64,000 nt of DNA from Candidatus Haliotispira prima (GTDB lineage: Bacteria; Spirochaetota; Spirochaetia; SP-2023): assembly GCA_029867005.1 (NCBI GenBank), contig CP123443.1, positions 1,178,001 through 1,242,000 of the forward strand, read 5' to 3'. The notes below the pieces were generated by a model that worked only from the letters and a program-made list of their open reading frames with translations, was not told the origin of the DNA and made no database searches. Within the stretch, counting starts at the first letter, position 1, and the number at the start of each line of letters is the position of its first letter. Position numbers and translations under genes: made by a program. Shown here one piece after another: positions 1-64,000 of this stretch.

Positions 1-144
1 ATGGTCTGCGCGGATGAAGACGCAGAGCAGATAAAAGACATTATTGTGAAAACCGCCTATACGGGAAGTGTCGGAGATGGAAAAATCTTCACTTTAAATG
101 TAGAAGATGAAATTACCGTAAGGGCCAGCGGAGAAGGCAAATAA
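1..144 (+). CDS. PII-family nitrogen regulatory protein, C-terminal part
   Basis: Frame 1 is open from the first base to TAA at 142-144 and encodes 47 residues. The segment [16 protein letters not shown] matches the C-terminal PII signature (A-[RY]-TG-x-x-GDGKIF), which contributes to the nucleotide site between subunits. The gene is cut by the window edge, so the in-frame ATG at base 1 is probably an internal methionine and not the start. The TAA stop overlaps the ureA ATG at 144, so the two genes are probably translationally coupled and in one operon. PII proteins sense ATP/ADP and 2-oxoglutarate and regulate nitrogen uptake or metabolism. Coupling to urease suggests nitrogen-status control of urea use, which is inference. 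It cannot be assigned to GlnB or GlnK because the T-loop lies outside the window. Confidence 0.85.
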
Positions 145-443
145 TGTTTACCCAGTATGAACAGGAGAAATTGCTGATTTCACTGGCCGCCATGATTGCC
201 CGTGACAGAAAAGAACGGGGAATAAAATTAAACTATCCGGAATCTGTGGCCATGATCACAAGTCAGGTTATGGAATGGGCCAGAGAAGGAAAGGCCGTTG
301 CGGAACTGATGAATCTGGGGGCAACCATTCTTAAAGCGGAAGATGTGATGGAAGGGATTCCTGAAATGGTTGAAGCTGTACAGGTCGAGGCCACTTTTCC
401 CGACGGAACCAAACTTGTAACGGTTCACAGTCCAATTCGTTAG
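144..443 (+). CDS. ureA: Urease subunit gamma
   Basis: This is a 99-residue protein of the normal UreA length (about 100), beginning with the typical N-terminus ([17 protein letters not shown]). It retains [10 protein letters not shown], a conserved gamma-subunit segment, and ends with the usual [15 protein letters not shown]. UreA packs with UreB and UreC into the cytoplasmic nickel urease, which hydrolyses urea to ammonia and carbamate. The start overlaps the PII stop, and ureB follows after 14 nt with a GGAG ribosome site. The gamma and beta chains are separate genes here, unlike the fused Helicobacter UreA. Confidence 0.97.
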
Positions 444-457
444 CAGGAGAGTAGACG

Positions 458-853
458 ATGATGCATAACAACGAAGCAGATTGGTATCCCGGACAGATTC
501 TGAGCGATCATGAAGAACTTCGAGCCCTTGATGAAAGAGAAACTGTAACCCTGACTGTAAAAAACAGAGGGGATCGGCCCGTACAGGTCGGCAGTCACTT
601 TCATTTTTTTGAGGTAAATAAAGCTTTGGATTTTGATAGGAATAAAGCCTGGGGTATGCGCCCGGGAATTGCTCCGGGAACGGCGGTACGTTTTGAACCG
701 GGTCAAAGTCAGGAGATTTCTCTTATCGCTATGGGTGGCCAAAGAATCTGTATCGGTTTAAACGGACTGGCCGGAGGCTCCCTTGACGATGAGAACCTAA
801 AAACGAAAGCCTTGGCACTGGCTAAAGAGAAAGGATTTAAAGGGGTACGATAA
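458..853 (+). CDS. ureB: Urease subunit beta
   Basis: This 131-residue protein has the UreB core: [17 protein letters not shown] at the N-terminus, then the sequence around [20 protein letters not shown] and the [11 protein letters not shown] strand. It is a structural subunit of urease and has no catalytic residue of its own. It is slightly longer than the classical beta subunit (about 100-110 residues) because of a C-terminal tail rich in Lys and Ala (about residues 108-131). Its stop overlaps the ureC ATG (TAATG at 851-855), indicating translational coupling. Confidence 0.97.
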
Positions 854-2595
854 TGGGCATAAGAATGAATGGCAACACCAGTGCGGCAATGTTCGGCCCA
901 ACGACAGGAGACAGAGTCAGGCTGGCAGACAGTGCCCTGATTGCGGAAGTGGAAAAAGACCTCACCGCTCAGGGAGATCAGGTGAAATTTGGAGGGGGGA
1001 AAGTCATTCGTGACGGAATGGGCCAGGACTGTCGGGCTACCCGAGAAATGGGGACTCCTGATCTTGTTATCACCAACGCGCTGATTATCGATTACACGGG
1101 AATTTATAAAGCGGATATAGCCGTGAGAGACGGCAGGATCAGCGCGATAGGCAGAGCGGGAAATCCCGGGATTCAGGATGGAATTATCCCCGCTTTAACC
1201 ATTGGGCCGGGTACGGAAATTATCGCCGGTGAGGGAATGATTTGTACAGCCGGAGGCATAGACGCTCACATCCATTTTATCTGCCCCCAGCAAGTGGAAA
1301 CGGCGATTATTAGCGGAGTAACGACAATGCTGGGAGGCGGAACAGGCCCTGCAACGGGAACTTTAGCCACCACATGTACCCCCGGTGCATGGAATCTTGC
1401 CCGGATGTTTGAAGCCGCCGAAGCCTGGCCGGTGAATTTCGGTTTTATGGGAAAAGGGAACAGCAGCCTGCCCGACCCTTTAGTGGAACAGGTCTTAGCC
1501 GGTGCCTGTGGATTGAAACTGCATGAAGATTGGGGCACAACCCCACAGGCCATTGATACATGCCTTGGCGTAGCGGAACGGTTTGGTGTACAGGTGGCCA
1601 TTCATACGGATACTTTAAATGAAAGCGGTTTTGTGGAAGACACCATCGCCGCTTTTAAAAACAGAACGATTCACACCTATCACAGCGAAGGTGCGGGCGG
1701 AGGGCACGCCCCGGATATCTTAAAGGTTTGTGGAGAACGCAATGTTCTTCCAAGTTCCACCAACCCCACAAGACCCTTTACCATAAATACCATCCCCGAG
1801 CATCGGGACATGCTGATGGTTTGCCATCATCTCGACCCGTCCATACCGGAAGATATTGCTTTTGCCGACAGCCGGATCAGACCTCAAACCATTGCGGCGG
1901 AAGATATTCTTCATGATATGGGAGCCATTAGCATTATATCTTCCGACAGTCAGGCCATGGGCCGTGTGGGTGAGGTGATTATGCGTACCTGGCAAACCGC
2001 TCATAAAATGAAAATCCAATTTGGGGCCCTTGGAGGCGATCTTGCAGGCGATCTTGCAGGTGACTCTGCGAGAAACGATAACAACCGGATCAAACGCTAT
2101 GTGGCGAAATATACAATTTGTCCTGCTATCGCCCATGGTATTGATCATGAAGTGGGGTCTGTCGAGCCCGGAAAAATGGCCGATCTAACCCTCTGGAAAC
2201 CCGCTTTCTTTGGTGTTCACCCCGAATTGGTGATAAAGGGTGGATTCATCGCCTATTCCGCAATGGGAGACGCAAACGCTTCCATCCCAACCCCACAACC
2301 CGTGACGGGCAAACCAATGTTCGGTGCCTTGGGGCTGGCGGCAAACAGCACCTCTGTTCATTTTATGAGTGAGGCGGGCGTAAAAGAAGGGGTTGGTGAA
2401 AAAATTGGTTTGCAACGTGCTTCTTTAGGCATTAAAAATACCCGGGGCCTTACCAAAAAGGATCTTCCCTTAAATGATGCCTTACCGAAAATGGAAGTTG
2501 ACCCTGAAACATATGCGGTTCGGGCTGATGGTAAATTACTTGAATGTGAGCCTTTAAAGGAACTGCCTATGGCTCAACGTTATTTCATGTTTTAA
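853..2595 (+). CDS. ureC: Urease subunit alpha (catalytic)
   Basis: This 580-residue amidohydrolase is the catalytic subunit. All the nickel and active-site positions can be read: the HIH pair (H139, H141), the carbamylated lysine in GLKLHEDWG (K222), H251 in [13 protein letters not shown]277 in HSEGAGGGH, the flap cysteine in MVCHHLDP (C324) and the aspartate in [12 protein letters not shown] (D365). It is therefore expected to be active once it has been loaded with nickel. After the [12 protein letters not shown] segment there is a small insertion, [11 protein letters not shown], produced by a 12-bp tandem duplication at 2035-2070. It lies well past the active-site residues, before the [16 protein letters not shown] segment. 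The gene is in the middle of the urease operon. Confidence 0.98.
2035..2070 (+). repeat. 12-bp tandem duplication inside ureC
   Basis: GGCGATCTTGCA occurs twice in direct succession (2035-2046 and 2047-2058), followed by a third degenerate copy (2059-2070). The unit is a multiple of three, so the frame is kept and the protein gains the repeated residues GDLA. Confidence 0.85.
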
Positions 2596-2613
2596 CCGGG
2601 CAAGGAGCTTTTC

Positions 2614-3309
2614 ATGAGAAGCACCCTTTTAACATTGGTACATATAACAGACTCGGGGTTCCCTTCCGGTGGGTTCGGCCACTCTTGGGGGCTGGAATAC
2701 GCCATCGGAAAAGGATGGATTCAAAAAGTGGCAGAATTGGTCAGTTGGAGCACGGATGCCCTGTTATCCAACCTGATAACCATGGAAGGGCGCGGACTTA
2801 TACAAGCCTATAAGCTGGGAAAAGAGCATAAATACGCCGAGATTCTATTGGTTGATGAGGAATTGGCCGCTATGCGGCCAAGCCTTTATCAAGCGGTAGG
2901 GGCCGCCCAGGTTGGCCGATCTTTCCTGAACAACCTGGCTCTTTATTACGGAGATACAGAATTTATAGAAATGAATACTCTGGTAAAACAGGAAACAATA
3001 AACAGATCTACCGTAATTCAACAGCCTGTTATCTGGGGAGCCGCCTGTGGATGGTTAGGCATACCTGATTATGAGGCTCTGGAAGTCCATTTGTTTAATA
3101 CCCTTCGTCAATGGGCAAATGTGGCTATGCGGACCATTCCGTTGGGCCAGACCGAATCAAACCGGTATTTGGTGTACATGATGAAACTATTAAAAAATAC
3201 AGACTTCTATGAAATTGCCTTAAAGAATCAACTTGAAGGGATTTGTCCCGGAATGGATATTGCGGCTATGGGGCATGAAAATTTGGAAGCCAAATATTTT
3301 CGAACCTAG
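2614..3309 (+). CDS. ureF: Urease accessory protein UreF
   Basis: This 231-residue protein begins with TLVHITDSGFPSGGFGHSWGLE, the conserved UreF start (D[S/T]xFPxGxFxxSxGLE). The C-terminal region with GQTESNRYLV fits the family (GQxxxxR). UreF binds UreD on the apo-urease and acts with the GTPase UreG in nickel insertion. The gene starts 18 nt after ureC with AAGGAG at a good distance. The length is normal for the family (about 225-240). Confidence 0.93.
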   Translation: MRSTLLTLVHITDSGFPSGGFGHSWGLEYAIGKGWIQKVAELVSWSTDALLSNLITMEGRGLIQAYKLGKEHKYAEILLVDEELAAMRPSLYQAVGAAQVGRSFLNNLALYYGDTEFIEMNTLVKQETINRSTVIQQPVIWGAACGWLGIPDYEALEVHLFNTLRQWANVAMRTIPLGQTESNRYLVYMMKLLKNTDFYEIALKNQLEGICPGMDIAAMGHENLEAKYFRT

Positions 3310-3342
3310 ACATGCAATTACAAAAAGAATTCATTACAAAAA

Positions 3343-3383
3343 AATTAATTTCAAGGAGAATCCAAGGAAAATCCAAGGAGAAT
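3343..3383 (+). repeat. Triplicated Shine-Dalgarno-like repeat before ureG
   Basis: Three near-identical 11-bp units of the form TCCAAGGARAA lie in tandem in the 78-bp ureF-ureG gap. The last one (AAGGAG, about 3376-3381) is at the right spacing for the ureG ATG at 3388. The outer two copies offer additional ribosome-loading sequences, but whether they are used is unknown. Confidence 0.7.
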
Positions 3384-3387
3384 AATT

Positions 3388-4077
3388 ATGGATAAGTTCA
3401 TTAAAATTGGAATTGGCGGACCTGTTGGTTCGGGAAAAACGCACTTCTTGCTGCGATTATGTGAAGTTTTACAAGAAAAGTATTCCATTATAGCCGTAAC
3501 CAATGACATCTATACACGGGAAGACGCTCAGTTTCTGACACGACACAAGGCCCTTCCGGAAGGGAGAATTATGGGGGTGGAAACCGGGGGTTGCCCTCAT
3601 GCTGCCATCCGGGATGACATCTCTTTAAACATGGACGCAATTGAATTGTTATACAGGAAGTTCCCCGATGCAGACCTGGCCTTTGTGGAAAGTGGCGGAG
3701 ATAATCTTTCGGCAACTTTCAGCCCGGATCTGGTGGACTACCAAATTTACATTATTGATGTGGCTCAGGGAGAAGACATCCCCCGAAAAGGCGGCATGGG
3801 TATAAACCGCAGTGATCTCTTGATTGTCAATAAAATTGATCTGGCCCCTTATGTGGATGTTAATTTAAAACAGGTGGATACGGATCTCAGCGCATCTCGG
3901 GGGCCTTTACCTTTTATTTTCACAAACATGAAAACAGGCGAAGGGGTGGACCGGATTTTGAAATGGCTTGAAAGTACCGTCAACTCTCACGATAAAGAAA
4001 AAAAACCTCTCTGGTCGGGGCGAACTACTTTGTCCGGCGGAATGTATAAAGAGCATGACCATAGCCATTCTCATTAA
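3388..4077 (+). CDS. ureG: Urease accessory GTPase UreG with a His-rich tail
   Basis: This 229-residue SIMIBI GTPase has the P-loop GPVGSGKT (residues 11-18), the ETGGCPH nickel-binding CPH motif, the Walker B-like FVESGGDN and the NKIDLAPY guanine-specificity motif. It hydrolyses GTP during delivery of nickel to apo-urease. The last nine residues (KEHDHSHSH, 221-229) carry four histidines. UreG normally lacks this extension, whereas UreE often has one. There is no ureE in the operon, so the tail may take over metal binding; this is inference from composition and context. Confidence 0.96.
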   Translation: MDKFIKIGIGGPVGSGKTHFLLRLCEVLQEKYSIIAVTNDIYTREDAQFLTRHKALPEGRIMGVETGGCPHAAIRDDISLNMDAIELLYRKFPDADLAFVESGGDNLSATFSPDLVDYQIYIIDVAQGEDIPRKGGMGINRSDLLIVNKIDLAPYVDVNLKQVDTDLSASRGPLPFIFTNMKTGEGVDRILKWLESTVNSHDKEKKPLWSGRTTLSGGMYKEHDHSHSH

Positions 4078-4094
4078 AAAGGACTAAAAAAAGA

Positions 4095-4835
4095 ATGGTG
4101 ACAAAAGGGCGGTATAGTGGGTTTATTGATTATTCTCAAAAGGGTCTGAGAGATTGGGCGGTCAAGCATGAGGCACCTCTATATCTGAGTACCATAAAAA
4201 AAAACAACGAAATCATGGCCATTCCGTCGGATCAGGGCGGAGGGATCAGAAATGGGGATATGCACGCTTTTGCCATCAACCTGAGAGAGGGTGCTTTTTT
4301 GACTTGGGCTCCTCCGGCGAGCACCCTTTTTCACAAGTCGCACCAAACGGAAGAACCCTCCCGGGTGACTCAAACCATCACCCTAGCCTCTTCCAGCGGA
4401 CTCTCGTTTATCGGAAAAACCAATATCCCCTGTGAGGATGCAAATTTTAAACAGGAAACGACCATCTCCATGGATAGGGATTCCCATCTTTTTTACCAAG
4501 ATATCTGGTCCCCCGGTCGTGTTGCCTCGGGAGAAAAATGGGCCTTTACATCTATGGCCAATCAGTTTCAACTTTATATAGAAGGCATCTTAGTGTACAA
4601 AGAAAACTGGAGCTTACAAAAAGAAAATATCCCTTTAGGGATCGGCGGATTTATGGGTTGTGACCTATGGCTAACAGCCCTCGCTTTTGGCCCTCAAGGG
4701 GAGGCCACACTGGAAACAGAAAAACGGAAACTCACAAAGCAAGGTTTTTTATTGGAAACGGCCTGCCTGGCAAAGGGAGTAAAAATTTTAAAAGGGTTAA
4801 GGTTCGACAGCCTTACCTACCACCTCTCCGTCTAA
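4095..4835 (+). CDS. ureD: Urease accessory protein UreD/UreH
   Basis: This 246-residue protein follows ureG and has the UreD pattern: an internal APPASTLFHKS segment, then TNIPCEDANFKQETTISM and FYQDIWSPGRVASGEKWAF, which corresponds to the conserved (D/E)xxxxGRxxxGE region. UreD is the scaffold that recruits UreF and UreG to apo-urease. The final codons, from about 4801 to the stop, lie in a sequence that also occurs in noncoding DNA at 7958-8025. The last residues (FDSLTYHLSV) have therefore probably been replaced by the edge of an intergenic repeat. The protein is a little short for the family (about 260-280 residues). Confidence 0.9.
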   Translation: MVTKGRYSGFIDYSQKGLRDWAVKHEAPLYLSTIKKNNEIMAIPSDQGGGIRNGDMHAFAINLREGAFLTWAPPASTLFHKSHQTEEPSRVTQTITLASSSGLSFIGKTNIPCEDANFKQETTISMDRDSHLFYQDIWSPGRVASGEKWAFTSMANQFQLYIEGILVYKENWSLQKENIPLGIGGFMGCDLWLTALAFGPQGEATLETEKRKLTKQGFLLETACLAKGVKILKGLRFDSLTYHLSV

Positions 4836-5262
4836 TGGCCCCCAATGATTGGAGCCATTATAGGGCGGGTGAGGCACCCGAACCCCCCGGTCTAACGGAC
4901 CCCAATGATTGGAGCCATTATAGGGCGGGTGAAGCACCCGAATCCCCCAGTTTAGCGAGCCCCAATGCTTTGAACCGTCATAGGGCGGGAGAGGCACCCG
5001 AACCCCCCGGTCTAACGGGCCCCAATGATTTGAGCCATTATAGGGCGGGTGAAGCACCCGAATCCCCCAGTCTAACGAGCCTCAATAATTTGAGTCGTTA
5101 TAGGGCGGGTGAAACACCCGAATCCCTCGTTCTAAAGGGCCCCAATGATTTGAGCCATTATAGGGCGGGTGAAACACCCGAATCCCCCGTTCTAAAGGGC
5201 CCTAATGATTTGAGCCATTATAGGGCGGGTGAGGCACCCGAACCCCCCGGTCTAAGGCCCCC
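4828..5262. repeat. 60-bp tandem array, seven units
   Basis: The array has seven units of exactly 60 bp plus a 14-bp partial. Units differ by a few substitutions (for example GAGGCACCCG/GAAGCACCCG/GAAACACCCG). Each unit contains the small palindrome CGGGTG-aRg-CACCCG, able to form a hairpin. The first unit includes the stop codon of ureD, and the array ends directly at the -35 box of the first lipoprotein module. A single further unit lies at 8013-8078, again directly before a module promoter. The arrangement resembles REP-type extragenic repeats. The function is unknown. Confidence 0.93.
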
Positions 5263-5264
5263 CC

Positions 5265-5293
5265 TTGCCAAAACCTCTAAACGAATATACAAT
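5265..5293 (+). promoter_or_regulatory. Promoter of module copy 1
   Basis: TTGCCA (5265-5270), 17 nt, TACAAT (5288-5293). The same arrangement with the same 17-nt spacing and a shared inter-box sequence (AAACGAATA) precedes most of the other copies. The leader ATG is 36 nt downstream of the -10 box, with GGAGGA as ribosome site. Confidence 0.85.
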
Positions 5294-5328
5294 AGGCCAA
5301 ATTTACATAATCTTGGAGGAATTTTCTT

Positions 5329-6607
5329 ATGAAATATCAAAATAGACTGTTGACCAGTGACCCCAAAAACAGTATAATATCCAATATCCAATATCCAATA
5401 TCCAATATCCAATATCCATACCAGTTTTAAAATATATATACAGTCAGTTTTATCTCTTTTATTTTCTAATAAATCTCATTCTTTCAAAGCCTTTCCGGTT
5501 GTTTTACTTTTCTGTATTTTTTCTGTTCTGTCCGGCTGTGCGCCGATCTCTGACGACCAGCCTGCGTCTGCGACAACTTTTACCCTCTCTTTTAACTCGC
5601 AAGGTGGCACAGAAGTAACTCCGGAAACGATAAGAAGCGGAGAAAAATCTCCGCAGCCTACAGACCCAACTAAGGCAAATTTTGTTTTTGGCGGATGGTA
5701 CAAAGAACAAGCTTTGACCACCATTTTCAACTTTACTCAGGAGACGATTACCGGGAACCTCACCCTGTATGCCAAGTGGGAAAAACTGAGACTAAATACC
5801 TCTATGGCTTGGGTATCTATGCGGGAGGGCTTGGTGCAACTGGACAACGGCACCCAAGGTGTAAAAATCATTGGTGTTGTGGTAAGTAAAGATGACACAG
5901 CTCCCGTCTATGCCGGCGTGAAAGACCTGCCGGGGTTCTACACCAGAAAAACTAAAGCAGACGGAACACCTCGAACGGCCTATCTTTCGATGACCGAGAA
6001 AATGACCTCTGCCAAGTTTAATGCCGGTATAACGGTTTCTGTTGACGGAGGATCTACGGGATTTGTCAGTGCTGTTGTCTCTGTTCCGGAACTGCTGCAC
6101 CCGAACACAATATATTATGCTCATTTCTATGACATAGCAGGTACTACGGGCACACCCATAGAAAAACTGGCGTTTACCACAGAGAACTTTCCTGCCACCT
6201 ACCCCATCATAAGAGCAACATACAGCCGCTTTTATAACCTGATCACTACCGGCAGCAGTTCTCCTAATATGGAATACAAGTCCTCCGAAAGTTATTTAAT
6301 TCCGGCCCGGTTTCATTACTCTTTGACAGGTGGGGGACCGTATCGACTTATAACAAACTTCGCTCTCGATCGGCTGAGAGAACCTGCTCAAAGTACCCGC
6401 CCTTTTGAAAATACAGATCTGGCACTCTTAATCTATGATTTATACAATATTACATCCTCCGGACCGAATACAAGCGTAAATCTTTGGGACACAATGATAG
6501 GAGTGTTACAGAACAATTTGAATGAGACATGGCAAATTGACTATCAATTTGGAGGGCAGAATTTCACATTTTACGATAATAAAAAGGCCGTATTAGTAAG
6601 CGAATAG
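5329..6607 (+). CDS. Phase-variable lipoprotein, copy 1 (frame broken here)
   Basis: The leader ATG (5329) has a strong GGAGGA site and reads MKYQNRLLTSDPKNSIISN into the CCAATAT tract, then hits a stop after YQF at about 5430. The lipoprotein frame runs through the tract to 6607 and contains a hydrophobic stretch ending in the lipobox VLSGC (Cys codon 5537-5539). The predicted mature protein is 356 residues. No ATG/GTG/TTG lies between the tract and the lipobox in that frame, so translation must come through the tract. With five full units the frames differ by one; four or seven units would join them. After the lipobox this copy alone has a Listeria-Bacteroides repeat-like domain (NSQGGTEVT ... 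FGGWY ... LYAKWEK). The family domain that starts with ASMAWVSMREGLVQLDNG / LNTSMAWVSM is shared with copy 2. Predicted location is the outer surface. The true function is unknown. Confidence 0.75.
5376..5419 (+). repeat. CCAATAT heptanucleotide tract, copy 1 (5 full units)
   Basis: Five full CCAATAT units (5381-5415), flanked by AATAT and CCAT remnants. All three reading frames are stop-free and encode a rotation of ISNIQYP. In frame at 4 or 7 units, so OFF as sequenced. Confidence 0.95.
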
Positions 6608-6633
6608 TAGTCAGATAGAGGTTCTCTTGTATT

Positions 6634-6650
6634 CCCCTCCCTGCGAGGGG
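6634..6650. repeat. CCCCTCC-GAGGGG hairpin repeat
   Basis: This short inverted repeat of CCCCTC and GAGGGG lies after lipoprotein copy 1. Similar copies occur at 9386-9402, 9418-9434 and 10755-10771, always between module genes and usually within a GGCCGGGGGTGGT context. It looks like a REP-type intergenic repeat. It lacks a T-run, so terminator activity is doubtful. Confidence 0.7.
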
Positions 6651-6700
6651 CCGGGGTGTCTGAGCCGGGGGTGGTCTAAGTTCCCAGGCTACCCCCGGCC

Positions 6701-6729
6701 TTGCCAAAATCCCTAAACGAATATACAAT
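6701..6729 (+). promoter_or_regulatory. Promoter of module copy 2
   Basis: TTGCCA (6701-6706), 17 nt, TACAAT (6724-6729). The sequence from here to about 6900 is nearly identical to that of copy 3 (8081-8280), so the control region was duplicated recently. Confidence 0.85.
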
Positions 6730-6767
6730 CAGGCCCTAAATTCAGACCAGCTTAGAGGAGCAGCCCC

Positions 6768-7849
6768 ATGAAAAAGCAGCATAGCGTATTGATGGACATT
6801 GGTCTAAACAGTACAATATCCAATATCCAATATCCAATATCCAATATCACACTACTTTAGAAAGAAAGCATTTATTTCTTTGTATATCAACTAATTATAA
6901 GTATTTTCACTTCCTTTTTTTCCGTTTCCGTTTCCGTCTTCTTCCCTTTCTTTTTCTGTTTTTTATCGGTGTCAGCTTATTGGGCTGTGACCCGCTGTCT
7001 AATGAGAGTAAAGACCCGGCCCCTCCCGCTGGGGCCGGCTTAAACGCCTCTATGGCATGGGTCTCCATGCGGGAGGGGCTGGTACAATTGGACAATGGCA
7101 GCCGGGGAGCCAAAACCATAGGCGTTGTGGTCAGCAGGGAAACGGAGCCTCCTGCCTATGGGGAAATAAAAGACCTGCCCGGTTTTTACACCAGAAAGAC
7201 GAAAGCGGACGGCACACCGAGAACCGTCTATCTTTCTATGACCGATAAAATGACGGTGGCGAAGTTCACTGCCAATGTCATGGTTTCTGTTGACGGACAG
7301 GCTACAGGCTTTGTCAGTGCCATTAATTCCGCACCGGAACTATTGCACCCGAACACGAAATATTATGTTCATTTCTACGAGGTAATGAGTACTGCGGGCA
7401 CAGCCATAGAAAAACTGGAATTTACGACCGAAGATTTCCCAGCCACTTTCCCAACAAGCAGAGGCAGATACAGCAGTATCTATGACCAAACCGGTAGTAC
7501 TTCGCCTGATGTAGAGTATAAAGCTTCAGAAAGTTGTCTCATTCCGTTCAGATATCATTATCGTACAATACGAGGAGGAGGTCCGTATAATTTTACTATT
7601 GGTAATGGTCTTGGATATGAATTCTCAGAATTCGCTGTGTTTACTCGTCCTTTTAGCAACTCTTTCCCGGCAACAGTATTCTATGATTTATACAATATCA
7701 CTCCCTCAGGACCCGGTACAAGTGTAGCACTTTGGGATATGATGATAAAAATAAACCATATTGGTCTGACAGTTAGACTAAATTATTCTTTTGGAGGAGA
7801 TCCTTCTTCGGCTCTCCGGATTGGAAAAACGGTATTAGTGACCGAGTAG
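6768..7849 (+). CDS. Phase-variable lipoprotein, copy 2 (frame broken here)
   Basis: The leader ATG at 6768 (GAGGAG site) reads MKKQHSVLMDIGLNSTISN and stops at TAG just after the tract. The lipoprotein frame, one unit away, is open from before the tract through a very hydrophobic Phe/Leu/Arg-rich segment to the lipobox SLLGC (Cys codon 6986-6988) and on to 7849. The predicted mature chain is 287 residues. It is closely related to copy 1 in the core (ASMAWVSMREGLVQLDNG, DLPGFYTRKTKADGTPRT, YLSMTDKMT) but lacks the repeat domain of copy 1. The mature chain ends with VLVTE, a family ending. In frame at five or two units; four are present, so OFF. In the signal region the only start-like codon in frame is a TTG two codons before the lipobox Cys, too close to make a signal peptide. 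Confidence 0.75.
6814..6848 (+). repeat. CCAATAT heptanucleotide tract, copy 2 (4 full units)
   Basis: CAATAT followed by four full CCAATAT units (6820-6847). One more unit would join the leader to the lipoprotein frame. OFF as sequenced. Confidence 0.95.
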
Positions 7850-7853
7850 GCCA

Positions 7854-7945
7854 GTTGTCTGTGTAGAGTAGAGACACGTTGTCTGTGTAGAGTAGAGACA
7901 CGTTGTCTGTGTAGAGTAGAGACACGTTTTAACGTGTCTCTACTC
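7854..7945. repeat. 24-bp triplicate ending in a 32-bp perfect palindrome
   Basis: Three identical 24-bp units (GTTGTCTGTGTAGAGTAGAGACAC; 7854-7877, 7878-7901, 7902-7925) follow directly after lipoprotein copy 2. The last unit runs into a perfect inverted repeat, 15 bp per arm with a TT centre (7914-7945). The palindrome could act as a strong transcriptional hairpin, but there is no T-run after it. The three units give three potential left arms for one right arm. Confidence 0.9.
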
Positions 7946-7959
7946 TCTCTTGCCGAAGG

Positions 7960-7995
7960 TTCGACAGGCTCACCTACCGACCCGACAAGCTCACC
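7960..7995. repeat. TTCGACAGGCTCACC repeat
   Basis: TTCGACAGGCTCACC (7960-7974) and a second partial copy (7983-7995) occur just before the single 60-bp unit. Related copies are at 4803-4818 (end of ureD), 9351-9365 and 42856-42870. This is a dispersed intergenic repeat of the type often called REP-like. Its role is not known. Confidence 0.75.
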
Positions 7996-8012
7996 TACCA
8001 CCTCTCGTTCTA

Positions 8013-8078
8013 ATGGCCCCAATGATTTGAACTGTTATAGGGCGGGTGAGGCACCCGAACCCCCCGGTCTAAGGCCCC
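8013..8078. repeat. Single copy of the 60-bp unit
   Basis: One unit of the 4828-5262 array, with the CGGGTGAGGCACCCG palindrome at 8043-8057. It is followed within 3 bp by the -35 box of copy 3, the same relation as for copy 1. Confidence 0.88.
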
Positions 8079-8080
8079 CC

Positions 8081-8109
8081 TTGTCAAAACTCCTAAACGA
8101 ATATACAAT
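8081..8109 (+). promoter_or_regulatory. Promoter of module copy 3
   Basis: TTGTCA (8081-8086), 17 nt, TACAAT (8104-8109), with the shared inter-box sequence. Confidence 0.85.
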
Positions 8110-8147
8110 CAGGCCCTAAATTCAGACCAGCTTAGAGGAGCAGCCCC

Positions 8148-9277
8148 ATGAAAAAGCAGCATAGCGTATTGACGGACATTGGTATAAACAGTACAATATC
8201 CAATATCCAATATCCAATATCCAATATCACACTACTGTAGAAAGCAAGCATCTATTTCTTTGTATATCAACTAATTATAAGTATTTTTACACTTTTTTCT
8301 GTCGTCTTTTATTTCTCCTTTTTCTGTCCGTTTTTGGCCTGCTTCTGCTCGCCTGTGCCGACCCGGCAACAAGCTCCACCCCCGACCGAATTCCTGCACC
8401 CAAGGTGACTTTCCCCTACATCGGTGCCAATGACCTCACTTTTTCCATAACCAGCGAATTAGAGGGAGAGGTGGCGTTTACCTTTGGGATTTCTGTCTCT
8501 AACACCACCACGCTTCCGGCCCAACTAGGTAAAGGCTATATCCAGCGTACCTTAACAAAAGACGTAAGCAGAGAGGTTTTTATGGCCCACTTGAATACCA
8601 TACCGGATGACATAAACACGCTCACAGCAGAGCATTTTTTGAAAGAGAATACGACGTATTACCTGAATATTTATCGGGGCAGAGAATTCGCATCACAAAA
8701 ATCTTTCACAACCGCCAAGTTTGCTACCTTGTCCACTTTGGAAAGAAGACAGGGGGCTAACAACATAGGCATTCATTCTTGGGGCCAATATTTTCCCTCC
8801 AATGGGAAGACAACAAATACTGATGGAGATAACGTTGCCCTGCCACAAACAAGCACAGAAATTAGCTCCCCCAAAAAGATAGAAGTAAAAGAAAAGGAGT
8901 ATTTGATACTTCCAATAAGGGTGGCTTTTCCTATATTGGCAGAGCCCTCACCTGTCACCTCAGCAGAGGAAGTGAATTTGCATTTAATTCAAGCTAAGGC
9001 AGACGATCAGGGATACTTTAAGATAGTGTTTACTTTTTTTTCAGGAAATGAGTCACTTGGACCGGATAATATGAATACTATTTTTTTAGAAAGGAAAACA
9101 AAATCCACTAATTTTGATGTGTATTTTAGTGCTGTCATGGCTATGTCGCTCTCTGATCCGGTAACTAAAAATTATTTTCTTGGAGATGGCTTAGAAATGG
9201 AGTATAATATCCAGTATAATCAGGCAGCCTACATTGCTACACAGAGGATACAAAACGTACAATTAATTACCGAATAG
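8148..9277 (+). CDS. Phase-variable lipoprotein, copy 3 (frame broken here)
   Basis: The leader ATG at 8148 (GAGGAG site) reads MKKQHSVLTDIGINSTISN and terminates at TAG after the tract. The lipoprotein frame has a hydrophobic stretch with the lipobox LLLAC (Cys codon 8354-8356), then a 307-residue mature chain to 9277. No ATG, GTG or TTG is present between tract and lipobox. The mature part has a fibronectin-III-like pattern (FLKENTTYYLNIY ... KSFTTAKF) and ends NVQLITE. About the first 170 residues of the mature chain are almost identical to copy 4, while the C-terminal half differs. In frame at five units; four are present, so OFF. Confidence 0.75.
8194..8228 (+). repeat. CCAATAT heptanucleotide tract, copy 3 (4 full units)
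   Basis: CAATAT plus four full CCAATAT units (8200-8227). One unit short of the in-frame state. Confidence 0.95.
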
Positions 9278-9385
9278 TTACCCATTAATTACCCGGTAAT
9301 CTTCATTTTTCAACACGCGGGCACAGAACAAAGGCCTGGTTTAAGAGCGCTTCGACAGGCTCAGCTATCCCCCACTCTTGTAATT

Positions 9386-9434
9386 CCCCTCCCTTGGAGG
9401 GGCCGGGGGTGGTCATTCCCCTCCTTTGGAGGGG
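9386..9434. repeat. Two CCCCTCC-GGAGGGG hairpin repeats
   Basis: Two inverted repeats (9386-9402 and 9418-9434) in the 200-bp gap between copies 3 and 4, after a TTCGACAGGCTCAGC element at 9351-9365. The gap holds only these repeats and the promoter of copy 4. Confidence 0.75.
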
Positions 9435-9484
9435 TCAGGCGTGGTTGGGCCGGGGGTGGTCCAAGTTCCTACACTACCCCCCCC

Positions 9485-9513
9485 TTGTCAAAACTCCTAA
9501 ACGAATATATAGT
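9485..9513 (+). promoter_or_regulatory. Promoter of module copy 4
   Basis: TTGTCA (9485-9490), 17 nt, TATAGT (9508-9513). Confidence 0.83.
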
Positions 9514-9550
9514 CTCCCCTAAATTCAGACCAGCTTAGAGGAGCAGCCCC

Positions 9551-10701
9551 ATGAAAAAGCAACATAGCGTATTGACGGACATTGGTATAAACAGTACAAT
9601 ATCCAATATCCAATATCCAATATCCAATATCACACTACTGTAGAAAGCAAACATCTATTTCTTTACATATCAACTAATTATAAGCATTTTTATACCTTTT
9701 TCTGTCGTCTTTTATCTCTCCTTTTTCTGTCCGTTTTTGGCCTGCTTCTGCTCGCCTGTGCCGACCCGGCAACAAGCTCCACCCTTGACCGAATCCCTGC
9801 ACCCAGGGTGACTTTCCCCTACATCGGTGCCAATGAACTCACTTTTTCCATAACCAGCGAGTTGGAGGGAGAGGTGGAGTTTACCTTTGGGATTTCTGCC
9901 TCTAACACCACCACGCTTCCGGCCCAATTAGGTAAAGGCTATATCCAGCGTACCTTAACAAAAGACGTAAGCAGAGAGGTTTTTATGGCCCACTTGAATA
10001 CCATACCGGATGACATAAACACGCTCACAGCAGGGCATTTTTTGAAAGAGAATACGACGTATTACCTGAATATTTACCGGGGCAGAGAATTCGCCTCACA
10101 AAAATCTTTTACCACGGCCAAGTTTGTGACCTTGTCCACTCCGGAAAGAAGGCAGGGGGCTAACAATGTCGGCATTCATTCTTGGGATCAATATTTTCCC
10201 TCCAATGGAAGTATCGTAGATACTCTCGGGAATACTATTTCCACACCAAGAACAAGCACAGAGTTTACCTCTCCGAAAAAGATAGAAGTAAAAAAGGAAG
10301 AGTATTTAATACTTCCAATCAGGTTAGTAATTCCGATATTTGCAGAACCCTCACCTTTTATCTCAACAGAAGAAGCAGAAATTTATTTATTGGAAATTAA
10401 GGTTCTTAACACCATTTCTGCCTATGAAACAATATTTAGTTATTTTACAGCTACTAATCCATTTACAATTGGAGATGGTGATGCTATGAACAGTAAAACA
10501 ATTTGTTTAGAAACAGATCAAACGAAGTCCGTTAATTTTAATGCCTACTTGAGCTGTATTATTACTATACCGACTTTTGATCCGGCAGCCGAAAATAATT
10601 TTATCAATAGTGAGCTTACGTTAGAGTTTAGTAATCAATTCAATGCCGCAGACTATATTGCTACCCAGGTGATAAAAAACGTGAAGTTAATTACCCGTTA
10701 A
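9551..10701 (+). CDS. Phase-variable lipoprotein, copy 4 (frame broken here)
   Basis: The leader ATG at 9551 begins the same MKKQHSVLTDIGINSTISN peptide as copy 3 and stops just after the tract. The lipoprotein frame has the lipobox LLLAC (Cys codon 9757-9759) and a 314-residue mature chain ending NVKLITR. The N-terminal half is nearly identical to copy 3 (FPYIGANELTFSITSELEG, KGYIQRTLTKDVSREVFMAH, FLKENTTYYLNIYRGREF). The C-terminal half, after KIEVKKEEYLILPIR, has diverged strongly. This pattern suggests selection on, or recombination in, the distal half. No start codon lies between tract and lipobox. Four units are present and five are needed, so OFF. Confidence 0.75.
9597..9631 (+). repeat. 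CCAATAT heptanucleotide tract, copy 4 (4 full units)
   Basis: CAATAT plus four full CCAATAT units (9603-9630). OFF by one unit. Confidence 0.95.
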
Positions 10702-11036
10702 TCTTGAATCTTGATTTTTCAATACGCCTTTGTTTCGTGCCGGCGGTGGTAATTCCCCTCCTTTGGAGGGGCGGGCGTGGTTGGGCCGGCACGCCGAAGT
10801 GGCCTTTCCCACCAAATTGTTTTCCGCCGGAGATGCCGGCTCAACAGGTATTCGTACCTAAGAACGGAAAGCCACAGAAATCATGCCGCTATGGATGCTT
10901 TTCGTGACGGGTTATGAGCCCTGATGGTTGAGACCGACCCCGGTACGTAACCGTAAATATGCTTTCTATATCAAGACTTGACAAAAGAAGAACATACAGA
11001 TAAAATTTTATCTATAATGATAGAAAAGAATTACTT
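10702..11036. other. Intergenic region with REP-type hairpin and promoter
   Basis: This gap contains a CCCCTCC-TTT-GGAGGGG hairpin (10755-10771) inside a larger GCCGGC-flanked segment (10740-10788), then unremarkable sequence up to the promoter of the Roc-COR gene. I see no convincing gene in it. Confidence 0.6.
10978..11006 (+). promoter_or_regulatory. Sigma70-type promoter of the LRR-Roc-COR gene
   Basis: Consensus TTGACA (10978-10983), 17 nt, TAAAAT (11001-11006). The ATG follows 30 nt downstream. A second TATAAT at 11013-11018 has no -35 at normal spacing. Confidence 0.7.
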
Positions 11037-13610
11037 ATGAAAAAATCAAACAATATAGCTCTGAAACGGATTCAGGAATGTTTGCAGGAACAAGCAACTA
11101 CTCTTGACTTATCAGATTTAGGCTTAAAAGAACTCCCAAGTGAAATTAGCCGGTTAAAACATCTAAATACACTGGATTGCTCAGAGAACGAAATCACGGA
11201 TTTGTCGCCCTTAAAGGGTTTGGGTTCTCTGAATGAGCTGGATTGCTCAGAGAATGAAATCAGGGATGTATCTCCCTTGGGTGGTTTGGGTTCTCTGAAT
11301 ACACTAAATTGCTCTGATAACCAAATCAGGGATTTATCTCCCCTGACGGGTTTGAGTTCTCTGAATAGACTGGATTGCTCTGATAACCAAATCAGGGATT
11401 TATCTTCCCTGGCGGGTTTGGATTCTCTGAATGAACTATTTTGCCCTAGTAACCAAATCACGGATTTGTCTCCCTTGGCGGGTTTGGATTCTCTGAATGA
11501 ACTATTTTGCTTTGGTAACCAAATCAAGGATTTATCTCCCCTGGCTGGTTTGGGTTCTCTGAATACACTACATTGCTCTAATAACCAAATTACGGATTTG
11601 TCGCCCTTAAGGGGTTTGAGTTTTCTGAATAGGCTACATTGTTGGAGTAACCCAATTACGACCCCACCTATGGAGGTGGTAAACCAGGGGCTTGAGGCAA
11701 TCCGCGAGTATTTGCGTGCCGTAGAAAAACATGGCACCGTGGAGTTTCGGGAAGTCAAAGTTATGCTGGTGGGCAGCCCGGGAGGCGGCAAAACTACCTT
11801 GCGCCGGCGCATTTTGGGAGAAGACATCCCTGCGGAAGAGTTTGGTACTCCGGGTGTGGATATGGCTGTCTGGCGGTTTCGAGACCAGGGAAAAGAATAT
11901 CGGGCCAATATTTGGGATTTTGCAGGACAGGAAATCAATTACTCTCTGCACGAGCTATTTTATTCGCGGCGCAGCATCTTTGTTCTGTTACTGGATGGCC
12001 GTACCGAAGACCGCCCTGAAAAATGGTTGGAGCGCATTAAGTTGTTAGCTAACCAAGATGCCCGCATCCTGTTAGTCCGCAACAAAAATGACGACACGGG
12101 CTACAAAACGCTGTCCAATTTTGATGTAAATGAATTAACAGAAAAGTACCCTGCCCTGCGAGAAGGCTTGTTTGAGATGTCTGCTCGCAAAGGAACGGGC
12201 TGTGACGAATTTCTCCGGACCTTACGCCAAACCGTGACAGATCACCCGCAAAGCAGGGAGAAATACCCAAAGAACTACCTAAATATTAAAAAAACAGTAG
12301 AAGAGCGTACTCAAAAAGGACAAAATCATATTACACACGAGACCTACAGCGAGATTTGCAATGAAAATGAGCTACCCGGAAAGCAAGCACAAAAACACCT
12401 GTTACAGGTATTGAGTGATTTGGGAACCGTCACATTTTTTAATGATCCCGAACTGGCGAATATCCGGATATTAAACCCCGAATGGCTCTCTTTAGCTGCT
12501 TACAAACTATTACATGCCGCAGAGAATCGGGAAGCGGGCGGCTTTATTGATAAAAAAGATTTCCCCCAATATTTGCAGGCCGCTCCCGGCAGAGAGCATG
12601 AAGCGAAGTTAAAATTGCAGGAACACGAATATCCGTGGATTGAAAACATGATGGTGAAACACTTGCAGATGTTGCCCATTGATGGAGAAAGATTCTTAAT
12701 CCCTCGCGGCTTACGCAGTGACATTCAGCTGCCTAAACGTTCCGAAGACTGCCTGCGATTCCGTTTGAAATACAAAAGTTTGCCGGAAGGATTTTTCCCC
12801 AAACTCATCGTCAAAACCTACCGCTACCGCAAAGAATCCTTTCAAGGCCGGGAAAAACTATTGCTGGAACGCACTTCTGAAAATAAAAGCAACCGTGCTT
12901 TTGTCCTTTTGGGAGAAAAAGATATTCGGATTTGGATTGATGGCGATAAGGCCCAGAGGCACGCATTTTTAACTCTATTGCGGGAAGAATTTACCTTTTT
13001 ACACGCGGACTATCCGGGTATTGAACCTAAAGAGTTCGTTCCCTTAGATGATTTTGACGGTGAGGAATTATTGCTGAAAGCCATTTGTAGAGAATTGGAA
13101 AGAGGAGAACAAAAACATTTTAATATGAATTTAGACCAAGAGTTTGATTTGGCAGAATTAATCGCCCTTCCGGCTTCTGACGGCAGCAAAACGACAATAG
13201 TCAAAAATAAAATAGTCAATCACGGCGGAAATGTATATGTTACAGAATCCGGTGATATCCGACATGAAGAAAAAACCATCCATTTTTCCATAGGGCAAAT
13301 AGAGGATACAAAAACCGCAGGACTATTTCTAAACGAATTTTTAGCATTGCTGGATAACCCGAACACCCCGGAGCGGGAAGCTCTGCAAAAATTGGCCGAA
13401 ACCCTAACCTCGCTCAGCAATCGCGGTAGATTGCCCGGTTCTGAGAAAGAACCCACCCGATCCATTTTCCAAAAAGGCCAAGACACGATAAAAGCAATGC
13501 TAAAGACAGCAGATACAGCAATAAAAGCGGGAGAAAAACTGGGGAAAGTTGTGGAAGTTGGCGGGAAATGCCTGCCTTATATTGAGCAATTTATAGAACT
13601 ATTCCAATGA
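11037..13610 (+). CDS. LRR-Roc-COR (bacterial ROCO) protein
   Basis: This 857-residue cytoplasmic protein has three parts. Residues about 20-218 are leucine-rich repeats: eight 22-residue units (L-N-x-L-x-C-x-x-N-x-I-x-D-L-S-P-L-x-G-L) from residue 43. Residues about 238-400 are a Roc GTPase with P-loop GSPGGGKT (246-253), GTPG (270-273), DFAGQE (294-299) and NKND (349-352). A COR region follows (about 410-690), including a winged-helix-like part (LQVLSDLGTVTFFND). The tail after about residue 700 has a glycine/valine strand segment (NHGGNVYVTESGDI) and amphipathic helices. Bacterial ROCO proteins are GTP-dependent dimers with mostly unknown roles. This one has its own promoter and no evident partner gene. 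It may be a signalling or conflict-related protein, which is inference. Confidence 0.9.
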   Translation: MKKSNNIALKRIQECLQEQATTLDLSDLGLKELPSEISRLKHLNTLDCSENEITDLSPLKGLGSLNELDCSENEIRDVSPLGGLGSLNTLNCSDNQIRDLSPLTGLSSLNRLDCSDNQIRDLSSLAGLDSLNELFCPSNQITDLSPLAGLDSLNELFCFGNQIKDLSPLAGLGSLNTLHCSNNQITDLSPLRGLSFLNRLHCWSNPITTPPMEVVNQGLEAIREYLRAVEKHGTVEFREVKVMLVGSPGGGKTTLRRRILGEDIPAEEFGTPGVDMAVWRFRDQGKEYRANIWDFAGQEINYSLHELFYSRRSIFVLLLDGRTEDRPEKWLERIKLLANQDARILLVRNKNDDTGYKTLSNFDVNELTEKYPALREGLFEMSARKGTGCDEFLRTLRQTVTDHPQSREKYPKNYLNIKKTVEERTQKGQNHITHETYSEICNENELPGKQAQKHLLQVLSDLGTVTFFNDPELANIRILNPEWLSLAAYKLLHAAENREAGGFIDKKDFPQYLQAAPGREHEAKLKLQEHEYPWIENMMVKHLQMLPIDGERFLIPRGLRSDIQLPKRSEDCLRFRLKYKSLPEGFFPKLIVKTYRYRKESFQGREKLLLERTSENKSNRAFVLLGEKDIRIWIDGDKAQRHAFLTLLREEFTFLHADYPGIEPKEFVPLDDFDGEELLLKAICRELERGEQKHFNMNLDQEFDLAELIALPASDGSKTTIVKNKIVNHGGNVYVTESGDIRHEEKTIHFSIGQIEDTKTAGLFLNEFLALLDNPNTPEREALQKLAETLTSLSNRGRLPGSEKEPTRSIFQKGQDTIKAMLKTADTAIKAGEKLGKVVEVGGKCLPYIEQFIELFQ
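11163..11624 (+). repeat. 66-bp tandem repeats encoding LRRs
   Basis: Seven consecutive 66-bp units encode the first seven 22-residue LRRs and share long stretches of nearly identical DNA (for example the segment around ACCAAATCA.GGATTT.TCTCCC). This identity suggests recent expansion and possible copy-number variation, with the frame kept because 66 is divisible by three. Confidence 0.88.
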
Positions 13611-13680
13611 CAGATAAACGGGAATTAACCAAAAGACGAAGCACCGGCGAAGATTCTTCCACCGAGTTTAAAACCTGCTG

Positions 13681-14334
13681 ATGAATATAACCAAATACCT
13701 CATAGACCCTGTGTATATTCTTGACCACTTAGGTGTATTTGTCTTTGCTTTAAGCGGTGCCTTGGCCGGACATAAAAAACGGACAGATATTTTCGGTCTG
13801 TTTGCCTTGGCGGGCCTTACCGGCTTGGGTGGCGGTGCCCTTCGCGATACTTTGATTGGCAATCTTCCTGCGGTGTTTTTGCAAGATTCTGTTTATCTGT
13901 TTCTTGTGATACTGGCTGTTCTGCTCGTATTCTTTTTTGCCGGGAAGGTTGAAAACCTAAGCTCGGTAATTGTGGCTTTTGATGCAATTGGTTTGGGAAT
14001 TTTTACCATAATAGGTATTAATTACGGGCTTCAATTTGAACTAAACTGGTATGCCTGCCTCTTCTTAGGTATAACAACAGCCACGGTGGGAGGAGCTATT
14101 CGCGATTCCCTGCTCTTGCAAACCCCCAATATTCTGACACGGGAAATCTATGCTTCTGCAAGCATGGCAGGAGGAGCCGTTTATCTGATTTTGGAGTATT
14201 ACGCCTCGCTTACGCCAACCGTTAATATTCTCCTGGGCACCTTTATTGTCTCATTAATACGGCTGTATAGTTATTATAAAGGTTGGAACCTGCCCAGATC
14301 AAAAATGCCCAAAGAGTTTATGAATAAACAATAA
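13681..14334 (+). CDS. TRIC-like cation channel family membrane protein (formerly UPF0126)
   Basis: This 217-residue protein has about seven hydrophobic segments and the two internal repeats typical of the family: each half carries a glycine-rich signature (GGGALRDTLIG in the first, VGGAIRDSLLL in the second). Prokaryotic members form trimeric potassium/sodium-permeable channels, and the physiological role in bacteria is not settled. Length is normal (200-220). The start is ATG with TGCTG just upstream and no strong ribosome site. It stands alone between the Roc-COR gene and a convergent nucleotidase. Confidence 0.9.
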   Translation: MNITKYLIDPVYILDHLGVFVFALSGALAGHKKRTDIFGLFALAGLTGLGGGALRDTLIGNLPAVFLQDSVYLFLVILAVLLVFFFAGKVENLSSVIVAFDAIGLGIFTIIGINYGLQFELNWYACLFLGITTATVGGAIRDSLLLQTPNILTREIYASASMAGGAVYLILEYYASLTPTVNILLGTFIVSLIRLYSYYKGWNLPRSKMPKEFMNKQ

Positions 14335-14366
14335 GGGCCCGGACAAGTTTCGATTTGTTCGGACCC
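14335..14366. terminator. Hairpin between convergent genes
   Basis: GGGCCCGGACAA, an 8-nt loop and TTGTTCGGACCC form a stem that tolerates G-U pairs, directly after the channel gene and before the end of the convergent nucleotidase gene. It may stop transcription from both sides. T-runs are short, so this is only probable. Confidence 0.6.
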
Positions 14367-14374
14367 ACTCTTAA

Positions 14375-16171
14375 TTAAAACTGCACGGTAACATTTGTGG
14401 TTTCCGGCTTGGCAATGTTCCGGTATTTTTGAACATAGTTCACAAAAGAATTTGCGTAATCTAAATATGTATCTGTTCCACGTCCTTCTTCTTTCGCAAC
14501 TTCTCCCAAAGTAATATAGCCATCTTTGCCACCGGCTATATAAGAATTAACTCCGATCATATACAGTTTGTCCATATCTATCGGATTCCAACTGCTGTCA
14601 GTCTCCACTTCAATGTCGGAAATACGGCTTCCTTTCTCTTTGCTGTCCGTTATATCCACACTATATCTGATACCCGCCGTATAAGGAAAAGCACCGCTCG
14701 AACCGTCCGGTGAGAGTGCATACTCTACAGCATCTTCCAGGGTATTTCTAATCTGTTCCCCGGTCAATTGTATCAAATACAAGGTATTGGCAAATGGCAA
14801 TAATGTATACGCAGTGCTGTATGTTATGTCACCCTTGGAAATAGGTGTTCTGACCCCACCGGCATTTTGAATGACTCCGTCTACATTCCCTTTCCCCATA
14901 GATTGAAGTTCCTCTAAAAATGCTTGTGCAGTAACCGCGGCTGTAAAATGTCCCTGAGGATTTTCCGGTGAAGGTATCCGCAGCTTTGATCCACCGGGGA
15001 TTTCTTCCGTAGCAGCTCCAATTACGTCTTCCTGCAAATCTTTCAGTTGATCTTTGTACTCATTCGTTATCTCTTCCGCCTGACGATATATCTCAAGCAC
15101 ATCCTGAGACCCTGATTCGGGTTGCACAATTGTCAAATTTGCGTTTGCTTCGATGTCTTTGTAAACGGCCTCTCTGTCGTCCCCTTCTAACTCCACCCTC
15201 TTATCATCTGCATTTTTTCTGCGGAAGGTATCATGGAGTAGGACAACCGGTGTTCCCTCATACTTTGTGATTATTCCCTCCGCATCAAAACTCAGAGATA
15301 AAACGCCTACTATCTGCGCATATTCATGCGCTTGCACCACAAGCACGGAATCACCTGTTTTAGACTTAACCACAGTTGGATAGGGCCCCTCGGGAGATAG
15401 TCCCACAGAAGTTAAAGCATCACCACCAAGCAAAGTATGCGAATCTCCACCAACAACTACATCGATATTGCTCGTTTCCTGTGCCAGGCGAATCTCATTA
15501 GAATACCCATAGTGACTCGCCACAATTATTTTATTGACTCCTTGTTCTGTCAGTAAGTCAGCGTATTTCTGGGCTGTTTCAATTTCATCCAGAAAGGTTA
15601 TTTGATCACTGGGGTTTGAAGAATTTTGCGTCTTCCCTACGATGTCTATTCCGATAATACCTATTTTCTCGCCGTCTCTTTCAATAATGCGATATGGTTC
15701 CCATTTTCCTTCTAAAATATTTCCTGCCTGCGGTACAACATTTGCTGAAATAACGGGAACTTCCAGAAAATTAAGAAAGGTCAGAAGTCCCTCATCACCG
15801 GCATCAAATTCATGGTTCCCGAGAATAGTGGCATCCCACGGAAGTAAATTTAAAAGTTTAGCTCCCGGTTCACCATCGAACAGCGTGTAGTATAGCGTTC
15901 CCGTAATGGAATCTCCGGCATTAATTAAAACAGGGTTCACACCGGAATCATATTTCTCTTTTATAAAAGATATCATTTGGGAATATCCGCCGATTTTAGT
16001 TCTTGTCTTTGCTCCGCCTAATTGTAAATCTATAGATGACGAATCTATATGTGAGTGCGTATCATTTACATGCAACAAAGTCACTTCAAAATCTGCACTT
16101 TGAGCCCCGGAGCACCCTACAACAAAAAAGACACACAGTAATACAAAAAAATAACCAACATTTTTAATCAT
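14375..16171 (-). CDS. 5'-nucleotidase / UshA-family lipoprotein
   Basis: This 598-residue protein has a short signal peptide with lipobox VVGC (Cys about residue 20). The metallophosphatase core follows: HVNDTHSHID, NAGDSITGT, LGNHEFDAG, ASHYG and GGDSHT. The C-terminal 5'-nucleotidase domain has NAGGVR and the YTLLPFANTLYLIQLTGEQI segment. The family hydrolyses nucleotide 5'-phosphates and UDP-sugars outside the cytoplasm, which supports purine and pyrimidine salvage. A helical insertion (about residues 325-400, rich in Glu and Asp) separates the two domains. The GGAGG ribosome site is at 16178-16182. Substrate preference cannot be read from the sequence. Confidence 0.92.
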   Translation of the reverse strand: MIKNVGYFFVLLCVFFVVGCSGAQSADFEVTLLHVNDTHSHIDSSSIDLQLGGAKTRTKIGGYSQMISFIKEKYDSGVNPVLINAGDSITGTLYYTLFDGEPGAKLLNLLPWDATILGNHEFDAGDEGLLTFLNFLEVPVISANVVPQAGNILEGKWEPYRIIERDGEKIGIIGIDIVGKTQNSSNPSDQITFLDEIETAQKYADLLTEQGVNKIIVASHYGYSNEIRLAQETSNIDVVVGGDSHTLLGGDALTSVGLSPEGPYPTVVKSKTGDSVLVVQAHEYAQIVGVLSLSFDAEGIITKYEGTPVVLLHDTFRRKNADDKRVELEGDDREAVYKDIEANANLTIVQPESGSQDVLEIYRQAEEITNEYKDQLKDLQEDVIGAATEEIPGGSKLRIPSPENPQGHFTAAVTAQAFLEELQSMGKGNVDGVIQNAGGVRTPISKGDITYSTAYTLLPFANTLYLIQLTGEQIRNTLEDAVEYALSPDGSSGAFPYTAGIRYSVDITDSKEKGSRISDIEVETDSSWNPIDMDKLYMIGVNSYIAGGKDGYITLGEVAKEEGRGTDTYLDYANSFVNYVQKYRNIAKPETTNVTVQF

Positions 16172-16472
16172 AACAAAACCTCCAAATAATATAGCATATA
16201 TAATGAATTACAATTCATATTAATTTGGCCACTTTAACATATATACTATAGATTTGTCAAGTATTTTATGACTATACTACGCTGTATAGCTTACTTTTAA
16301 TAATTGTTTAAAAGAGATATTTATGGCAAAATTTCCGGAGAATGCCCGCTGTTAAGGCTCTAAAGTTCTTAGAAGCAGATGGGCGGGAAATATAAACATG
16401 GAATCAAATTACGGCCATAGCGTTGGCTAATGCTATTATATAAGTATCCGGAAGTATTTCATGTCACAATTG
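16172..16472. other. AT-rich intergenic region
   Basis: Lies between the nucleotidase start and the end of a small lipoprotein gene, both on the minus strand. On the minus strand there is a TTGACA (16256-16261), but no -10 box at a convincing distance. No gene is recognised. Confidence 0.45.
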
Positions 16473-17030
16473 CTACTCCGTCCGAATGATCGCTTCGAAC
16501 ACATCCGGCAAAGTTTCATCTGTCTCAAGCAGTACGGTCATTGGAATGTCGATTTCGGCTGTGGTACCGCCATCGGAAAGAGTGCCGTTGGTCCGGATAA
16601 TCTCTTCGCCCTTGATCTTTACATGAATGTGGTGGCCCAGGAAGGACTCTTGCAAAACCCACATTACGGATGGATCCGTCTCACTTCCTTCTGTGACGGC
16701 CTCTTTGAACTCAGTCAGATCGAAGGAAAACCTGATCTTCGTGTCATCAATCCGCTCGATCGCAGGCCCCTCACGGGAATCTGAAATCAGGTTGTCGATC
16801 GTGTTAGTTTCGGCAATCAGACAGCCGAACGTCCCGTCATCGTAATAAGTGCCAACACCATCTTCGCAAGGGTCCTCGCCGGTGGAAGCGATCATCTCGT
16901 AAAATTCGGCCCACATCGTCATGTTGACGAATAGCGTAGCGGTCTCGTTGTCGTGCACGGTAAAAACCAGCTCGGCATCGAAACAGGCCGACAGAGGAAG
17001 AAGGAGCAGTAGGAATAACAGTTTTTTCAT
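16473..17030 (-). CDS. Small lipoprotein of unknown function
   Basis: The protein is 185 residues from the Met at 17030 (188 if begun at 17039). It starts MKKLLFLLLLLPLSAC, a clear type II signal peptide with lipobox LSAC. The mature part is mostly beta-predicted, acidic, and has a pair of cysteines (EDPCEDG and GTFGCLI), and it ends without a membrane anchor. The pattern LVFTVHDNETATLFVNMTM resembles the beginning of LppM-type lipoproteins, but I do not claim membership. The gene stands alone, and the function is unknown. Confidence 0.75.
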   Translation of the reverse strand: MKKLLFLLLLLPLSACFDAELVFTVHDNETATLFVNMTMWAEFYEMIASTGEDPCEDGVGTYYDDGTFGCLIAETNTIDNLISDSREGPAIERIDDTKIRFSFDLTEFKEAVTEGSETDPSVMWVLQESFLGHHIHVKIKGEEIIRTNGTLSDGGTTAEIDIPMTVLLETDETLPDVFEAIIRTE

Positions 17031-17329
17031 ATTCGGCACTTGTGGACAATGGGTATTTGAAGATGCTTGGACGCAAGTTCATGTGTGCGTTTATTATACG
17101 AGTATCTAAAAGAATATCAAATTACAGCGCAAATAGTTTTCGGACACCACCATTCCAATTAAATTGATCCTTAACTATTTCTTATTATTAACATCTTGAC
17201 ATTATTATTCACAATAAATAAAAGAGTAGATTATATTATTCAAATGGATTGGATAGATCCGATGAATTTGATGAGTAATGGAAAAGACATGTCTAAAGTA
17301 CATCCTTAAAAAATACCAAGGAGTTCCAC

Positions 17330-18112
17330 ATGCTGTATAACAAATTAAAATTGAGTCGTTGGCCCTTAGTATTTTGTCTTATTACAATGTTGGGAATTAC
17401 TCTTATCGGAGCCGAAATTGCCGGGTAGTTACAAAAATGGGGTCTGGGATTCAACGCCAATCAAATTGTGTCGGGGTTAATCACATTAGGTCTGATTTTC
17501 CGGTTGGGTTACCCGAAAAAGATGTATCTGACCTCGAAGTTAAGGTGGAATAAATTTAAGTATATAACGTTTCCACTCGTATTGATACTGATATTACCTT
17601 GGTTACAAGGGGGGTACAATTTTGAAAGACACAGTATCTCATCGGTCACTTATATGTTTACGGTGGGTTTTGCGGAAGAATTATTTATGCATTCTTTGGC
17701 CATAGGCCTGATGATCCTGGCTTGGGGCGAGAGTAGAAAAACTGTTTTAAAAGCGGCGATTATTGGTTCGCTCATTTTTGGGGTTGCCCACATAATTGCG
17801 GTCATCTCCAACCCCGCTCCCGGTTTTATTCTGTTTAAATCAACCATTATGATAATGGCTATTTTGTTGAGCATGTGTTTTGCAGGTTTAGTTTATCAGA
17901 TTAATTCTGTTTGGGTGGCCGTTCTGCTTCACGGGTTACTGGACGTCATTGCCGGATGGATGGGTTCTCCTGAAATATTAGATATGCTCAACCCAAGCGA
18001 ATGGACTCTAAAGCTAAGCTTTTGGGTACTGCTCTATGCCCTGCCTTGGGGAATCTACGGGTATTGGTTACTGATTAAAGACTTTAAGAAACAGAAGGAC
18101 GCGCACAATTAA
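17330..18112 (+). pseudogene. CPBP-family intramembrane protease interrupted by an in-frame TAG
   Basis: An ATG at 17330 with a good ribosome site (AAGGAG, 17318-17323) begins MLYNKLKLSRWPLVFCL and would read in the same frame to 18112, giving 260 residues. A TAG at 17426-17428 interrupts it after 32 codons, and the next ATG is at 17468. The body has the CPBP features: EELFMHS (the EExxxR motif with Arg missing), FGVAHIIA and LLHGLLDV, and several membrane helices. Loss of the arginine plus the early stop suggests a decaying gene. A shortened 214-residue product from 17468 is possible but has no ribosome site. A CAG-to-TAG change would explain the stop. Suppression cannot be excluded. Confidence 0.75.
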
Positions 18113-18136
18113 TCCTAATACGTCTAACCGCGACCT

Positions 18137-18976
18137 CTAATCTCGAAAAATTCGCTTAAAAACTTGTTTGATGGTATCTTTCAAGTGTACTCGCGGTTCC
18201 CTGGCGATTTCCGGAAGGGTTGCGAGGCCGGTATGTTCAAGTATCTGTGGGTAATCTGAGTTCGGATATTGATCGATATAGGCATTGCTAAAGTAATTAT
18301 TGGAAGGATTCCGAAATGCTTCCATACCGTATTTCTTCGTCAAAAGACTGAAAATACTCTGATCATGCCTGTTGTCCATGAAACCAAGGTAATTGGGCAA
18401 CCCACAGGTGTTGTCCATGTCTGTCAGCACCCGCTCATCCTGAGCAGATGTTAACCAATCCTCAGTAAACTGTAGAGATAATGGCGATTTTCTCATTAAG
18501 ACAAAACTTGCCAGCCGTTGGTCTGTTTCCGTAAATTCGGGAGAGTCGCAAGCTTGGAGTACAAACGCATCTCTCTTTGTCCAGGTACTCTCTTTAAATG
18601 GCAGTTCAAAAGGCATTATATCCTTGTTTGCGGCTTGAAGTGCCCTTATTAAGGGTGTGACGCTGTCAATAAAATACGCACCGGAATCGCAATAAAAGAG
18701 GTATGATCCTTCCTTTAATTTCATCAATTCTTTTTTGATAACATAGGGCTTCCAAAGCCAATATCCATTGCCTCTTTTTTGTGAAAGAATACCTTTATTT
18801 TTTAAATAAAATTTCTTGTCTATATCGGAAGGAGAATAGGAGACAACCTTTCTAAACCCTCCAATTTCCATGCCGGTACGACTATTCTTTTCCTGTACTT
18901 TGCCGAATCTGTCATCGGCATAATTTACCAAAACACACGGCGATTTATGACAACTTCTGTTATGTGAAACCTGCAT
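18137..18976 (-). CDS. Probable nucleotide-sugar-dependent glycosyltransferase-like protein
   Basis: This 279-residue soluble protein has no signal peptide. Recognisable features include the N-terminal strand CVLVNYADDRF, GNGYWLWKPYVIKKEL and a YFCDSGAYF-type segment (YLFYCDSGAYFID) that occupies the position of the metal-binding DxD strand in GT-A glycosyltransferases. Further on, HDQSIFSLLTKKYG resembles the DQ-x-xxxxL-xxK motif seen in several such enzymes. The C-terminus is basic (KDTIKQVFKRIFRD). A role in transferring sugar to a cell-surface polymer is likely from these motifs, but the substrate is unknown. It is flanked by intergenic DNA on both sides. Confidence 0.6.
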   Translation of the reverse strand: MQVSHNRSCHKSPCVLVNYADDRFGKVQEKNSRTGMEIGGFRKVVSYSPSDIDKKFYLKNKGILSQKRGNGYWLWKPYVIKKELMKLKEGSYLFYCDSGAYFIDSVTPLIRALQAANKDIMPFELPFKESTWTKRDAFVLQACDSPEFTETDQRLASFVLMRKSPLSLQFTEDWLTSAQDERVLTDMDNTCGLPNYLGFMDNRHDQSIFSLLTKKYGMEAFRNPSNNYFSNAYIDQYPNSDYPQILEHTGLATLPEIAREPRVHLKDTIKQVFKRIFRD

Positions 18977-19201
18977 ACTCTCTTTACTCTATCCATAATA
19001 TTTGAAACTTATACCGAAGTATAAAATTTATGGGAAAACGGGAAAATTTGTTTGTGGCACCAATACTTCTATTGCCAATTCCCGGATTTTGGCATCTGCT
19101 TTGATATTTTCTGTTCGGATATTCACGGTGAGAACTTCAGTTTAAATACACTTAGATTCTTATCTGTCATTTTGCACCGTTTGTGCTTATTCGTTCTCCC
19201 G

Positions 19202-20797
19202 TTATTGCAGTGCCTGAATTAGAAGATGGTAAAACCCGTCTTCACCCAAACGGTCAAACTGACCGATATTGCGGATAAAGATGTCGGCGAATTGTTTTGG
19301 GTAGAGCTTGGCCAATAGCGTCCATTTGTTTATTTCTGTCGATTCAAGGGAAAATTTACGCAGTATTTTGTCCTGTGTTTTTCCTAAAGCAAATAACGCA
19401 AGGCCACTATCGTAGTCTATTAACGGAAACAGATAGGAAATGAACGGACTCGCCTGAAAATGCATGTAGTCGGTACGATTCATCCAGTCCCCACCCCATT
19501 GAGAAAAACCGTGCATGGTTAAAATGGGCGTGACGGCTTCGTTAAAGCCCGGCTGCACTGTGCTGCGGTCGAGGTAAGAGAGTGGCGAGTAATTGGGCAC
19601 CAAAATGGCAGAGGCCGCGACACCGTTCTCTAAAACCTTGTAGCCGCCGACATAAGGATTTCGGTAATAACTGATATCGACTGCGGTACCGTAGGAGTGC
19701 AGTGAATACCCCGTTTCGGCGGTGATTTTCCGGCAATTGAACATACCGGTACCACCACCTGAGGGGTCTCCACCGTTGGGTTTCTCGATGGCGATTTTTT
19801 TCTGATAAAAGACACGCAAGACATCGAGAATGTTGGAGGCACCGACATCTGCCGAAATAAGGGTACCGTGTTGTACTTTGCCGTCATAGCTGTAATAGAG
19901 GAACCGAACGTAGGAGAGCCGTTCGAGCGGAACCGGACAGCCGGGTTTCCAGGTTCCTGTCTTGATTAGAGATTTTTTGACAGCATCCGGCAATGGGCCA
20001 TAGAAAAAATCGGAGTCGGAAAGAGTTGTTCGGTCCCTTGGGTTCCGGCCATACCGGCCGGAACCCCCTTTTTTTATCGGCCGCTGTGCCCGCGAGTGTT
20101 TTTTGCCGGTGCGGACACTCAGCAAACCAAAATACAGCTCATTTTCACTGCCGGGTTGCAGGGCGCGGAAGAAACCGCGCTTGTTAAAAAGAGATAGATT
20201 TTGGAGGCTGATTTTCCCCGGCGTGGGTGCCTGATGCCTGTTGACATTGACAACACCCGCAGCCGGGTAAATATACAATGCCTGTTTGACTGTTCGGCCA
20301 TCAACATCCCGGTGTGACGCTCCCTTTTCTGCCTCTTTTTTGGGGGCGGAGGGAGCCGCAATCTCTCCGACAACAAACGGGTTATTGACCGGATTAATTA
20401 CTAACCATACACCGGCAGGTGACCCCGTGGTGAAGGCAAAAGTGGCATTGGCCTTTATAGCCGCATAAATATCACTGTACGCGGTGTAGGGTTTAATGAC
20501 GGCAAAGCGGAAGTCCTTCCTCAGCAAGTCCGTAAACAACTGCTTCGTTTGCTTGACAATGGCCGCAGGTACGACCATTTGGCCGTCGGTGTGCACCTTG
20601 CCGCTGAAATCCTTGTAATTCAGCGTAATCGTTGTACCGTCCTTGGCTGACAATGATTGCAGATCATCGAATAATGCGGGATATTGTAAATCTGCTGCTT
20701 CAATCGCCCGGTGGTTCATGAATAAGCTACAGAGAGCAAAGAGCACGCAAACAGTGACGCGGATAAAATAGCTTCCGATACAAAGATGAAAACGCAT
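19202..20797 (-). CDS. VanY-like D-alanyl-D-alanine carboxypeptidase (M15)
   Basis: The protein is 531 residues from the Met at 20797, chosen because AAAGGT lies just upstream and the ORF methionine further up lacks a ribosome site. It begins with a signal peptide ending MNHRAIEA-ADLQ. The C-terminal domain has the M15 zinc motifs: GYSLHSYGTAVDIS (SxHxxGxAxD) and the later WGGDWMNRTDYMHFQ (ExxH-like, here Asp...MHF). These enzymes trim the terminal D-Ala from peptidoglycan stem peptides. The 300-residue N-terminal region is unusual in length, and its central part is Arg/Lys/Gly-rich. It is predicted to work in the periplasm. Confidence 0.82.
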   Translation of the reverse strand: MRFHLCIGSYFIRVTVCVLFALCSLFMNHRAIEAADLQYPALFDDLQSLSAKDGTTITLNYKDFSGKVHTDGQMVVPAAIVKQTKQLFTDLLRKDFRFAVIKPYTAYSDIYAAIKANATFAFTTGSPAGVWLVINPVNNPFVVGEIAAPSAPKKEAEKGASHRDVDGRTVKQALYIYPAAGVVNVNRHQAPTPGKISLQNLSLFNKRGFFRALQPGSENELYFGLLSVRTGKKHSRAQRPIKKGGSGRYGRNPRDRTTLSDSDFFYGPLPDAVKKSLIKTGTWKPGCPVPLERLSYVRFLYYSYDGKVQHGTLISADVGASNILDVLRVFYQKKIAIEKPNGGDPSGGGTGMFNCRKITAETGYSLHSYGTAVDISYYRNPYVGGYKVLENGVAASAILVPNYSPLSYLDRSTVQPGFNEAVTPILTMHGFSQWGGDWMNRTDYMHFQASPFISYLFPLIDYDSGLALFALGKTQDKILRKFSLESTEINKWTLLAKLYPKQFADIFIRNIGQFDRLGEDGFYHLLIQALQ

Positions 20798-20927
20798 TGA
20801 CTGACCTTTCTTGGTAATCATTAAACAGATTACCATTAAAAAATAATTTTCAGATATTTGTATGAATCCGGCACAAAATTGGGGTACAGCTCTGCCATCT
20901 GAAACCGAGGCTCAGAAGTGATATTGA

Positions 20928-22349
20928 TTAGGGTGATATGGATTGTTCATAACAAAATAAGTTATCCGAATCATAGCGTTGCTTAACAAGTTGCAGCCGT
21001 TGGTAGTGGTCACCATAATACGCCGTCTGCCAATCGGGAATGAGGGTGTCTCCGTAATTTCGGTAAGCACCCTTACCTGCTCCGGTAAGATTTTTCCTAA
21101 TATTCTCTACTAAATCAATATGTTGCTGCGTCTGTTTCGGGTCCGTCCAGCTCGTATAAATCTGTACGCTGGCAATAGCTTGGCGATGTGCGTAGGCATT
21201 ATAGTCCGGGGCCAAGGCACTGGAGTAGCCGTTTTGCTGACTGTCAAGCACGATAAACGTATGGGTATCATTGTGCTCATTTATAATTTGATAGAGATAT
21301 TGCAGTTCGGCATCATTAAAAAATCGATCAAGCATGATGGAGCTTGCTTTAAAATAGCCACCATCGTGGAATACAAATTTGACCGGATTGCCGCCTTCAG
21401 GCTCTGTCGGGCTGCCAAGGGTGTCATGGTGCAGCATAAAATGAGGTGCATTCAATGGCCTGCTTTTTGTTTTGATACCGCCCCAATGTCGGACAGCGTC
21501 AATATTGCTGACCGTTTCAAAACTTATGGTGTTGTGACAGAATTTACCGAAATAGCCATCGACAATTGTCTCCAAATCCTTCTGGTCGCCATAGTATTGA
21601 CCAAATGAGGAGAGAATGGGGCCTTTATCTCCGGCGCTGAAACGCAGAAATGTCATAAGTTCTTTTGATGTATTGGCGACCATTGCCGCCCATGCCTTGC
21701 ATATTGAGGCAATATTATTTTGTTGCCACGGCCAATCAATTTGGTACAGTACCACATCGGAGGCAGGATAGAGTTTAAATTGATACCCGGTAATCACGCC
21801 AAAGTTGCCATTGCCCCCACCCCGACATCCCCAAAACAAATCCTGACAATGGTTTTCGTCAATAGTGCGTAGTTGTCCGTCACCGGTGACAATTTGTATT
21901 GCGGTGACACTGTCGCACGTCAAGCCAAATTTTCTGCCGGAAAAACTAAAACCACCGCCGGAGACCAATCCACCGACGGAGACGGTGGGACATGAGCCAC
22001 CGGGTATGGTGTATTGGCCTCCATCCCACAGCGGTTGATAGACATCATAATAGAGCTGAGAGCCACCGCCGACCCAAGCCGTTTGCGTTGTTTTGTCAAT
22101 GTCAAGATGATTTAAAGGACTGACATCAATAACATACGTGTCCGGGCCTCCGATACTGAAGCCTTCATAGCTATGGCGGCCGGCACGGATGCGGGCTTTC
22201 TTACCATCTCGTTTTGTCATTGCGATGGCCGCTTGCACATCGCTGACACTTGCACAGGTGAGTATGGCGGAGGGTCTTTGGTCAATCCGCTTGTTGACCA
22301 TTTCTCTTGCTTTATCATAACCGGGCGAATCGGGCTTGGTGATTTCCAT
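20928..22349 (-). CDS. FAD-dependent oxidoreductase of the berberine-bridge (BBE) type
   Basis: The start is placed at the Met at 22349 (MEITKPDSPGYDKAREMVN), giving 473 residues. The FAD-binding (PCMH) domain has IRAGRHSYEGFSIGG, where the His can carry the flavin covalently, VGGGSQLYYDV, GSCPTVSVGGLVSGGGFSFSGRKFGL and FWGCRGGGNGNFG. The second covalent attachment residue (Cys in GTCP of plants) corresponds to Cys in GSCPTVSVGG. The C-terminal BBE segment YRNYGDTLIPDWQTAYYGDHYQRLQLVKQRYDSDNLFCYEQSI is also present. The substrate may be a sugar or a small molecule. No signal peptide is seen, unlike many family members. It is a single gene. Confidence 0.9.
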   Translation of the reverse strand: MEITKPDSPGYDKAREMVNKRIDQRPSAILTCASVSDVQAAIAMTKRDGKKARIRAGRHSYEGFSIGGPDTYVIDVSPLNHLDIDKTTQTAWVGGGSQLYYDVYQPLWDGGQYTIPGGSCPTVSVGGLVSGGGFSFSGRKFGLTCDSVTAIQIVTGDGQLRTIDENHCQDLFWGCRGGGNGNFGVITGYQFKLYPASDVVLYQIDWPWQQNNIASICKAWAAMVANTSKELMTFLRFSAGDKGPILSSFGQYYGDQKDLETIVDGYFGKFCHNTISFETVSNIDAVRHWGGIKTKSRPLNAPHFMLHHDTLGSPTEPEGGNPVKFVFHDGGYFKASSIMLDRFFNDAELQYLYQIINEHNDTHTFIVLDSQQNGYSSALAPDYNAYAHRQAIASVQIYTSWTDPKQTQQHIDLVENIRKNLTGAGKGAYRNYGDTLIPDWQTAYYGDHYQRLQLVKQRYDSDNLFCYEQSISP

Positions 22350-22924
22350 AATGTACCAACCTAACAAATAATAATTGATGTGTCCATAAGATCGGGAAGA
22401 TCAATAAAAATCATTACATTAAAGTATTAAGACTCGTAAAAAAAACTCTAACGGCGATTGAAGTAGTTGAGTCAGCACATTTCTCTAAATATCTTTATAG
22501 TTAGTAATAAATCACTCTAAATTATCCGTATTGCCCGATAAATTACCCAACAAAAAGCAGTGGAATTAGTGGAATTAATGGGAATGAAAGACCGCTATGG
22601 TGTGATTTATATCACTCAACACCCAATGGTTTGAGCCATAAAACAGGTGCTCATTTGACGAAGATTCAGTGCCGTTAAAACCCTAAAAACTCGAGCTTTC
22701 GGCGCAAACTGTCAATTCGGAGAAGTGTTATAAATCAGTATTGTTTGTTTTTTCTCGCGGCATTTAGAGTCTTTGCATTAGCATTTAGGAGAAGATTTTT
22801 TCTCTCATACATCCCGCTGAGGGGCCGTACCAAGCCAAGTTGGCGACATCTCAGAAGGAGAACACCACAAACCAAACCCATCTCGGAGTCGGGAGCTTAG
22901 AGACAGAAGCTCTTTTTCCACCGC
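22350..22924. other. Intergenic region with an orphan hairpin-T element
   Basis: No ORF is convincing in this 575-bp gap. Near its right end there is a GAGCTT/AAGCTC hairpin followed by TTTTT on the plus strand (22893-22917), although no plus-strand gene precedes it. A CTGAG...CTCAG inverted repeat (22815-22854) and GCCAAGTTGGC (22833-22843) lie upstream, so a short structured transcript is possible. Confidence 0.4.
22893..22917 (+). terminator. Orphan Rho-independent terminator-like hairpin
   Basis: GAGCTT, an 8-nt loop, AAGCTC, then TTTTT. It faces a plus-strand region with no gene and would be the end of an unannotated small RNA if one exists. Confidence 0.4.
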
Positions 22925-23293
22925 TCAACTCGATTTCTTCTTCTCCGATAGTTGCCAATGACATTTAATCCATTCTCGCGTTTCATCATCTCTTTTACTT
23001 AAACAGACAGTGCCTTGGTGTTCCCACCATTCAAAATCTCTTTCTGAAAACCGCTCTCCGGAGCCGGATACAACACGAATTAGGGTCTTTTCACTTCCAT
23101 CAGGCAGAATTATTTTCAAGAATGATAGGCTGTCATCTGACAGATCACCATATGTCACTACAAATTTTTCATCGTTTTGAGAATAAAAAATCAAAGGATC
23201 ACGAATAATAACTGTTAAATCGGATTGAGTTCCGCGAGCAAACAGATTGTGACAAAAAATAAAAAAGAATGCACAGAAAAAGTATTTTTTCAT
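22925..23293 (-). CDS. Secreted hypothetical protein
   Basis: The start is set at the Met at 23293 (MKKYFFCAFFFIFCHNLFARGTQ), with CAGGGG upstream, giving 122 residues. A signal peptide with a cut after LFA is predicted. The mature part contains VIIRDPLIFYSQNDEKFVVTYGD and a strand-rich C-terminus with two cysteines. No family is recognised. It is the last minus-strand gene downstream of the DUF350 operon, about 100 bp away. Confidence 0.65.
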   Translation of the reverse strand: MKKYFFCAFFFIFCHNLFARGTQSDLTVIIRDPLIFYSQNDEKFVVTYGDLSDDSLSFLKIILPDGSEKTLIRVVSGSGERFSERDFEWWEHQGTVCLSKRDDETREWIKCHWQLSEKKKSS

Positions 23294-23388
23294 ATGGCCC
23301 CTGAAGTGACTGTCGGATATCTCAATGGAAGTAGTTATTCGGAATTTTTTTGTTATGCGGACATCCGTCAATGCCCCTGAAAGTCACC

Positions 23389-24189
23389 CTAGAAAAAAAA
23401 TAAGGGCAGGATCCAAAATGGTGAAACATAATAAGGATCCTGATACGCATAATATTCTTCAATTTCCACGATTTCATAATCATCGTCTTGGCCGTTGACG
23501 CCATCACTATTTTCGTCATTTTTGTCTTGCTCGAGCTGCCATTCACGGAGTTTTTTTTCGTGTTCCAACAGTTCAATCATTAATTTCGAGCCTTGGCGAG
23601 TCAATTCAAGGAGTTTTTCTTCACCTCCGAGGTCTTCAGAAGTGACCGCATTGCGACAGATGTCCCGAATTTCATCCCAAACAGAACCCAAGATTAAGTC
23701 GAACTGCCAGCCGTTTTCATCTGAGCCAAAAATGTTCTCATTTAAAAAGCTCATAAACACAATTTCATGGGCATCCAGCTTTTTCAGACGCGCTACAGCA
23801 ATGCGCAAATCTTCCCAACGTTCGTCATTCAGATACTGGCTCCAAGCATCATCACTCTCAAAATCAAAATACTTGGCGAAGGCGAATTCCCCGCTATTCG
23901 GATCGACTGCGCTAAAAATGTCATAAAATCGTAAATACTCTCGGTAGCGGTTGTCAAACCGTTGCAAAACCTCTTCGCCGTGTTCACTCAGCCGGTAAGA
24001 ATCGTCTTCAATGCGGATGTAATTTTTGCTGTGCATTCGCTCCAATAAAGGCTCGATGAACTGATAATTTTCGTCTGGTATTATGGGTATCTGTGCTCCT
24101 TCATCCATTTGGTGTAATAAATAAATGGAGGCGAATGTACTCGCTTTGGTCTCATTCCACTCTTGGGCTTCAATATCCGGTCCGGCCAT
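23389..24189 (-). CDS. Acidic hypothetical protein in the DUF350 operon
   Basis: The start is at 24189 (MAGPDIEAQEWNE), preceded by GGGAG at a good distance; 266 residues. The N-terminal 85 residues have a winged-helix-like pattern: MHSKNYIRIEDDSYRLSEHGEEVLQRF. The middle is helical with many acidic and aromatic residues. The C-terminus is rich in Asp/Glu and ends in an aromatic, hydrophobic stretch (YYVSPFWILPLFFF). It is 45 bp downstream of the DUF350 gene and most likely in the same operon. The function is unknown. Confidence 0.72.
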   Translation of the reverse strand: MAGPDIEAQEWNETKASTFASIYLLHQMDEGAQIPIIPDENYQFIEPLLERMHSKNYIRIEDDSYRLSEHGEEVLQRFDNRYREYLRFYDIFSAVDPNSGEFAFAKYFDFESDDAWSQYLNDERWEDLRIAVARLKKLDAHEIVFMSFLNENIFGSDENGWQFDLILGSVWDEIRDICRNAVTSEDLGGEEKLLELTRQGSKLMIELLEHEKKLREWQLEQDKNDENSDGVNGQDDDYEIVEIEEYYAYQDPYYVSPFWILPLFFF

Positions 24190-24234
24190 ACATATCTCCC
24201 GATTGCACAAACATGATTATAACAGTGAGTCTGC

Positions 24235-25251
24235 CTAGGCTACTACATAAGCAGAGAACGCAACAACGCCGACCACACTTAGTCCCAAAAGCAGAAAGCC
24301 TTCAATCAGTGTTGCACCCCAATTTTGATCTTGTGCGATCTCCCCGTGAAGAGGCACCTTCGGAAAGAATAACTTGTCAATCAGAATATGAAGCAAAAAG
24401 AGGTAAATAATGCTCAAAATGGCGGAGAGCAACAGACCGTAAATGGAGAAGAAGTTGGCAATATAGGCAGAAATAATCAGAGCAAAACTGATTAAACTGA
24501 AGGCAAAACTAAGCGCAGCGGCCACATTCTGCTGTGCCATCTCGCGGTGAAAATCCCAAACTTTGCGCCGGACGGCAATGAAAATACGGGTGTAGAGAAT
24601 CAAGGCAGCCTGGCCCAGCACAAAATAGAACAGGGTCAAAAGGATGTCGAGCAGGAAGTGTTCGTTGGCACCTTGCATGACACCGTAAATCAACAGAGCA
24701 GAAGCAATATAGCTGGCACCCTCGGCGACACCGACAGCCAAATTGCGCCGCTCTACTATCTGCCTGTAATTGTCAAACCGGGAAAGTATGAAGTGATTGT
24801 TTAGTATCTGGGCCAAAAGCAGCAGACAGATCGCAATCACCCCCCAAAAGAATGTATCACTGAGGTTGTATAGCAAAGACTTCCAATACGAAACTTCGGC
24901 AGCTAATGTCGAAGATGATGGGCTGCTGTATACGCCGACAATGACAATGGCAAGGCCCCCCAAATAACAGCCAAAAGAGACCGACAAGGCCTTGTTGTCA
25001 CGCGTTGTCAGAACCTCCGCCAGGGAAAAGGGTGTCACCAGGTCGTAGATATAGCGGCCCAGTAACAGCAGGCCGAAAACCAGCACGATTTGTAAAATGA
25101 GTTCCAAATTGGCGAGTGCCCAAAACCAGTCGTACCAATCTGCCATGCCGGACAGACCATCGGCACCTGTTGCATTCGGGGAAAAAATACCGGTGATGCT
25201 CTGTTGGAGACTACCCCAGAAAGTTTGTCCGTTCGAAATCTGTTCATTCAT
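24235..25251 (-). CDS. Membrane protein with two DUF350 repeats
   Basis: This 338-residue protein has about eight membrane segments. Two internal copies of the DUF350 pattern can be seen: TPFSLAEVLTTRDNKALSVSFGCYLGG and FDNYRQIVERRNLAVGVAEGASYIAS. The family occurs with phage-shock and envelope-stress genes and with polyamine-related loci in other bacteria; its biochemical activity is not established. The start has TAGGAGG just upstream. It lies between a Ser/Arg-repeat protein (11 bp upstream) and the acidic protein downstream, so the three form an operon. Confidence 0.82.
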   Translation of the reverse strand: MNEQISNGQTFWGSLQQSITGIFSPNATGADGLSGMADWYDWFWALANLELILQIVLVFGLLLLGRYIYDLVTPFSLAEVLTTRDNKALSVSFGCYLGGLAIVIVGVYSSPSSSTLAAEVSYWKSLLYNLSDTFFWGVIAICLLLLAQILNNHFILSRFDNYRQIVERRNLAVGVAEGASYIASALLIYGVMQGANEHFLLDILLTLFYFVLGQAALILYTRIFIAVRRKVWDFHREMAQQNVAAALSFAFSLISFALIISAYIANFFSIYGLLLSAILSIIYLFLLHILIDKLFFPKVPLHGEIAQDQNWGATLIEGFLLLGLSVVGVVAFSAYVVA

Positions 25252-25262
25252 TGCCGGGCCTC

Positions 25263-26237
25263 CTATTTACCGCCGCCAAAACTGCTTCCGCTGCGAGAAG
25301 CCGGGGAACGCCGAACGCTGGTTTGAAAACTACGCTGGCTGCTTGTTGGATTACTGAGTGAGCTGCGCCGCCTTGCATTGTTGGCACCGGCTTTCGGTTG
25401 AGATGATTCGCGGGTCTTGGCGTTGCCGGCTGTAGAAGAACTGTTCCGGAAACTGCGTTGACTGCTCGTTGGACTACCGAGTGAGCTGCGCCGCGCTGCG
25501 GCGTTGGCACTGGCCTTTGGCGAGCTCGTTTTCGGTTGAAATTGGGGTTTGGAGCTTTTCTGAAGGCGGGGAGTATTGCTTTGCTGCGAACTGCGTCTGG
25601 CCGTATCCGTGCGGCTGCGGTATTGCGTTCGGCTAATAGTGCGATAACCTCCCCCATAATAGGGTGGATAATAGCCCCAGGCAAAGGGTGAGTAATAAGG
25701 CGTATGGGGACTGAAAAGCCAGGCAAACAGCAAGACATTGCCCACGCCTACGCGCGATTGATAGTAATGATTGGGCCCGTACAGGTTTTGATTCCCCTGA
25801 ACCTGGACGGTCTGTTCTCCGGCCTCATCCTGCTGTACGTGAATGGTGGCAAGTTCCTGCTCCTCTCCTTCCGCAATCTCTGTGGAGAGAGAGAAACCAC
25901 GTTCGTTTCCGGTGCCAAACTCGGTCACCGAAATAAAATCCACAACGCCGTCTTCGTTTATATCCAAGTTGTTGATACCGTCTTGCCGGTTCAGCAAAAT
26001 TTCCAACTCTTCTGCGTCTCCGGCTTGGCCAAGTAATGTGCCTACCGCTTCCAGATCCAGGTTCGCAGCCACATCAGCGTTTTCAGGTATCAGGAGGACA
26101 TCAACAGAGGCAGGTCTTTCGGCCACGGTCACTCTGACCGCTTCGTTTGTCCCTTTTTCCAAGCAGGAACGCATCTGCATAATAATCACTAAAATGACTA
26201 AAATCAAAATCAACAGGTTGAGGTTGAACTTCTTCAT
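25263..26237 (-). CDS. Membrane-anchored protein with Ser/Arg-rich tandem repeats
   Basis: This 324-residue protein has an N-terminal transmembrane or uncleaved signal segment (residues 4-22) and then a domain with an EF-hand-like DINEDGVVDF loop (about 101-112). A Tyr/Gly/Pro segment follows (AWGYYPPYYGGGYR), then a basic Ser-rich tail. The tail has two copies of RRSSL-x-x-PTSSQRSF (about residues 249-265 and 289-305) and ends SGSSFGGGK. The low-complexity tail is predicted to be disordered and could bind acidic polymer. It starts the DUF350 operon, with the CAGGAG site well placed. Confidence 0.72.
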   Translation of the reverse strand: MKKFNLNLLILILVILVIIMQMRSCLEKGTNEAVRVTVAERPASVDVLLIPENADVAANLDLEAVGTLLGQAGDAEELEILLNRQDGINNLDINEDGVVDFISVTEFGTGNERGFSLSTEIAEGEEQELATIHVQQDEAGEQTVQVQGNQNLYGPNHYYQSRVGVGNVLLFAWLFSPHTPYYSPFAWGYYPPYYGGGYRTISRTQYRSRTDTARRSSQQSNTPRLQKSSKPQFQPKTSSPKASANAAARRSSLGSPTSSQRSFRNSSSTAGNAKTRESSQPKAGANNARRRSSLSNPTSSQRSFQTSVRRSPASRSGSSFGGGK

Positions 26238-26470
26238 CAGTGTGACTCCTGGGCAGATAAATAATGGTGCCGCTCCCTCCTAAACCCATTCCTGAAGACG
26301 GACAAAGCAGCGTTGCATGCAGCGGCGCGCCAGTGTAAGCCGATTATCTGTGGTAGTCAATGATCAGAACCAAGGAATAGTTTCCGGACAGACATCTGTT
26401 GTCGCAGGAAGAACGGCTCCACACTTGGCGGCTTGCCCGCTATATACCAAGTCGCTAGAATCGCCGGACT

Positions 26471-28333
26471 ATGTCCGGACAATTCCCCTTTCCCTTAGAA
26501 CGTATCCGTAATTTTTGCATCATTGCTCACATTGACCACGGTAAATCGACCTTAGCTGACCGCTTTATCCAAGAGACTAAGCTGGTATCTGATCGCGAAT
26601 TTCAAAACCAACTACTCGATTCAATGGACATCGAGCGCGAGCGCGGCATCACCATCAAATCTCAAGCTGTGACTATGCTCTATACCTCGAAAGACGGGAC
26701 GGAATACTGCCTAAACTTCATCGACACGCCGGGGCATGTGGATTTTTCCTACGAAGTTTCGCGGGCCATCGCTTCCTGTGAGGGGGCTCTGTTGCTGGTC
26801 GATGCCACTCAGGGGATTGAAGCCCAGACTTTGGCAAATTTTTATATCGCCCTGGAACAGAATCTGGAAATCATCCCGGTGCTGAACAAAGTGGACTTAC
26901 CCAGTGCCGACATCCCGGCGATAACCGAACAAATTGAGCACGATCTGGGCTTGGATACGGAAATGATCTTTGCCGTCTCGGCCAAGACCGGCCTCGGCAT
27001 AATTGAGCTGTTGGAAGGTATTATCAAACATTGTCCCACTCCACATAACTCGCCTCGCAATCCCGATTGGGGAGATAGAGATGCCACTCTGAAAGCCTTG
27101 ATCTTCGATAGTCATTATGACCCGTATCGCGGCGTGGTGCTGCACATCCGGGTATTTCAGGGTATGTTGCGCAAAGGTGAACGTTTCCGGTTGATGCACG
27201 GTCGGGAGGGAGAGCAGGCAGAATATGACGTCGAAGATATCGGCTATTTCCAGATTAAGTTGGTCTCCGGCAATAGTCTGAGTGCGGGAGAAGCCGGCTA
27301 TCTGATTGGCAATGTCAAGAATATCAGTGAAGTCACCGTGGGTGATACCATTACTGTAGCGGATGGGCCGGCAGAAGAACCTCTGCCCGGCTTTAAGCCG
27401 GTCAAGCCCGTCGTATTTTCTTCTATCTATCCGGTAGACAGCAATTTATATGATGATCTGATCCGTTCCATGGAAAAGCTGTCCCTCAACGATGCCTCGC
27501 TGAGCTATGAGAAGGATGCTTCTGCCGCACTCGGCTTTGGTTTTCGCTGCGGTTTTCTCGGCCTTCTGCACTTGGAAGTTATTCAGGAACGACTGGAGTC
27601 TGAGTTTGATCTGAATATCGTGCTCACGGCACCTTCCGTGCGCTATCGCATTACCGGCAATGACGGCAGGCAATGGTATTTGGACAATCCGGCCCACTAC
27701 CCCAAGCCAAATACTTTTAAAATGGTCGAAGAACCCTATATCCGCGCCGCCATTATCACGCCGGGGGATTTTTTGGGCGGACTGATGGCGTTATGTAGCC
27801 GGAAACGTGGTATACAGAAGAATATGCATTATCTGGACACCAAGCGTGTGGAGTTGGTCTACGAAATGCCGCTGGGCGAGATACTGTTTGACTTTTACGA
27901 CAAGCTCAAATCAGTGAGCCGGGGCTACGCTTCGTTTGACTACGAAATTATAGACTACCAGCCAACTGAGCTGAGCAAAGTGGACATCCTGATCAATGGA
28001 GATGTAGTTGATGCACTGGCTTTGCTGACTCACAAGGACAATGCGCAATACCGGGGTCGGGCCATTTGCGAAAAGCTGAGCAAAGAAATTCCGCGTCACC
28101 AGTTCAAAATCCCGATTCAGGCCGCCATCGGTGGCACGATCATCGCCCGTGAAACAATTAACGCCCTGCGCAAAGACGTGACGGCCAAATGCTACGGCGG
28201 CGACATCACGCGTAAAAAGAAGTTGCTGGAAAAACAGAAAGAGGGCAAAAAGCGCATGAAGATGGTCGGCTCTGTAGAGTTGCCACAGAGTGCCTTTCTG
28301 GCTGCCCTAAAGAGCCAGGACACAGACTCCTGA
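26471..28333 (+). CDS. lepA: Elongation factor 4 (LepA)
   Basis: This 620-residue translational GTPase has the G1 motif AHIDHGKST (residues 19-27), the RERGITIKSQ effector segment, DTPGHVDF and NKVDLPSA. The LepA-specific C-terminal domain is recognised by RRKKLLEKQKEGKKRMKMVG. LepA assists ribosome function under certain conditions and is nearly universal in bacteria. The start has no strong ribosome site. It is on the plus strand, divergent from the DUF350 operon. Confidence 0.97.
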   Translation: MSGQFPFPLERIRNFCIIAHIDHGKSTLADRFIQETKLVSDREFQNQLLDSMDIERERGITIKSQAVTMLYTSKDGTEYCLNFIDTPGHVDFSYEVSRAIASCEGALLLVDATQGIEAQTLANFYIALEQNLEIIPVLNKVDLPSADIPAITEQIEHDLGLDTEMIFAVSAKTGLGIIELLEGIIKHCPTPHNSPRNPDWGDRDATLKALIFDSHYDPYRGVVLHIRVFQGMLRKGERFRLMHGREGEQAEYDVEDIGYFQIKLVSGNSLSAGEAGYLIGNVKNISEVTVGDTITVADGPAEEPLPGFKPVKPVVFSSIYPVDSNLYDDLIRSMEKLSLNDASLSYEKDASAALGFGFRCGFLGLLHLEVIQERLESEFDLNIVLTAPSVRYRITGNDGRQWYLDNPAHYPKPNTFKMVEEPYIRAAIITPGDFLGGLMALCSRKRGIQKNMHYLDTKRVELVYEMPLGEILFDFYDKLKSVSRGYASFDYEIIDYQPTELSKVDILINGDVVDALALLTHKDNAQYRGRAICEKLSKEIPRHQFKIPIQAAIGGTIIARETINALRKDVTAKCYGGDITRKKKLLEKQKEGKKRMKMVGSVELPQSAFLAALKSQDTDS

Positions 28334-28377
28334 TCTTATAAAGAGTTAGGAGAGAATAGATTTTTAAATTAAAAACT

Positions 28378-28944
28378 TTAATTGGGATACGAGGATGAGG
28401 GCTCCGGCAAGAGATAGCCCGTAGGAGAGACCCGTTCTGTACCGACAGTTATTCCCTCGAGCATCAACATTCGGCGATTGGCCAATCTGGCCTCTTTCAG
28501 GTTTCCGACTATGTGCAGAAAGCCATAGGGTACCCAACCCCGAATCGTTTTTCCGGGTACCGAACCGGCGGCCTCGGATACTTTAGGCTCAGCTATATTG
28601 GGGGCAATTGTTCCGGACGCTTCGGTATCCGAAACGATAGCAGATTGCCAAACGATATAGGCCCAGATGGTATTGTCTTCCGGGCTTTTTTCGATGCGCA
28701 CCACTTCGATAATGTTACCGAAGCGCACCATGCCCAGCAGTCCATCGGTCTGAGAGTTGCCGAGGTTTTTGTTCACTTTGATGTAGGACATATTAACGAT
28801 GGCCCATTGTTTTTCGGGATACAGAGGCGTCTCTTCCAATACAATCGTCAAACTGCGCCGGGGCACGGCACAACTGAAGCTGCCTGACAGCAGAACCACT
28901 GCCGGAAGCAGAGACCACCCGAACATCCTTGGCACTCTTACCAT
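28378..28944 (-). CDS. Hypothetical lipoprotein downstream of the kinase-like gene
   Basis: The Met at 28944 gives a lipoprotein signal MVRVPRMFGWSLLPAVVLLSGSFSC (lipobox SFSC) and 188 residues. Longer ORF starts exist (29052) but would add an unusually long basic N-terminus. The mature part has SH3-like strands (KQWAIVNMSYIKVNKNLG, GNIIEVVRI, GWVPYGFLHIVG), which suggests a bacterial SH3 fold. It is the last gene of the run PASTA-mutL-kinase-like, overlapping or adjacent to the kinase-like gene. The function is unknown. Confidence 0.65.
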   Translation of the reverse strand: MVRVPRMFGWSLLPAVVLLSGSFSCAVPRRSLTIVLEETPLYPEKQWAIVNMSYIKVNKNLGNSQTDGLLGMVRFGNIIEVVRIEKSPEDNTIWAYIVWQSAIVSDTEASGTIAPNIAEPKVSEAAGSVPGKTIRGWVPYGFLHIVGNLKEARLANRRMLMLEGITVGTERVSPTGYLLPEPSSSYPN

Positions 28945-29058
28945 TCTTGGCCTTTTTGTTTTTGTCCTGCTCGGGACCAAACGTGGCCTTCTCCCAAGCA
29001 GGACGGGCAACAAGTGCATCAAAAACTTCGACATACGGGCACAACCAAACATCTGCTG

Positions 29059-29880
29059 CTAAATAGAGGGAAAATACAAATAACTGCTTTGCATTAGTTC
29101 AAAGTTCAATTCAATCTGAAAATCGGGGTGCCGTTCCAAGGCACACTGCCGTGCCTTCTCCTGAGTCTTGGAATCCCCGATAATGCCCTCCATCTGTATG
29201 GTTTTCTCCTCCTCGCAGAATCGCACTTTCAGTAAGTCGATGAACAATTTCTTTTCAAACAACAGGTCCATGTAGAGTTTCTCGGCCTCAATCAGGCCCT
29301 CCAACTGCTTCTTGCGTCCCGTCACCCGCTCCTGCGGAAAAGGTGTATTCAAAGCCGTTTCCAAGATATTGGAGAAATTGTTGGCACTGAGGTTTAGGGT
29401 GAGGTCATAACAAGATTCATCATTCCAGTCCGCATCGAAAAAGAAACGATGGAAACTGATGCGTTCACGCTCGCGTTTGTGGATGAGCACCCGCGCCTGG
29501 TGCTCACTGATCTCCTGCTTTTCCGATACCAGTCGGACTCGGTAGTCCTCCGGAGCAATCAGCTTGATTTTCATGATTGCAGGTAGCTGAGAAAGGATGA
29601 AGCTGGCACCGTGGCCGTAGATAATCCCGGAGTCTCGCATGGCAAAACGGTAGACACTGAGCCGCAGAAATGACAGATAATAGTCTTTATGTATTCCCCA
29701 TAAATCGCGAAAACGTGGACTATATTCGCCAAAATTTTTCAGCATGTGTTCTTTGCAGTCCAGCTTCATTTGTTCTTCATGCAAGGCTTCAGAGTCCAAG
29801 ACAGAAATATCCTGCTCCTTTAAATCAGCCAAAATCGAACTAAAATCAATGCCACCTTCGCGGGATAAGGTGTAGATCAT
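29059..29880 (-). CDS. Cytidylate kinase-like family protein
   Basis: This 273-residue protein begins MIYTLSREGG, and its middle has GIIYGHGASFIL, which resembles the central part of the cytidylate-kinase-like family (IIxGxGA). It has a helical region with basic residues around HKRERERISFHRFFF. The N-terminal P-loop (GxxGxGKS) of true kinases is not visible, so catalytic activity is uncertain. It lies 24 bp downstream of mutL and is probably co-transcribed with it. Confidence 0.6.
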   Translation of the reverse strand: MIYTLSREGGIDFSSILADLKEQDISVLDSEALHEEQMKLDCKEHMLKNFGEYSPRFRDLWGIHKDYYLSFLRLSVYRFAMRDSGIIYGHGASFILSQLPAIMKIKLIAPEDYRVRLVSEKQEISEHQARVLIHKRERERISFHRFFFDADWNDESCYDLTLNLSANNFSNILETALNTPFPQERVTGRKKQLEGLIEAEKLYMDLLFEKKLFIDLLKVRFCEEEKTIQMEGIIGDSKTQEKARQCALERHPDFQIELNFELMQSSYLYFPSI

Positions 29881-29904
29881 AAAATATTCCTTATTTTAAT
29901 CATT

Positions 29905-31899
29905 TCAGGTTCTCTGCAATAAGCGGTACAGCTCCTGTTTGCTGATGCTGTACCACACCGGCCGACCGTGAGGGCAACGTTCCAAACCCATGGAAAACAA
30001 AGAGTCCAGTAATTTGTTGGCACTGATGTCATCCAGAACGTCACCTTTCTTGATGGCCTTGCGGCAGGAAAGGTGGGCGAACAGTTCCCGCTTTAAATCC
30101 TCGGCTTCGCTCGCACCGTTGCGTACCAATTCAATCAATTCTTCTTTGAGGTCCCCGACAGAGGGCGGCAAACCGGAAATTTGCCAAGAGCTGCAAGTGC
30201 CATAAGAGCCGCGCTCCGATTCGACTTCCTCGACCTGAATGCCAATCGAGGCCAAAGCCGGGCTGCGCCGGCGCAAGGATTCCTGTTCGGTTTCATCTGC
30301 CTCAAAAGTGATGGGTACCAGCAGAGGCTGTTTTTGCAACATTTCACGCTCTAAAGTCTCATAAAGGAGACGTTCATGGCCGGCGTGCTGATCGACGATC
30401 AACAATTGCTCCACCCCATCCATTTCGCATTCGACCAACAGGAAGACTTCAAATATCCGGCCCAGATAGCGGAAGGGTTGTTTCCCTCGGAGCTCTATAC
30501 TTTCGGTACTCCAGGAAAACCCGGACAAATCGGCAGAACGGCCGGATTTGGGGCCGGAGGCAGCAGCGGGGATATCATTCCTGTAATCTTCCCGCAAACT
30601 GTCACCTTCAAACGGTTCAGACGTTTCGGGAGAGCGGCCATTTCCCAGTAAATCACGGGCCGAAAAACTCTGTTCTCCGACTGGGGGAGCTTGGCCCTTT
30701 CGGCCCTTCTCCGGCGGTTCGAAGATTCTGGAAAAGTTGGCAGATGAGTGACGTTGGGGCGCAGAACCAGCCCTTGTTCCCCTGTTTTGGTCCCGGTCTT
30801 GGGCCCGGCCGATTTCCGGGCTGTTTGCACGCGTCGGTTCTCCCGCGTTTGCCGTTTCCGGCAAACTGCCGTGGCTCAATTTGCCGGTCTCGCGGCAAAA
30901 GCTGCGCAGAGTTTGCCGAATGCCCGATTGAATCAGACTGAGATCGCGCAGGCGCGCTTCGCGTTTGGCCGGGTGAATATTAAAATCAACCCGTTCCGGA
31001 TCCACTTCGAGGAAGCAAAAGCAAATCGGGAACAAGCCACCGGCCAGATAGCCGTCGAAACCAATGCGCACAGCCTGTTGCAGCGAGGCTTCAGAAATCG
31101 GCCGCTGATTGATATAGATGGGCATTCGCTTGCGGTCCCGGCGGTAGAGTGCCGGAGACGCGGCGAAAAGCTCCAGAGAAAAATGCCCGGCGCGCTCGCT
31201 CAGAGAGAATAGCTGTTCCGGTGCTAAATCACCGTAAATTTGGCAAATACGCTCCGGTGCCGACCCCGGGGACAGGGACAGTTCCATTTTGCTGTTATTG
31301 TACAGACGGAAATAGATATGGGGAAAGGCCAAGGCCTTTTCCTGAAACACCGCCTTGCAGTGGTTCAATTCGGCGCGGACGCTTTTGAGGAATTTGCGCC
31401 GAGCCGGAAAAGAGTAAAACAGTTCGCGTACTTCCACCTGCGTACCGCTGTGGGCGGCTGAAACCTCTTGCAAATCCTGAAACAGGCTGTCGGCAATTCG
31501 CAGCTCGTGGGCCTTCAGTTTGGCCGACACGTCCGAGACTTCGGAGATTTCCTGGGCACTGCTGATGCGCAGTTTACTGCAAGCGGCAACGGAACCCAGT
31601 GCCTCACCACGGAAGCCGAGACTGCAAAGTTGCAACAGGTCATTGGTTTGACGAATTTTTGATGTAGCGTGCGGCAAATAACAAAGTTCCAAGTCCTCCC
31701 GGCTCATACCAAAGCCATCATCGGTGACCCGTATCAACTGCAAACCACCCTCTTCCAAGTACAACGAGATTTGCGTGGCCCCGGCATCAATCGCATTGTC
31801 CAACAGCTCGCGTACCACCGCCGAAGGGCGTTCAATGACCTCGCCGGCTGCAATCTTGGCAGCGACCTGAGGGTCGAGAATAGCTATATTTTGGCTCAT
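29905..31899 (-). CDS. mutL: DNA mismatch repair protein MutL
   Basis: This 664-residue protein has the N-terminal GHKL ATPase motifs AAGEVIERPSAVVRELLDNAIDAGA, DDGFGM and GFRGEALGS. The C-terminal endonuclease motif DQHAGHERLLYE fits DQHA-x2-E-x4-E, and the downstream CPHGRP is also present, so this MutL is predicted to nick DNA itself. The linker (about residues 340-450) is low-complexity and Pro/Arg/Gly-rich. MutL connects mismatch recognition by MutS to strand removal. Its presence is relevant to the short-repeat switching elsewhere in the window. It is in an operon with a PASTA gene upstream and a kinase-like gene downstream. Confidence 0.96.
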   Translation of the reverse strand: MSQNIAILDPQVAAKIAAGEVIERPSAVVRELLDNAIDAGATQISLYLEEGGLQLIRVTDDGFGMSREDLELCYLPHATSKIRQTNDLLQLCSLGFRGEALGSVAACSKLRISSAQEISEVSDVSAKLKAHELRIADSLFQDLQEVSAAHSGTQVEVRELFYSFPARRKFLKSVRAELNHCKAVFQEKALAFPHIYFRLYNNSKMELSLSPGSAPERICQIYGDLAPEQLFSLSERAGHFSLELFAASPALYRRDRKRMPIYINQRPISEASLQQAVRIGFDGYLAGGLFPICFCFLEVDPERVDFNIHPAKREARLRDLSLIQSGIRQTLRSFCRETGKLSHGSLPETANAGEPTRANSPEIGRAQDRDQNRGTRAGSAPQRHSSANFSRIFEPPEKGRKGQAPPVGEQSFSARDLLGNGRSPETSEPFEGDSLREDYRNDIPAAASGPKSGRSADLSGFSWSTESIELRGKQPFRYLGRIFEVFLLVECEMDGVEQLLIVDQHAGHERLLYETLEREMLQKQPLLVPITFEADETEQESLRRRSPALASIGIQVEEVESERGSYGTCSSWQISGLPPSVGDLKEELIELVRNGASEAEDLKRELFAHLSCRKAIKKGDVLDDISANKLLDSLFSMGLERCPHGRPVWYSISKQELYRLLQRT

Positions 31900-31946
31900 G
31901 AGCAGTTCCTGCGTCTTTACCTTATGTTGGCGGGAAATAACTGGTT

Positions 31947-32615
31947 TTAGTTGTCTGCGGTTTTTGTGCCCTGTTCCGTGCTACTGTCTTCCGATTTGCT
32001 GCCACTGACCCATAATTCCAGTACCAGCGGTGTGGTCAATGGTGTCTTGGCCTTCGGTTTCTGGGCCAGAATGCTGCCGATCTCTACGTCCGGGCGCACG
32101 ACATAATGAATCCGGCCAATTTCCAAATTGCCGGCAACGTACTTGAGACGGTTGACATCGTTTTGGATGCTGTAAAGTTGCTGGCCTGTGTAATCGGGCA
32201 CCTTGTCTACCAGATTGCCCTTGCTGACGGTCAGTAATACTTTGCGTCCGACTACGACTTTGGCTCCGGATGCAGGGGTCTGATATAAAATCGTTCCGGC
32301 ATCACCGCTTTCATTGGAAATCTTCAGCAGAATTTTAGGTGCCAAGTGCTTTTCCTGTAGTTCGATTAGGGCGTTGACCAAAGGTTCTCCGACAACTTGC
32401 GGAACGGTTACCACTTCCTTCTTGTAGACAGAGAAGAAAAAGACCACAGCAACTGTAAACAACAACAGTACCAAGCACAGCACAATAAACTGGAAGCCAC
32501 TCCAGAATATCAAATTGCCGCGCACCACGGGCAAGTCCGAACTGAGGGTACTTGGTTTGTTTGGTTGCTCATGGCGAGAGTTCTTGTCCCCGGGAGAGCG
32601 GGTGTTTTGTCCCAT
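31947..32615 (-). CDS. PASTA-domain membrane protein
   Basis: The start is set at the Met at 32615 (MGQNTRSPG; the ORF Met at 32627 is an alternative), giving 222 residues. A single transmembrane segment (about residues 44-65 of the protein, LIFWSGFQFIVLCLVLLLFTVAVVFFF region) is followed by two or three PASTA repeats starting TVPQVVGEPLVNALIELQEKHL and VPDYTGQQLYSIQNDVNRL. PASTA domains bind cell-wall fragments or beta-lactams in other systems. There is no kinase domain, so this is a stand-alone PASTA protein, probably facing the periplasm. The gene is first in the operon with mutL (47 bp gap). Confidence 0.78.
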   Translation of the reverse strand: MGQNTRSPGDKNSRHEQPNKPSTLSSDLPVVRGNLIFWSGFQFIVLCLVLLLFTVAVVFFFSVYKKEVVTVPQVVGEPLVNALIELQEKHLAPKILLKISNESGDAGTILYQTPASGAKVVVGRKVLLTVSKGNLVDKVPDYTGQQLYSIQNDVNRLKYVAGNLEIGRIHYVVRPDVEIGSILAQKPKAKTPLTTPLVLELWVSGSKSEDSSTEQGTKTADN

Positions 32616-32719
32616 ATCTGACCTCATGTCACGTCAAAATTTGTGTTGTACTGCACAGCATAATAGGCCGGGTGAAAAATAGCAATTCCACAGCCTGCGC
32701 CGAAAGACGATCTGAAAGA

Positions 32720-33211
32720 CTACTGGGCACCGAACTGCGCAGCCAGATTAGTGCAGGTGCGGACAATCATCCGGTACACCTCTTCAAAACTTTTAGCACC
32801 GTTGTAGTACGGGTCGGGCACTTCTGCCCTTTGTCCCTCGGATACTTCAGGGTCAAAGTCGCGAAAGAGGTGCAATTTACCGGACAGATCAGCATCGTGG
32901 GAAAGTAGCTCGTAAATATCGTCATAGTTGTGTAAATCCATGGCCAACAACAAATCAAATTCATAGGCCATACCGGTTTGGAAAAGTTTAGCCGCGTGGC
33001 GGAAACCTTGGTAGCCATGATGATGCAGAACCTTCTGCATCCGGGAATCCGGTGCCGCACCTTGGTGATAGGCACAAGTACCGCACGAATCAATGTTCCA
33101 GGATAGTGCCTGTTCCCTGTTCACTTGCTCCATCACGGCATGGGCCGCCGGAGAACGGCAGATATTTCCCATGCAAATAAATAATACACTATTAATTGTT
33201 TTTTTCTGCAT
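32720..33211 (-). CDS. Low-molecular-weight protein tyrosine phosphatase
   Basis: This 163-residue protein has the catalytic loop CMGNICRS (C-x5-R-S) near the N-terminus and the general-acid aspartate in VPDPYYNG. These are the hallmarks of LMW-PTP and related arsenate reductases. The pattern matches tyrosine phosphatases, which often control extracellular polysaccharide synthesis. It begins MQKKTINSVLFI and stands alone upstream of the PASTA gene. Confidence 0.93.
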   Translation of the reverse strand: MQKKTINSVLFICMGNICRSPAAHAVMEQVNREQALSWNIDSCGTCAYHQGAAPDSRMQKVLHHHGYQGFRHAAKLFQTGMAYEFDLLLAMDLHNYDDIYELLSHDADLSGKLHLFRDFDPEVSEGQRAEVPDPYYNGAKSFEEVYRMIVRTCTNLAAQFGAQ

Positions 33212-33303
33212 AGCGGCATTCTAACAGCCTTGCGACAAAAGCGCAATTCTGTGTTTCTCCGTCACCTTTCCCTTTGTGAAGTAATGCAATATGATGGGGC
33301 TCT

Positions 33304-36300
33304 ATGGCCCTACGCAAGGATTCCCATCGTCTTTTATACCTGCTGGATACGCAGCAGTTTTTTCATGCCTTTCTGCTAAGTGCCCGAAAGCCGGACCTGT
33401 GGTTGCTTTGGCAGCAAGAACAACAGCGCAGAGCCTTCCGGCTGGATTTGACGGGCATGGCGGCTCACTTTCGGGGGAAAGACAGGGAGGCAGAAGGCCG
33501 TTCGGAGGCGGCTGTTCCGGACCGGGCACTTCCTGCGGCCAGCCTGATTCTGTTGCGGGAACAGTTGGGCGAACTCTGCCGCCTGAGCCGGTGCGAAGAT
33601 GTTCAGCTACGCAATTTTGCCCTGCAAGTACTGATTCGCCAGCCGTTATTGCATTATCGAGAACAAATACTGGTCCGACATGACCGGAAAATGCTCCGTC
33701 TGTGTGCCGTCCCCGAACGGGAACAAAAAGCAGAGCCAGAAGTTTTTGGCGGAAATCGTGCCGCTTCCGTACTGCAAACAGCGGACAGGCGTGGACGGAA
33801 CAGACGAAACGAACAAGGAGAAATGGCCGCAGAACAAGGTCTACATTCCTTGGAGCAGGAGCTGCAAAAAGTATTTCCCTATCTTCTCTCGGCTTTGGAC
33901 GATTCGGAGTATAGCATACGAGAGTACTTTATTGTCGAACTGGCAGCCATATTTCCTCACGGGCCGGACCGGCTGAACTCCGAACCCGGACCAGGCCAAA
34001 CGGACCGGAAAGGCCGGTCCGATAAAACATCCGACAGAATATCAAATAAAACAGACGGGAAGATCGGCAGCGATTTGGTCGATTTGGTGCCGGCAATCGG
34101 ATCCCGGCCGGGGCCAGGTGGCTTTCCGTATTTACAGCAAGGTTTGCACCGAGAGCCGGGCCATCGGCGGCAATCGAAAGTCGGTCCGGAGCTTGGACCG
34201 GAGGCAGGCTTCTCGATTAGTATTTGGCCGGAACTGCGGTTGAAGTTGTATCGGAAACTACTCCGGTGCAGTCTGAACGATGCTGTTTATCTCGTGCGCC
34301 GTGCGGCGATTCGGGAGATTAAAAAATATTTTATCGACTTGTTCCAATTTCACCGCCGGGAGCTGAATCGAACACAGCAGCGATACTTCGTCGAATCCTT
34401 TGACATATCCAGTGCCTACCATCGCAAGGTCGCTTGGGAAATCCTATACCAAGTGGAGTCCGAACGCAGAACTGAGGCAGGCTCTGAGAGCCAAAGGCCA
34501 AGTGGACAAGATGGGCAAAACGGACAAGACGGGCAAGTCGAAGAAAGAGAGGAAAAAGAGAAGGCGGAGTTGGATTTGCTGGAAGTGAAGTTATTCCACT
34601 ACTTGGATTCCTCCGGCGAGCTGTTTTCCCTGCTGGCAGAATCTGCACATAACGTCCGCAAAATCAACCCCGAGTTTTTTTCCCGGCAGGTCTTAGGGTC
34701 AAAAATGCCGGAGCCCACCGAGATTGAAGAAGCCGGAGAGCGGGAATTTGCCCGGAACATGCGGGTCTTGTTTCGGGCACTGGAACTTGGGCACAATCGT
34801 TTCCTTCACTTCCGGCTCCGAGGGGTTTTGTGCCGTTTTTTAGGGTCTGACCCGGGAGGTGGCTCGATAAACCAAGGCGGGAAAGATGGTGCGGGGAGCC
34901 GAAATGAAGATTTCCGCGAGCAACCCGGCCGGAAAAATTCGATGGGTTTCCGGCGCAAATCCAACTGGGGCAAACCCTATCGTGACTCCGGGCAAAGAGA
35001 GTTGTGGAATGGAGAGAAGCTCTGGGAAGCGGATGATCGGTATTTTGTTTCCCCCGGCAGAGGGCGAAAGGCCCCCGGACGGCGAGCAACCGAGTTGGCA
35101 GCCGTGGCCGTGTTGTCTTCGGCACAAGAAGCCCTGTTGCGGAATCTAAAGAACCTGGATGGCCACAGTTGGATTTTGCTTTTCGAGTTGTTGGTGTATG
35201 GCGGGGACAGATCGACACTGGAATTGCTGAGCAACCTGCTGCTAGAGCGGTTAAAAAAATTACTCGAACAGAAATGGGGTGCTAAAGAACGGCTTCAGGC
35301 TGATTTGTTGCGTATATTCAGCGAATTGATCCGCGAGCAGGAGCTGTTGAGACGCAAAGGCAGCGAGCCTCGGCAAATCTTTGCCTGGCTCAGGCTCAGG
35401 GCGCAGTCCTTTGCCCTGGAACTGGATAGTTTATGGCAAGGCTCACCGCACAGAGCGGAAAGTTACAATCAACAATTTGGTATCCTGCTGGCCTTGAGCA
35501 CTTGGCGACTGTGCGTTGATTATTTGCCGCTGTCCGGCTCCAATCAGGTTTTGCGAAGGTATGTGACCGAAATCCGATGCATGGCAGAAGAGACCAATGT
35601 GGGTGTCGGTGCCTCAGCGCGTGTACACGCGCTGAGGCTATGGCCCGGATCAACAGGGCGTGCGGAAGCCGCCCAGCCGATGCTGACCTTGCTGCTGCTG
35701 GCCATGCCCAGTCCGCAAAGGAATCCGCAACGGACTGAGAATGGTTTGCGTGAAGTCTTTGCCAACGAACGCGAAATCTGCCAACAGCTGATCAGTTTGG
35801 CCTGCATTCCCGGTTTTAACAGCTTTGAGGCATTGCGCATTGCTTTGCGGCATTTTGGTTCAGCCGGTTATATTTCTGATTTAGAAGCAGAATTGCAGTA
35901 CCGACAGAGTCGTTGGCATTCTTCCCGTCCAACGAATCGTTCTGTCGCCGGAACAGAAACGAACCCCGGAGCAAAGCAAAAACGGTCGGGTCGCGGCCGG
36001 GTCCGGACCCGACGCGACCACGAGCAAGTTTGCCGGCAGTTGCTCTGCCTCCTGCTGGACAGCGGGCAGGACTACGCCCTGCCAATCATCCTGGAACAGT
36101 TACATTATTTTTCAGAGGAACAAATTATCCGGTACAAGCAACTGTTTTTTCAGTACGAACGCGACGTATTGGTACGCCTTTGTCGCCGGTTGTTACAGCA
36201 GAACGAACGGGGTTTTCATCGAGCCTTATTGAGTTTGGTGGCAAATCTGGGTCTGCCGGAGTTGGGGCCGGAAGTGCGCCGATTGTTGGATTCACCCCTG

Positions 36301-38208
36301 CAAGACCTGAGACAGAAAGCGTATCAATGCTTTTGGCAGTTGAGCGTACACAATGCCCGTCGGCTTTACCCGGACCGTGAAAATACGGACTTGGCCTCTG
36401 CTGTTACCCGACTCTCTCAATTTTTGGACAAAGAGTTCCGGCGGACTGCCGGAACTCTGTTACACCAAGTTTTGCGCGAATCCCAAAGCTCGCTCCGGAA
36501 GGCTCAGGCCTACGAAATACTGTGCCGGACAAGGTCGCCAAGCTTATTCCCACTGGAAAATGGCGACAACCCGGGGTCAAGCATTGAAGAACAAGGGCCG
36601 GGACAGTGGGGCGGACTAAGTCCGGCACTGGCCCGAATCTTCCACGAGGTCTCCGGAGAGAGATTTTTGCCGAAGGAGGAAGAGCAGAAAGAGATTTCCA
36701 TGCAACTAGGTTGGGAAAGAGTCTTGCAGCTAACTGCCAGCCGATTGTTGTGCCGTTTTGTCCAAACGGAAGATTTCCCCGAAGATGTGTTGCAAAGCTA
36801 TTTAGAGGTGGCCGGACGTTGGAAGGATGAGAATAGCGTCACCTTGCTGCTGCACTTGGCCCAAGCCTGTAGGCCGCAGGAGCAGGACGAGGGCTATGCC
36901 CTCTCTGCTGAGGGCCTATATTCGGAGATATGGAAGGTCATGCGCCGGAAAGTACAGGAAGGGAGTAGTCTGTTGCTGCTTCTGCATTATGTGTTCTTTT
37001 CCCTGTACTATCGGTTTGGCACTGTCGGCAATCAGGCGAAGGAGGGAGGATCCGGTGAGACAGGGGCGGAATCGAATTGCCAATTTACGTTGGAAGCCTT
37101 CGGTTTTATTGCCTTACCGGATCCGGATCGGCCTGATAAATATGATGAATCGGGTGTCAGGACGGAAACCGGCACCGGAAAAGTCGGCCAGTGGTGCCGA
37201 GCCTTGGATCTTTCCGGAGTATTCCGTTCCGGGCCGGAGCCGCAGGCAAATTCTGTCAATTCCGATGAGCAAGCTTATGACCAAGCTTGGCTTCGCCAAG
37301 CGGAAAGCTCCCGGCACTACTTATTCTGTGCCCTTTCACACAAGAGAGACTTATCCTTATTGCGCAAGTTTTTTACCCGCCTGCCCGGGCAGGCGATGCA
37401 CGTAGTACGCGATTTTTTGTTGGCTCTATATGAACCGGAGTGCGAACAGGCCTTCGGCCGGAGTTTCAGTTCTTTGACTGCGGGCCCGACAAGGGCCGGC
37501 AAAGCTAGACGACATCCGGATAACCGGGAACCGGACGGAATGGATGGAGATACCGAATTGCCGGACAGTGAGCAGAATCATTACATGCTTTGGCAGTTTG
37601 CCAAGGATTTTCACCATAGGGAAAACGCCGCCCTGCGCGAACACTGCCGGCGTTTATGTGTCGACTTGCTGGAGCAAAGTGGCTATATCAATGATATTGT
37701 TCGGGTGCTGTACCAAAGCCGCCGGAGTATCTTCGGATGGTCAGGCTCGGGCGGTTATTTGTTGTCCGGTCTGCCGGGAAACTGGCCGGAGCAGAAAGCA
37801 GAGCCGGATGAGCGTCCGTCAAAGGACCGGTTCCGGCATCAGAAATTACAACTGCTGATGGTTTTGGCCCTTTGCCGGACTGAAATGAGCTATATGGGGA
37901 TTGCTTTGTTTCAAAGAGATGCACAGTTGCCGTTGCGCGAATACGCCTTGGCCGAATTGCAAGGCCTGCTCTCTCGGACAGAGAGTTCTCAGTCAGCCGA
38001 ACATGGCTCGGGCAGCTCGAATAATCCGAACAATTCCGGCCGTTTCAGCAATTTCTACGGGCAACCCAAGCAACCTTGGCAGGAAATACGGGTCCGTTTG
38101 AGCCGGGAAGACATCTCTCGCAAGGATTGGCAGCAAGCCCTGCGATATTTAGCCAAACATCCGGTAACGGATTGTGCCGATACTCTGCTGTTGGAAAGGG
38201 GCGGCTAG
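33304..38208 (+). CDS. Very large HEAT-like repeat protein
   Basis: This 1634-residue protein is mostly helical. HEAT-like units can be seen in several places: SALDDSEYSIREYFIVELAAIF, CSLNDAVYLVRRAAIREIKKYF and LLDSPLQDLRQKAYQCFWQLS. Between helical blocks there are hydrophilic low-complexity inserts, for example near residues 230-260 and 390-415 (SGQDGQNGQDGQ), rich in Gly, Gln, Arg, Glu and Asp. No signal peptide or catalytic motif is visible, so the protein is probably a cytoplasmic scaffold. The start is ATG at 33304. A perfect 28-bp palindrome (35611-35638) is embedded in the coding sequence. The function is unknown. Confidence 0.85.
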   Translation: MALRKDSHRLLYLLDTQQFFHAFLLSARKPDLWLLWQQEQQRRAFRLDLTGMAAHFRGKDREAEGRSEAAVPDRALPAASLILLREQLGELCRLSRCEDVQLRNFALQVLIRQPLLHYREQILVRHDRKMLRLCAVPEREQKAEPEVFGGNRAASVLQTADRRGRNRRNEQGEMAAEQGLHSLEQELQKVFPYLLSALDDSEYSIREYFIVELAAIFPHGPDRLNSEPGPGQTDRKGRSDKTSDRISNKTDGKIGSDLVDLVPAIGSRPGPGGFPYLQQGLHREPGHRRQSKVGPELGPEAGFSISIWPELRLKLYRKLLRCSLNDAVYLVRRAAIREIKKYFIDLFQFHRRELNRTQQRYFVESFDISSAYHRKVAWEILYQVESERRTEAGSESQRPSGQDGQNGQDGQVEEREEKEKAELDLLEVKLFHYLDSSGELFSLLAESAHNVRKINPEFFSRQVLGSKMPEPTEIEEAGEREFARNMRVLFRALELGHNRFLHFRLRGVLCRFLGSDPGGGSINQGGKDGAGSRNEDFREQPGRKNSMGFRRKSNWGKPYRDSGQRELWNGEKLWEADDRYFVSPGRGRKAPGRRATELAAVAVLSSAQEALLRNLKNLDGHSWILLFELLVYGGDRSTLELLSNLLLERLKKLLEQKWGAKERLQADLLRIFSELIREQELLRRKGSEPRQIFAWLRLRAQSFALELDSLWQGSPHRAESYNQQFGILLALSTWRLCVDYLPLSGSNQVLRRYVTEIRCMAEETNVGVGASARVHALRLWPGSTGRAEAAQPMLTLLLLAMPSPQRNPQRTENGLREVFANEREICQQLISLACIPGFNSFEALRIALRHFGSAGYISDLEAELQYRQSRWHSSRPTNRSVAGTETNPGAKQKRSGRGRVRTRRDHEQVCRQLLCLLLDSGQDYALPIILEQLHYFSEEQIIRYKQLFFQYERDVLVRLCRRLLQQNERGFHRALLSLVANLGLPELGPEVRRLLDSPLQDLRQKAYQCFWQLSVHNARRLYPDRENTDLASAVTRLSQFLDKEFRRTAGTLLHQVLRESQSSLRKAQAYEILCRTRSPSLFPLENGDNPGSSIEEQGPGQWGGLSPALARIFHEVSGERFLPKEEEQKEISMQLGWERVLQLTASRLLCRFVQTEDFPEDVLQSYLEVAGRWKDENSVTLLLHLAQACRPQEQDEGYALSAEGLYSEIWKVMRRKVQEGSSLLLLLHYVFFSLYYRFGTVGNQAKEGGSGETGAESNCQFTLEAFGFIALPDPDRPDKYDESGVRTETGTGKVGQWCRALDLSGVFRSGPEPQANSVNSDEQAYDQAWLRQAESSRHYLFCALSHKRDLSLLRKFFTRLPGQAMHVVRDFLLALYEPECEQAFGRSFSSLTAGPTRAGKARRHPDNREPDGMDGDTELPDSEQNHYMLWQFAKDFHHRENAALREHCRRLCVDLLEQSGYINDIVRVLYQSRRSIFGWSGSGGYLLSGLPGNWPEQKAEPDERPSKDRFRHQKLQLLMVLALCRTEMSYMGIALFQRDAQLPLREYALAELQGLLSRTESSQSAEHGSGSSNNPNNSGRFSNFYGQPKQPWQEIRVRLSREDISRKDWQQALRYLAKHPVTDCADTLLLERGG
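35611..35638. repeat. Perfect 28-bp palindrome inside the HEAT-like gene
   Basis: The sequence is GCCTCAGCGCGTGT followed by its exact reverse complement, with no loop. It encodes ASARVHALR in frame. A perfect uninterrupted palindrome of this length is rare in coding sequence. It may be a short inserted palindromic element. Confidence 0.9.
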
Positions 38209-38291
38209 GTGCGCCGCTCTTCCCGTTTTTCCAGCTTTTTTCTCGTTTTTTTCCAGCTTTTCCCTAATACTTATGATGAGGCCATAAACAT

Positions 38292-39737
38292 ATGAAATCA
38301 CAGAATTTGAATGAAGATTTGACTGAAGGCTCTGTGCGGAAGCACATGAGTCGGCTTGCACTGCCTTCGATACTGGGCTCATTGTTTACCACCCTGTACA
38401 ACGTGGTGGACACAGTGTGGGCCGGCAAGGTCGGGCTCGATATGAGTGGGGTTGACGGTATTTCGGACTTTCTGAGCCGTTCCGGCGATGTGAGGGCTCT
38501 CACGGGGATGACGGTTTCGTTCCCAATATTTCTGGTAATGCTGGCTCTCTCGATTGGACTGATGAGCGGTACCTTAGCCCTTATTGGCAATGTGCTTGGT
38601 CGTAAAGACCGGCAGAAAGCCGACACGTATTTTGCCCAAGCCCTGCTCTACGCGATCGCAGTCAGCGTCTTGTTGTTGTTGGTACTGCCTTTCCTGCCAT
38701 CGCTGTTCCGCCTGATGGGAGCCGACGACCAAGTGGTTATTGGCTATGCTCACGAGTACATCAGCACTATTATTGCGGGCAGTATTTTGTTTTCCGTTAA
38801 TTTCGTCTTCACCGCAGCTTTGATTGCGCGCGGTGATACCAAGACCCAACGAAATGTTTCTATCATCAACTTCTTTCTGAATATTGTGCTCGACCCGTTG
38901 TTTCTGTTCGGATTTGGTCCGATACCGGCAATGGGTCTGCGCGGTATTGCTTTAGCCACGTTGCTCTCCCAGTCGCTTGGCTTGGTCGTAATGTATGTCA
39001 AGCTGCGCCGCTACCATGCCTTTGCCGGTATGAGCCGGGCTTCTTTTCGGCCTCGTTGGGATATTCTGGGCACAATTGCCAAACAAAGTATGCCGCCATC
39101 CATGAATATGGCGATTACTTCCTTTCTGTTGGGTATGGTTAATCGTTATGCCTATTTGTACGGCGGGTCTGCGGCCGTGGCGGCATACGGAATATCGCTG
39201 CGCATCGAGCAGATTGCCTTAATCCCCGGCATGGGCGTGAGCACCGCTTTGACCGGCATTGCCAGCCAGAATAACGGTGCGTACAAAATCGAACGCATAA
39301 AAAGTGCCTACCGGTTGGCCTTGCTGGCGGGCCTGCTGTTTTTGCTCTTCATCATGCTGCCTTTGGGCTGGCTATTCCCCGAGGCTGTGGTGCGGCTGTT
39401 TACCACGGATGCGGAGACGGTGGGGGTCGCCAAGGTCTATTTAGGGATCTCTGTATTTACGTTTTTTGCCTACATGCTGATCACGTTTTCCGGCTCGATC
39501 TTCCAAGCCTGCCAAGTGCCCTACATTTTGATGTACCTGACTGTTAGTCGCAGTCTGATACTGCCGCTCGTGACCTTCACCCTCTTTCCGGTTGTGCTGA
39601 AGATGGGCTTGAACGGCTTGTGGTCGGCTATTCTGTTGAATAATTGGTTGGCAGCTATTGCGGCCTTCCTTCTGTGTTTGTGGATCTTGCGCAAGCGCAA
39701 GCGCGAAGCAGTCGCCTTGCGGGATTCCGAGTCTTGA
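38292..39737 (+). CDS. MATE-family multidrug/Na+ antiporter
   Basis: This 481-residue integral membrane protein has about twelve predicted helices. MATE-type features include the N-terminal TLYNVVDTVWAGKVGLDMSG and the pseudo-repeat in the second half (GGSAAVAAYGISLRIEQIALIPGMGVSTALTGIASQNNGA). The family exports drugs or metabolites in exchange for sodium or protons. It starts 84 bp after the HEAT-like gene. Substrate is unknown. Confidence 0.93.
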   Translation: MKSQNLNEDLTEGSVRKHMSRLALPSILGSLFTTLYNVVDTVWAGKVGLDMSGVDGISDFLSRSGDVRALTGMTVSFPIFLVMLALSIGLMSGTLALIGNVLGRKDRQKADTYFAQALLYAIAVSVLLLLVLPFLPSLFRLMGADDQVVIGYAHEYISTIIAGSILFSVNFVFTAALIARGDTKTQRNVSIINFFLNIVLDPLFLFGFGPIPAMGLRGIALATLLSQSLGLVVMYVKLRRYHAFAGMSRASFRPRWDILGTIAKQSMPPSMNMAITSFLLGMVNRYAYLYGGSAAVAAYGISLRIEQIALIPGMGVSTALTGIASQNNGAYKIERIKSAYRLALLAGLLFLLFIMLPLGWLFPEAVVRLFTTDAETVGVAKVYLGISVFTFFAYMLITFSGSIFQACQVPYILMYLTVSRSLILPLVTFTLFPVVLKMGLNGLWSAILLNNWLAAIAAFLLCLWILRKRKREAVALRDSES

Positions 39738-40078
39738 GGGCCTTTTATTCCTGTGGTTTTTCCGGGTTGTCTTTTTCCTCCGGCTATATCCCGGAGCCGG
39801 CCGGAGTTGAAAGCACTAAATAGAAAACCAAGACGACCAAAGCCTTGTGAACAATGCGCACGGTTCGTGCGGGATTCGCTGCAAAAATCTCGAAAGAAGA
39901 ATCCGCCCGCGCCGGCTTGAGGCTTTTATAGGCTATTGTCCGGTATTTCGCCGGTATTCGGCCCGGCAGTCAATGGGTGTGAAAGAAGAGTGAGTCTGTC
40001 ATACCGCACCATTGTGGTTGAACAGAAGTAGACAGAGAAGTGCCATGATCGCATTTCCCGATTTTTTTGGAGGGCAAT
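39738..40078. other. Intergenic region, no gene recognised
   Basis: This stretch between the MATE gene and the Nudix gene has several CCGG-rich inverted repeats (for example CCGGAGCCGGCCGG about 39793-39806) and no ORF that I can support. A GGAGGG ribosome site at 40069-40074 belongs to the Nudix gene. Confidence 0.45.
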
Positions 40079-40828
40079 ATGTCAGAAGAAATGCTGTCAG
40101 AAGAAATGCTGCCTGTCTGGTCGGCTGCCGGCCTTGACACCGGGTGCTTTGAAAGCAAAAGTGTCGTACATCGGCGGGGACTGTGGCACCCCACAGCACA
40201 AATTTGGCTCTACCGTCTGCTCCCCCGGCCCGACCGCTCTGTCTTGGATGATGAGGCAGAAATGGAACTACTGTTACAGTTGCGCTCCCCGGAAAAGGAC
40301 AACTTTCCCGGCTGCTGGGATGTCTCGATTGCAGGGCACGTCAGTGTCGGGGAAACGGTGGAGCAAGGTGCTTTGCGTGAACTGGAAGAGGAATTGGGAT
40401 TGGGACTGCAAATCCGGGATCTGCAATTTCTGTTCAGGATGCCCTACTATGGCCATTATGAAAATGATTTACGGGATTGTGAATGGCAGCATGTCTACCT
40501 CGCGCGTTTGCCTTTCGGTTTTGATACGTCCACACTCCGACTGCAACAAAGCGAAGTCAGCGCAGTGCGCTGGGTGAGCCCGGCCGAATTAAGTAGCGAG
40601 TGGGCCGATTTTGCCTTCGGACACGGCAGCGGCCGGAACAAGACTTGGCAGGGTTATCAAGTACGGGGGTTTGCCTTGCATCGACACTACCCTTCGGAAG
40701 CAAGTCCGGACGGACAGCGGGCACCCAAATCGAAAATCACCGAGAATTACTATTGGGCGGAAATACAGCAGGCATTCGAATCTCTTCAGATTCCTGTTTT
40801 TGCTCCGACTCGGAGTGGTATTTTATGA
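40079..40828 (+). CDS. Nudix hydrolase
   Basis: The ATG at 40079 is preceded by GGAGGG; an upstream TTG in frame is less likely. The 249-residue protein has a perfect Nudix box, GHVSVGETVEQGALRELEEELG (G-x5-E-x7-R-E-x2-E-E-x-G), at residues about 85-106. The N-terminal HRRGLWHPTAQIWLYR and WDVSIAGHVS are typical of the isopentenyl-diphosphate-isomerase-like or YfcD-type Nudix group. It hydrolyses an X-linked nucleoside diphosphate or related compound; the exact substrate is unknown. It is immediately upstream of the repeat-led glycosyltransferase module. Confidence 0.92.
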   Translation: MSEEMLSEEMLPVWSAAGLDTGCFESKSVVHRRGLWHPTAQIWLYRLLPRPDRSVLDDEAEMELLLQLRSPEKDNFPGCWDVSIAGHVSVGETVEQGALRELEEELGLGLQIRDLQFLFRMPYYGHYENDLRDCEWQHVYLARLPFGFDTSTLRLQQSEVSAVRWVSPAELSSEWADFAFGHGSGRNKTWQGYQVRGFALHRHYPSEASPDGQRAPKSKITENYYWAEIQQAFESLQIPVFAPTRSGIL

Positions 40829-40895
40829 ATGAAAATTCTTTTTCGGACTTGTGTGGGCTGTCAAGGCCTGCGCCTCTTCTGCCAGCATACCACTC

Positions 40896-40924
40896 TTGAA
40901 AAATCTTTTCAATAAATATAGAAT
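40896..40924 (+). promoter_or_regulatory. Promoter of module copy 5
   Basis: TTGAAA (40896-40901), 17 nt, TAGAAT (40919-40924). The spacing equals that of the seven lipoprotein copies. The box sequences are more divergent. Confidence 0.75.
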
Positions 40925-40960
40925 AAGCCCCGAGTCTATCTTATTTGAAGGAGCACTTCC

Positions 40961-42788
40961 ATGAAAGATCGAGATAAAATATTGACAGATGTTGGTAAAA
41001 ACAGTACAATATCCAATATCCAATATCCAATATCCAATATCCAATATCCAATATCCTTCAATTTCATTATCATCAAAAATGGCAATGATTCCCAAAATCA
41101 TCCATTTTTCAGTCAGAGAATATAATCAAAGTGTATCAAAATATATTAACGTTGCAAAAAAGGTATCCCTTGGTTGGGATATACGCGTTTGGGAAGATGT
41201 TAATCTTCAGAAAAAAGATTTTGAGCTGTCTCATTTGTGGAACTCCTGTCAGTCCGGTGCGGCTCTGTCTGATCTGATAAGATTAGAGCTCGTATATAAG
41301 CATGGGGGCTTCTACCTTGATTCTGATTATGAATTGTACAGACCCTTAGATCATCTAAGGGAATACTCTTTTGTAGTCTCCTCTGAAGGGGACCCCTTCG
41401 TTGCGAATTGTTTCTTCGGTGCGAGCCCACAATCACCCATAATCAGGAAAATGATTGATGAGTTAAAATCGTACGATAAAGTACCGGAGGATATTCAGCC
41501 TAATATATTTTCCGGCCCTCATTTTTTTACAAGACATGTAGTTCTAAACTATAAAGATTCCACGATAATCCCGAGAGCTTTAATTGTTCCGGATATACGC
41601 CCGGTTGATTCGGACGAATCTGCTCGTCATTATTGGGGAATAGGTTGTCATCACTTCCATGATAGCTGGGGTATTAAAGAAGATAACATAAAGTATCTCC
41701 AAACCAGAGAGCGGGAATATGAGGGGAAAGAACATATAGAAGCCAAAGGTTCCGGTATTCATATGTATCCAAAACCATTCATAAAAAAGTTAATCAAACG
41801 ACTACTGCTTATCACTGGAGTAAAAAAACTAATTAATCGTTGGAAAAGACTGATGCTTAAGGAAGTAAAGTCTGAGCTTGCCGAGATAAAAGCCGGGTTT
41901 GTTGAGATGCAATCCAGGCTTGTTGAGGTGAAATCTGAACTTGTTGAGATAAAGGCTAAGCCGGCGAATAAATCTCGTGACAATAAAGTTTACCCTTCCG
42001 GTGACGGGACGATTATCTTTCGTGCAGAAGAGGGGCATCACCTTCAAGTTTTGGCTGGAGACCGCAGCGTGACACCACATGCTGTTGATGACCTTTTTGA
42101 AAGAGGCCATCGGCTTTTCATAAAGAAGATATTAAGAAAAGGTGATTGGTTTGTTGACGCAGGAGCAAATGTAGGGATGTTCACTCATCTTGCCGCGCAA
42201 TCTGTGGGAAGGTTTGGGAAGGTGTTTGCTTTTGAACCGAATAAAGTCTGTGCTGATATCATAGATCAAACTACGATTATTAATTACAACTTTTTTCCCA
42301 TAGAGATACATAACGTTGCGTTAAGCGACACAGAGAAGTCTGAAAATTTTCTGTTTTCCGGCTCTAATTTCGGTAGTGCCAGTCTGGCTGCGGACTCAGT
42401 TGACCTAATGGTTCCGTACACTCAAAAGAATCTGGAAAGTCGAGTGGTGGAGTGTAAGCTCCTCGATTCTTATATACCTGATTACGGACACATTCGCTGT
42501 TGTAAAATAGATGTTGAAGGGTATGAAGCAGCCGTTCTTCGGGGTGCAGAGAAATTAATTTCTAATTATAGAATTGATTATCTTTTAATTGAGGTATATT
42601 ATGAAGTTTGCGGATATGACCGAATGAAAGATTTATTGGAATACATCCGCCGGATGGTGTATGATTTGGGATACAGTCTGTTTGTTATTGATGATGATGG
42701 GAATTGTTCCGAGATGAGTTTTGAATACTTGGCAGTGACACAATATGCTTATGCTCTTTTAAAATCACCTAAGGCGACAGATCATTAG
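40961..42788 (+). CDS. Repeat-led glycosyltransferase-FkbM methyltransferase (leader frame broken here)
   Basis: The leader ATG at 40961 (AAGGAG site) gives MKDRDKILTDVGKNSTISN, homologous to the lipoprotein leaders, and runs into the tract but stops at TAA about 41123. The catalytic body begins right after the tract at MAMIPKIIHFSV (41079). It has a GT-A sugar-transferase domain with GGFYLDSDYELYRPL (DxD at DSD). A heptad-like coiled coil follows (LVEVKSELVEIK, about 41860-41960). The C-terminal domain is an FkbM-type methyltransferase (VDAGANVGMFTHLAA, VFAFEPN, IDVEGYEAAVLRGAEKLI). The enzyme could transfer a sugar and methylate it. Five units would put the leader in frame; six are present. 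Unlike the lipoproteins, weak alternative starts exist (ATG 40989, 41079), so some expression may persist in the OFF state. Confidence 0.8.
41007..41056 (+). repeat. CCAATAT heptanucleotide tract, copy 5 (6 full units)
   Basis: CAATAT, six full CCAATAT units (41013-41054), then CC. In frame with the leader at five or eight units. Confidence 0.95.
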
Positions 42789-42946
42789 TTCTAGCTTTTC
42801 TTTAGGAAATAGTAAGACACGATCCAAAAGAGTCTCTCAACCGTTATTAAATTGATTCGACAAGCTCAGCAACCTATTTGGACAGGCTGACGAATCTACC
42901 GGTCTAATAGACCTAATTGATTTTTATTATTGTAAATCACCCCCCC

Positions 42947-42975
42947 TTGCCAAAATTCCTAAACGAACATACAAT
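42947..42975 (+). promoter_or_regulatory. Promoter of module copy 6
   Basis: TTGCCA (42947-42952), 17 nt, TACAAT (42970-42975). Confidence 0.85.
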
Positions 42976-43027
42976 CAATCTGCAAACTCCATTTTGCCAT
43001 TTTGACTTTTCTCAGAGGAGCATTTTT

Positions 43028-44043
43028 ATGAAAAAACGAGATAAGATATTGACTATTATTAGTATAGAGGGTATAATATCCAATATCCAATATCCAATAT
43101 CCAATATCCCGCTACATTAAAAACTAAGCATTTACTATTTTCTCTGCCAAATTATTGTAAACCTTTTTATTCTTTTTTTTACCTTCTTTTACCACTATTT
43201 CTTCTGTCTGTTTTTGGTATGTCTTTCCTTGGCTGTAGCCCCCTGTCTGACAACAATGACCCTCCTCCAAAATCGACTGTTTCTCTTTCCACGGTCGCTG
43301 TGGTCTCTTCCGTCCAATTGGAAGTGAGCAGCAGTTTAGCACTCGCCAATATAGGGGCCGTTATCCGTTTAGCTACGGAAGCGGCCCCCACGAAAGCGGA
43401 AGCGGAAGCCAATGCGGGTTATGTCAGCCTTGGTATTGCGGCCGGCAGTACTCGCAAATTTAGCATCAGCCAACACTATGGCAGTGATTTTGAGGGTGGT
43501 GGCCTTACTCCGGCCGATGTATTGGCTCCTGAGACTCAATACAAGCTGTACTTGTTCTTTGGACCCGGTACTGTGAATCCGATTGAGGGAGTCTCCCTCA
43601 CAAATGATGTCGCAACCCTTTCCTTTACCACTGCTGCCCTGCCCCCCGCAGGGGATGCCGTGTGGGCTCGTTCGCTGACAGGGGAGCAGTTGGTCGGAAC
43701 CCTTCCCGAGTGGGGCTATAGTAAAAATCAAAAGGGGGTCTTTGTGGCCTATACACGATTATTAAATGGTTTTATTGGTTTTACATTGACTACTCGCAAA
43801 GAGGCGAACTCTATTAGTCAAACCCTCGGAACAGTTATTATAGGGAGCGTTGTTCCGGATCCGAAATTTCTTTTTGGTTTTTCCAAACTGAGTGGTAGTT
43901 ATCCTGATACAGACAACTATTACTATATCATCGCTACAGAAAAAGAACCTAGAATATCCGGAAATAATTTCCAATTAGAAAATGTCACTTTCGGACAACC
44001 CATTATCCATCGGGTACTCCTCACTCGATATGGCAGTCCGTAA
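43028..44043 (+). CDS. Phase-variable lipoprotein, copy 6 (frame broken here)
   Basis: The leader ATG at 43028 (GAGGAG site further up) reads MKKRDKILTIISIEGIISN into the tract and stops at TAA about 43120. The lipoprotein frame holds a hydrophobic stretch with the lipobox SFLGC (Cys codon 43234-43236) and a mature chain of 269 residues to 44043. The only start codon between tract and Cys is an ATG five codons before it, too close to encode a signal peptide. The mature part is the most divergent in the family but keeps PTKAEAEANAGYVS and the PETQYKLYLFF ... LSFTTAAL core; it ends LLTRYGSP. Four units are present and five are needed, so OFF. Confidence 0.72.
43075..43109 (+). repeat. CCAATAT heptanucleotide tract, copy 6 (4 full units)
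   Basis: AATAT, four full CCAATAT units (43080-43107), then CC. Confidence 0.95.
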
Positions 44044-44106
44044 TGGTATTTTTTGCCTGAGTCTAAGTCATCTCCCCTAAGCGGAGTCTCTTTTAGTTGT
44101 AGAGAA

Positions 44107-44227
44107 GCACGAAAAGTTTAACAGACAGAACTGGTCTCTACTGTGGTAGATTCGTTTCGTGCCTTTCCTGCTTTTCGTGCTTTTAACAGACGGAACCGGT
44201 TGCTATTACAGTAAATTGGTTCGGGCC
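44107..44227. repeat. Degenerate direct and inverted repeats after copy 6
   Basis: GCACGAAAAG (44107-44116) is inverted at 44171-44180 (CTTTTCGTGC). A roughly 47-bp segment starting TTTAACAGAC (44117-44163) recurs in degenerate form at 44182-44227. The region lies just before the promoter of copy 7 and contains no gene. Confidence 0.7.
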
Positions 44228-44250
44228 TCTTGCAAAAAAAGCCCCCCCCC

Positions 44251-44279
44251 TTGCCAAAACTCCTAAACGAATATATAAT
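44251..44279 (+). promoter_or_regulatory. Promoter of module copy 7
   Basis: TTGCCA (44251-44256), 17 nt, TATAAT (44274-44279), the strongest -10 among the eight copies. Confidence 0.85.
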
Positions 44280-44316
44280 TAGGTTCTAAATCTACTTTTT
44301 TTAAAGGAGCACTTTT

Positions 44317-45362
44317 ATGCAAAAACGAGACAAAATATTGACTAATATTGGTCTAAACAGTATAATATCCAATATCCAATATCCAATATCCAATATCCAA
44401 CTCAGTTAGGGCATAAACATTTACTCCAAACTCTATTAAACTATTTTAAATTTTTTTATTTATTATCTTTATCTCTTTTTTCTTTCCTTTTTCTGTTCAT
44501 CATTGGCCTAACTTTGCTTGCCTGTGCCCCGCTCTCCCAGACTAAGAACCCGGACAGTAGTGACCCACCTCCTACGCCAACCCCCACCAAATCTATTACA
44601 GTCAATTATGCGGGCCTCCACTATGTTCATTTCACCGCTGATGACCCCAATTTGTCCGCAGACAAAACGGTCGGTTTTCTGATAACGCCGGCAGACAGCA
44701 GCCCCTCTAAGGCCGAGGCCGAGGCGAAGAAAGGCTATATTACCAGAAAATTTACGGAAGCCAAAAAATCAAGAAACGTATTTATGTTCCTGCACGAGGG
44801 AACGGCTTACGAGCTTGCTACCGGGAGTACGGACATTCCGTTTACCACAGGTGCCACAGCCAGTGATACGAGTTTTGAGACAACGGACATCTTACAGGAA
44901 AACACGGAGTACAAAATACGCATGTATGACGGAGAGGAGATACAGGAGAAGACCTTTACCACCAAATCTTTTGCCGATGGGAATGCGAGTTCCACAGGAG
45001 TTATTGCCTATATGGGCGGTTTGGCAACAAATACAAACGTGGATGCACCTCTTACCATAGAACGAAAACCCGAAGAAATTATGCTTCTTCCCTACGCAGA
45101 TGATACTTATGGAGGGAGTTCTATTGATTATCTTGAGAATGCTCTTGTACAAGGAGGTTGTTCTCCTGGTTGTGGGACGGGCCTACCGGGGACGTATGTA
45201 TATGCTCTAAGAACAGAGGCCAATACACTTGCTTCTACCGTTAAATTTGTTTCTCTGGTATATATACTCTATTCCCAAAAGAAAATAGCCCAATCTAATT
45301 GGACTGCAAAAGAAGGTACAAGCCTGGACATTGCCTATGATATAAAAATCATAAGCGAGTAG
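44317..45362 (+). CDS. Phase-variable lipoprotein, copy 7 (frame broken here)
   Basis: The leader ATG at 44317 (AAGGAG site) reads MQKRDKILTNIGLNSIISN and stops at TAG just after the tract. The lipoprotein frame has a hydrophobic region with lipobox TLLAC (Cys codon 44523-44525) and a 279-residue mature chain to 45362. The chain contains KAEAEAKKGYITRKFTE, the family core ILQENTEYKIRMYDGEEI ... KTFTTKSF, a Cys-Gly pair (GGCSPGCG), and ends KIISE. The last ~425 bp are almost identical to copy 8, with only one base difference seen. The sole in-frame start-like codon before the Cys is a TTG three codons away. Four units, five needed, so OFF. Confidence 0.76.
44364..44400 (+). repeat. CCAATAT heptanucleotide tract, copy 7 (4 full units)
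   Basis: AATAT, four full CCAATAT units (44369-44396), then CCAA. Confidence 0.95.
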
Positions 45363-45419
45363 AGGGCCTGGGCTGGGTTAGGCCCGGAAGTTAGCAGAAG
45401 AGCAAGCTTGCCTCTCCCC

Positions 45420-45448
45420 TTGTCCAATTCTCTAAATGAATATATGAT
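45420..45448 (+). promoter_or_regulatory. Promoter of module copy 8
   Basis: TTGTCC (45420-45425), 17 nt, TATGAT (45443-45448), the same geometry with weaker boxes. Confidence 0.78.
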
Positions 45449-45493
45449 TAGGCTGTAAATTCATTTTTCCCATTTTCGCAAAGGAGCTACCGC

Positions 45494-46539
45494 ATGAAAC
45501 ATCAAAAAATACTATTGACCGGCATGCCGGAAAACAGTAAAATATCCAATATCCAATATCCAATATCCAATATCACACTACTTTAGAAAACAAGCATTTA
45601 TTACTTTCTCTCTCAAACCGTTTCAAACCTTTTTATTCATTTTTTTACAGTATTTTACCACTATTTTTTCTGTCCGTTATTGGGGTGTCTTTACTCGGCT
45701 GTGCTCCGCTGTCTAACACCAAGAACCCGGACAACAGTGACCCGCCATCCGCACCGAGCCCCGTAAAATCCATTGCGGTCAATTATGCGGGCCTCCACTA
45801 TGTTCATTTCACCGCTGATGACCCCAATTTGTCCGCAGACAAAACGGTCGGTTTTCTGATAACGCCGGCAGACAGTAACCTCTCTAAGGCCGAGGCCGAG
45901 GCCAAGAAAGGCTACATTACCAGAAAATTTACGGAAACCCAAAAGACGAGGGCCATCTTTATGTTCCTGCACGAGGGGACGGCTTATGAGCTTGCCACCG
46001 GCAGTACGGACATTCCGTTTACCACAGGTGCCACAGCCAGTAATACAAGTTTTGAAATAACGGACATATTGCAGGAAAACACGTCGTACAAAATACGCAT
46101 GTACGACGGAGAGGAGATACAGGAGAAGACCTTTACCACCAAATCTTTTGCCGATGGGAATGCGAGTTCCACAGGAGTTATTGCCTATATGGGCGGTTTG
46201 GCAACAAATACAAACGTGGATGCACCTCTTACCATAGAACGAAAACCCGAAGAAATTATGCTTCTTCCCTACGCAGATGATACTTATGGAGGGAGTTCTA
46301 TTGATTATCTTGAGAATGCTCTTGTACAAGGAGGTTGTTCTCCTGGTTGTGGGACGGGCCTACCGGGGACGTATGTATATGCTCTAAGAACAGAGGCCAA
46401 TACACTTGCTTCTACCGTTAAATTTGTTTCTCTGGTATATATACTCTCTTCCCAAAAGAAAATAGCCCAATCTAATTGGACTGCAAAAGAAGGTACAAGC
46501 CTGGACATTGCCTATGATATAAAAATCATAAGCGAGTAG
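45494..46539 (+). CDS. Phase-variable lipoprotein, copy 8 (frame broken here)
   Basis: The leader ATG at 45494 (AAGGAG site) reads MKHQKILLTGMPENSKISN and stops at TAG after the tract. The lipoprotein frame has lipobox SLLGC (Cys codon 45700-45702) and a 279-residue mature chain ending KIISE at 46539. It is the closest paralogue of copy 7: the proximal half differs at scattered positions (for example SNLSKAEAEAKKGY against SSPSKAEAEAKKGY), while the distal ~425 bp are practically identical. This is consistent with gene conversion. Four units are present and five are needed, so OFF. Confidence 0.76.
45541..45574 (+). repeat. CCAATAT heptanucleotide tract, copy 8 (4 full units)
   Basis: AATAT, four full CCAATAT units (45546-45573), then C. 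Confidence 0.95.
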
Positions 46540-47057
46540 CAGCAGAGAGAAAATATTCTTTGTGGCAAGCTAAAATCGTCTATTCGCGGCTTTATGCCGC
46601 CGGCCGGCGAACAGATGATAACAGAGTGAACAAACTCTGCATCGGAGATAAAGGGAATAGTCTCGACTGCGAATAGAAAACCGAGAGTTATTAGATCCTT
46701 CGGGTTTTTATTCGCAGCACCGGCCGCCTCCTGCCGCAAACTAATTGGCAAACCAACGGGCAAACCAACGGACAAACCAACGGGTAGACCGACGGATAGA
46801 CAATCTTTTTTCGTTTCTTCTTCAGGGGCAAAAGATTTGCGGCAATTTTGCTGACGATTCGTGTCACGGCGATAAAGAGTATACAGACAACAAATTGAAT
46901 GCCTTGGATGCGGAATAATTCCGGTGAGTATTGCCATAGCAGCTGTAAGCTGGTACCATTAGACAGGTACCATTGACCCAAAATATTTCTGACTGAATAG
47001 TTGGGAAAATATTGCAACCATGCTCAGGCCAATTGTTTTAGGAGGATACATCACGAA
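46540..47057. other. Intergenic region with 12-bp tandem repeats
   Basis: Holds no gene that I can support firmly. A set of 12-bp imperfect tandem units (GGCAAACCAACG-like) lies at 46747-46801. On the minus strand an open frame of about 108 codons (46691-47017) has one hydrophobic segment (FVVCILFIAVTRIV) and a basic tail, but begins only with TTG and has no clear ribosome site. Confidence 0.5.
46747..46801. repeat. 12-bp tandem repeat, five imperfect units
   Basis: Two identical GGCAAACCAACG units (46747-46770), one variant (GACAAACCAACG), then GGTAGACCGACG and a partial GATAGAC. Confidence 0.85.
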
Positions 47058-47654
47058 ATGCTACGGGAAAGAGATGGTAATATATTTGATCGTATCACGG
47101 ATGATATACAGGTTGTTATTCCGGTAAACAGCAGTTTCGACTGTGTGGTGGACGGAGTGACCATCGATAAAAACTCATTGCATGGGCAACTGATCAACAA
47201 TATGGGCAGTGCAAGATTCTACAACCTCGTCCAGAAAAGAATAATCCAAAATGATATCTATGATTACGATGGCAGGCTAATACCCAAGAATTTTAAAACC
47301 ATGCCCAAGGAATTTCAGAGGAGCATGCATGACATATACCCCATCGGTTTTTATACAAGGATAGAGAACTTTATTTTGCTGATCACAACGCATTTTAATG
47401 AGAGTGGCCAAGCGTATATAAATGAGAGTAACGGAAGTGCGGAAAACACCTATAAGGCCATTCTGAGAGGGCTGACCAGTGCCATCAACAGTTGTCACCA
47501 GGGAACAATACGAGTTCCGTTTATCGGAACGAGCGTGTTGAGCCGCAATGGTAACAACAGTGAGTACAACCATGATGACATGAAACGGGATCTGAAAAGA
47601 TGCCTAAACGGATTGATTAAATCCAGACAAAATATCGAAATTTGGTCAAAGTAG
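47058..47654 (+). CDS. Macro-domain-like protein (possible DUF6430)
   Basis: The ATG at 47058 gives 198 residues; GGAGG lies 12 nt upstream, slightly far. The N-terminal part DDIQVVIPVNSSFDCVVDGV and the following KNSLHGQLINNMG resemble the core of macro-like proteins of the DUF6430 type, in which VNxxFD and SxHGQ are conserved. The C-terminal part RVPFIGTSVLSRNGNN is consistent with a Gly-rich binding loop. Macro domains bind ADP-ribose and related nucleotides, and relatives are linked to TIR and defence systems in other bacteria. No such partner is seen here. The identification is from memory of the motif and is moderate. Confidence 0.55.
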   Translation: MLRERDGNIFDRITDDIQVVIPVNSSFDCVVDGVTIDKNSLHGQLINNMGSARFYNLVQKRIIQNDIYDYDGRLIPKNFKTMPKEFQRSMHDIYPIGFYTRIENFILLITTHFNESGQAYINESNGSAENTYKAILRGLTSAINSCHQGTIRVPFIGTSVLSRNGNNSEYNHDDMKRDLKRCLNGLIKSRQNIEIWSK

Positions 47655-47774
47655 CTTCGATTTTACGGACCCCGAAAGTTCCACTTTGTGTATCTGTTGC
47701 CTGCGTGTTGTCTGCGGCTCTGGTCTTGTCCTCAATAGACGCAATTCATAAAAGAAACAAGGCACTGCCGAGAT

Positions 47775-48839
47775 TTATGACCATTCCCGCAAAATGCGTT
47801 GAATCAGGTCTATCTCCGTAAATACAATGTTGTGGCGACCGCCCTCAATTTCGTAAACCGTGCTTGTCGGGCCGGCTTCTTCCGCTTGCCGGCGCAAAAA
47901 TTCCAGATTTTGCGGGAATACAATACGGTCATCTGTACCCTGTAAATACGCTGTCGGAATACGAATTCCGGCCCATGCGCCGCGCATTTTTTCCAGTTCT
48001 GCCGGATGGGCTATTTTTTCTATATTGGCCACATTGATCCCGGAAACGAACATCCAATTCAATAACCGGTACTCTAACAGAGGGTTAAACCACCAGAATT
48101 TTTCCTGCTGCGGGTCTGCGGGACTGGAGATAACCATGGCCCCATTGAGGATGCGCCGGCCTCTGACCAACAAATCGGCATCCTGGCTGACCCGCTCGGC
48201 AATCAAACCCAGCAGCGGGCCGCCAAAACTCCAGCCCAACCCCCAAACCTTGCGTCCCGGAAATTCTTCCTCTATAGAACGGAGCTGCTCGATCAAAGGT
48301 TGAACGGCGCGAGAGAATTCCGGCTCGGCCCGGCCCGGGGAACTTTTTCCATAACCGGGACGGTCCATGGCTAACAATACAAAATTTTCTCGCAGGGCTT
48401 TGTTCAAAAAATAGCTGTGGTCCATGTAATTGACAGCTCCACCCGGCGCGCCGTGAATCAAATACAGAATGGGCTTGGACTGATTCTCCGTCAGATTTTC
48501 CGAAAGATAATAACGCATCTCATAGTTTCTTTGCGCAAAACTGCCCTGTTCTGCTTCATTTGGGGCTTTGCCCCAGCTCCCCGGCGGAGAAGCCAAAAAA
48601 TCTGCAACAATAGGTTCCGGCAGACCTGCGGCGGTAAATTCACGGCGCATCTTGGCGGGCTTGTATGTCTCAAAGTGATGTGTTGACCAATTAATAAAAC
48701 TGACAAGGCCAACCGCGAGTAACAATAAAATAACCAACAGAATAATAAGTGTTTTTTTTAGGCCCCTGCGTAATTTACGGCCTGGTTTACTGCGTTGTTT
48801 AATTACCGGAATTTTCTGTTTTCTCTGTTTCTTTCCCAT
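47775..48839 (-). CDS. Membrane-anchored alpha/beta hydrolase
   Basis: This 354-residue protein has a basic N-terminus and a transmembrane helix (about residues 29-50), then an alpha/beta hydrolase domain. Signs of the fold are the oxyanion strand LYLIHGAPGGAVNY and the nucleophile elbow GWSFGG (serine), followed by a late Asp (QGTDDRIVFP) and the catalytic His (GGRHNIVFTE). It follows folBK by 5 bp and is therefore the last gene of the folate operon. The substrate is unknown, and the link to folate is only positional. Confidence 0.85.
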   Translation of the reverse strand: MGKKQRKQKIPVIKQRSKPGRKLRRGLKKTLIILLVILLLLAVGLVSFINWSTHHFETYKPAKMRREFTAAGLPEPIVADFLASPPGSWGKAPNEAEQGSFAQRNYEMRYYLSENLTENQSKPILYLIHGAPGGAVNYMDHSYFLNKALRENFVLLAMDRPGYGKSSPGRAEPEFSRAVQPLIEQLRSIEEEFPGRKVWGLGWSFGGPLLGLIAERVSQDADLLVRGRRILNGAMVISSPADPQQEKFWWFNPLLEYRLLNWMFVSGINVANIEKIAHPAELEKMRGAWAGIRIPTAYLQGTDDRIVFPQNLEFLRRQAEEAGPTSTVYEIEGGRHNIVFTEIDLIQRILREWS

Positions 48840-48844
48840 TTCGC

Positions 48845-50203
48845 CTACCTCGTAGTTTTTTGACTCTCGGTCCGTCCGTCATTGATCTTGCTGTTATCTT
48901 CTCGCCGCCTTTCCGACAATTTTCCAAACAAAGGATCACAGACCCTATAGCCCCAGTCTCTATTCTCCGGCATGGCTTCCAGACATTGGATATTTTTTTG
49001 CAACGCATACGCGCTGTCCAGCTCCGGTCCGGCGATTTCCGCCAGAGGGACCAAGACAAAGAGCCGCCGCAAAAAGCGAGGGTGTGGCAGTTCCAGGCTG
49101 AAACCGGAATCAGCCGCTTGATTGAGGGCCCCATGGTTAATATGGTTGATATTCATGTCAATGCGCCCTGTTGCGCATTCGTAATCAATCAAGTCGATAT
49201 CAATACAGCGGGGCTCCCAAGCGATATTTTGCCCGTTTTGGCCATTCTCTTTATTCTGCGCGTTGCGGTCCCGGCCCAATCGCTTCTCGCATTCCAAACA
49301 GTACTCCAGCAGACGCAGGGCACAAGACAATCGATCTGCGCCACGGCCCTCTCCGCTCGAAGATTCTGTCAACAAAGCCTCATTCAGCTCCAACCGCAGG
49401 CAGAGATTCCGGAACGAAGCCTGTGCTGATGGCTTATCAGGCTCATAAGGCCGCTGGAGGTCCAGGCCCCAAGGCTTCGTTTCGTAGACAGATGAGCACT
49501 CCGCCACGGTGATGGCCGGGTGCTCATCCAGCAGCCGAATAGCCTGTCCTAACTGCTCGTTGCGCCGGCCCAAATTACTGCCCAACGACAAATAGGTGAT
49601 GGCCGCAACGGTTGTCGTTGTGGTCATTGTTGTCTTGGCCACAGTGGACGAAATGGCCGGAATTGCCGCAACAGCCGTAACAGCTACGGGTGACACAGAA
49701 GCTAAACGAGTCTCTCTGCTCTCACTTCTCCCCTCAAAATCCGTCACGTTTGGCCCTCCCGCCGGCTGCCGCTGCCGCCGCAATTCAATACCGACACTGC
49801 CACCAGGGCCAAAAAGCCCATGGTTCCACTGGGCCAAAGCACCAGTCTTTTCCTCGTCCAACAGCTCATCGGCAATAAGCCCCCCTTCCAGCGGGGCCTC
49901 CGGTTTGTACAAGCGCAAAGTTACCTCCCGGACCGTGCCAAATTGCTCCAGTATCTCGCGACAAATACAACTGCCCAGGGTTTCCAACAAAGAGAAACAA
50001 CGCCCTGTAACAACGGCTTTGACCAACTGATACAACCGACTGTAGTCCACGCTGTCTTCTAATCGGCCGCTGCTCCCCGCCGGACTCAAGTCACAGCTCA
50101 CCTCTAAATCAAGTTCAAAGTACTGTCCACGCAGTCTCTCGTGCAGAAAAATGCCGTGATAAGCATAGAAACGCAATTTTTGAAAAAAGATCTTGTCTGC
50201 CAT
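48845..50203 (-). CDS. folK: FolB-FolK fusion (dihydroneopterin aldolase / HPPK)
   Basis: This 452-residue protein has two enzymatic parts. Residues about 1-120 are dihydroneopterin aldolase (FFQKLRFYAYHGIFLHE, DYSRLYQLVKAVVTG, LETLGSCICREIL, VTLRLYKPEAPL). Residues about 200-430 are 6-hydroxymethyl-7,8-dihydropterin pyrophosphokinase (TYLSLGSNLGRRNEQL, SSVYETKPWG, PRCIDIDLIDY, LPHPRFLRRLFVLVPLAEI). The linker (about 130-205) is low-complexity with a run of Ala/Thr/Val. The HPPK part carries an Asn/Gln/Gly insert (NKENGQNGQN). These steps convert dihydroneopterin to the pterin substrate of FolP, encoded just upstream. Confidence 0.93.
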   Translation of the reverse strand: MADKIFFQKLRFYAYHGIFLHERLRGQYFELDLEVSCDLSPAGSSGRLEDSVDYSRLYQLVKAVVTGRCFSLLETLGSCICREILEQFGTVREVTLRLYKPEAPLEGGLIADELLDEEKTGALAQWNHGLFGPGGSVGIELRRQRQPAGGPNVTDFEGRSESRETRLASVSPVAVTAVAAIPAISSTVAKTTMTTTTTVAAITYLSLGSNLGRRNEQLGQAIRLLDEHPAITVAECSSVYETKPWGLDLQRPYEPDKPSAQASFRNLCLRLELNEALLTESSSGEGRGADRLSCALRLLEYCLECEKRLGRDRNAQNKENGQNGQNIAWEPRCIDIDLIDYECATGRIDMNINHINHGALNQAADSGFSLELPHPRFLRRLFVLVPLAEIAGPELDSAYALQKNIQCLEAMPENRDWGYRVCDPLFGKLSERRREDNSKINDGRTESQKTTR

Positions 50204-50215
50204 ACCGGTCTTATC

Positions 50216-51280
50216 TTATGATTTCGTACTCTGCCGCACCCGGCGGTGCTGCATCAATTCCCAAGTGCTGCGCAAACAGAGATAGTGTTCGCGCACTTCG
50301 TGGCTGCGAATAATTTGCGCGCCGGCCAGCACGGCCGAAGCACAAACCGCAAGATTTGCACTGAGAAAACGCCGATACGGGTCATGCCCCTGCGTTTCTT
50401 CATCATAACCGGTTGCCAAAGGAAAAGACCCGCTGTTGAGCCCGTTATTGAGTCCTAAGGTTTCTTCCTGCTCTTGCCGGCAGCGCACAAAACGTTTGTT
50501 CGAGGCTCCGATGAGCAAAGGGGGGCAGGCACTCAACTCTTCCCTGCCCGCCTGACAAAACTGCTGCGAAAATTCCGACAGATTGGCCAAAATCTGCCAA
50601 TTGCAGGATACATCCTTGCCAAAGCCCAAGCCCGGATCCAATATAATATTGCGGCAGCCCACGGCTCTTGCCCGATCGTATAGCCGGCGCAGTTCCGCCG
50701 AAATGGCAGAAAGCGGCTCCGCATAGGCCACGTGTTCTTTCCGCGCATGGGGCAGGATACCCCGTTCCGCGCCTTGCTCCGGAGGTCGACACACAAAAGC
50801 GTTGTGCACCAAAATATAACCGGCATTGCTATCTGCGAGCACATCCAGAATTTCCGGCTCACTGCAAGACCCACTAATATCATTAACGATGTCAACGTCC
50901 AGTTCCAAACTGCGCCGGGCCACTTCCGCCTTATAGGTGTCCACTGAAAGCAGAATGGCGGGCACCCCCAGCCATTCCCGTCTGGCGTTTTCTTCTCTGA
51001 GCCAAGCGCGTAATTCGGCAAGTACAGGGCCCACGCGCCGCCATTCGGTTTCCACGTCAATGGCCTCCGCTCCGGGCCGGGTGCTTTCTCCCCCCACATC
51101 AATAATGGAGGCACCCTCCGCAACCATCTGTTTTGCCTGTGCAACCGCCGCAGAACAGTCTTCATATTTGCCGCCATCGCAGAACGAATCCGGATTTACG
51201 TTGAGTATGGCCATGAGGGCAGGTGCCGCCTCGCCCCCCATGTACCCCCATTCATCCGTTTTCCGGGCAACGCTACTCAT
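50216..51280 (-). CDS. folP: Dihydropteroate synthase
   Basis: This 354-residue TIM-barrel enzyme carries AILNVNPDSFCDGGKY (the pterin-binding loop) and IIDVGGESTRPGAEAID. Also visible are the VDIVNDISG strand and the LDPGLGFGKD loop that holds substrate. It joins 6-hydroxymethyl-pterin pyrophosphate to p-aminobenzoate. It is longer than typical (about 280) because of loops near residues 240-290 (GLNNGLNSGSFPL region). It is the first gene of a folP-folBK-hydrolase run with gaps of only 12 and 5 bp. Confidence 0.95.
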   Translation of the reverse strand: MSSVARKTDEWGYMGGEAAPALMAILNVNPDSFCDGGKYEDCSAAVAQAKQMVAEGASIIDVGGESTRPGAEAIDVETEWRRVGPVLAELRAWLREENARREWLGVPAILLSVDTYKAEVARRSLELDVDIVNDISGSCSEPEILDVLADSNAGYILVHNAFVCRPPEQGAERGILPHARKEHVAYAEPLSAISAELRRLYDRARAVGCRNIILDPGLGFGKDVSCNWQILANLSEFSQQFCQAGREELSACPPLLIGASNKRFVRCRQEQEETLGLNNGLNSGSFPLATGYDEETQGHDPYRRFLSANLAVCASAVLAGAQIIRSHEVREHYLCLRSTWELMQHRRVRQSTKS

Positions 51281-51795
51281 GTTCTCTATTTCCCCGCAAT
51301 TTTTATATTTTCAGGCGAAACAAGGCGGAAACAAGTTCGCAGCTCGAAAACCGGAGAGAGGAATCCATCGCGCAGAGAAGACCCCGGCCGCTCCCGATCT
51401 TTGCGCATATAGCCGACATTAGTCTTTACTCTACCGAAAAATGGAAAAGATTGTCTACACTTTCCCGGTTCGGACTCCTTGTGGATTCTTGCACGAAGTG
51501 CCCGGAATAGCCGAAGTCCTGCCCAAATCCACTTTGCGTACTTTTGAAGTCCCCCGGAATACTTTTCCCAATCTCCTTCCGGCTGTCTAAAAAATATTCT
51601 CCAATTTGCGGGCACAAAAAATACTTTCGGATCATTTTGCGGATACGAAATCTCTGAAAAAACGGAATAAGTACAAAAATCTATATCCCGGAATGAGTAC
51701 TCTAGGCGCACGAATATTTCGGAAGCTAAATTCTGCCGGGTTTATTTTATTTTGCTCACGATGAACCGTCACAGAAATAGCAATATATATAGCCG
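51281..51795. other. Intergenic region upstream of folP, no gene supported
   Basis: This gap has open frames on both strands (the longest about 140 codons on the minus strand, 51286-51711), but none with a convincing start, ribosome site or recognisable domain. It runs into the transposase relic. Confidence 0.4.
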
Positions 51796-52341
51796 ATCTT
51801 GAAGTCCGTGAAATCCTGCTCCAAGGCAAAAAGAAGACAAAAAAAGGCAAGAAGAGCGTCCCGGTAAAGGTGGATCCGGTGCGACCGATACCCTTCCCCT
51901 GTGTTCGGAATACGAAAATGCAATGGAAAATTTCCGGAGATATTGTAAAAAACTGTTCAAAAAGGGAACTTATACCTATAATTGAAGAAAGAATACTGGG
52001 AGGTTCAACGATTTATTCAGATGATTGGAAGGCTTATGACGGCCTGCCGGTGAATGGCCACGGCCCCGTATGTCCATGGCTTTGACGAATTTATCTGCGG
52101 AAAGTCTGTGGGAAGAATCCAGTCAACGGAACAGAATCGTTTTGGAGCCATGTTGGGGCTTTGCAAATAAATCTTTGCAGGGTCTTTGCAGCATTTTTCG
52201 CAGAATGTAATGGGTTTGCAGAATGTGGTGGACTCGGGTACTTTTCATTTGCATTTGAAGGAGTGCCGGTTGAGATGGAACTACAGAGATGCAGACTTGT
52301 ATCAAACTCTGCGAAAAATTCTGATGGGGAATCCGCGTTGA
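51796..52341 (+). pseudogene. Relic of an IS1595 (ISXO2-like) transposase
   Basis: Reading across frameshifts on the plus strand gives pieces of the DDE transposase of the IS1595 group: EILLQGKKKTKKGKKS, then VFGIRKCNGK and ISGDIVKNCSKRELIPIIEERI, then IYSDDWKAYDGL (catalytic Asp region), ESFWSHVGALQ, and a terminal FHLHLKECRLRWNYRDADLYQTLRK-like tail. The pieces are in different frames and the DNA between them is altered, so the gene is dead. No clear inverted repeats were found. The relic separates folP from the cyclic-nucleotide-binding regulator gene. Confidence 0.7.
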
Positions 52342-52398
52342 ACTTGCTTCGATTATTCGTTTTTTCAGTACTTTACTTATGCGCATTGGAGGGTTCTT

Positions 52399-53649
52399 AT
52401 GACCCCAAAAAACAGTAGCCTATCCGTTGTTCGGTTCCAGGCAGGTTCCTACATTCTCATTGAAGATCAATCGAACGACGAAAAAAATCAGGAAGCTTTT
52501 TTTATTCTTCAGTCCGGCAGTGTTCAAGTGGAAACACTGGTGGACCAAATGTTGGGTCGACAAAGCCATGTACTGGGCCCGGGTGGTTTTTTTGGCGTTA
52601 TCGGTGCCATGAGTGCCCGTCAATCTAATGAGACGGTTGTCGCCCTGACCGATTGCTCCATGATCATGGTCAAACGGTCGAAATTTGCCGATCTGGTAGC
52701 CGAAGCTCCTGCCATTGCCTTCAAAATTATTCGTTCCCTTTCCAATGATCTGCGGCACTATGACAATGAGCTGGCTTCCCGCATGGTGGATGAAAATCAC
52801 AGTTCGGACAATGCAATAAACCTATTTCGCGTTGGCGAGTTCTTCTATAACAACAATAATTTTTCTCATGCTACCCATGTCTTTATCTGTTATTTGGAAC
52901 ATCACCACGATGTCGAACATCGCCGCAAGGCGCAGAGTTATCTTCACAAGATGAAAGTAAAAATCACGATTCACAATGGTTTTAACCGTATCTATGAGGA
53001 CGGGGAGATGATCTGCGCGGAGTTCATGCCCGGATCGGAATTATACATTATCCAAAGTGGCAAAGTAAAAATTACCAAGATTATCAATGGGCAGGAGATT
53101 GTCTTGGCCATACTCGATGCCGGCGAAATCGTAGGCGAGATGAGTCTGCTCAATGATAAGGACCGCACGGCAAATATTATTGCTTACGGCGAAACCAAGA
53201 TTATGGCCGTGGACAAGACCAACTCGGAAAAGATCATCCTGGAAAATAAAGAACTGGCAAAAAAGTTGCTGATAGTGCTGGCTGATCGTTTATGGACAAT
53301 GTACAAGCAACTCGCCAATCTGTTGATTGAAGATCCGTTGACCAGACTTTGGGACACATTATCCACTCAGTTGTTGAAACAACACATAAGATTTGGGCGT
53401 AGGATTCCCTACGAGTTCCCTTTTCGGAAGACGGAACTGCTGAACATGTGCGGTCTCTCTAAGGATGTGGGAGAAACAGCGTTTAAAGAACTGATGGACG
53501 ACCGCAACATGTCTCTGGCCGAAAATGGCATGATCTACTGTCGCGATTTGGAGGAGCTATCCAAGACGGTGGAATCGGCACATAAAATCGAGCTTCGTAC
53601 TCGCAAAGTGCGGTTGGCCAGACAAAAGAACAGCGAAGGCCGGTCTTAA
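52399..53649 (+). CDS. Double cyclic-nucleotide-binding regulator (Crp/Fnr-like)
   Basis: This 416-residue protein has two cyclic-nucleotide-binding beta-roll domains: residues about 5-125 (FILQSGSVQVET ... PGGFFGVIGAMSARQ) and about 195-310 (LYIIQSGKVKITKIINGQEIV ... GEIVGEMSLLNDKDRTA). Between them lies a helical region with a TPR-like pattern (RVGEFFYNNNNFSHATHVFICYL). The C-terminus has a helix-turn-helix-like segment (RKTELLNMCGLSKDVGETAFKELMDD). The second domain has the phosphate-binding GEMSLLNDKDRTA motif, close to the consensus GE(L/M)ALL...PRxA. It lies next to and convergent with the cyclase operon, which supports a cAMP or cGMP signalling role. Confidence 0.88.
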   Translation: MTPKNSSLSVVRFQAGSYILIEDQSNDEKNQEAFFILQSGSVQVETLVDQMLGRQSHVLGPGGFFGVIGAMSARQSNETVVALTDCSMIMVKRSKFADLVAEAPAIAFKIIRSLSNDLRHYDNELASRMVDENHSSDNAINLFRVGEFFYNNNNFSHATHVFICYLEHHHDVEHRRKAQSYLHKMKVKITIHNGFNRIYEDGEMICAEFMPGSELYIIQSGKVKITKIINGQEIVLAILDAGEIVGEMSLLNDKDRTANIIAYGETKIMAVDKTNSEKIILENKELAKKLLIVLADRLWTMYKQLANLLIEDPLTRLWDTLSTQLLKQHIRFGRRIPYEFPFRKTELLNMCGLSKDVGETAFKELMDDRNMSLAENGMIYCRDLEELSKTVESAHKIELRTRKVRLARQKNSEGRS

Positions 53650-53682
53650 GGCCGGCTTAAAAACAACGAAGTCTAAAAACGT

Positions 53683-54804
53683 CTAAAAACGAAACCCCGC
53701 CGTGGCCTCAAGTGCCCAATCCATGAAGCTGAATCGAGCGTAGTCGGCCCAAAAGAAAGCGGAAAGGTTGAGAACCAAATGCTTGCCGGTGTTGTACTCC
53801 AGTTTCACTGCTGCGCCAAATAGCGCATACCATGTCGACAGATACAGTTGGAAGGTACCTTCTCTATTCTCTGTCAGGTCCGACGTTATCGCATCGAGAA
53901 GGCCGGAATCCTGAATGTGACTCATCGGCCCGAAAAATATCACGTATGGGGTACCTTGATAGCTAATGAGGGAAGCCTGGCGGAAGAGGGACAAGGGAGA
54001 CAGGTTCGCCGTGATGTAGAATCCGGGTGATAGTTTAAATTTGTAACCGACATCAAGAGAATACATTTGGGTATCGGGAATACTGTAAATTTCCAGATTG
54101 CTGTCGATATGCAACCGTAGCGCGGACGAAGCGAATACTTCGCTCTGAACGCCGAAATACAACCCGGAACGTCCAATATTTTTATAACCTGCCCGAAGCC
54201 TGGCGATAGAAGAATATGTGAGTGCATAATGATTAAACTGCAACTCTCCGGCTGCGCCCGGAAGGTCCCAAACTTGGACCGGCAAACCGGTAGAATATAT
54301 TTCTACATATATGTTCCGGCTCAAATCTTTGGGGGGGAGAGGTGAAACCTCTCCGGGTTCCGGGATCAGCACCTCGATCGACACCTCTTCCGGGACCTTC
54401 TCCGTGTCTTTTACTTCTTCCGCAACAATATTTTCCGGGACAGTATCCTCTGTAACCACCGGAATCGGCTCCGGTTCCGGTGGCGGAGCCGCCTCTATGC
54501 GGAACGGAGTCCAATCACTGATATTTTCCGGTTGGCCCCAACGGTTCAGCGTCAAGATCCTCAGACGATACTCACCCGGTTCGACATAAAAGCTAAATGG
54601 AGGCCGCCGTACTTGTTCGTAAACCACCCTGTTTCCGCTTTTCGAGTTTTGTACCTCTAAGATATAGCCGCTGCTGTTTGGTGCCTCCTGCCAGCGCACT
54701 TCTTTTTGCACCGGCTCAGCCGGCAAGGCAAACGATGGTCGAAACACTAAGAACAAAAAACTCCCCAAGGCGTAATACCTGTGGAACAAAGTACCATATT
54801 TCAC
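53683..54804 (-). CDS. Secreted protein with a C-terminal beta-barrel
   Basis: This 373-residue protein has a signal peptide (residues about 1-28, ending SFALPAEP). A fibronectin-type III-like domain follows (QEAPNSSGYILEVQNS ... YEPGEYRLRILTLNRWGQPENISDW). A Pro/Glu-rich linker (about 130-185) leads to a C-terminal region of alternating hydrophobic strands (residues 190-373) that ends in FRF, as in outer-membrane barrels. It is the last gene of the cyclase-FecR operon (15 bp downstream). In other spirochaetes the homologous neighbours are also annotated as hypothetical. Confidence 0.75.
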   Translation of the reverse strand: MKYGTLFHRYYALGSFLFLVFRPSFALPAEPVQKEVRWQEAPNSSGYILEVQNSKSGNRVVYEQVRRPPFSFYVEPGEYRLRILTLNRWGQPENISDWTPFRIEAAPPPEPEPIPVVTEDTVPENIVAEEVKDTEKVPEEVSIEVLIPEPGEVSPLPPKDLSRNIYVEIYSTGLPVQVWDLPGAAGELQFNHYALTYSSIARLRAGYKNIGRSGLYFGVQSEVFASSALRLHIDSNLEIYSIPDTQMYSLDVGYKFKLSPGFYITANLSPLSLFRQASLISYQGTPYVIFFGPMSHIQDSGLLDAITSDLTENREGTFQLYLSTWYALFGAAVKLEYNTGKHLVLNLSAFFWADYARFSFMDWALEATAGFRF

Positions 54805-54819
54805 AAAATCACCCGAGCC

Positions 54820-56982
54820 CTAAAATATCTCAATTTGAGTTGCTTTGCGAACGGGGGTGCGCTGCAATTCAAAATTGCCGCTTCCGGTCTCCGAGGCGGC
54901 AATTTCCTCGCCATCTATTTTGAGAAAAGCAGTTAATGAATAGCGGTAGGGGCCCAACGGCCAAGCCAGCACATTTCTTTCTTCTTTGTACAGTCCGGCT
55001 ACGTCCCACGTTTTGGCCTTCCACGGAACTCTTTCGGGCGTAATGGTCAAACGATAGAATTCTGCGCCGCTTACCGGGCTCCAACCAAAGCTTAGAGACC
55101 CGTAGATTGCCAAGTCAACCGTACCCAGAGTAACAGGCCCTTTGACCACCGGGGCCAGGGCCAGCCTAAGTCCGATCCTGAAGTTGTTGACCGGGCCGGA
55201 GACCAGCTTATTTCTGTCCTCACCCAAGAGACTGACTCGGCTATAATAAGTACCCACGCCCCAATCGCCGGGCACAACCAAAAACGTTTGGGGAGTCTCC
55301 TGCTCAAAGACGTTTCGGGCAAAACTCTCGTCTTTGGCAATTTCGAGCAAATACGACGATCCGTAGTTCATGTCCCGCCAACGAAAATAGACGACAGGGT
55401 CTGCATCTTGGTAAAGCGCATTCTTTTCCGGACTGAGCAAACTGATGGAACCAAAGCTTTGTACCGTAAACTCTCGGGACTGCGATATCACGGCCTCCCC
55501 TTTGTTCAATGCGGTAATACGGATCTCGTATTTCCCTTGGTCCAAGTCTTTTGATAAGTTGAGGTGAGTACCCTCGACAATTTCGCTCTGCACCACATCG
55601 CCATTCTGAGAGACTTCCGCCAGATAGTTTTTTAATTCTCCGACAGGACCCCAAGTGATAATCCGGCCCTTTCTCGCCAAGGCATACTGAGAAACCTCGG
55701 TATTGTCCAATCGAATTTCCGGCTTGGAAAGGTTTTCCAACTGCAACTTTACGATGCGGAAGCTGCTGCGGTTTCCCTTAACTCGCGTTTGGAATGCCGG
55801 GATGACCCCTTCTACTTCCCAAAGATAATCACCTTCGGCCAACCCTTGAGTGACAGAAATGGAGGAGTTTTGTGTAGAGATGCTCCGGATTGGTGTTTCC
55901 GGCTGTTCAGCGGTAAAGATTTCGACATTATAGGACGTGGCATTAGCGGAGTCCTGCCACTGCAAATAAATCGAGGGTGGGTTCTCGACAAAGGAGAACA
56001 CCCTGTACTGTTCCGGTGCCAACGGGTCCGGTTTCCGACCTTTCACAAGACTGAACGTTGCCACAGGGCTCTTGTTTTGCTCGCTACTGATACGCCAATA
56101 CCAAGTACCGGGCCGTAACTCCGTTTGAAATACGCCCGGTACGGTCACAGAAAATATCTGCAACCCTTGGCTGAAATCCACAGATGGGGCAATCTCAATA
56201 TTTGAAGCCCGAAACTTATTGGAGATCCATTGAAACCGAATGGGAAGGGTTTCGGAGAACATGAGTTCCAGCGAGGCCGGCTCCGGGCTGAGCACTTGGA
56301 ACGGCGTTTCTTCCACCCTCACCTCCTCATCTCCTTGCTGTCTCAGACTCTGATTTTGGGCCAGGACAGTCTGTCCTTTTTCTTCACCTTTTGAGCTTTC
56401 AAAAATAGCCGAACCTTCAAGCACATCTACCTGCAAACCATTTTCTCCCCAAGCGACCGATGCGCTGCCGCCACTTTCAATTTTAAGCGTGCCGACGGCA
56501 CTCTCAACTTCAACGGGTACATCCCCGGGTGCGGAAATCAGGGATAATTTCCCCTTGGCCAGATTCAAAGAAAGTTTGTTTTCATCAATAATTATCGTTG
56601 CCAACGAAGAATCGTTCAACACCAGTTTAGTGCCGTTATCCAGTGATATTCTGGCCTGAGAACCTTCTTCTGTTCGGATACTGTCATAGTTATATATTCG
56701 ATCCGGAGCCCCGATACTCGACCAAACAACCTCTCCTCCCACCTTGCGCTCTACCCGTCTTTCCCGAAATGACAGCTTGGCTACGGGCTCTCCCGCAGGA
56801 CCGTGACTACTGTCAACCAAATTCTTCCAAAGCAAAAACACCAGAGTTAGAAGCAGACAACCTACTATTCCAAAGAACAACAGGTCCTTCCGCCACGTAC
56901 CGGGAATCTTGATCGCGACTCCGACATCTGAACTGAGTTCAACCGATTCTCTCACCACCATCCCGGATACCACACGATTCAA
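54820..56982 (-). CDS. FecR-domain protein with fibronectin-like repeats
   Basis: This 720-residue protein has one membrane-spanning segment (about residues 33-52). A FecR domain follows at about 80-210 (RTEEGSQARISLDNGTKLVLNDSS, LAKGKLSLISA, VESAVGTLKIESGGSASVAWGENG). Then come three to four Ig/fibronectin-like repeats, each with an aromatic 'YxWRI/YLWEVEG' type turn (for example GTWYWRISSEQN, DYLWEVEGV). FecR domains usually act as periplasmic signal transducers or structural modules. It sits between the cyclase and the barrel protein, so it may link envelope state with cyclic-nucleotide signalling, which is inference. Confidence 0.85.
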   Translation of the reverse strand: MNRVVSGMVVRESVELSSDVGVAIKIPGTWRKDLLFFGIVGCLLLTLVFLLWKNLVDSSHGPAGEPVAKLSFRERRVERKVGGEVVWSSIGAPDRIYNYDSIRTEEGSQARISLDNGTKLVLNDSSLATIIIDENKLSLNLAKGKLSLISAPGDVPVEVESAVGTLKIESGGSASVAWGENGLQVDVLEGSAIFESSKGEEKGQTVLAQNQSLRQQGDEEVRVEETPFQVLSPEPASLELMFSETLPIRFQWISNKFRASNIEIAPSVDFSQGLQIFSVTVPGVFQTELRPGTWYWRISSEQNKSPVATFSLVKGRKPDPLAPEQYRVFSFVENPPSIYLQWQDSANATSYNVEIFTAEQPETPIRSISTQNSSISVTQGLAEGDYLWEVEGVIPAFQTRVKGNRSSFRIVKLQLENLSKPEIRLDNTEVSQYALARKGRIITWGPVGELKNYLAEVSQNGDVVQSEIVEGTHLNLSKDLDQGKYEIRITALNKGEAVISQSREFTVQSFGSISLLSPEKNALYQDADPVVYFRWRDMNYGSSYLLEIAKDESFARNVFEQETPQTFLVVPGDWGVGTYYSRVSLLGEDRNKLVSGPVNNFRIGLRLALAPVVKGPVTLGTVDLAIYGSLSFGWSPVSGAEFYRLTITPERVPWKAKTWDVAGLYKEERNVLAWPLGPYRYSLTAFLKIDGEEIAASETGSGNFELQRTPVRKATQIEIF

Positions 56983-57097
56983 CAGGTGTATACGGATCGG
57001 TCGGAAAACTCCGGCTCCGATTCATATTTGCACAAAACAAGTTTTTGAATACTCAAAATGTGCCGCACGCACCATTCCTCCCCTTCAAACAAAAAAC

Positions 57098-59422
57098 TCA
57101 CGACTCCAACACTTTCTGTTTTAACTGCGACAATTCTGATGCCACTTCTTCCGCCGGGATTTGGCCAAGTTCCAAGGCTGTCTTCAACGCAAGTAGCTTG
57201 TGGTAGCGCTCCTTTTCTATTTTTTGCCGCTCTTCCGCCGAATCATTGCTGTAATGCCCGATATCGCTCTTCTTGATTTCCCGAAGTCTTTGGGCCGCAT
57301 ATGTCGGCGCAACTTCTTTTTTGGCAACCGCCTCTCGCAGCATCAATAGTTCGTTCGCAATGTGGGCGCGGTCTCCATTTTCTACCGGGTTTGGAGAAAC
57401 CAATTTGGCATCATGGATAAAACCGGCCTGTTCAAATTCGGCTTGGTCCGCTTTTGCTGTGGGCGGTAAAGTCACATTCGGAGTTTCTAAATTAGAGGGA
57501 GCCTCCTCGGCTTTTTCCGTTGTCGTTTTCTGAACGTTTGCCGGAACCGCACCAAACTTCTCTTCTTTTCCTTCACCATCAAATTGGGACAGATCGACAT
57601 TCTCCGTCCCCAGATATTTCCGCAACTGGTCAAGACTCTGAAATGCCTTTGGATCATCACAACGGCCTAAGACGGCGTAGATGTTTACTGGATCGACCTT
57701 TCCTTTGACCATAATTGGGGGCATTTTAGCCAAGTGATAGATACCCTTTACCAAGGCACGGGAATCCGCAGAAATCAAAATATCTGCACCAAACGGCTTG
57801 GTCAGACCCTCAATGCGGGAAGCCAGATTCACGGCATCGCCAATCACGGTATACTCCATGCGGTCTTCACTGCCAATCTGACCGGAAATCAACGGCCCGG
57901 TATTGATGCCACAACCAATTTTAATGATTGGATTTTTGTCCCCGCCCCGCCCCTGGTTGAAATGCTCCAATGCGAAACGCATCATCAGAGCACTGTCAAT
58001 GGCACTTTCGGTATCATTGCCGTGGGAAATCGGGGCACCCCAGACTGCCATAACCGCATCACCGATAAATTTGTCCACAATTCCGTGAGTCGCTTCAACG
58101 CAGCTAACCATTGCCGTCATATATTCATTTAGAAATTCAACGACTTCTTCCGGTGTCAGTTTCTCCGAAATGGCAGTAAATGAGCGTATATCGGAGAAGA
58201 ATACCGCCGCTTCTTTCCGCTCCCCGCCCAGTTGCAATGCTCCCTCCAAGGCAAGGTTGGCTACTTCTTCATTGACAAATTTCCCAAGGGCATCCTTCAT
58301 GCGATCACGTTCATTTAAGCCTTTGCCCATCTGGGTAAAAGAACGTGTCAACTGGCCAATTTCATCGTGCGAAGACGCTTTGATATTTAACAGAAATTCC
58401 CCTTTTTCGATCTTCCGGGCCGCCACTACCAGTTTTTTGATTGGGCTGGAAAGCGTCTTCGCAAACAAATAAATAATCATGACCGACAGGAACAACACGA
58501 TGCCGGTAATGCAATAATTCCGAAATCGAATCTGGTATACTGCCTGTAATATTTTATCGCGATCTGTGGTACTCACGACTCCGATGGAGCCTAAATCAAT
58601 CTTAAAAAATGAGCCAATACGGTCCATCCCTTTTTGATCTTTATATCTCATTTGGCCGTTATTGATTGGGCTTTCCAACAAGGCCCCTACGATGCCGTCC
58701 GTACGGAAGGACACATTGGTCTTCAGCAATTCCACATTTCTGTGCGCCAGCAAGTCGCCATCATGATTGACAATGTATGTTTCATATTCGCTGACCGTAT
58801 TAATCGCTTCAGTGAAAACTTCCTCACTGAGGTAAGCCAAGACAAAGTATGTCCCTCCCACATCTGTACCATTTGCATTCCGTGTGAGTGGGAACAGCAA
58901 AGCCACCGCCGGAACACCGGAGAGGGCTCTCACATTATACAGGAAGGGTGCCACGGGAGTTTCTGCAAGAAAATTGCCCTGTCTGCCAATATCGCGAAGC
59001 AGTTCCGGGTCCGTAATTCCCTCGCCATTTTCCGTATTCAGCTCATCCTTCAGCAGCCAACTCGAACCGTTCCCGCCTCCGTACACGGCAACATACAAAA
59101 TATGCTTTGAGTCGGCCAACGTTTCAGTCCGGTAAAGCTTTCCATTCTGCCCTTCTTGCCCGTTGTCTGCTCCGTCTGCCTCAAAATCATTTAGCAAACT
59201 GTTAGCCATTGCCCTCACACGGCTGATCATATAGCCGGTATCGGCCTGGACTTTGAGGGACAGCAATTTCGATTTATCTGCGGTAACTTCCTGAATACGG
59301 GCAATGGTATCCCGTTCAAAAAATACACCCGCAGCGTAGTTTGTTCCGACTAGGCTGATCAGAAGTATAAAAGACGTGATGGTAATTAGCTTAAAACCAA
59401 TTGGAATATTGACATGCTTCAT
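57098..59422 (-). CDS. Class III adenylate/guanylate cyclase with Cache-like sensor
   Basis: This 774-residue membrane protein has an N-terminal helix (about 9-30), an extracytoplasmic sensor resembling dCACHE (about 45-300; TYFVLAYLSEEVFTEAINTV region), a second helix (about 305-325), then a HAMP-like helix pair. The catalytic domain (about 405-580) has FFSDIRSFTAISEKL, with the metal Asp, and FIGDAVMAVWGAP, with the second Asp. Residues after 580 are a helical, low-complexity tail. The purine-selecting residues cannot be firmly read, so cAMP versus cGMP is not decided. It is the first gene of a three-gene operon. Confidence 0.92.
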   Translation of the reverse strand: MKHVNIPIGFKLITITSFILLISLVGTNYAAGVFFERDTIARIQEVTADKSKLLSLKVQADTGYMISRVRAMANSLLNDFEADGADNGQEGQNGKLYRTETLADSKHILYVAVYGGGNGSSWLLKDELNTENGEGITDPELLRDIGRQGNFLAETPVAPFLYNVRALSGVPAVALLFPLTRNANGTDVGGTYFVLAYLSEEVFTEAINTVSEYETYIVNHDGDLLAHRNVELLKTNVSFRTDGIVGALLESPINNGQMRYKDQKGMDRIGSFFKIDLGSIGVVSTTDRDKILQAVYQIRFRNYCITGIVLFLSVMIIYLFAKTLSSPIKKLVVAARKIEKGEFLLNIKASSHDEIGQLTRSFTQMGKGLNERDRMKDALGKFVNEEVANLALEGALQLGGERKEAAVFFSDIRSFTAISEKLTPEEVVEFLNEYMTAMVSCVEATHGIVDKFIGDAVMAVWGAPISHGNDTESAIDSALMMRFALEHFNQGRGGDKNPIIKIGCGINTGPLISGQIGSEDRMEYTVIGDAVNLASRIEGLTKPFGADILISADSRALVKGIYHLAKMPPIMVKGKVDPVNIYAVLGRCDDPKAFQSLDQLRKYLGTENVDLSQFDGEGKEEKFGAVPANVQKTTTEKAEEAPSNLETPNVTLPPTAKADQAEFEQAGFIHDAKLVSPNPVENGDRAHIANELLMLREAVAKKEVAPTYAAQRLREIKKSDIGHYSNDSAEERQKIEKERYHKLLALKTALELGQIPAEEVASELSQLKQKVLES

Positions 59423-59690
59423 ACAGGGCCTTTTAGCTAAAATCTTTTAATAATTGTATCAAAAATTTCTTTAATTTCTTTTGATCAAAATCAGAATCTC
59501 CAACGCCAACGGACGAATCAAAAGCAATATTTGGGCACGACCATAAACTTAGAGTTCCTATTATTAAAAACTGTCTAATATAATACTATTAAATAAAGTA
59601 TTGTCTATATTAAGAGGACAAAATAGTTGTTTCACTGACTCCCAAACTGACCTTATTGTCCATTATACTATTCATCTCACTGATTACAAT
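59423..59690. other. AT-rich region upstream of the cyclase
   Basis: This 268-bp AT-rich region lies between the flagellin terminator and the cyclase start. No gene. A promoter for the minus-strand cyclase operon is expected here, but several AT-rich hexamers fit equally well and I do not choose one. Confidence 0.45.
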
Positions 59691-59718
59691 AAAAAAGGCA
59701 GCGCATTCGCGCTGCCTT
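59691..59718 (-). terminator. Rho-independent terminator of flaB
   Basis: On the minus strand AAGGCAGCGC, GAAT loop, GCGCTGCCTT, followed by TTTT(T). A perfect 10-bp stem with a T-run, 44 nt after the flaB stop codon. Confidence 0.95.
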
Positions 59719-59761
59719 TAACATAAGCTGCCCTACTCAAATAATCCGGATCGCCGAATTA

Positions 59762-60640
59762 CTAGCGTAGAAGCTGGAGTACTTGCTGAGGACGTTGATT
59801 CGCCTGAGCCAGCATAGCTATCGCAGCCTGGGACTTAATTTGATCACGAGTGAAATCAACAACCCGAGCCGACATATTCGCATCCCGAATCCGGGATTCT
59901 GCGGCCTGAAGATTCTCGGAGGCCACATCGACACCCCCCTGAGCTTCTATCATGCGGTTCTGGTACGCGCCTAAGTCTGCACGCTGTTTGTTGACAATCC
60001 TCAGAGCGTTGTCCACCTGGCCGAGAGCTGTGTTTGCACCATCCGGACTGGACAAATCCACCGTATCGAGACCCAGAGTTACTGCATCCATGTTACCAAT
60101 GGAAATACTGGCACGCTGATCAGCGTTTGCACCCATGTGGATAATCAATCCTCCGCTGGCCTGAGCTGCCGGCTGAGCCTGGCCACTGGCAGCTTCCACA
60201 GCTGCCTGCACACCGCCGGAGAATGTACCGTCGAGCATATTCATACCGTTAAACTGAGCTTGTTCAGCAATGCGGGTCACTTCATCGACCAACTGACTGA
60301 CCTCAACCTGAATCTGACTCCGGTCTTCCTGCTGATAGATACCATTTGCAGATTGAACGGCAAGCACACGCAGACGCTGTAAAATGCTGGTTGTCTCATT
60401 CAGGTGACCTTCTGTGGCCTGAATGAAAGAAACACCGTCCTGAATATTCCGACTCGCCTGATTCAGACCGGAGATCTGAGCGCGCATTTTCTCGGAAATG
60501 GCAAGCCCGGCAGCATCATCAGACGCATGGTTAATACGCACACCGGAAGAAAGACGTTCCATGCCCTTCGTTGCCGACGCATCGTTGATTCCCTGAACAC
60601 GAGAAGTATTCAGAGCACTAAGGTTGTGATTAATAATCAT
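59762..60640 (-). CDS. flaB: Periplasmic-flagellar core flagellin FlaB
   Basis: The Met at 60640 ([42 protein letters not shown]...) is the canonical spirochaete FlaB start, preceded by TAGGAG. This gives 292 residues. The N-terminal and C-terminal helical domains are well conserved ([46 protein letters not shown]). The middle is short and variable. The last residues are [13 protein letters not shown]. FlaB proteins form the core of the periplasmic flagellum. It stands alone with its own terminator and probably its own promoter (TATAAT at 60734-60739 on the minus strand). Confidence 0.97.
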
Positions 60641-60733
60641 AACTACACAACTCCTAACAGATAAGATACTCTCTCTTACATGAGGGAGCGTTATGGAGAA
60701 TCTGCCCAATAAACAGAGTGAAACCTAACCCCA

Positions 60734-60739
60734 ATTATA
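60734..60739 (-). promoter_or_regulatory. Putative -10 box of flaB
   Basis: TATAAT on the minus strand, about 94 nt upstream of the flaB ATG. No good -35 hexamer lies at 17 nt. A sigma28-type GCCGATAA sequence was not found. Confidence 0.4.
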
Positions 60740-61059
60740 CACGGTTTTACTTATTTTACCGCTACAAAGGCATTTATTTAATATTTTTGAACACAACCAA
60801 TATTGGACAGCCGAAACCAGTATAGAGAATCTATCCCGGTTCGTCAAATCCCGCACAGAAATTACTTCTCTTATTTTGGCCTTACCATTATATTCTTATT
60901 ATCTGTCGTTTCTCCAACACAGCAAGCTGTGTTTTCGCTTCCAAGGCCCTGTTCAGAAGTCTCTCCGGGAGTCTTCAAGGCCTTCAAACTGCAAACCGGA
61001 TTCTAAACAGGTTCCGGTTTTGCTGCAAGAGTGCCGACTATTTTCCAAAGAGGACCTCC
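60740..61059. other. Intergenic region between flaB and the delta'-like gene
   Basis: About 320 bp, AT-rich near flaB and less so towards the plus-strand gene. No gene is supported. The ribosome site AAAGAGG (61046-61052) precedes the GTG start of the next gene. Confidence 0.5.
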
Positions 61060-62349
61060 GTGTTTGATAATATTTTATTTCAAAAAGATACCTGTACAGA
61101 GTTAAAAAAAGATATTTTGGAAAATACTCTGGCACCTTCCATGCTTATACACGGGGCAGCCCTTAGCGGGAAAACCACGCTGGCTTTGGAACTGGCCCGA
61201 GTCCTCACCTGCCGGGAACGCGACGAACTTGGCCGGTGGACTTGCAGTTGCTGGTCTTGCCGGCAGCAACGCGAGCTGTCCCAAAATCAGGTATTGGTAC
61301 TTGGCAGCTCCGATTTTCGTACTGAAATCAAAGTCTGCCGAAAATACTTTGATCAAGCTCGGGAAAACCAGTTGGAATCCAAGCACCTCAAAATATTGCT
61401 GCTGGTCTGGCTTCGCAGCCTTCACAAGGTTCTCAAACGTTACGACGAAGCCCTGTGGAAGGATGGGAAGACGAAAACGGACAAAGAGCGCAAGGCTCGG
61501 AAAGTCCAGGAGGAATTTGTCGAGTTGCTGGCAAAATTGCGTCCCGGAGATATCTTTGGCCAAAAAGGTACAGAAGAGACGAAAAAAACAATGGCGCAGA
61601 GCCGCGAGATTATTTTTCAGGACAAAAAACTTTTGGATAAAGACTTAGACCGCTGTCAAGAATTGGCAGATATCCTGATTGCCGCCATTCCGCAAGGGAT
61701 ACCGGTGCAGCAGATCCGTCAGCTCCAGCAGTGGAGCTACCGGACCAGCGAAACTTGTAAAGTGGCCATTCTCGAAAACGTGGATGCGATGAACCAGGCT
61801 GCTTCCAATGCCATGCTCAAACTGCTGGAAGAACCACCCCACAATTGTTATTTTATCCTGACTACCCGACGAAAACAGGGCTTGCTCCCTACCGTTCTGT
61901 CCCGGCTGCGGTTGTTTGGGCTGCGCGAACGCAGTGAAACAGAAGAGCGGAAAATTGTGCAAAAGGTCTTTCGCACGTCCGGCACGGAGACTCTGAGAGA
62001 ACTATTTTTGACGGGCGAACAGGATTTCTCACAGATTCAGGCCGAATGTGCCCTGTTTATGCAATCCTTGCTGGAAAAACGTCCGTTTTTTATGATTAAG
62101 TCGAGCTTTGATAAATTACACTTGGAGGCATTCCTGCAAAACCTCGGCTTGGCCCTCCAAAAAGAATGTATAGAGCAGCACCGCAAGGCCGAAGGGCCGC
62201 TTGCAGAACATAACTTCTTCTGGTATCAACGCTTTTTGCAACTCGGTCGCAAAGCCATAGAGCAACATAAAATATACCATGATCCTGCGATACTCCTGCT
62301 GCAAAATCTGTATCTGGAACTTTTGCATGAGGGCAGTACAGAGAACTAG
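61060..62349 (+). CDS. DNA polymerase III delta'/gamma-like clamp-loader subunit
   Basis: The start is GTG at 61060, with AGAGGA upstream; 429 residues. An AAA+ ATPase-like N-terminus has GAALSGKTT (degenerate P-loop). A zinc-binding cluster follows (CRERDELGRWTCSCWSC: a set of Cys as in HolB/DnaX). Residues about 235-265 have the sensor region VDAMNQAASNAMLKLLEEPP, then ILTTRRKQGLLPTVLSRLRLFGLRE, typical for delta'/tau (the conserved SRC is here SRLR). The low-complexity insert after residue 125 is Lys/Asp-rich. The Walker B-like ILENVDAMN is present. It loads the sliding clamp as part of the replisome. It could be the delta' subunit (HolB), but a gamma/tau assignment cannot be excluded. Confidence 0.8.
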   Translation: MFDNILFQKDTCTELKKDILENTLAPSMLIHGAALSGKTTLALELARVLTCRERDELGRWTCSCWSCRQQRELSQNQVLVLGSSDFRTEIKVCRKYFDQARENQLESKHLKILLLVWLRSLHKVLKRYDEALWKDGKTKTDKERKARKVQEEFVELLAKLRPGDIFGQKGTEETKKTMAQSREIIFQDKKLLDKDLDRCQELADILIAAIPQGIPVQQIRQLQQWSYRTSETCKVAILENVDAMNQAASNAMLKLLEEPPHNCYFILTTRRKQGLLPTVLSRLRLFGLRERSETEERKIVQKVFRTSGTETLRELFLTGEQDFSQIQAECALFMQSLLEKRPFFMIKSSFDKLHLEAFLQNLGLALQKECIEQHRKAEGPLAEHNFFWYQRFLQLGRKAIEQHKIYHDPAILLLQNLYLELLHEGSTEN

Positions 62350-62509
62350 ACCAAATTGGGAGGAAAGTACGGCGTATAAAAAGGTACAGCAAATATTTGC
62401 ACTTCTTTGCACTTCGCGCGAAATCTTCGGGCGGGCCCGGGTCCTGCGTCGGTCAGAGATTTTGCCAACAATACTGACGATGCCGACTTGAGAAACAGGG
62501 TGTGACGAT

Positions 62510-63814
62510 ATGGCATTTTTTAGTGACCGCAATAATATTTTCAGCAGCTCCGGAGAACGCCTCAAACGAAGTAAGCGTTTGGGCAAAGAACAATTACAAT
62601 ATTTGGTCAAAGAACTGGGCAAGGACCTGGAGCAGGGCGAAACTCTGCTCCAATCCCTGCCAATGGGTATCATCTTATTAAATAAAGACTTCTGTTTGCA
62701 ATTGATGAATCGCGCCGCCCGGCGGTGCCCCTTGTTCTTTCTGCACCAGGTTCACCAAGTCAATGCCTTCTATGATACCCGGTATCCGATATGGCACGAC
62801 TTGAGTCATGAAGAACTTTCCCGCTGGCTGGAGAGTGAATTGCAAGGTAAGGGTGTCTCTCGGCCCCGCGAGTTCAATTATTTTGATGACAACGGCGAAC
62901 TGCGCGTAATTCTCATCGAAATATCCTCTCAAGTGCGTGACGGTGCCATTGAAGGCTGGATTATCCTGATTACGGATGTCAGTGAGTTGCGACAGCAGGA
63001 ACGCGAGGTGCGACAGCTTGCCATTTTGGCCTCACTTTCCACTGTCACGGCCGGTGTAGCTCATGAAATCAAGAATCCGTTGGCCGCGATGAGCCTCCAC
63101 GTCCAGCTAATGCAGCGTTTACTGCGCAGAACCCGACAGGCCGGAGAAGGCACAAAATCGGCAGACCCTATTTCCGGGCCTCCGCAAGAACAATTACTGG
63201 AGTATTGCGGCATTGTTCAAGAAGAAATCGAGCGTCTGAATACCTTTGTCACAGATTTTTTGCTGACCGTTCGCCCCTTGGAACTTGAACTGATAGGCCA
63301 GGACATCCGGAAAGTCGTCCAACCCTGCATAGATCTTTTACAGCCGGAGCTGGAGGATAAAGGCATTGTTCTGGAACTAAAGTTGAGAGAAGGCTTGCCA
63401 AATGTTGCCTTGGACGAATCTATGTTTCGGCGCATGCTGCTAAACCTGCTGCAAAATGCTATTCAAGCCATTGAAGACAAGACTGAGACGCTGAATAAAC
63501 AAATGCGGGATTTGTATCGTGGGCACTTGGGGCTGCAAAGCTATCAAAAAAGTGACAAAGTATATCTTGAAATTACGGATAACGGTTGTGGCATGTCTGA
63601 TGAGACGCAGAAAAAAATTCTGGAGCCGTTCTTCACTACCAGACCCAAGGGCTCCGGATTGGGCATGACTATGGTCCTCCGTATTTTGCAAACGCATAAC
63701 GGAGACTTGCAGATACAAACCAAAGAAGGCGTGGGAACCGTCCTGCGCATTGCTCTACCTCTATTCCATCAGGAGCAGAAGCTGTTGATAGACCGCAACT
63801 CATTGTATAGTTAG
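62510..63814 (+). CDS. PAS-domain sensor histidine kinase
   Basis: This 434-residue soluble protein has an N-terminal PAS-like region (about 45-155; LPMGIILLNKDFCLQLMNRAARR). The HisKA dimerisation helix follows with VTAGVAHEIKNPLAAMSLHVQ (phosphorylated His in AHEIKNP), then the ATPase: NLLQNAIQAIE (N-box), ITDNGCGMSDE (G1), FFTTRPKGSGLGM (F and G2 boxes). It belongs to the NtrB/AtoS-type soluble kinases. No response regulator lies within the window. The gene begins 160 bp after the clamp-loader gene. Confidence 0.93.
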   Translation: MAFFSDRNNIFSSSGERLKRSKRLGKEQLQYLVKELGKDLEQGETLLQSLPMGIILLNKDFCLQLMNRAARRCPLFFLHQVHQVNAFYDTRYPIWHDLSHEELSRWLESELQGKGVSRPREFNYFDDNGELRVILIEISSQVRDGAIEGWIILITDVSELRQQEREVRQLAILASLSTVTAGVAHEIKNPLAAMSLHVQLMQRLLRRTRQAGEGTKSADPISGPPQEQLLEYCGIVQEEIERLNTFVTDFLLTVRPLELELIGQDIRKVVQPCIDLLQPELEDKGIVLELKLREGLPNVALDESMFRRMLLNLLQNAIQAIEDKTETLNKQMRDLYRGHLGLQSYQKSDKVYLEITDNGCGMSDETQKKILEPFFTTRPKGSGLGMTMVLRILQTHNGDLQIQTKEGVGTVLRIALPLFHQEQKLLIDRNSLYS

Positions 63815-63929
63815 ATCTTGTCAGAGATGGCAGGAAACTTCGTTTCACCGTGACATTTGACTGCCGGCAATATTTTCGATTACTTTCGGGGCAGGACCTT
63901 TTTTTCATTCGAGTTATACTTCGGGCATT

Positions 63930-64000
63930 ATGCAAAATTATCTGAATTTGCTCCAAGACGTACTTGAGAACGGCGTGCAACGCCCGGACCGGACTGGGGT
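63930..64000 (+). CDS. thyA: Thymidylate synthase, N-terminal fragment
   Basis: The ATG at 63930 begins MQNYLNLLQDVLENGVQRPDRTG, matching the start of ThyA (for example the M-K-Q-Y-L-E-L-M-Q-K-V-L-x-x-G-x-x-x-x-DRTG pattern). The arginine in DRTG contributes to phosphate binding. The gene runs off the end of the window. ThyA methylates dUMP with methylenetetrahydrofolate, which connects to the folate genes upstream in the window. Confidence 0.85.
   Translation, partial: MQNYLNLLQDVLENGVQRPDRTG

Follow-up and report, generated by a model that had tools for sequence, protein, structure and literature searches.

In the opa genes of Neisseria, a pentamer repeat lies in the region that encodes the signal peptide, while the silent cassettes of the Borrelia vmp and vls systems lack a promoter and a start. 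Data on the 5'-CTTCT tract of opa are given in the available part of PMC5953494, and one gonococcal strain has 11 opa genes according to the accessible portion of PMC11868660. A survey of the Neisseria phasome, in the same part of PMC5953494, accepted units of 6–9 bases in at least 3 copies as candidates and reached its maximum, 90 candidate genes with many different repeats, in N. lactamica 030-24. Other repeats act on transcription: in the Haemophilus influenzae adhesin gene hmw1A, the heptamer ATCTTTC (13–24 units in constructs) is 5' untranslated and tunes transcription (PMC8262952, in extract), and in the vlhA genes of Mycoplasma gallisepticum, GAA repeats ~40 nt upstream of the transcription start affect the action of the promoter (PMC6258824, in extract).

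The genome described here contains ~400 genes with a common start signal and a common repeat, most of them for predicted lipoproteins. With opa they share a short non-triplet repeat just past the start codon, a predicted surface protein, a unit number that would set the frame, and membership of a multigene family; they differ in their number, in the heptamer of 4–5 units, in a further promoter-like element that lies within the leader, in that nearly all copies are out of frame, and in proteins that are unrelated to Opa. As in the available text on hmw1A, a heptanucleotide repeat abuts a -10 box and there are two promoters (here predicted), but the tract lies past the leader start and the lipoprotein copies have no later start, so that it would set the frame. 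The vlhA genes, as far as the extract describes them, likewise form large lipoprotein families with a common repeat per gene and few members expected to be strongly expressed, although those families comprise tens of genes and their repeat lies upstream of the promoter rather than inside the reading frame. The Neisseria phasomes, as covered by the part of the survey available, also include many SSR-controlled genes per genome, whereas here ~400 loci rely on one repeat and one leader design. Unlike the Borrelia cassettes, the copies keep a start codon, a leader and mostly a P1-like promoter pair. Judged from sequence, the system is best seen as a variation on a known theme, translational SSR phase variation, with a family design that appears to be new. 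The reading that we consider probable is that in this ~400-locus family the repeat number would decide whether a gene is read from its leader, with most copies predicted to be off. Translation would start at the leader ATG, a change of one unit in either direction would turn an individual gene on or off, OFF would be the favoured resting state, and switching would be slow with such short tracts.

Eight copies lie in the window, the 64-kb stretch of DNA that was analysed (Table 1). All eight CCAATAT tracts of 4 to 6 units that the sequence-only reading had listed were found, every one perfect and on the + strand, and two-unit matches number 27 in the window versus 0 in 100 shuffles. In 8/8 copies, 52 nt separate the start of the leader ATG from that of the tract, which lies downstream of both promoter-like elements (P1 and the leader-internal P2) and is interposed as a non-triplet repeat between start codon and remaining coding region; as sequenced, 0/8 are in frame with the leader. 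The promoter with a 17-nt spacer described for all eight copies is present as a pair of boxes in 8/8, but these are only promoter-like and some are weak (TTGTCA/TATAGT, 9485). In the seven lipoprotein copies, ATG, GTG and TTG are indeed absent from the tract to Cys minus 12. That every frame of the tract encodes the same rotated heptapeptide is also correct, but follows by arithmetic for any 7-mer repeat without stops. Copy 5, which encodes a glycosyltransferase, is the exception in the window: two ATGs follow soon after its tract, so its frame is not strictly leader-dependent. The translational switch proposed for the lipoprotein copies is supported, as their frames lack a start of their own. 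In copy 8, a TAA within P2 closes the lipoprotein frame immediately 5' of the tract. The sequence-only reading had missed the out-of-frame state of all eight copies, P2 inside the leader, the ~400 recurrences and the glycosyltransferase exception.

Table 1. Features of the eight copies in the window (frames are relative to the leader ATG).
Copy	Feature	Position	Strand	Details
1	P1 promoter-like pair	5265..5293	+	TTGCCA-17-TACAAT
1	Leader from ATG	5329..5380	+	internal promoter-like P2 TTGACC-17-TATAAT at 5350-5378
1	(CCAATAT)5	5381..5415	+	
1	Lipoprotein open frame without own start	5417..6607	+	lipobox Cys 5537; Flg_new repeat domain; frame 1 (out of frame)
2	P1	6701..6729	+	TTGCCA-17-TACAAT
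2	Leader	6768..6819	+	P2 TTGATG-17-TACAAT at 6789-6817
2	(CCAATAT)4	6820..6847	+	
2	Lipoprotein open frame	6848..7849	+	Cys 6986; frame 2 (out of frame)
3	P1	8081..8109	+	TTGTCA-17-TACAAT
3	Leader	8148..8199	+	P2 TTGACG-17-TACAAT at 8169-8197
3	(CCAATAT)4	8200..8227	+	
3	Lipoprotein open frame	8228..9277	+	Cys 8354; frame 2 (out of frame)
4	P1	9485..9513	+	TTGTCA-17-TATAGT, weak
4	Leader	9551..9602	+	P2 TTGACG-17-TACAAT at 9572-9600
4	(CCAATAT)4	9603..9630	+	
4	Lipoprotein open frame	9631..10701	+	Cys 9757; frame 2 (out of frame)
5	P1	40896..40924	+	TTGAAA-17-TAGAAT
5	Leader	40961..41012	+	P2 TTGACA-17-TACAAT at 40982-41010
5	(CCAATAT)6	41013..41054	+	
5	Glycosyltransferase (Gly_transf_sug) + FkbM methyltransferase open frame	41055..42788	+	non-lipoprotein; frame 1
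6	P1	42947..42975	+	TTGCCA-17-TACAAT
6	Leader	43028..43079	+	P2 TTGACT-17-TATAAT at 43049-43077
6	(CCAATAT)4	43080..43107	+	
6	Lipoprotein open frame	43108..44043	+	Cys 43234; frame 2 (out of frame)
7	P1	44251..44279	+	TTGCCA-17-TATAAT
7	Leader	44317..44368	+	P2 TTGACT-17-TATAAT at 44338-44366
7	(CCAATAT)4	44369..44396	+	
7	Lipoprotein open frame	44397..45362	+	Cys 44523; frame 2 (out of frame)
8	P1	45420..45448	+	TTGTCC-17-TATGAT
8	Leader	45494..45545	+	P2 TTGACC-17-TAAAAT at 45515-45543
8	(CCAATAT)4	45546..45573	+	
8	Lipoprotein open frame	45574..46539	+	Cys 45700; frame 2 (out of frame)

What had been taken for an eight-copy module is a family of ~400 loci scattered through the genome. Subtracting 546 four-unit from 942 three-unit matches gives 396 CCAATAT tracts of at least 3 units (reversed pattern, 0), and start-codon-N18-TTGAH-N18-TANAAT occurs at 398 sites (control, 0). 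Beyond the 396, a further 17 loci contain a variant unit, with one changed base common to the units matched, which argues for tract turnover; the 12 of these that were read have five such units in 11 cases and three in one. For the detailed analysis, tracts closer than 150 nt to the start or 600 nt to the end of a stretch were passed over and stay uncounted, and the 300 tracts found were reduced to 293 distinct loci by removing 600290 (SD rule), 828458 (broken tract, leader stop) and five cases of contig-end overlap; the 12 variant-unit loci fall outside the 293. Figures on P1, P2, open reading frames and lipoboxes refer to 299 loci, those on clustering and shared segments to 298, and those on frame, dS, length versus frame and codon patterns to 293. 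A start codon with an SD-like motif accompanies 299/300 tracts (the motif was part of the search rule), an open reading frame of at least 194 aa follows the tract in 299/299 loci with a leader (median 318), a lipobox was detected in 274/299, and a P1-like pair scoring at least 9 of 12 is present in 279/299, compared with 35/299 in the shuffled control.

Only 13/293 distinct loci are in frame with the leader ATG. Natural in-frame copies do exist, and the earlier proposal that the unit number decides the downstream frame is supported. In the other 280/293, the leader frame runs into a stop a few codons past the tract. Since the repeat leaves nearly all copies read out of frame, the genes are likely to be a silent reserve. 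From tract to lipobox, the lipobox frame is interrupted by a stop in 0/59 representatives, versus 49 and 51 in the other two frames, and shuffling this stretch left on average 16.3 and at most 25 open, versus the 59/59 observed. Start codons in this frame are rare: TTG occurs between the tract and Cys-12 in 7/274 lipobox loci, in 237/255 out-of-frame lipoprotein loci the interval from the closest preceding stop to Cys-12 contains neither ATG nor GTG nor TTG, and 2/255 have a lipobox-frame start with an SD-like motif, both far upstream. With a lipobox frame that is free of stops and rarely has a start codon, no start other than the leader ATG is plausible, and the unit number sets the frame. 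Programmed ribosomal frameshifting was rejected as a general mechanism, as two large classes would need opposite shifts from the same leader, and so was leaderless translation from P2, given that the lipobox frame has no canonical start and that the two classes are not in the same frame with respect to P2 either. An observation that runs against the explanation is that the in-frame proteins would bear an unusually long n-region.

The leader itself is also constrained. Codon 8 is TTG and codon 17 is ATA in 253/253 distinct leaders, whereas variation in codon 16 falls on the second base and changes the amino acid, which indicates that the conserved entity is a DNA element, TTGAC-N17-TANAAT (P2), ending 2 nt 5' of the tract. 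These codon-position patterns rule out peptide conservation as the main constraint; the conserved leader peptide noted earlier thus largely reflects a second sigma70-like promoter at the DNA level, although stops are kept out of the leader frame (0/253 distinct leaders in the ATG frame, versus a mean of 24.7 and a minimum of 15 under column permutation; 0 versus 5.97 in 51 representative leaders, with 0/1000 permutations reaching 0). The P2 spacer is 17 nt in 297/299 loci, its invariant bases disregard codon position, and the element is retained in leaders of differing length (the tract begins exactly 52 nt past the start in 283/299 leaders read and 41–57 nt past it in the remainder). The heptamer adjoins the -10 box of this predicted promoter, as in the hmw1A-type arrangement, and P2 would place a transcription start within the repeat; that DNA opening at P2 promotes repeat turnover is a guess. 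The overlap of promoter, leader-coding and repeat signals within 52 nt is unusual in itself.

The constant spacer, the indifference of P2 to codon position and its retention across leader lengths would also suit a promoter or 5' untranslated element, in which transcription from P2 starts in the repeat, the repeat number tunes expression and lipoprotein synthesis begins at unrecognised starts. The constrained tract length and the purifying selection on out-of-frame genes point the same way, and the hmw1A heptamer, in the available text of PMC8262952, overlaps the -10 of a promoter also named P2. However, the two large classes have their lipobox in different frames with respect to all of the preceding sequence, and one upstream start could not serve both; the 237/255 loci without a canonical lipobox-frame start tell against it as well, and it needs neither a stop-free leader frame with SD and ATG nor the tracking of length with frame seen at 80–90% clustering. 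We consider this alternative quite unlikely.

Under the preferred reading, in which unit number sets the frame from the leader ATG, the distribution of tract lengths is informative. Unit number ranges from 3 to 7 and is 4 or 5 in 286/293 loci. Two pairs of near-identical neighbours differ by one unit and in state: 829974 with 5 units is out of frame and 831471 with 6 is in frame, and 292477 with 5 units is in frame and 293702 with 4 is out of frame. Where 5 units would be in frame, 158/167 loci have 4, and where 4 would be, 91/95 have 5; across the whole genome, tracts followed by CACAC have 4 units in 173 cases (out of frame) and 5 in three (in frame), and those followed by CYRTACY have 5 units in 90 (out of frame) and 4, which would be in frame, in none. 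At the level of single-linkage clusters, whose thresholds were our own choice (four were tried), the Fisher test of length against downstream frame gives 3.1e-6 at 85%, 0.018 at 80% and 0.55 (not significant) at 75%, and ON-majority clusters number 6/55 (P 1.2e-4), 6/30 (P 0.084) and 5/18 (P 0.41), respectively; the Fisher value of the DGG subfamily is post hoc, the subfamily having been drawn up once the in-frame loci were known. The lengths thus look as though they may be tuned to hold genes OFF, an appearance that loses significance at the coarsest clustering. About half or more of the length variants inside clusters are in frame, so nothing indicates that in-frame states are purged.

Tract length evolves slowly: 108 disjoint paralog pairs show 13 length differences over 32 dS units (0.40 per unit dS). 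In part of these 13 pairs the post-tract junctions differ, so that simple slippage does not account for them. Fast slippage and rapid switching are thus not supported: the tracts are short, and the slow change among paralogs argues against a high frequency, whereas the whole-tract variant units argue for turnover. Slow change, together with intact bodies under purifying selection, would be expected of a recombination archive, in which tract length is essentially fixed and a silent body comes to be expressed only through gene conversion or crossing-over into a few in-frame loci; the homology would be the common leader, tract and signal region. Exact body segments of at least 200 nt are common to 18 locus pairs, including one of 343 nt shared by copies 7 and 8 of the window. 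Yet 5/18 pairs reflect contig-end overlap, and with these removed the long exact matches are limited and some of them join neighbouring loci. Moreover, a start codon and a leader belong to each copy analysed, and a P1-like promoter to most (279/299), none of which silent donors would need, and the in-frame loci are not gathered at one expression site. We therefore regard an archive as unlikely.

The state of the gene bodies bears on whether the copies function at all. That most are dead and bear a fossil repeat might be suggested by the 280/293 out-of-frame loci, by a leader remnant without tract or body (635291) and by a stop ahead of a broken tract (828458), but long open frames persist in 299/299 tract loci, conservation extends to the leader, P2 and the tract-to-lipobox frame, and omega of out-of-frame bodies is ~0.35 (0.66 and 0.47 in the two youngest bins, of 2 pairs each), making this explanation highly improbable. 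Codon-position bias is absent from the tract-to-signal stretch (227, 221 and 207 differences). The apparent purifying selection on silent bodies is a puzzle, being hard to square with long silence. A bolder and rather doubtful version of the preferred reading is that ~400 surface lipoprotein genes, about one eighth of the DNA, would be locked out of frame by the heptamer as a selected default and released one at a time by changes of one unit, with the leader promoter driving repeat turnover, as a bacterial counterpart of the silent antigen archives of eukaryotic parasites.

If frame control by unit number is right, the set would be several times larger than the biggest published SSR-controlled one seen, the 90 candidate loci in the available part of PMC5953494, and would use one repeat and one leader design throughout, with most members silent. 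It would also make testable how a bacterium keeps hundreds of silent intact genes, how these are subject to selection, and whether the length of short repeats can be set so as to keep genes OFF. Searches of the literature, in which subscription journals were mostly outside the scope, returned no match on heptanucleotide phase variation in treponemes or spirochaetes or on CCAATAT. Both the 4-unit tract and the protein family occur in 1/394 sampled genomes of the class, this one, and are absent from the 393 others; the genus, family and order of the host are represented by this genome only. No match was obtained in the plasmid search, nor for P0081 in viral contigs. Elsewhere, CCAATAT repeats occur in 15 bacterial stretches from 12 genomes (at least 6 units) and in five viral contigs (4 units); a P2-like element precedes the tract in 0/20 of these loci, which we therefore treated as unrelated. 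The relatives of the copy 3 protein in the protein database all come from one 3.25-Mb contig.

The eight tracts that the sequence-only reading had placed in the window lie exactly where it put them; each has 4 to 6 units and lies 52 nt past the ATG of a leader that has a strong SD-like motif. As a count, eight falls short by about fiftyfold: in the genome that carries the window, a single contig of 3,251,735 bp, CCAATAT has 942 three-unit and 546 four-unit matches and so 396 tracts of at least three units (942 minus 546), while the reversed repeat pattern, used as a control, has no match genome-wide. A motif independent of the repeat, start codon-N18-TTGAH-N18-TANAAT, recurs at 398 sites genome-wide (control 0), and CC[CT]ATAT units occur at 17 further loci. 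Extrapolated with a mean of ~1,049 nt per locus, the module family takes up roughly 13% of the genome. These counts include five contig-end loci that duplicate, body for body, five loci at the contig start (lipoprotein bodies exactly identical, each pair 3,239,454 apart); contig positions 3239455-3251735 match 1-12281 (12,281 bases, ungapped identity 0.96), and the duplicated end is probably the untrimmed overlap of a circular assembly. The largest repeat-controlled set that we found in print comprises 90 candidate genes in one genome (PMC5953494).

For closer analysis we used stretches totalling 1.41 Mb, window included, chosen partly systematically and partly to cover clusters. They hold 300 tracts, of which 293 were kept after removal of 600290 (SD rule; locus names are genome positions), 828458 (broken tract, leader stop) and the five contig-end copies. 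Four units are present at 178 of these loci, five at 108, six at 5, and three and seven at one each; relative to the leader ATG, 13 downstream ORFs are in frame, 111 in frame 1 and 169 in frame 2. All eight window copies are out of frame when checked frame by frame: among the seven lipoprotein ORFs the one at 5381 is in frame 1 and the other six in frame 2, and the glycosyltransferase/FkbM ORF is in frame 1. Since its own ATGs follow the tract, this last gene may represent capture of the module.

The best reading of these sequences is that the ribosome proceeds from the leader across the tract, because the ORFs after the tract are long (at least 194 aa in 299/299 loci, median 318), the lipobox frame is open, alternative starts are missing and the leaders are free of stops. 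A lipobox was detected in 274 of the 299 loci, and the stretch between tract and signal peptide is stop-free in its frame in 59/59 representatives, against stops in 49 and 51 of the 59 in the other two frames and a mean of 16.3 open stretches after shuffling. In 237 of the 255 out-of-frame lipoprotein loci, ATG, GTG and TTG are all absent from the stretch that runs from the nearest stop upstream to Cys-12, and none of 253 distinct leaders has an in-frame stop, where 24.7 would be expected with permuted columns. Counting against translation across the tract, this same stretch lacks codon-position bias (227, 221 and 207 differences). The proposal that slippage by one unit switches the frame read downstream stands, with its anatomy corrected, its scale enlarged, a tendency to be off by default and slow switching.

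The correction concerns the leader, described earlier as a conserved peptide. Codon 8 is TTG and codon 17 ATA in 253/253 distinct leaders; the free base of codon 16 (ATA, ACA, AGA or AAA) changes the amino acid, and synonymous positions are among those that are fixed. The conserved feature is instead TTGAC-N17-TANAAT, a sigma70-like promoter element (P2) that terminates 2 nt 5' of the tract, has a 17-nt spacer in 297/299 loci and is preserved in leaders 41 to 57 nt long. A transcript from this putative promoter would have its 5' end inside the tract and would not include the start codon of the leader. Upstream of the leader, a further promoter-like pair (P1, mostly TTGCCA-17-TACAAT) scores at least 9/12 in 279/299 loci vs 35/299 shuffled. 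Among the 299 leader motifs read, 635291 is the sole clearly decayed copy.

To describe the off states, loci were sorted by the unit number that would give in-frame reading. Where that number is five, 158/167 loci have four units; where it is four, 91/95 have five; and in the third class (in frame at six), 17 loci have four, 10 five, 3 six and 1 seven. Across the whole genome, tracts followed by CACAC have four units (out) at 173 loci and five (in frame) at 3, and those followed by CYRTACY have five (out) at 90 and four at none. With one vote per cluster, the dependence of tract length on frame gives P values of 1.7e-22, 3.1e-6 and 0.018 at 90%, 85% and 80% identity, and is not significant at 75% (0.55); the shortage of in-frame clusters follows the same pattern, losing significance at this coarsest clustering, so common descent accounts for part of both. 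In out-of-frame loci the leader frame is closed by a stop codon at a median distance of 3 codons past the tract, the median being at most 4 codons in 9 of 12 post-tract clusters. A subfamily with InlB-like DGG repeats, defined post hoc, is in frame at 7/10 loci vs 6/283 of the others.

The out-of-frame bodies are under purifying selection, with omega = 0.325 over 79 disjoint pairs and ~0.35 in bins of pS from 0.08 to 0.4; the two youngest bins, with only 2 pairs apiece, give 0.66 and 0.47. Genes that are intact, selected, apparently silent and slow to switch would need to be expressed in subpopulations, to recombine into in-frame loci, or to be expressed at a low level by another route.

The close paralogs 829974/831471 and 292477/293702 are each one unit apart and therefore differ in state. 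Overall, unit number differs in 13 of 108 disjoint pairs (pS <0.4), or 0.40 changes per unit dS, although in some of the 13 the post-tract junctions differ too; such change is slow for a contingency locus. Because about half or more of the within-cluster length variants are in frame, purging of in-frame states is not supported. Tracts do turn over, since in the variant tracts that were read every unit carries the same substitution (five CCCATAT at 10 loci, three at one, and five CCTATAT at one). Of relevance to how stable the repeats are, a full-length MutL match in the window indicates that the genome probably has mismatch repair. Among known systems, opa-type translational switching is closest in mechanism, hmw1A in repeat length and promoter contact, and vlhA in family style.

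Features of the window (numbered from its first base) and of the genome (locus names, 635291)
Feature	Location	Description
Glycosyltransferase + FkbM methyltransferase gene	41055-42788	Lipoprotein-type leader, 6-unit tract, own ATGs 3' of tract
Intergenic tandem repeat	4830-5262	60-nt unit, 7.2 copies, between lipoprotein genes
Intergenic tandem repeat	7854-7928	Perfect repeat of a 24-nt unit in 3.1 copies, between lipoprotein genes
Predicted leucine-rich repeat protein	11037-13610	Roc + COR domains, adjoins lipoprotein cluster
MutL match	29905-31899, - strand	Full-length
DGG-repeat subfamily, in-frame-rich	270868, 788673, 831471, 1606920, 1648133, 1675643, 1677315	VSFQTDGGS-like repeat
Leader + P2, no tract	635291, - strand, genome contig	41-aa frame only

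Among 394 sampled genomes of the class, Candidatus Haliotispira prima was the only one with the four-unit tract, and likewise the only one with the protein family. The 31 database matches of the copy-3 body all lie on one 3,251,835-bp contig, presumably this same genome, as do 48 of the 53 matches of copy 2; the other five, on metagenome contigs, are distant relatives (P0080-P0084). One of them, P0081, starts at an ATG of its own with an ordinary signal peptide; in the remaining four the gene call opens with an internal Met, so that an out-of-frame leader may lie concealed there as well. The predicted structure of the copy-3 family (pLDDT 68) is a beta-rich fold whose Ig-like single-domain matches, nectin-1 D1 among them (TM 0.69 on the target, 9% identity), are no more than suggestive. 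Twelve unrelated genomes and five viral contigs carry the CCAATAT heptamer itself without the module (L051-L070).
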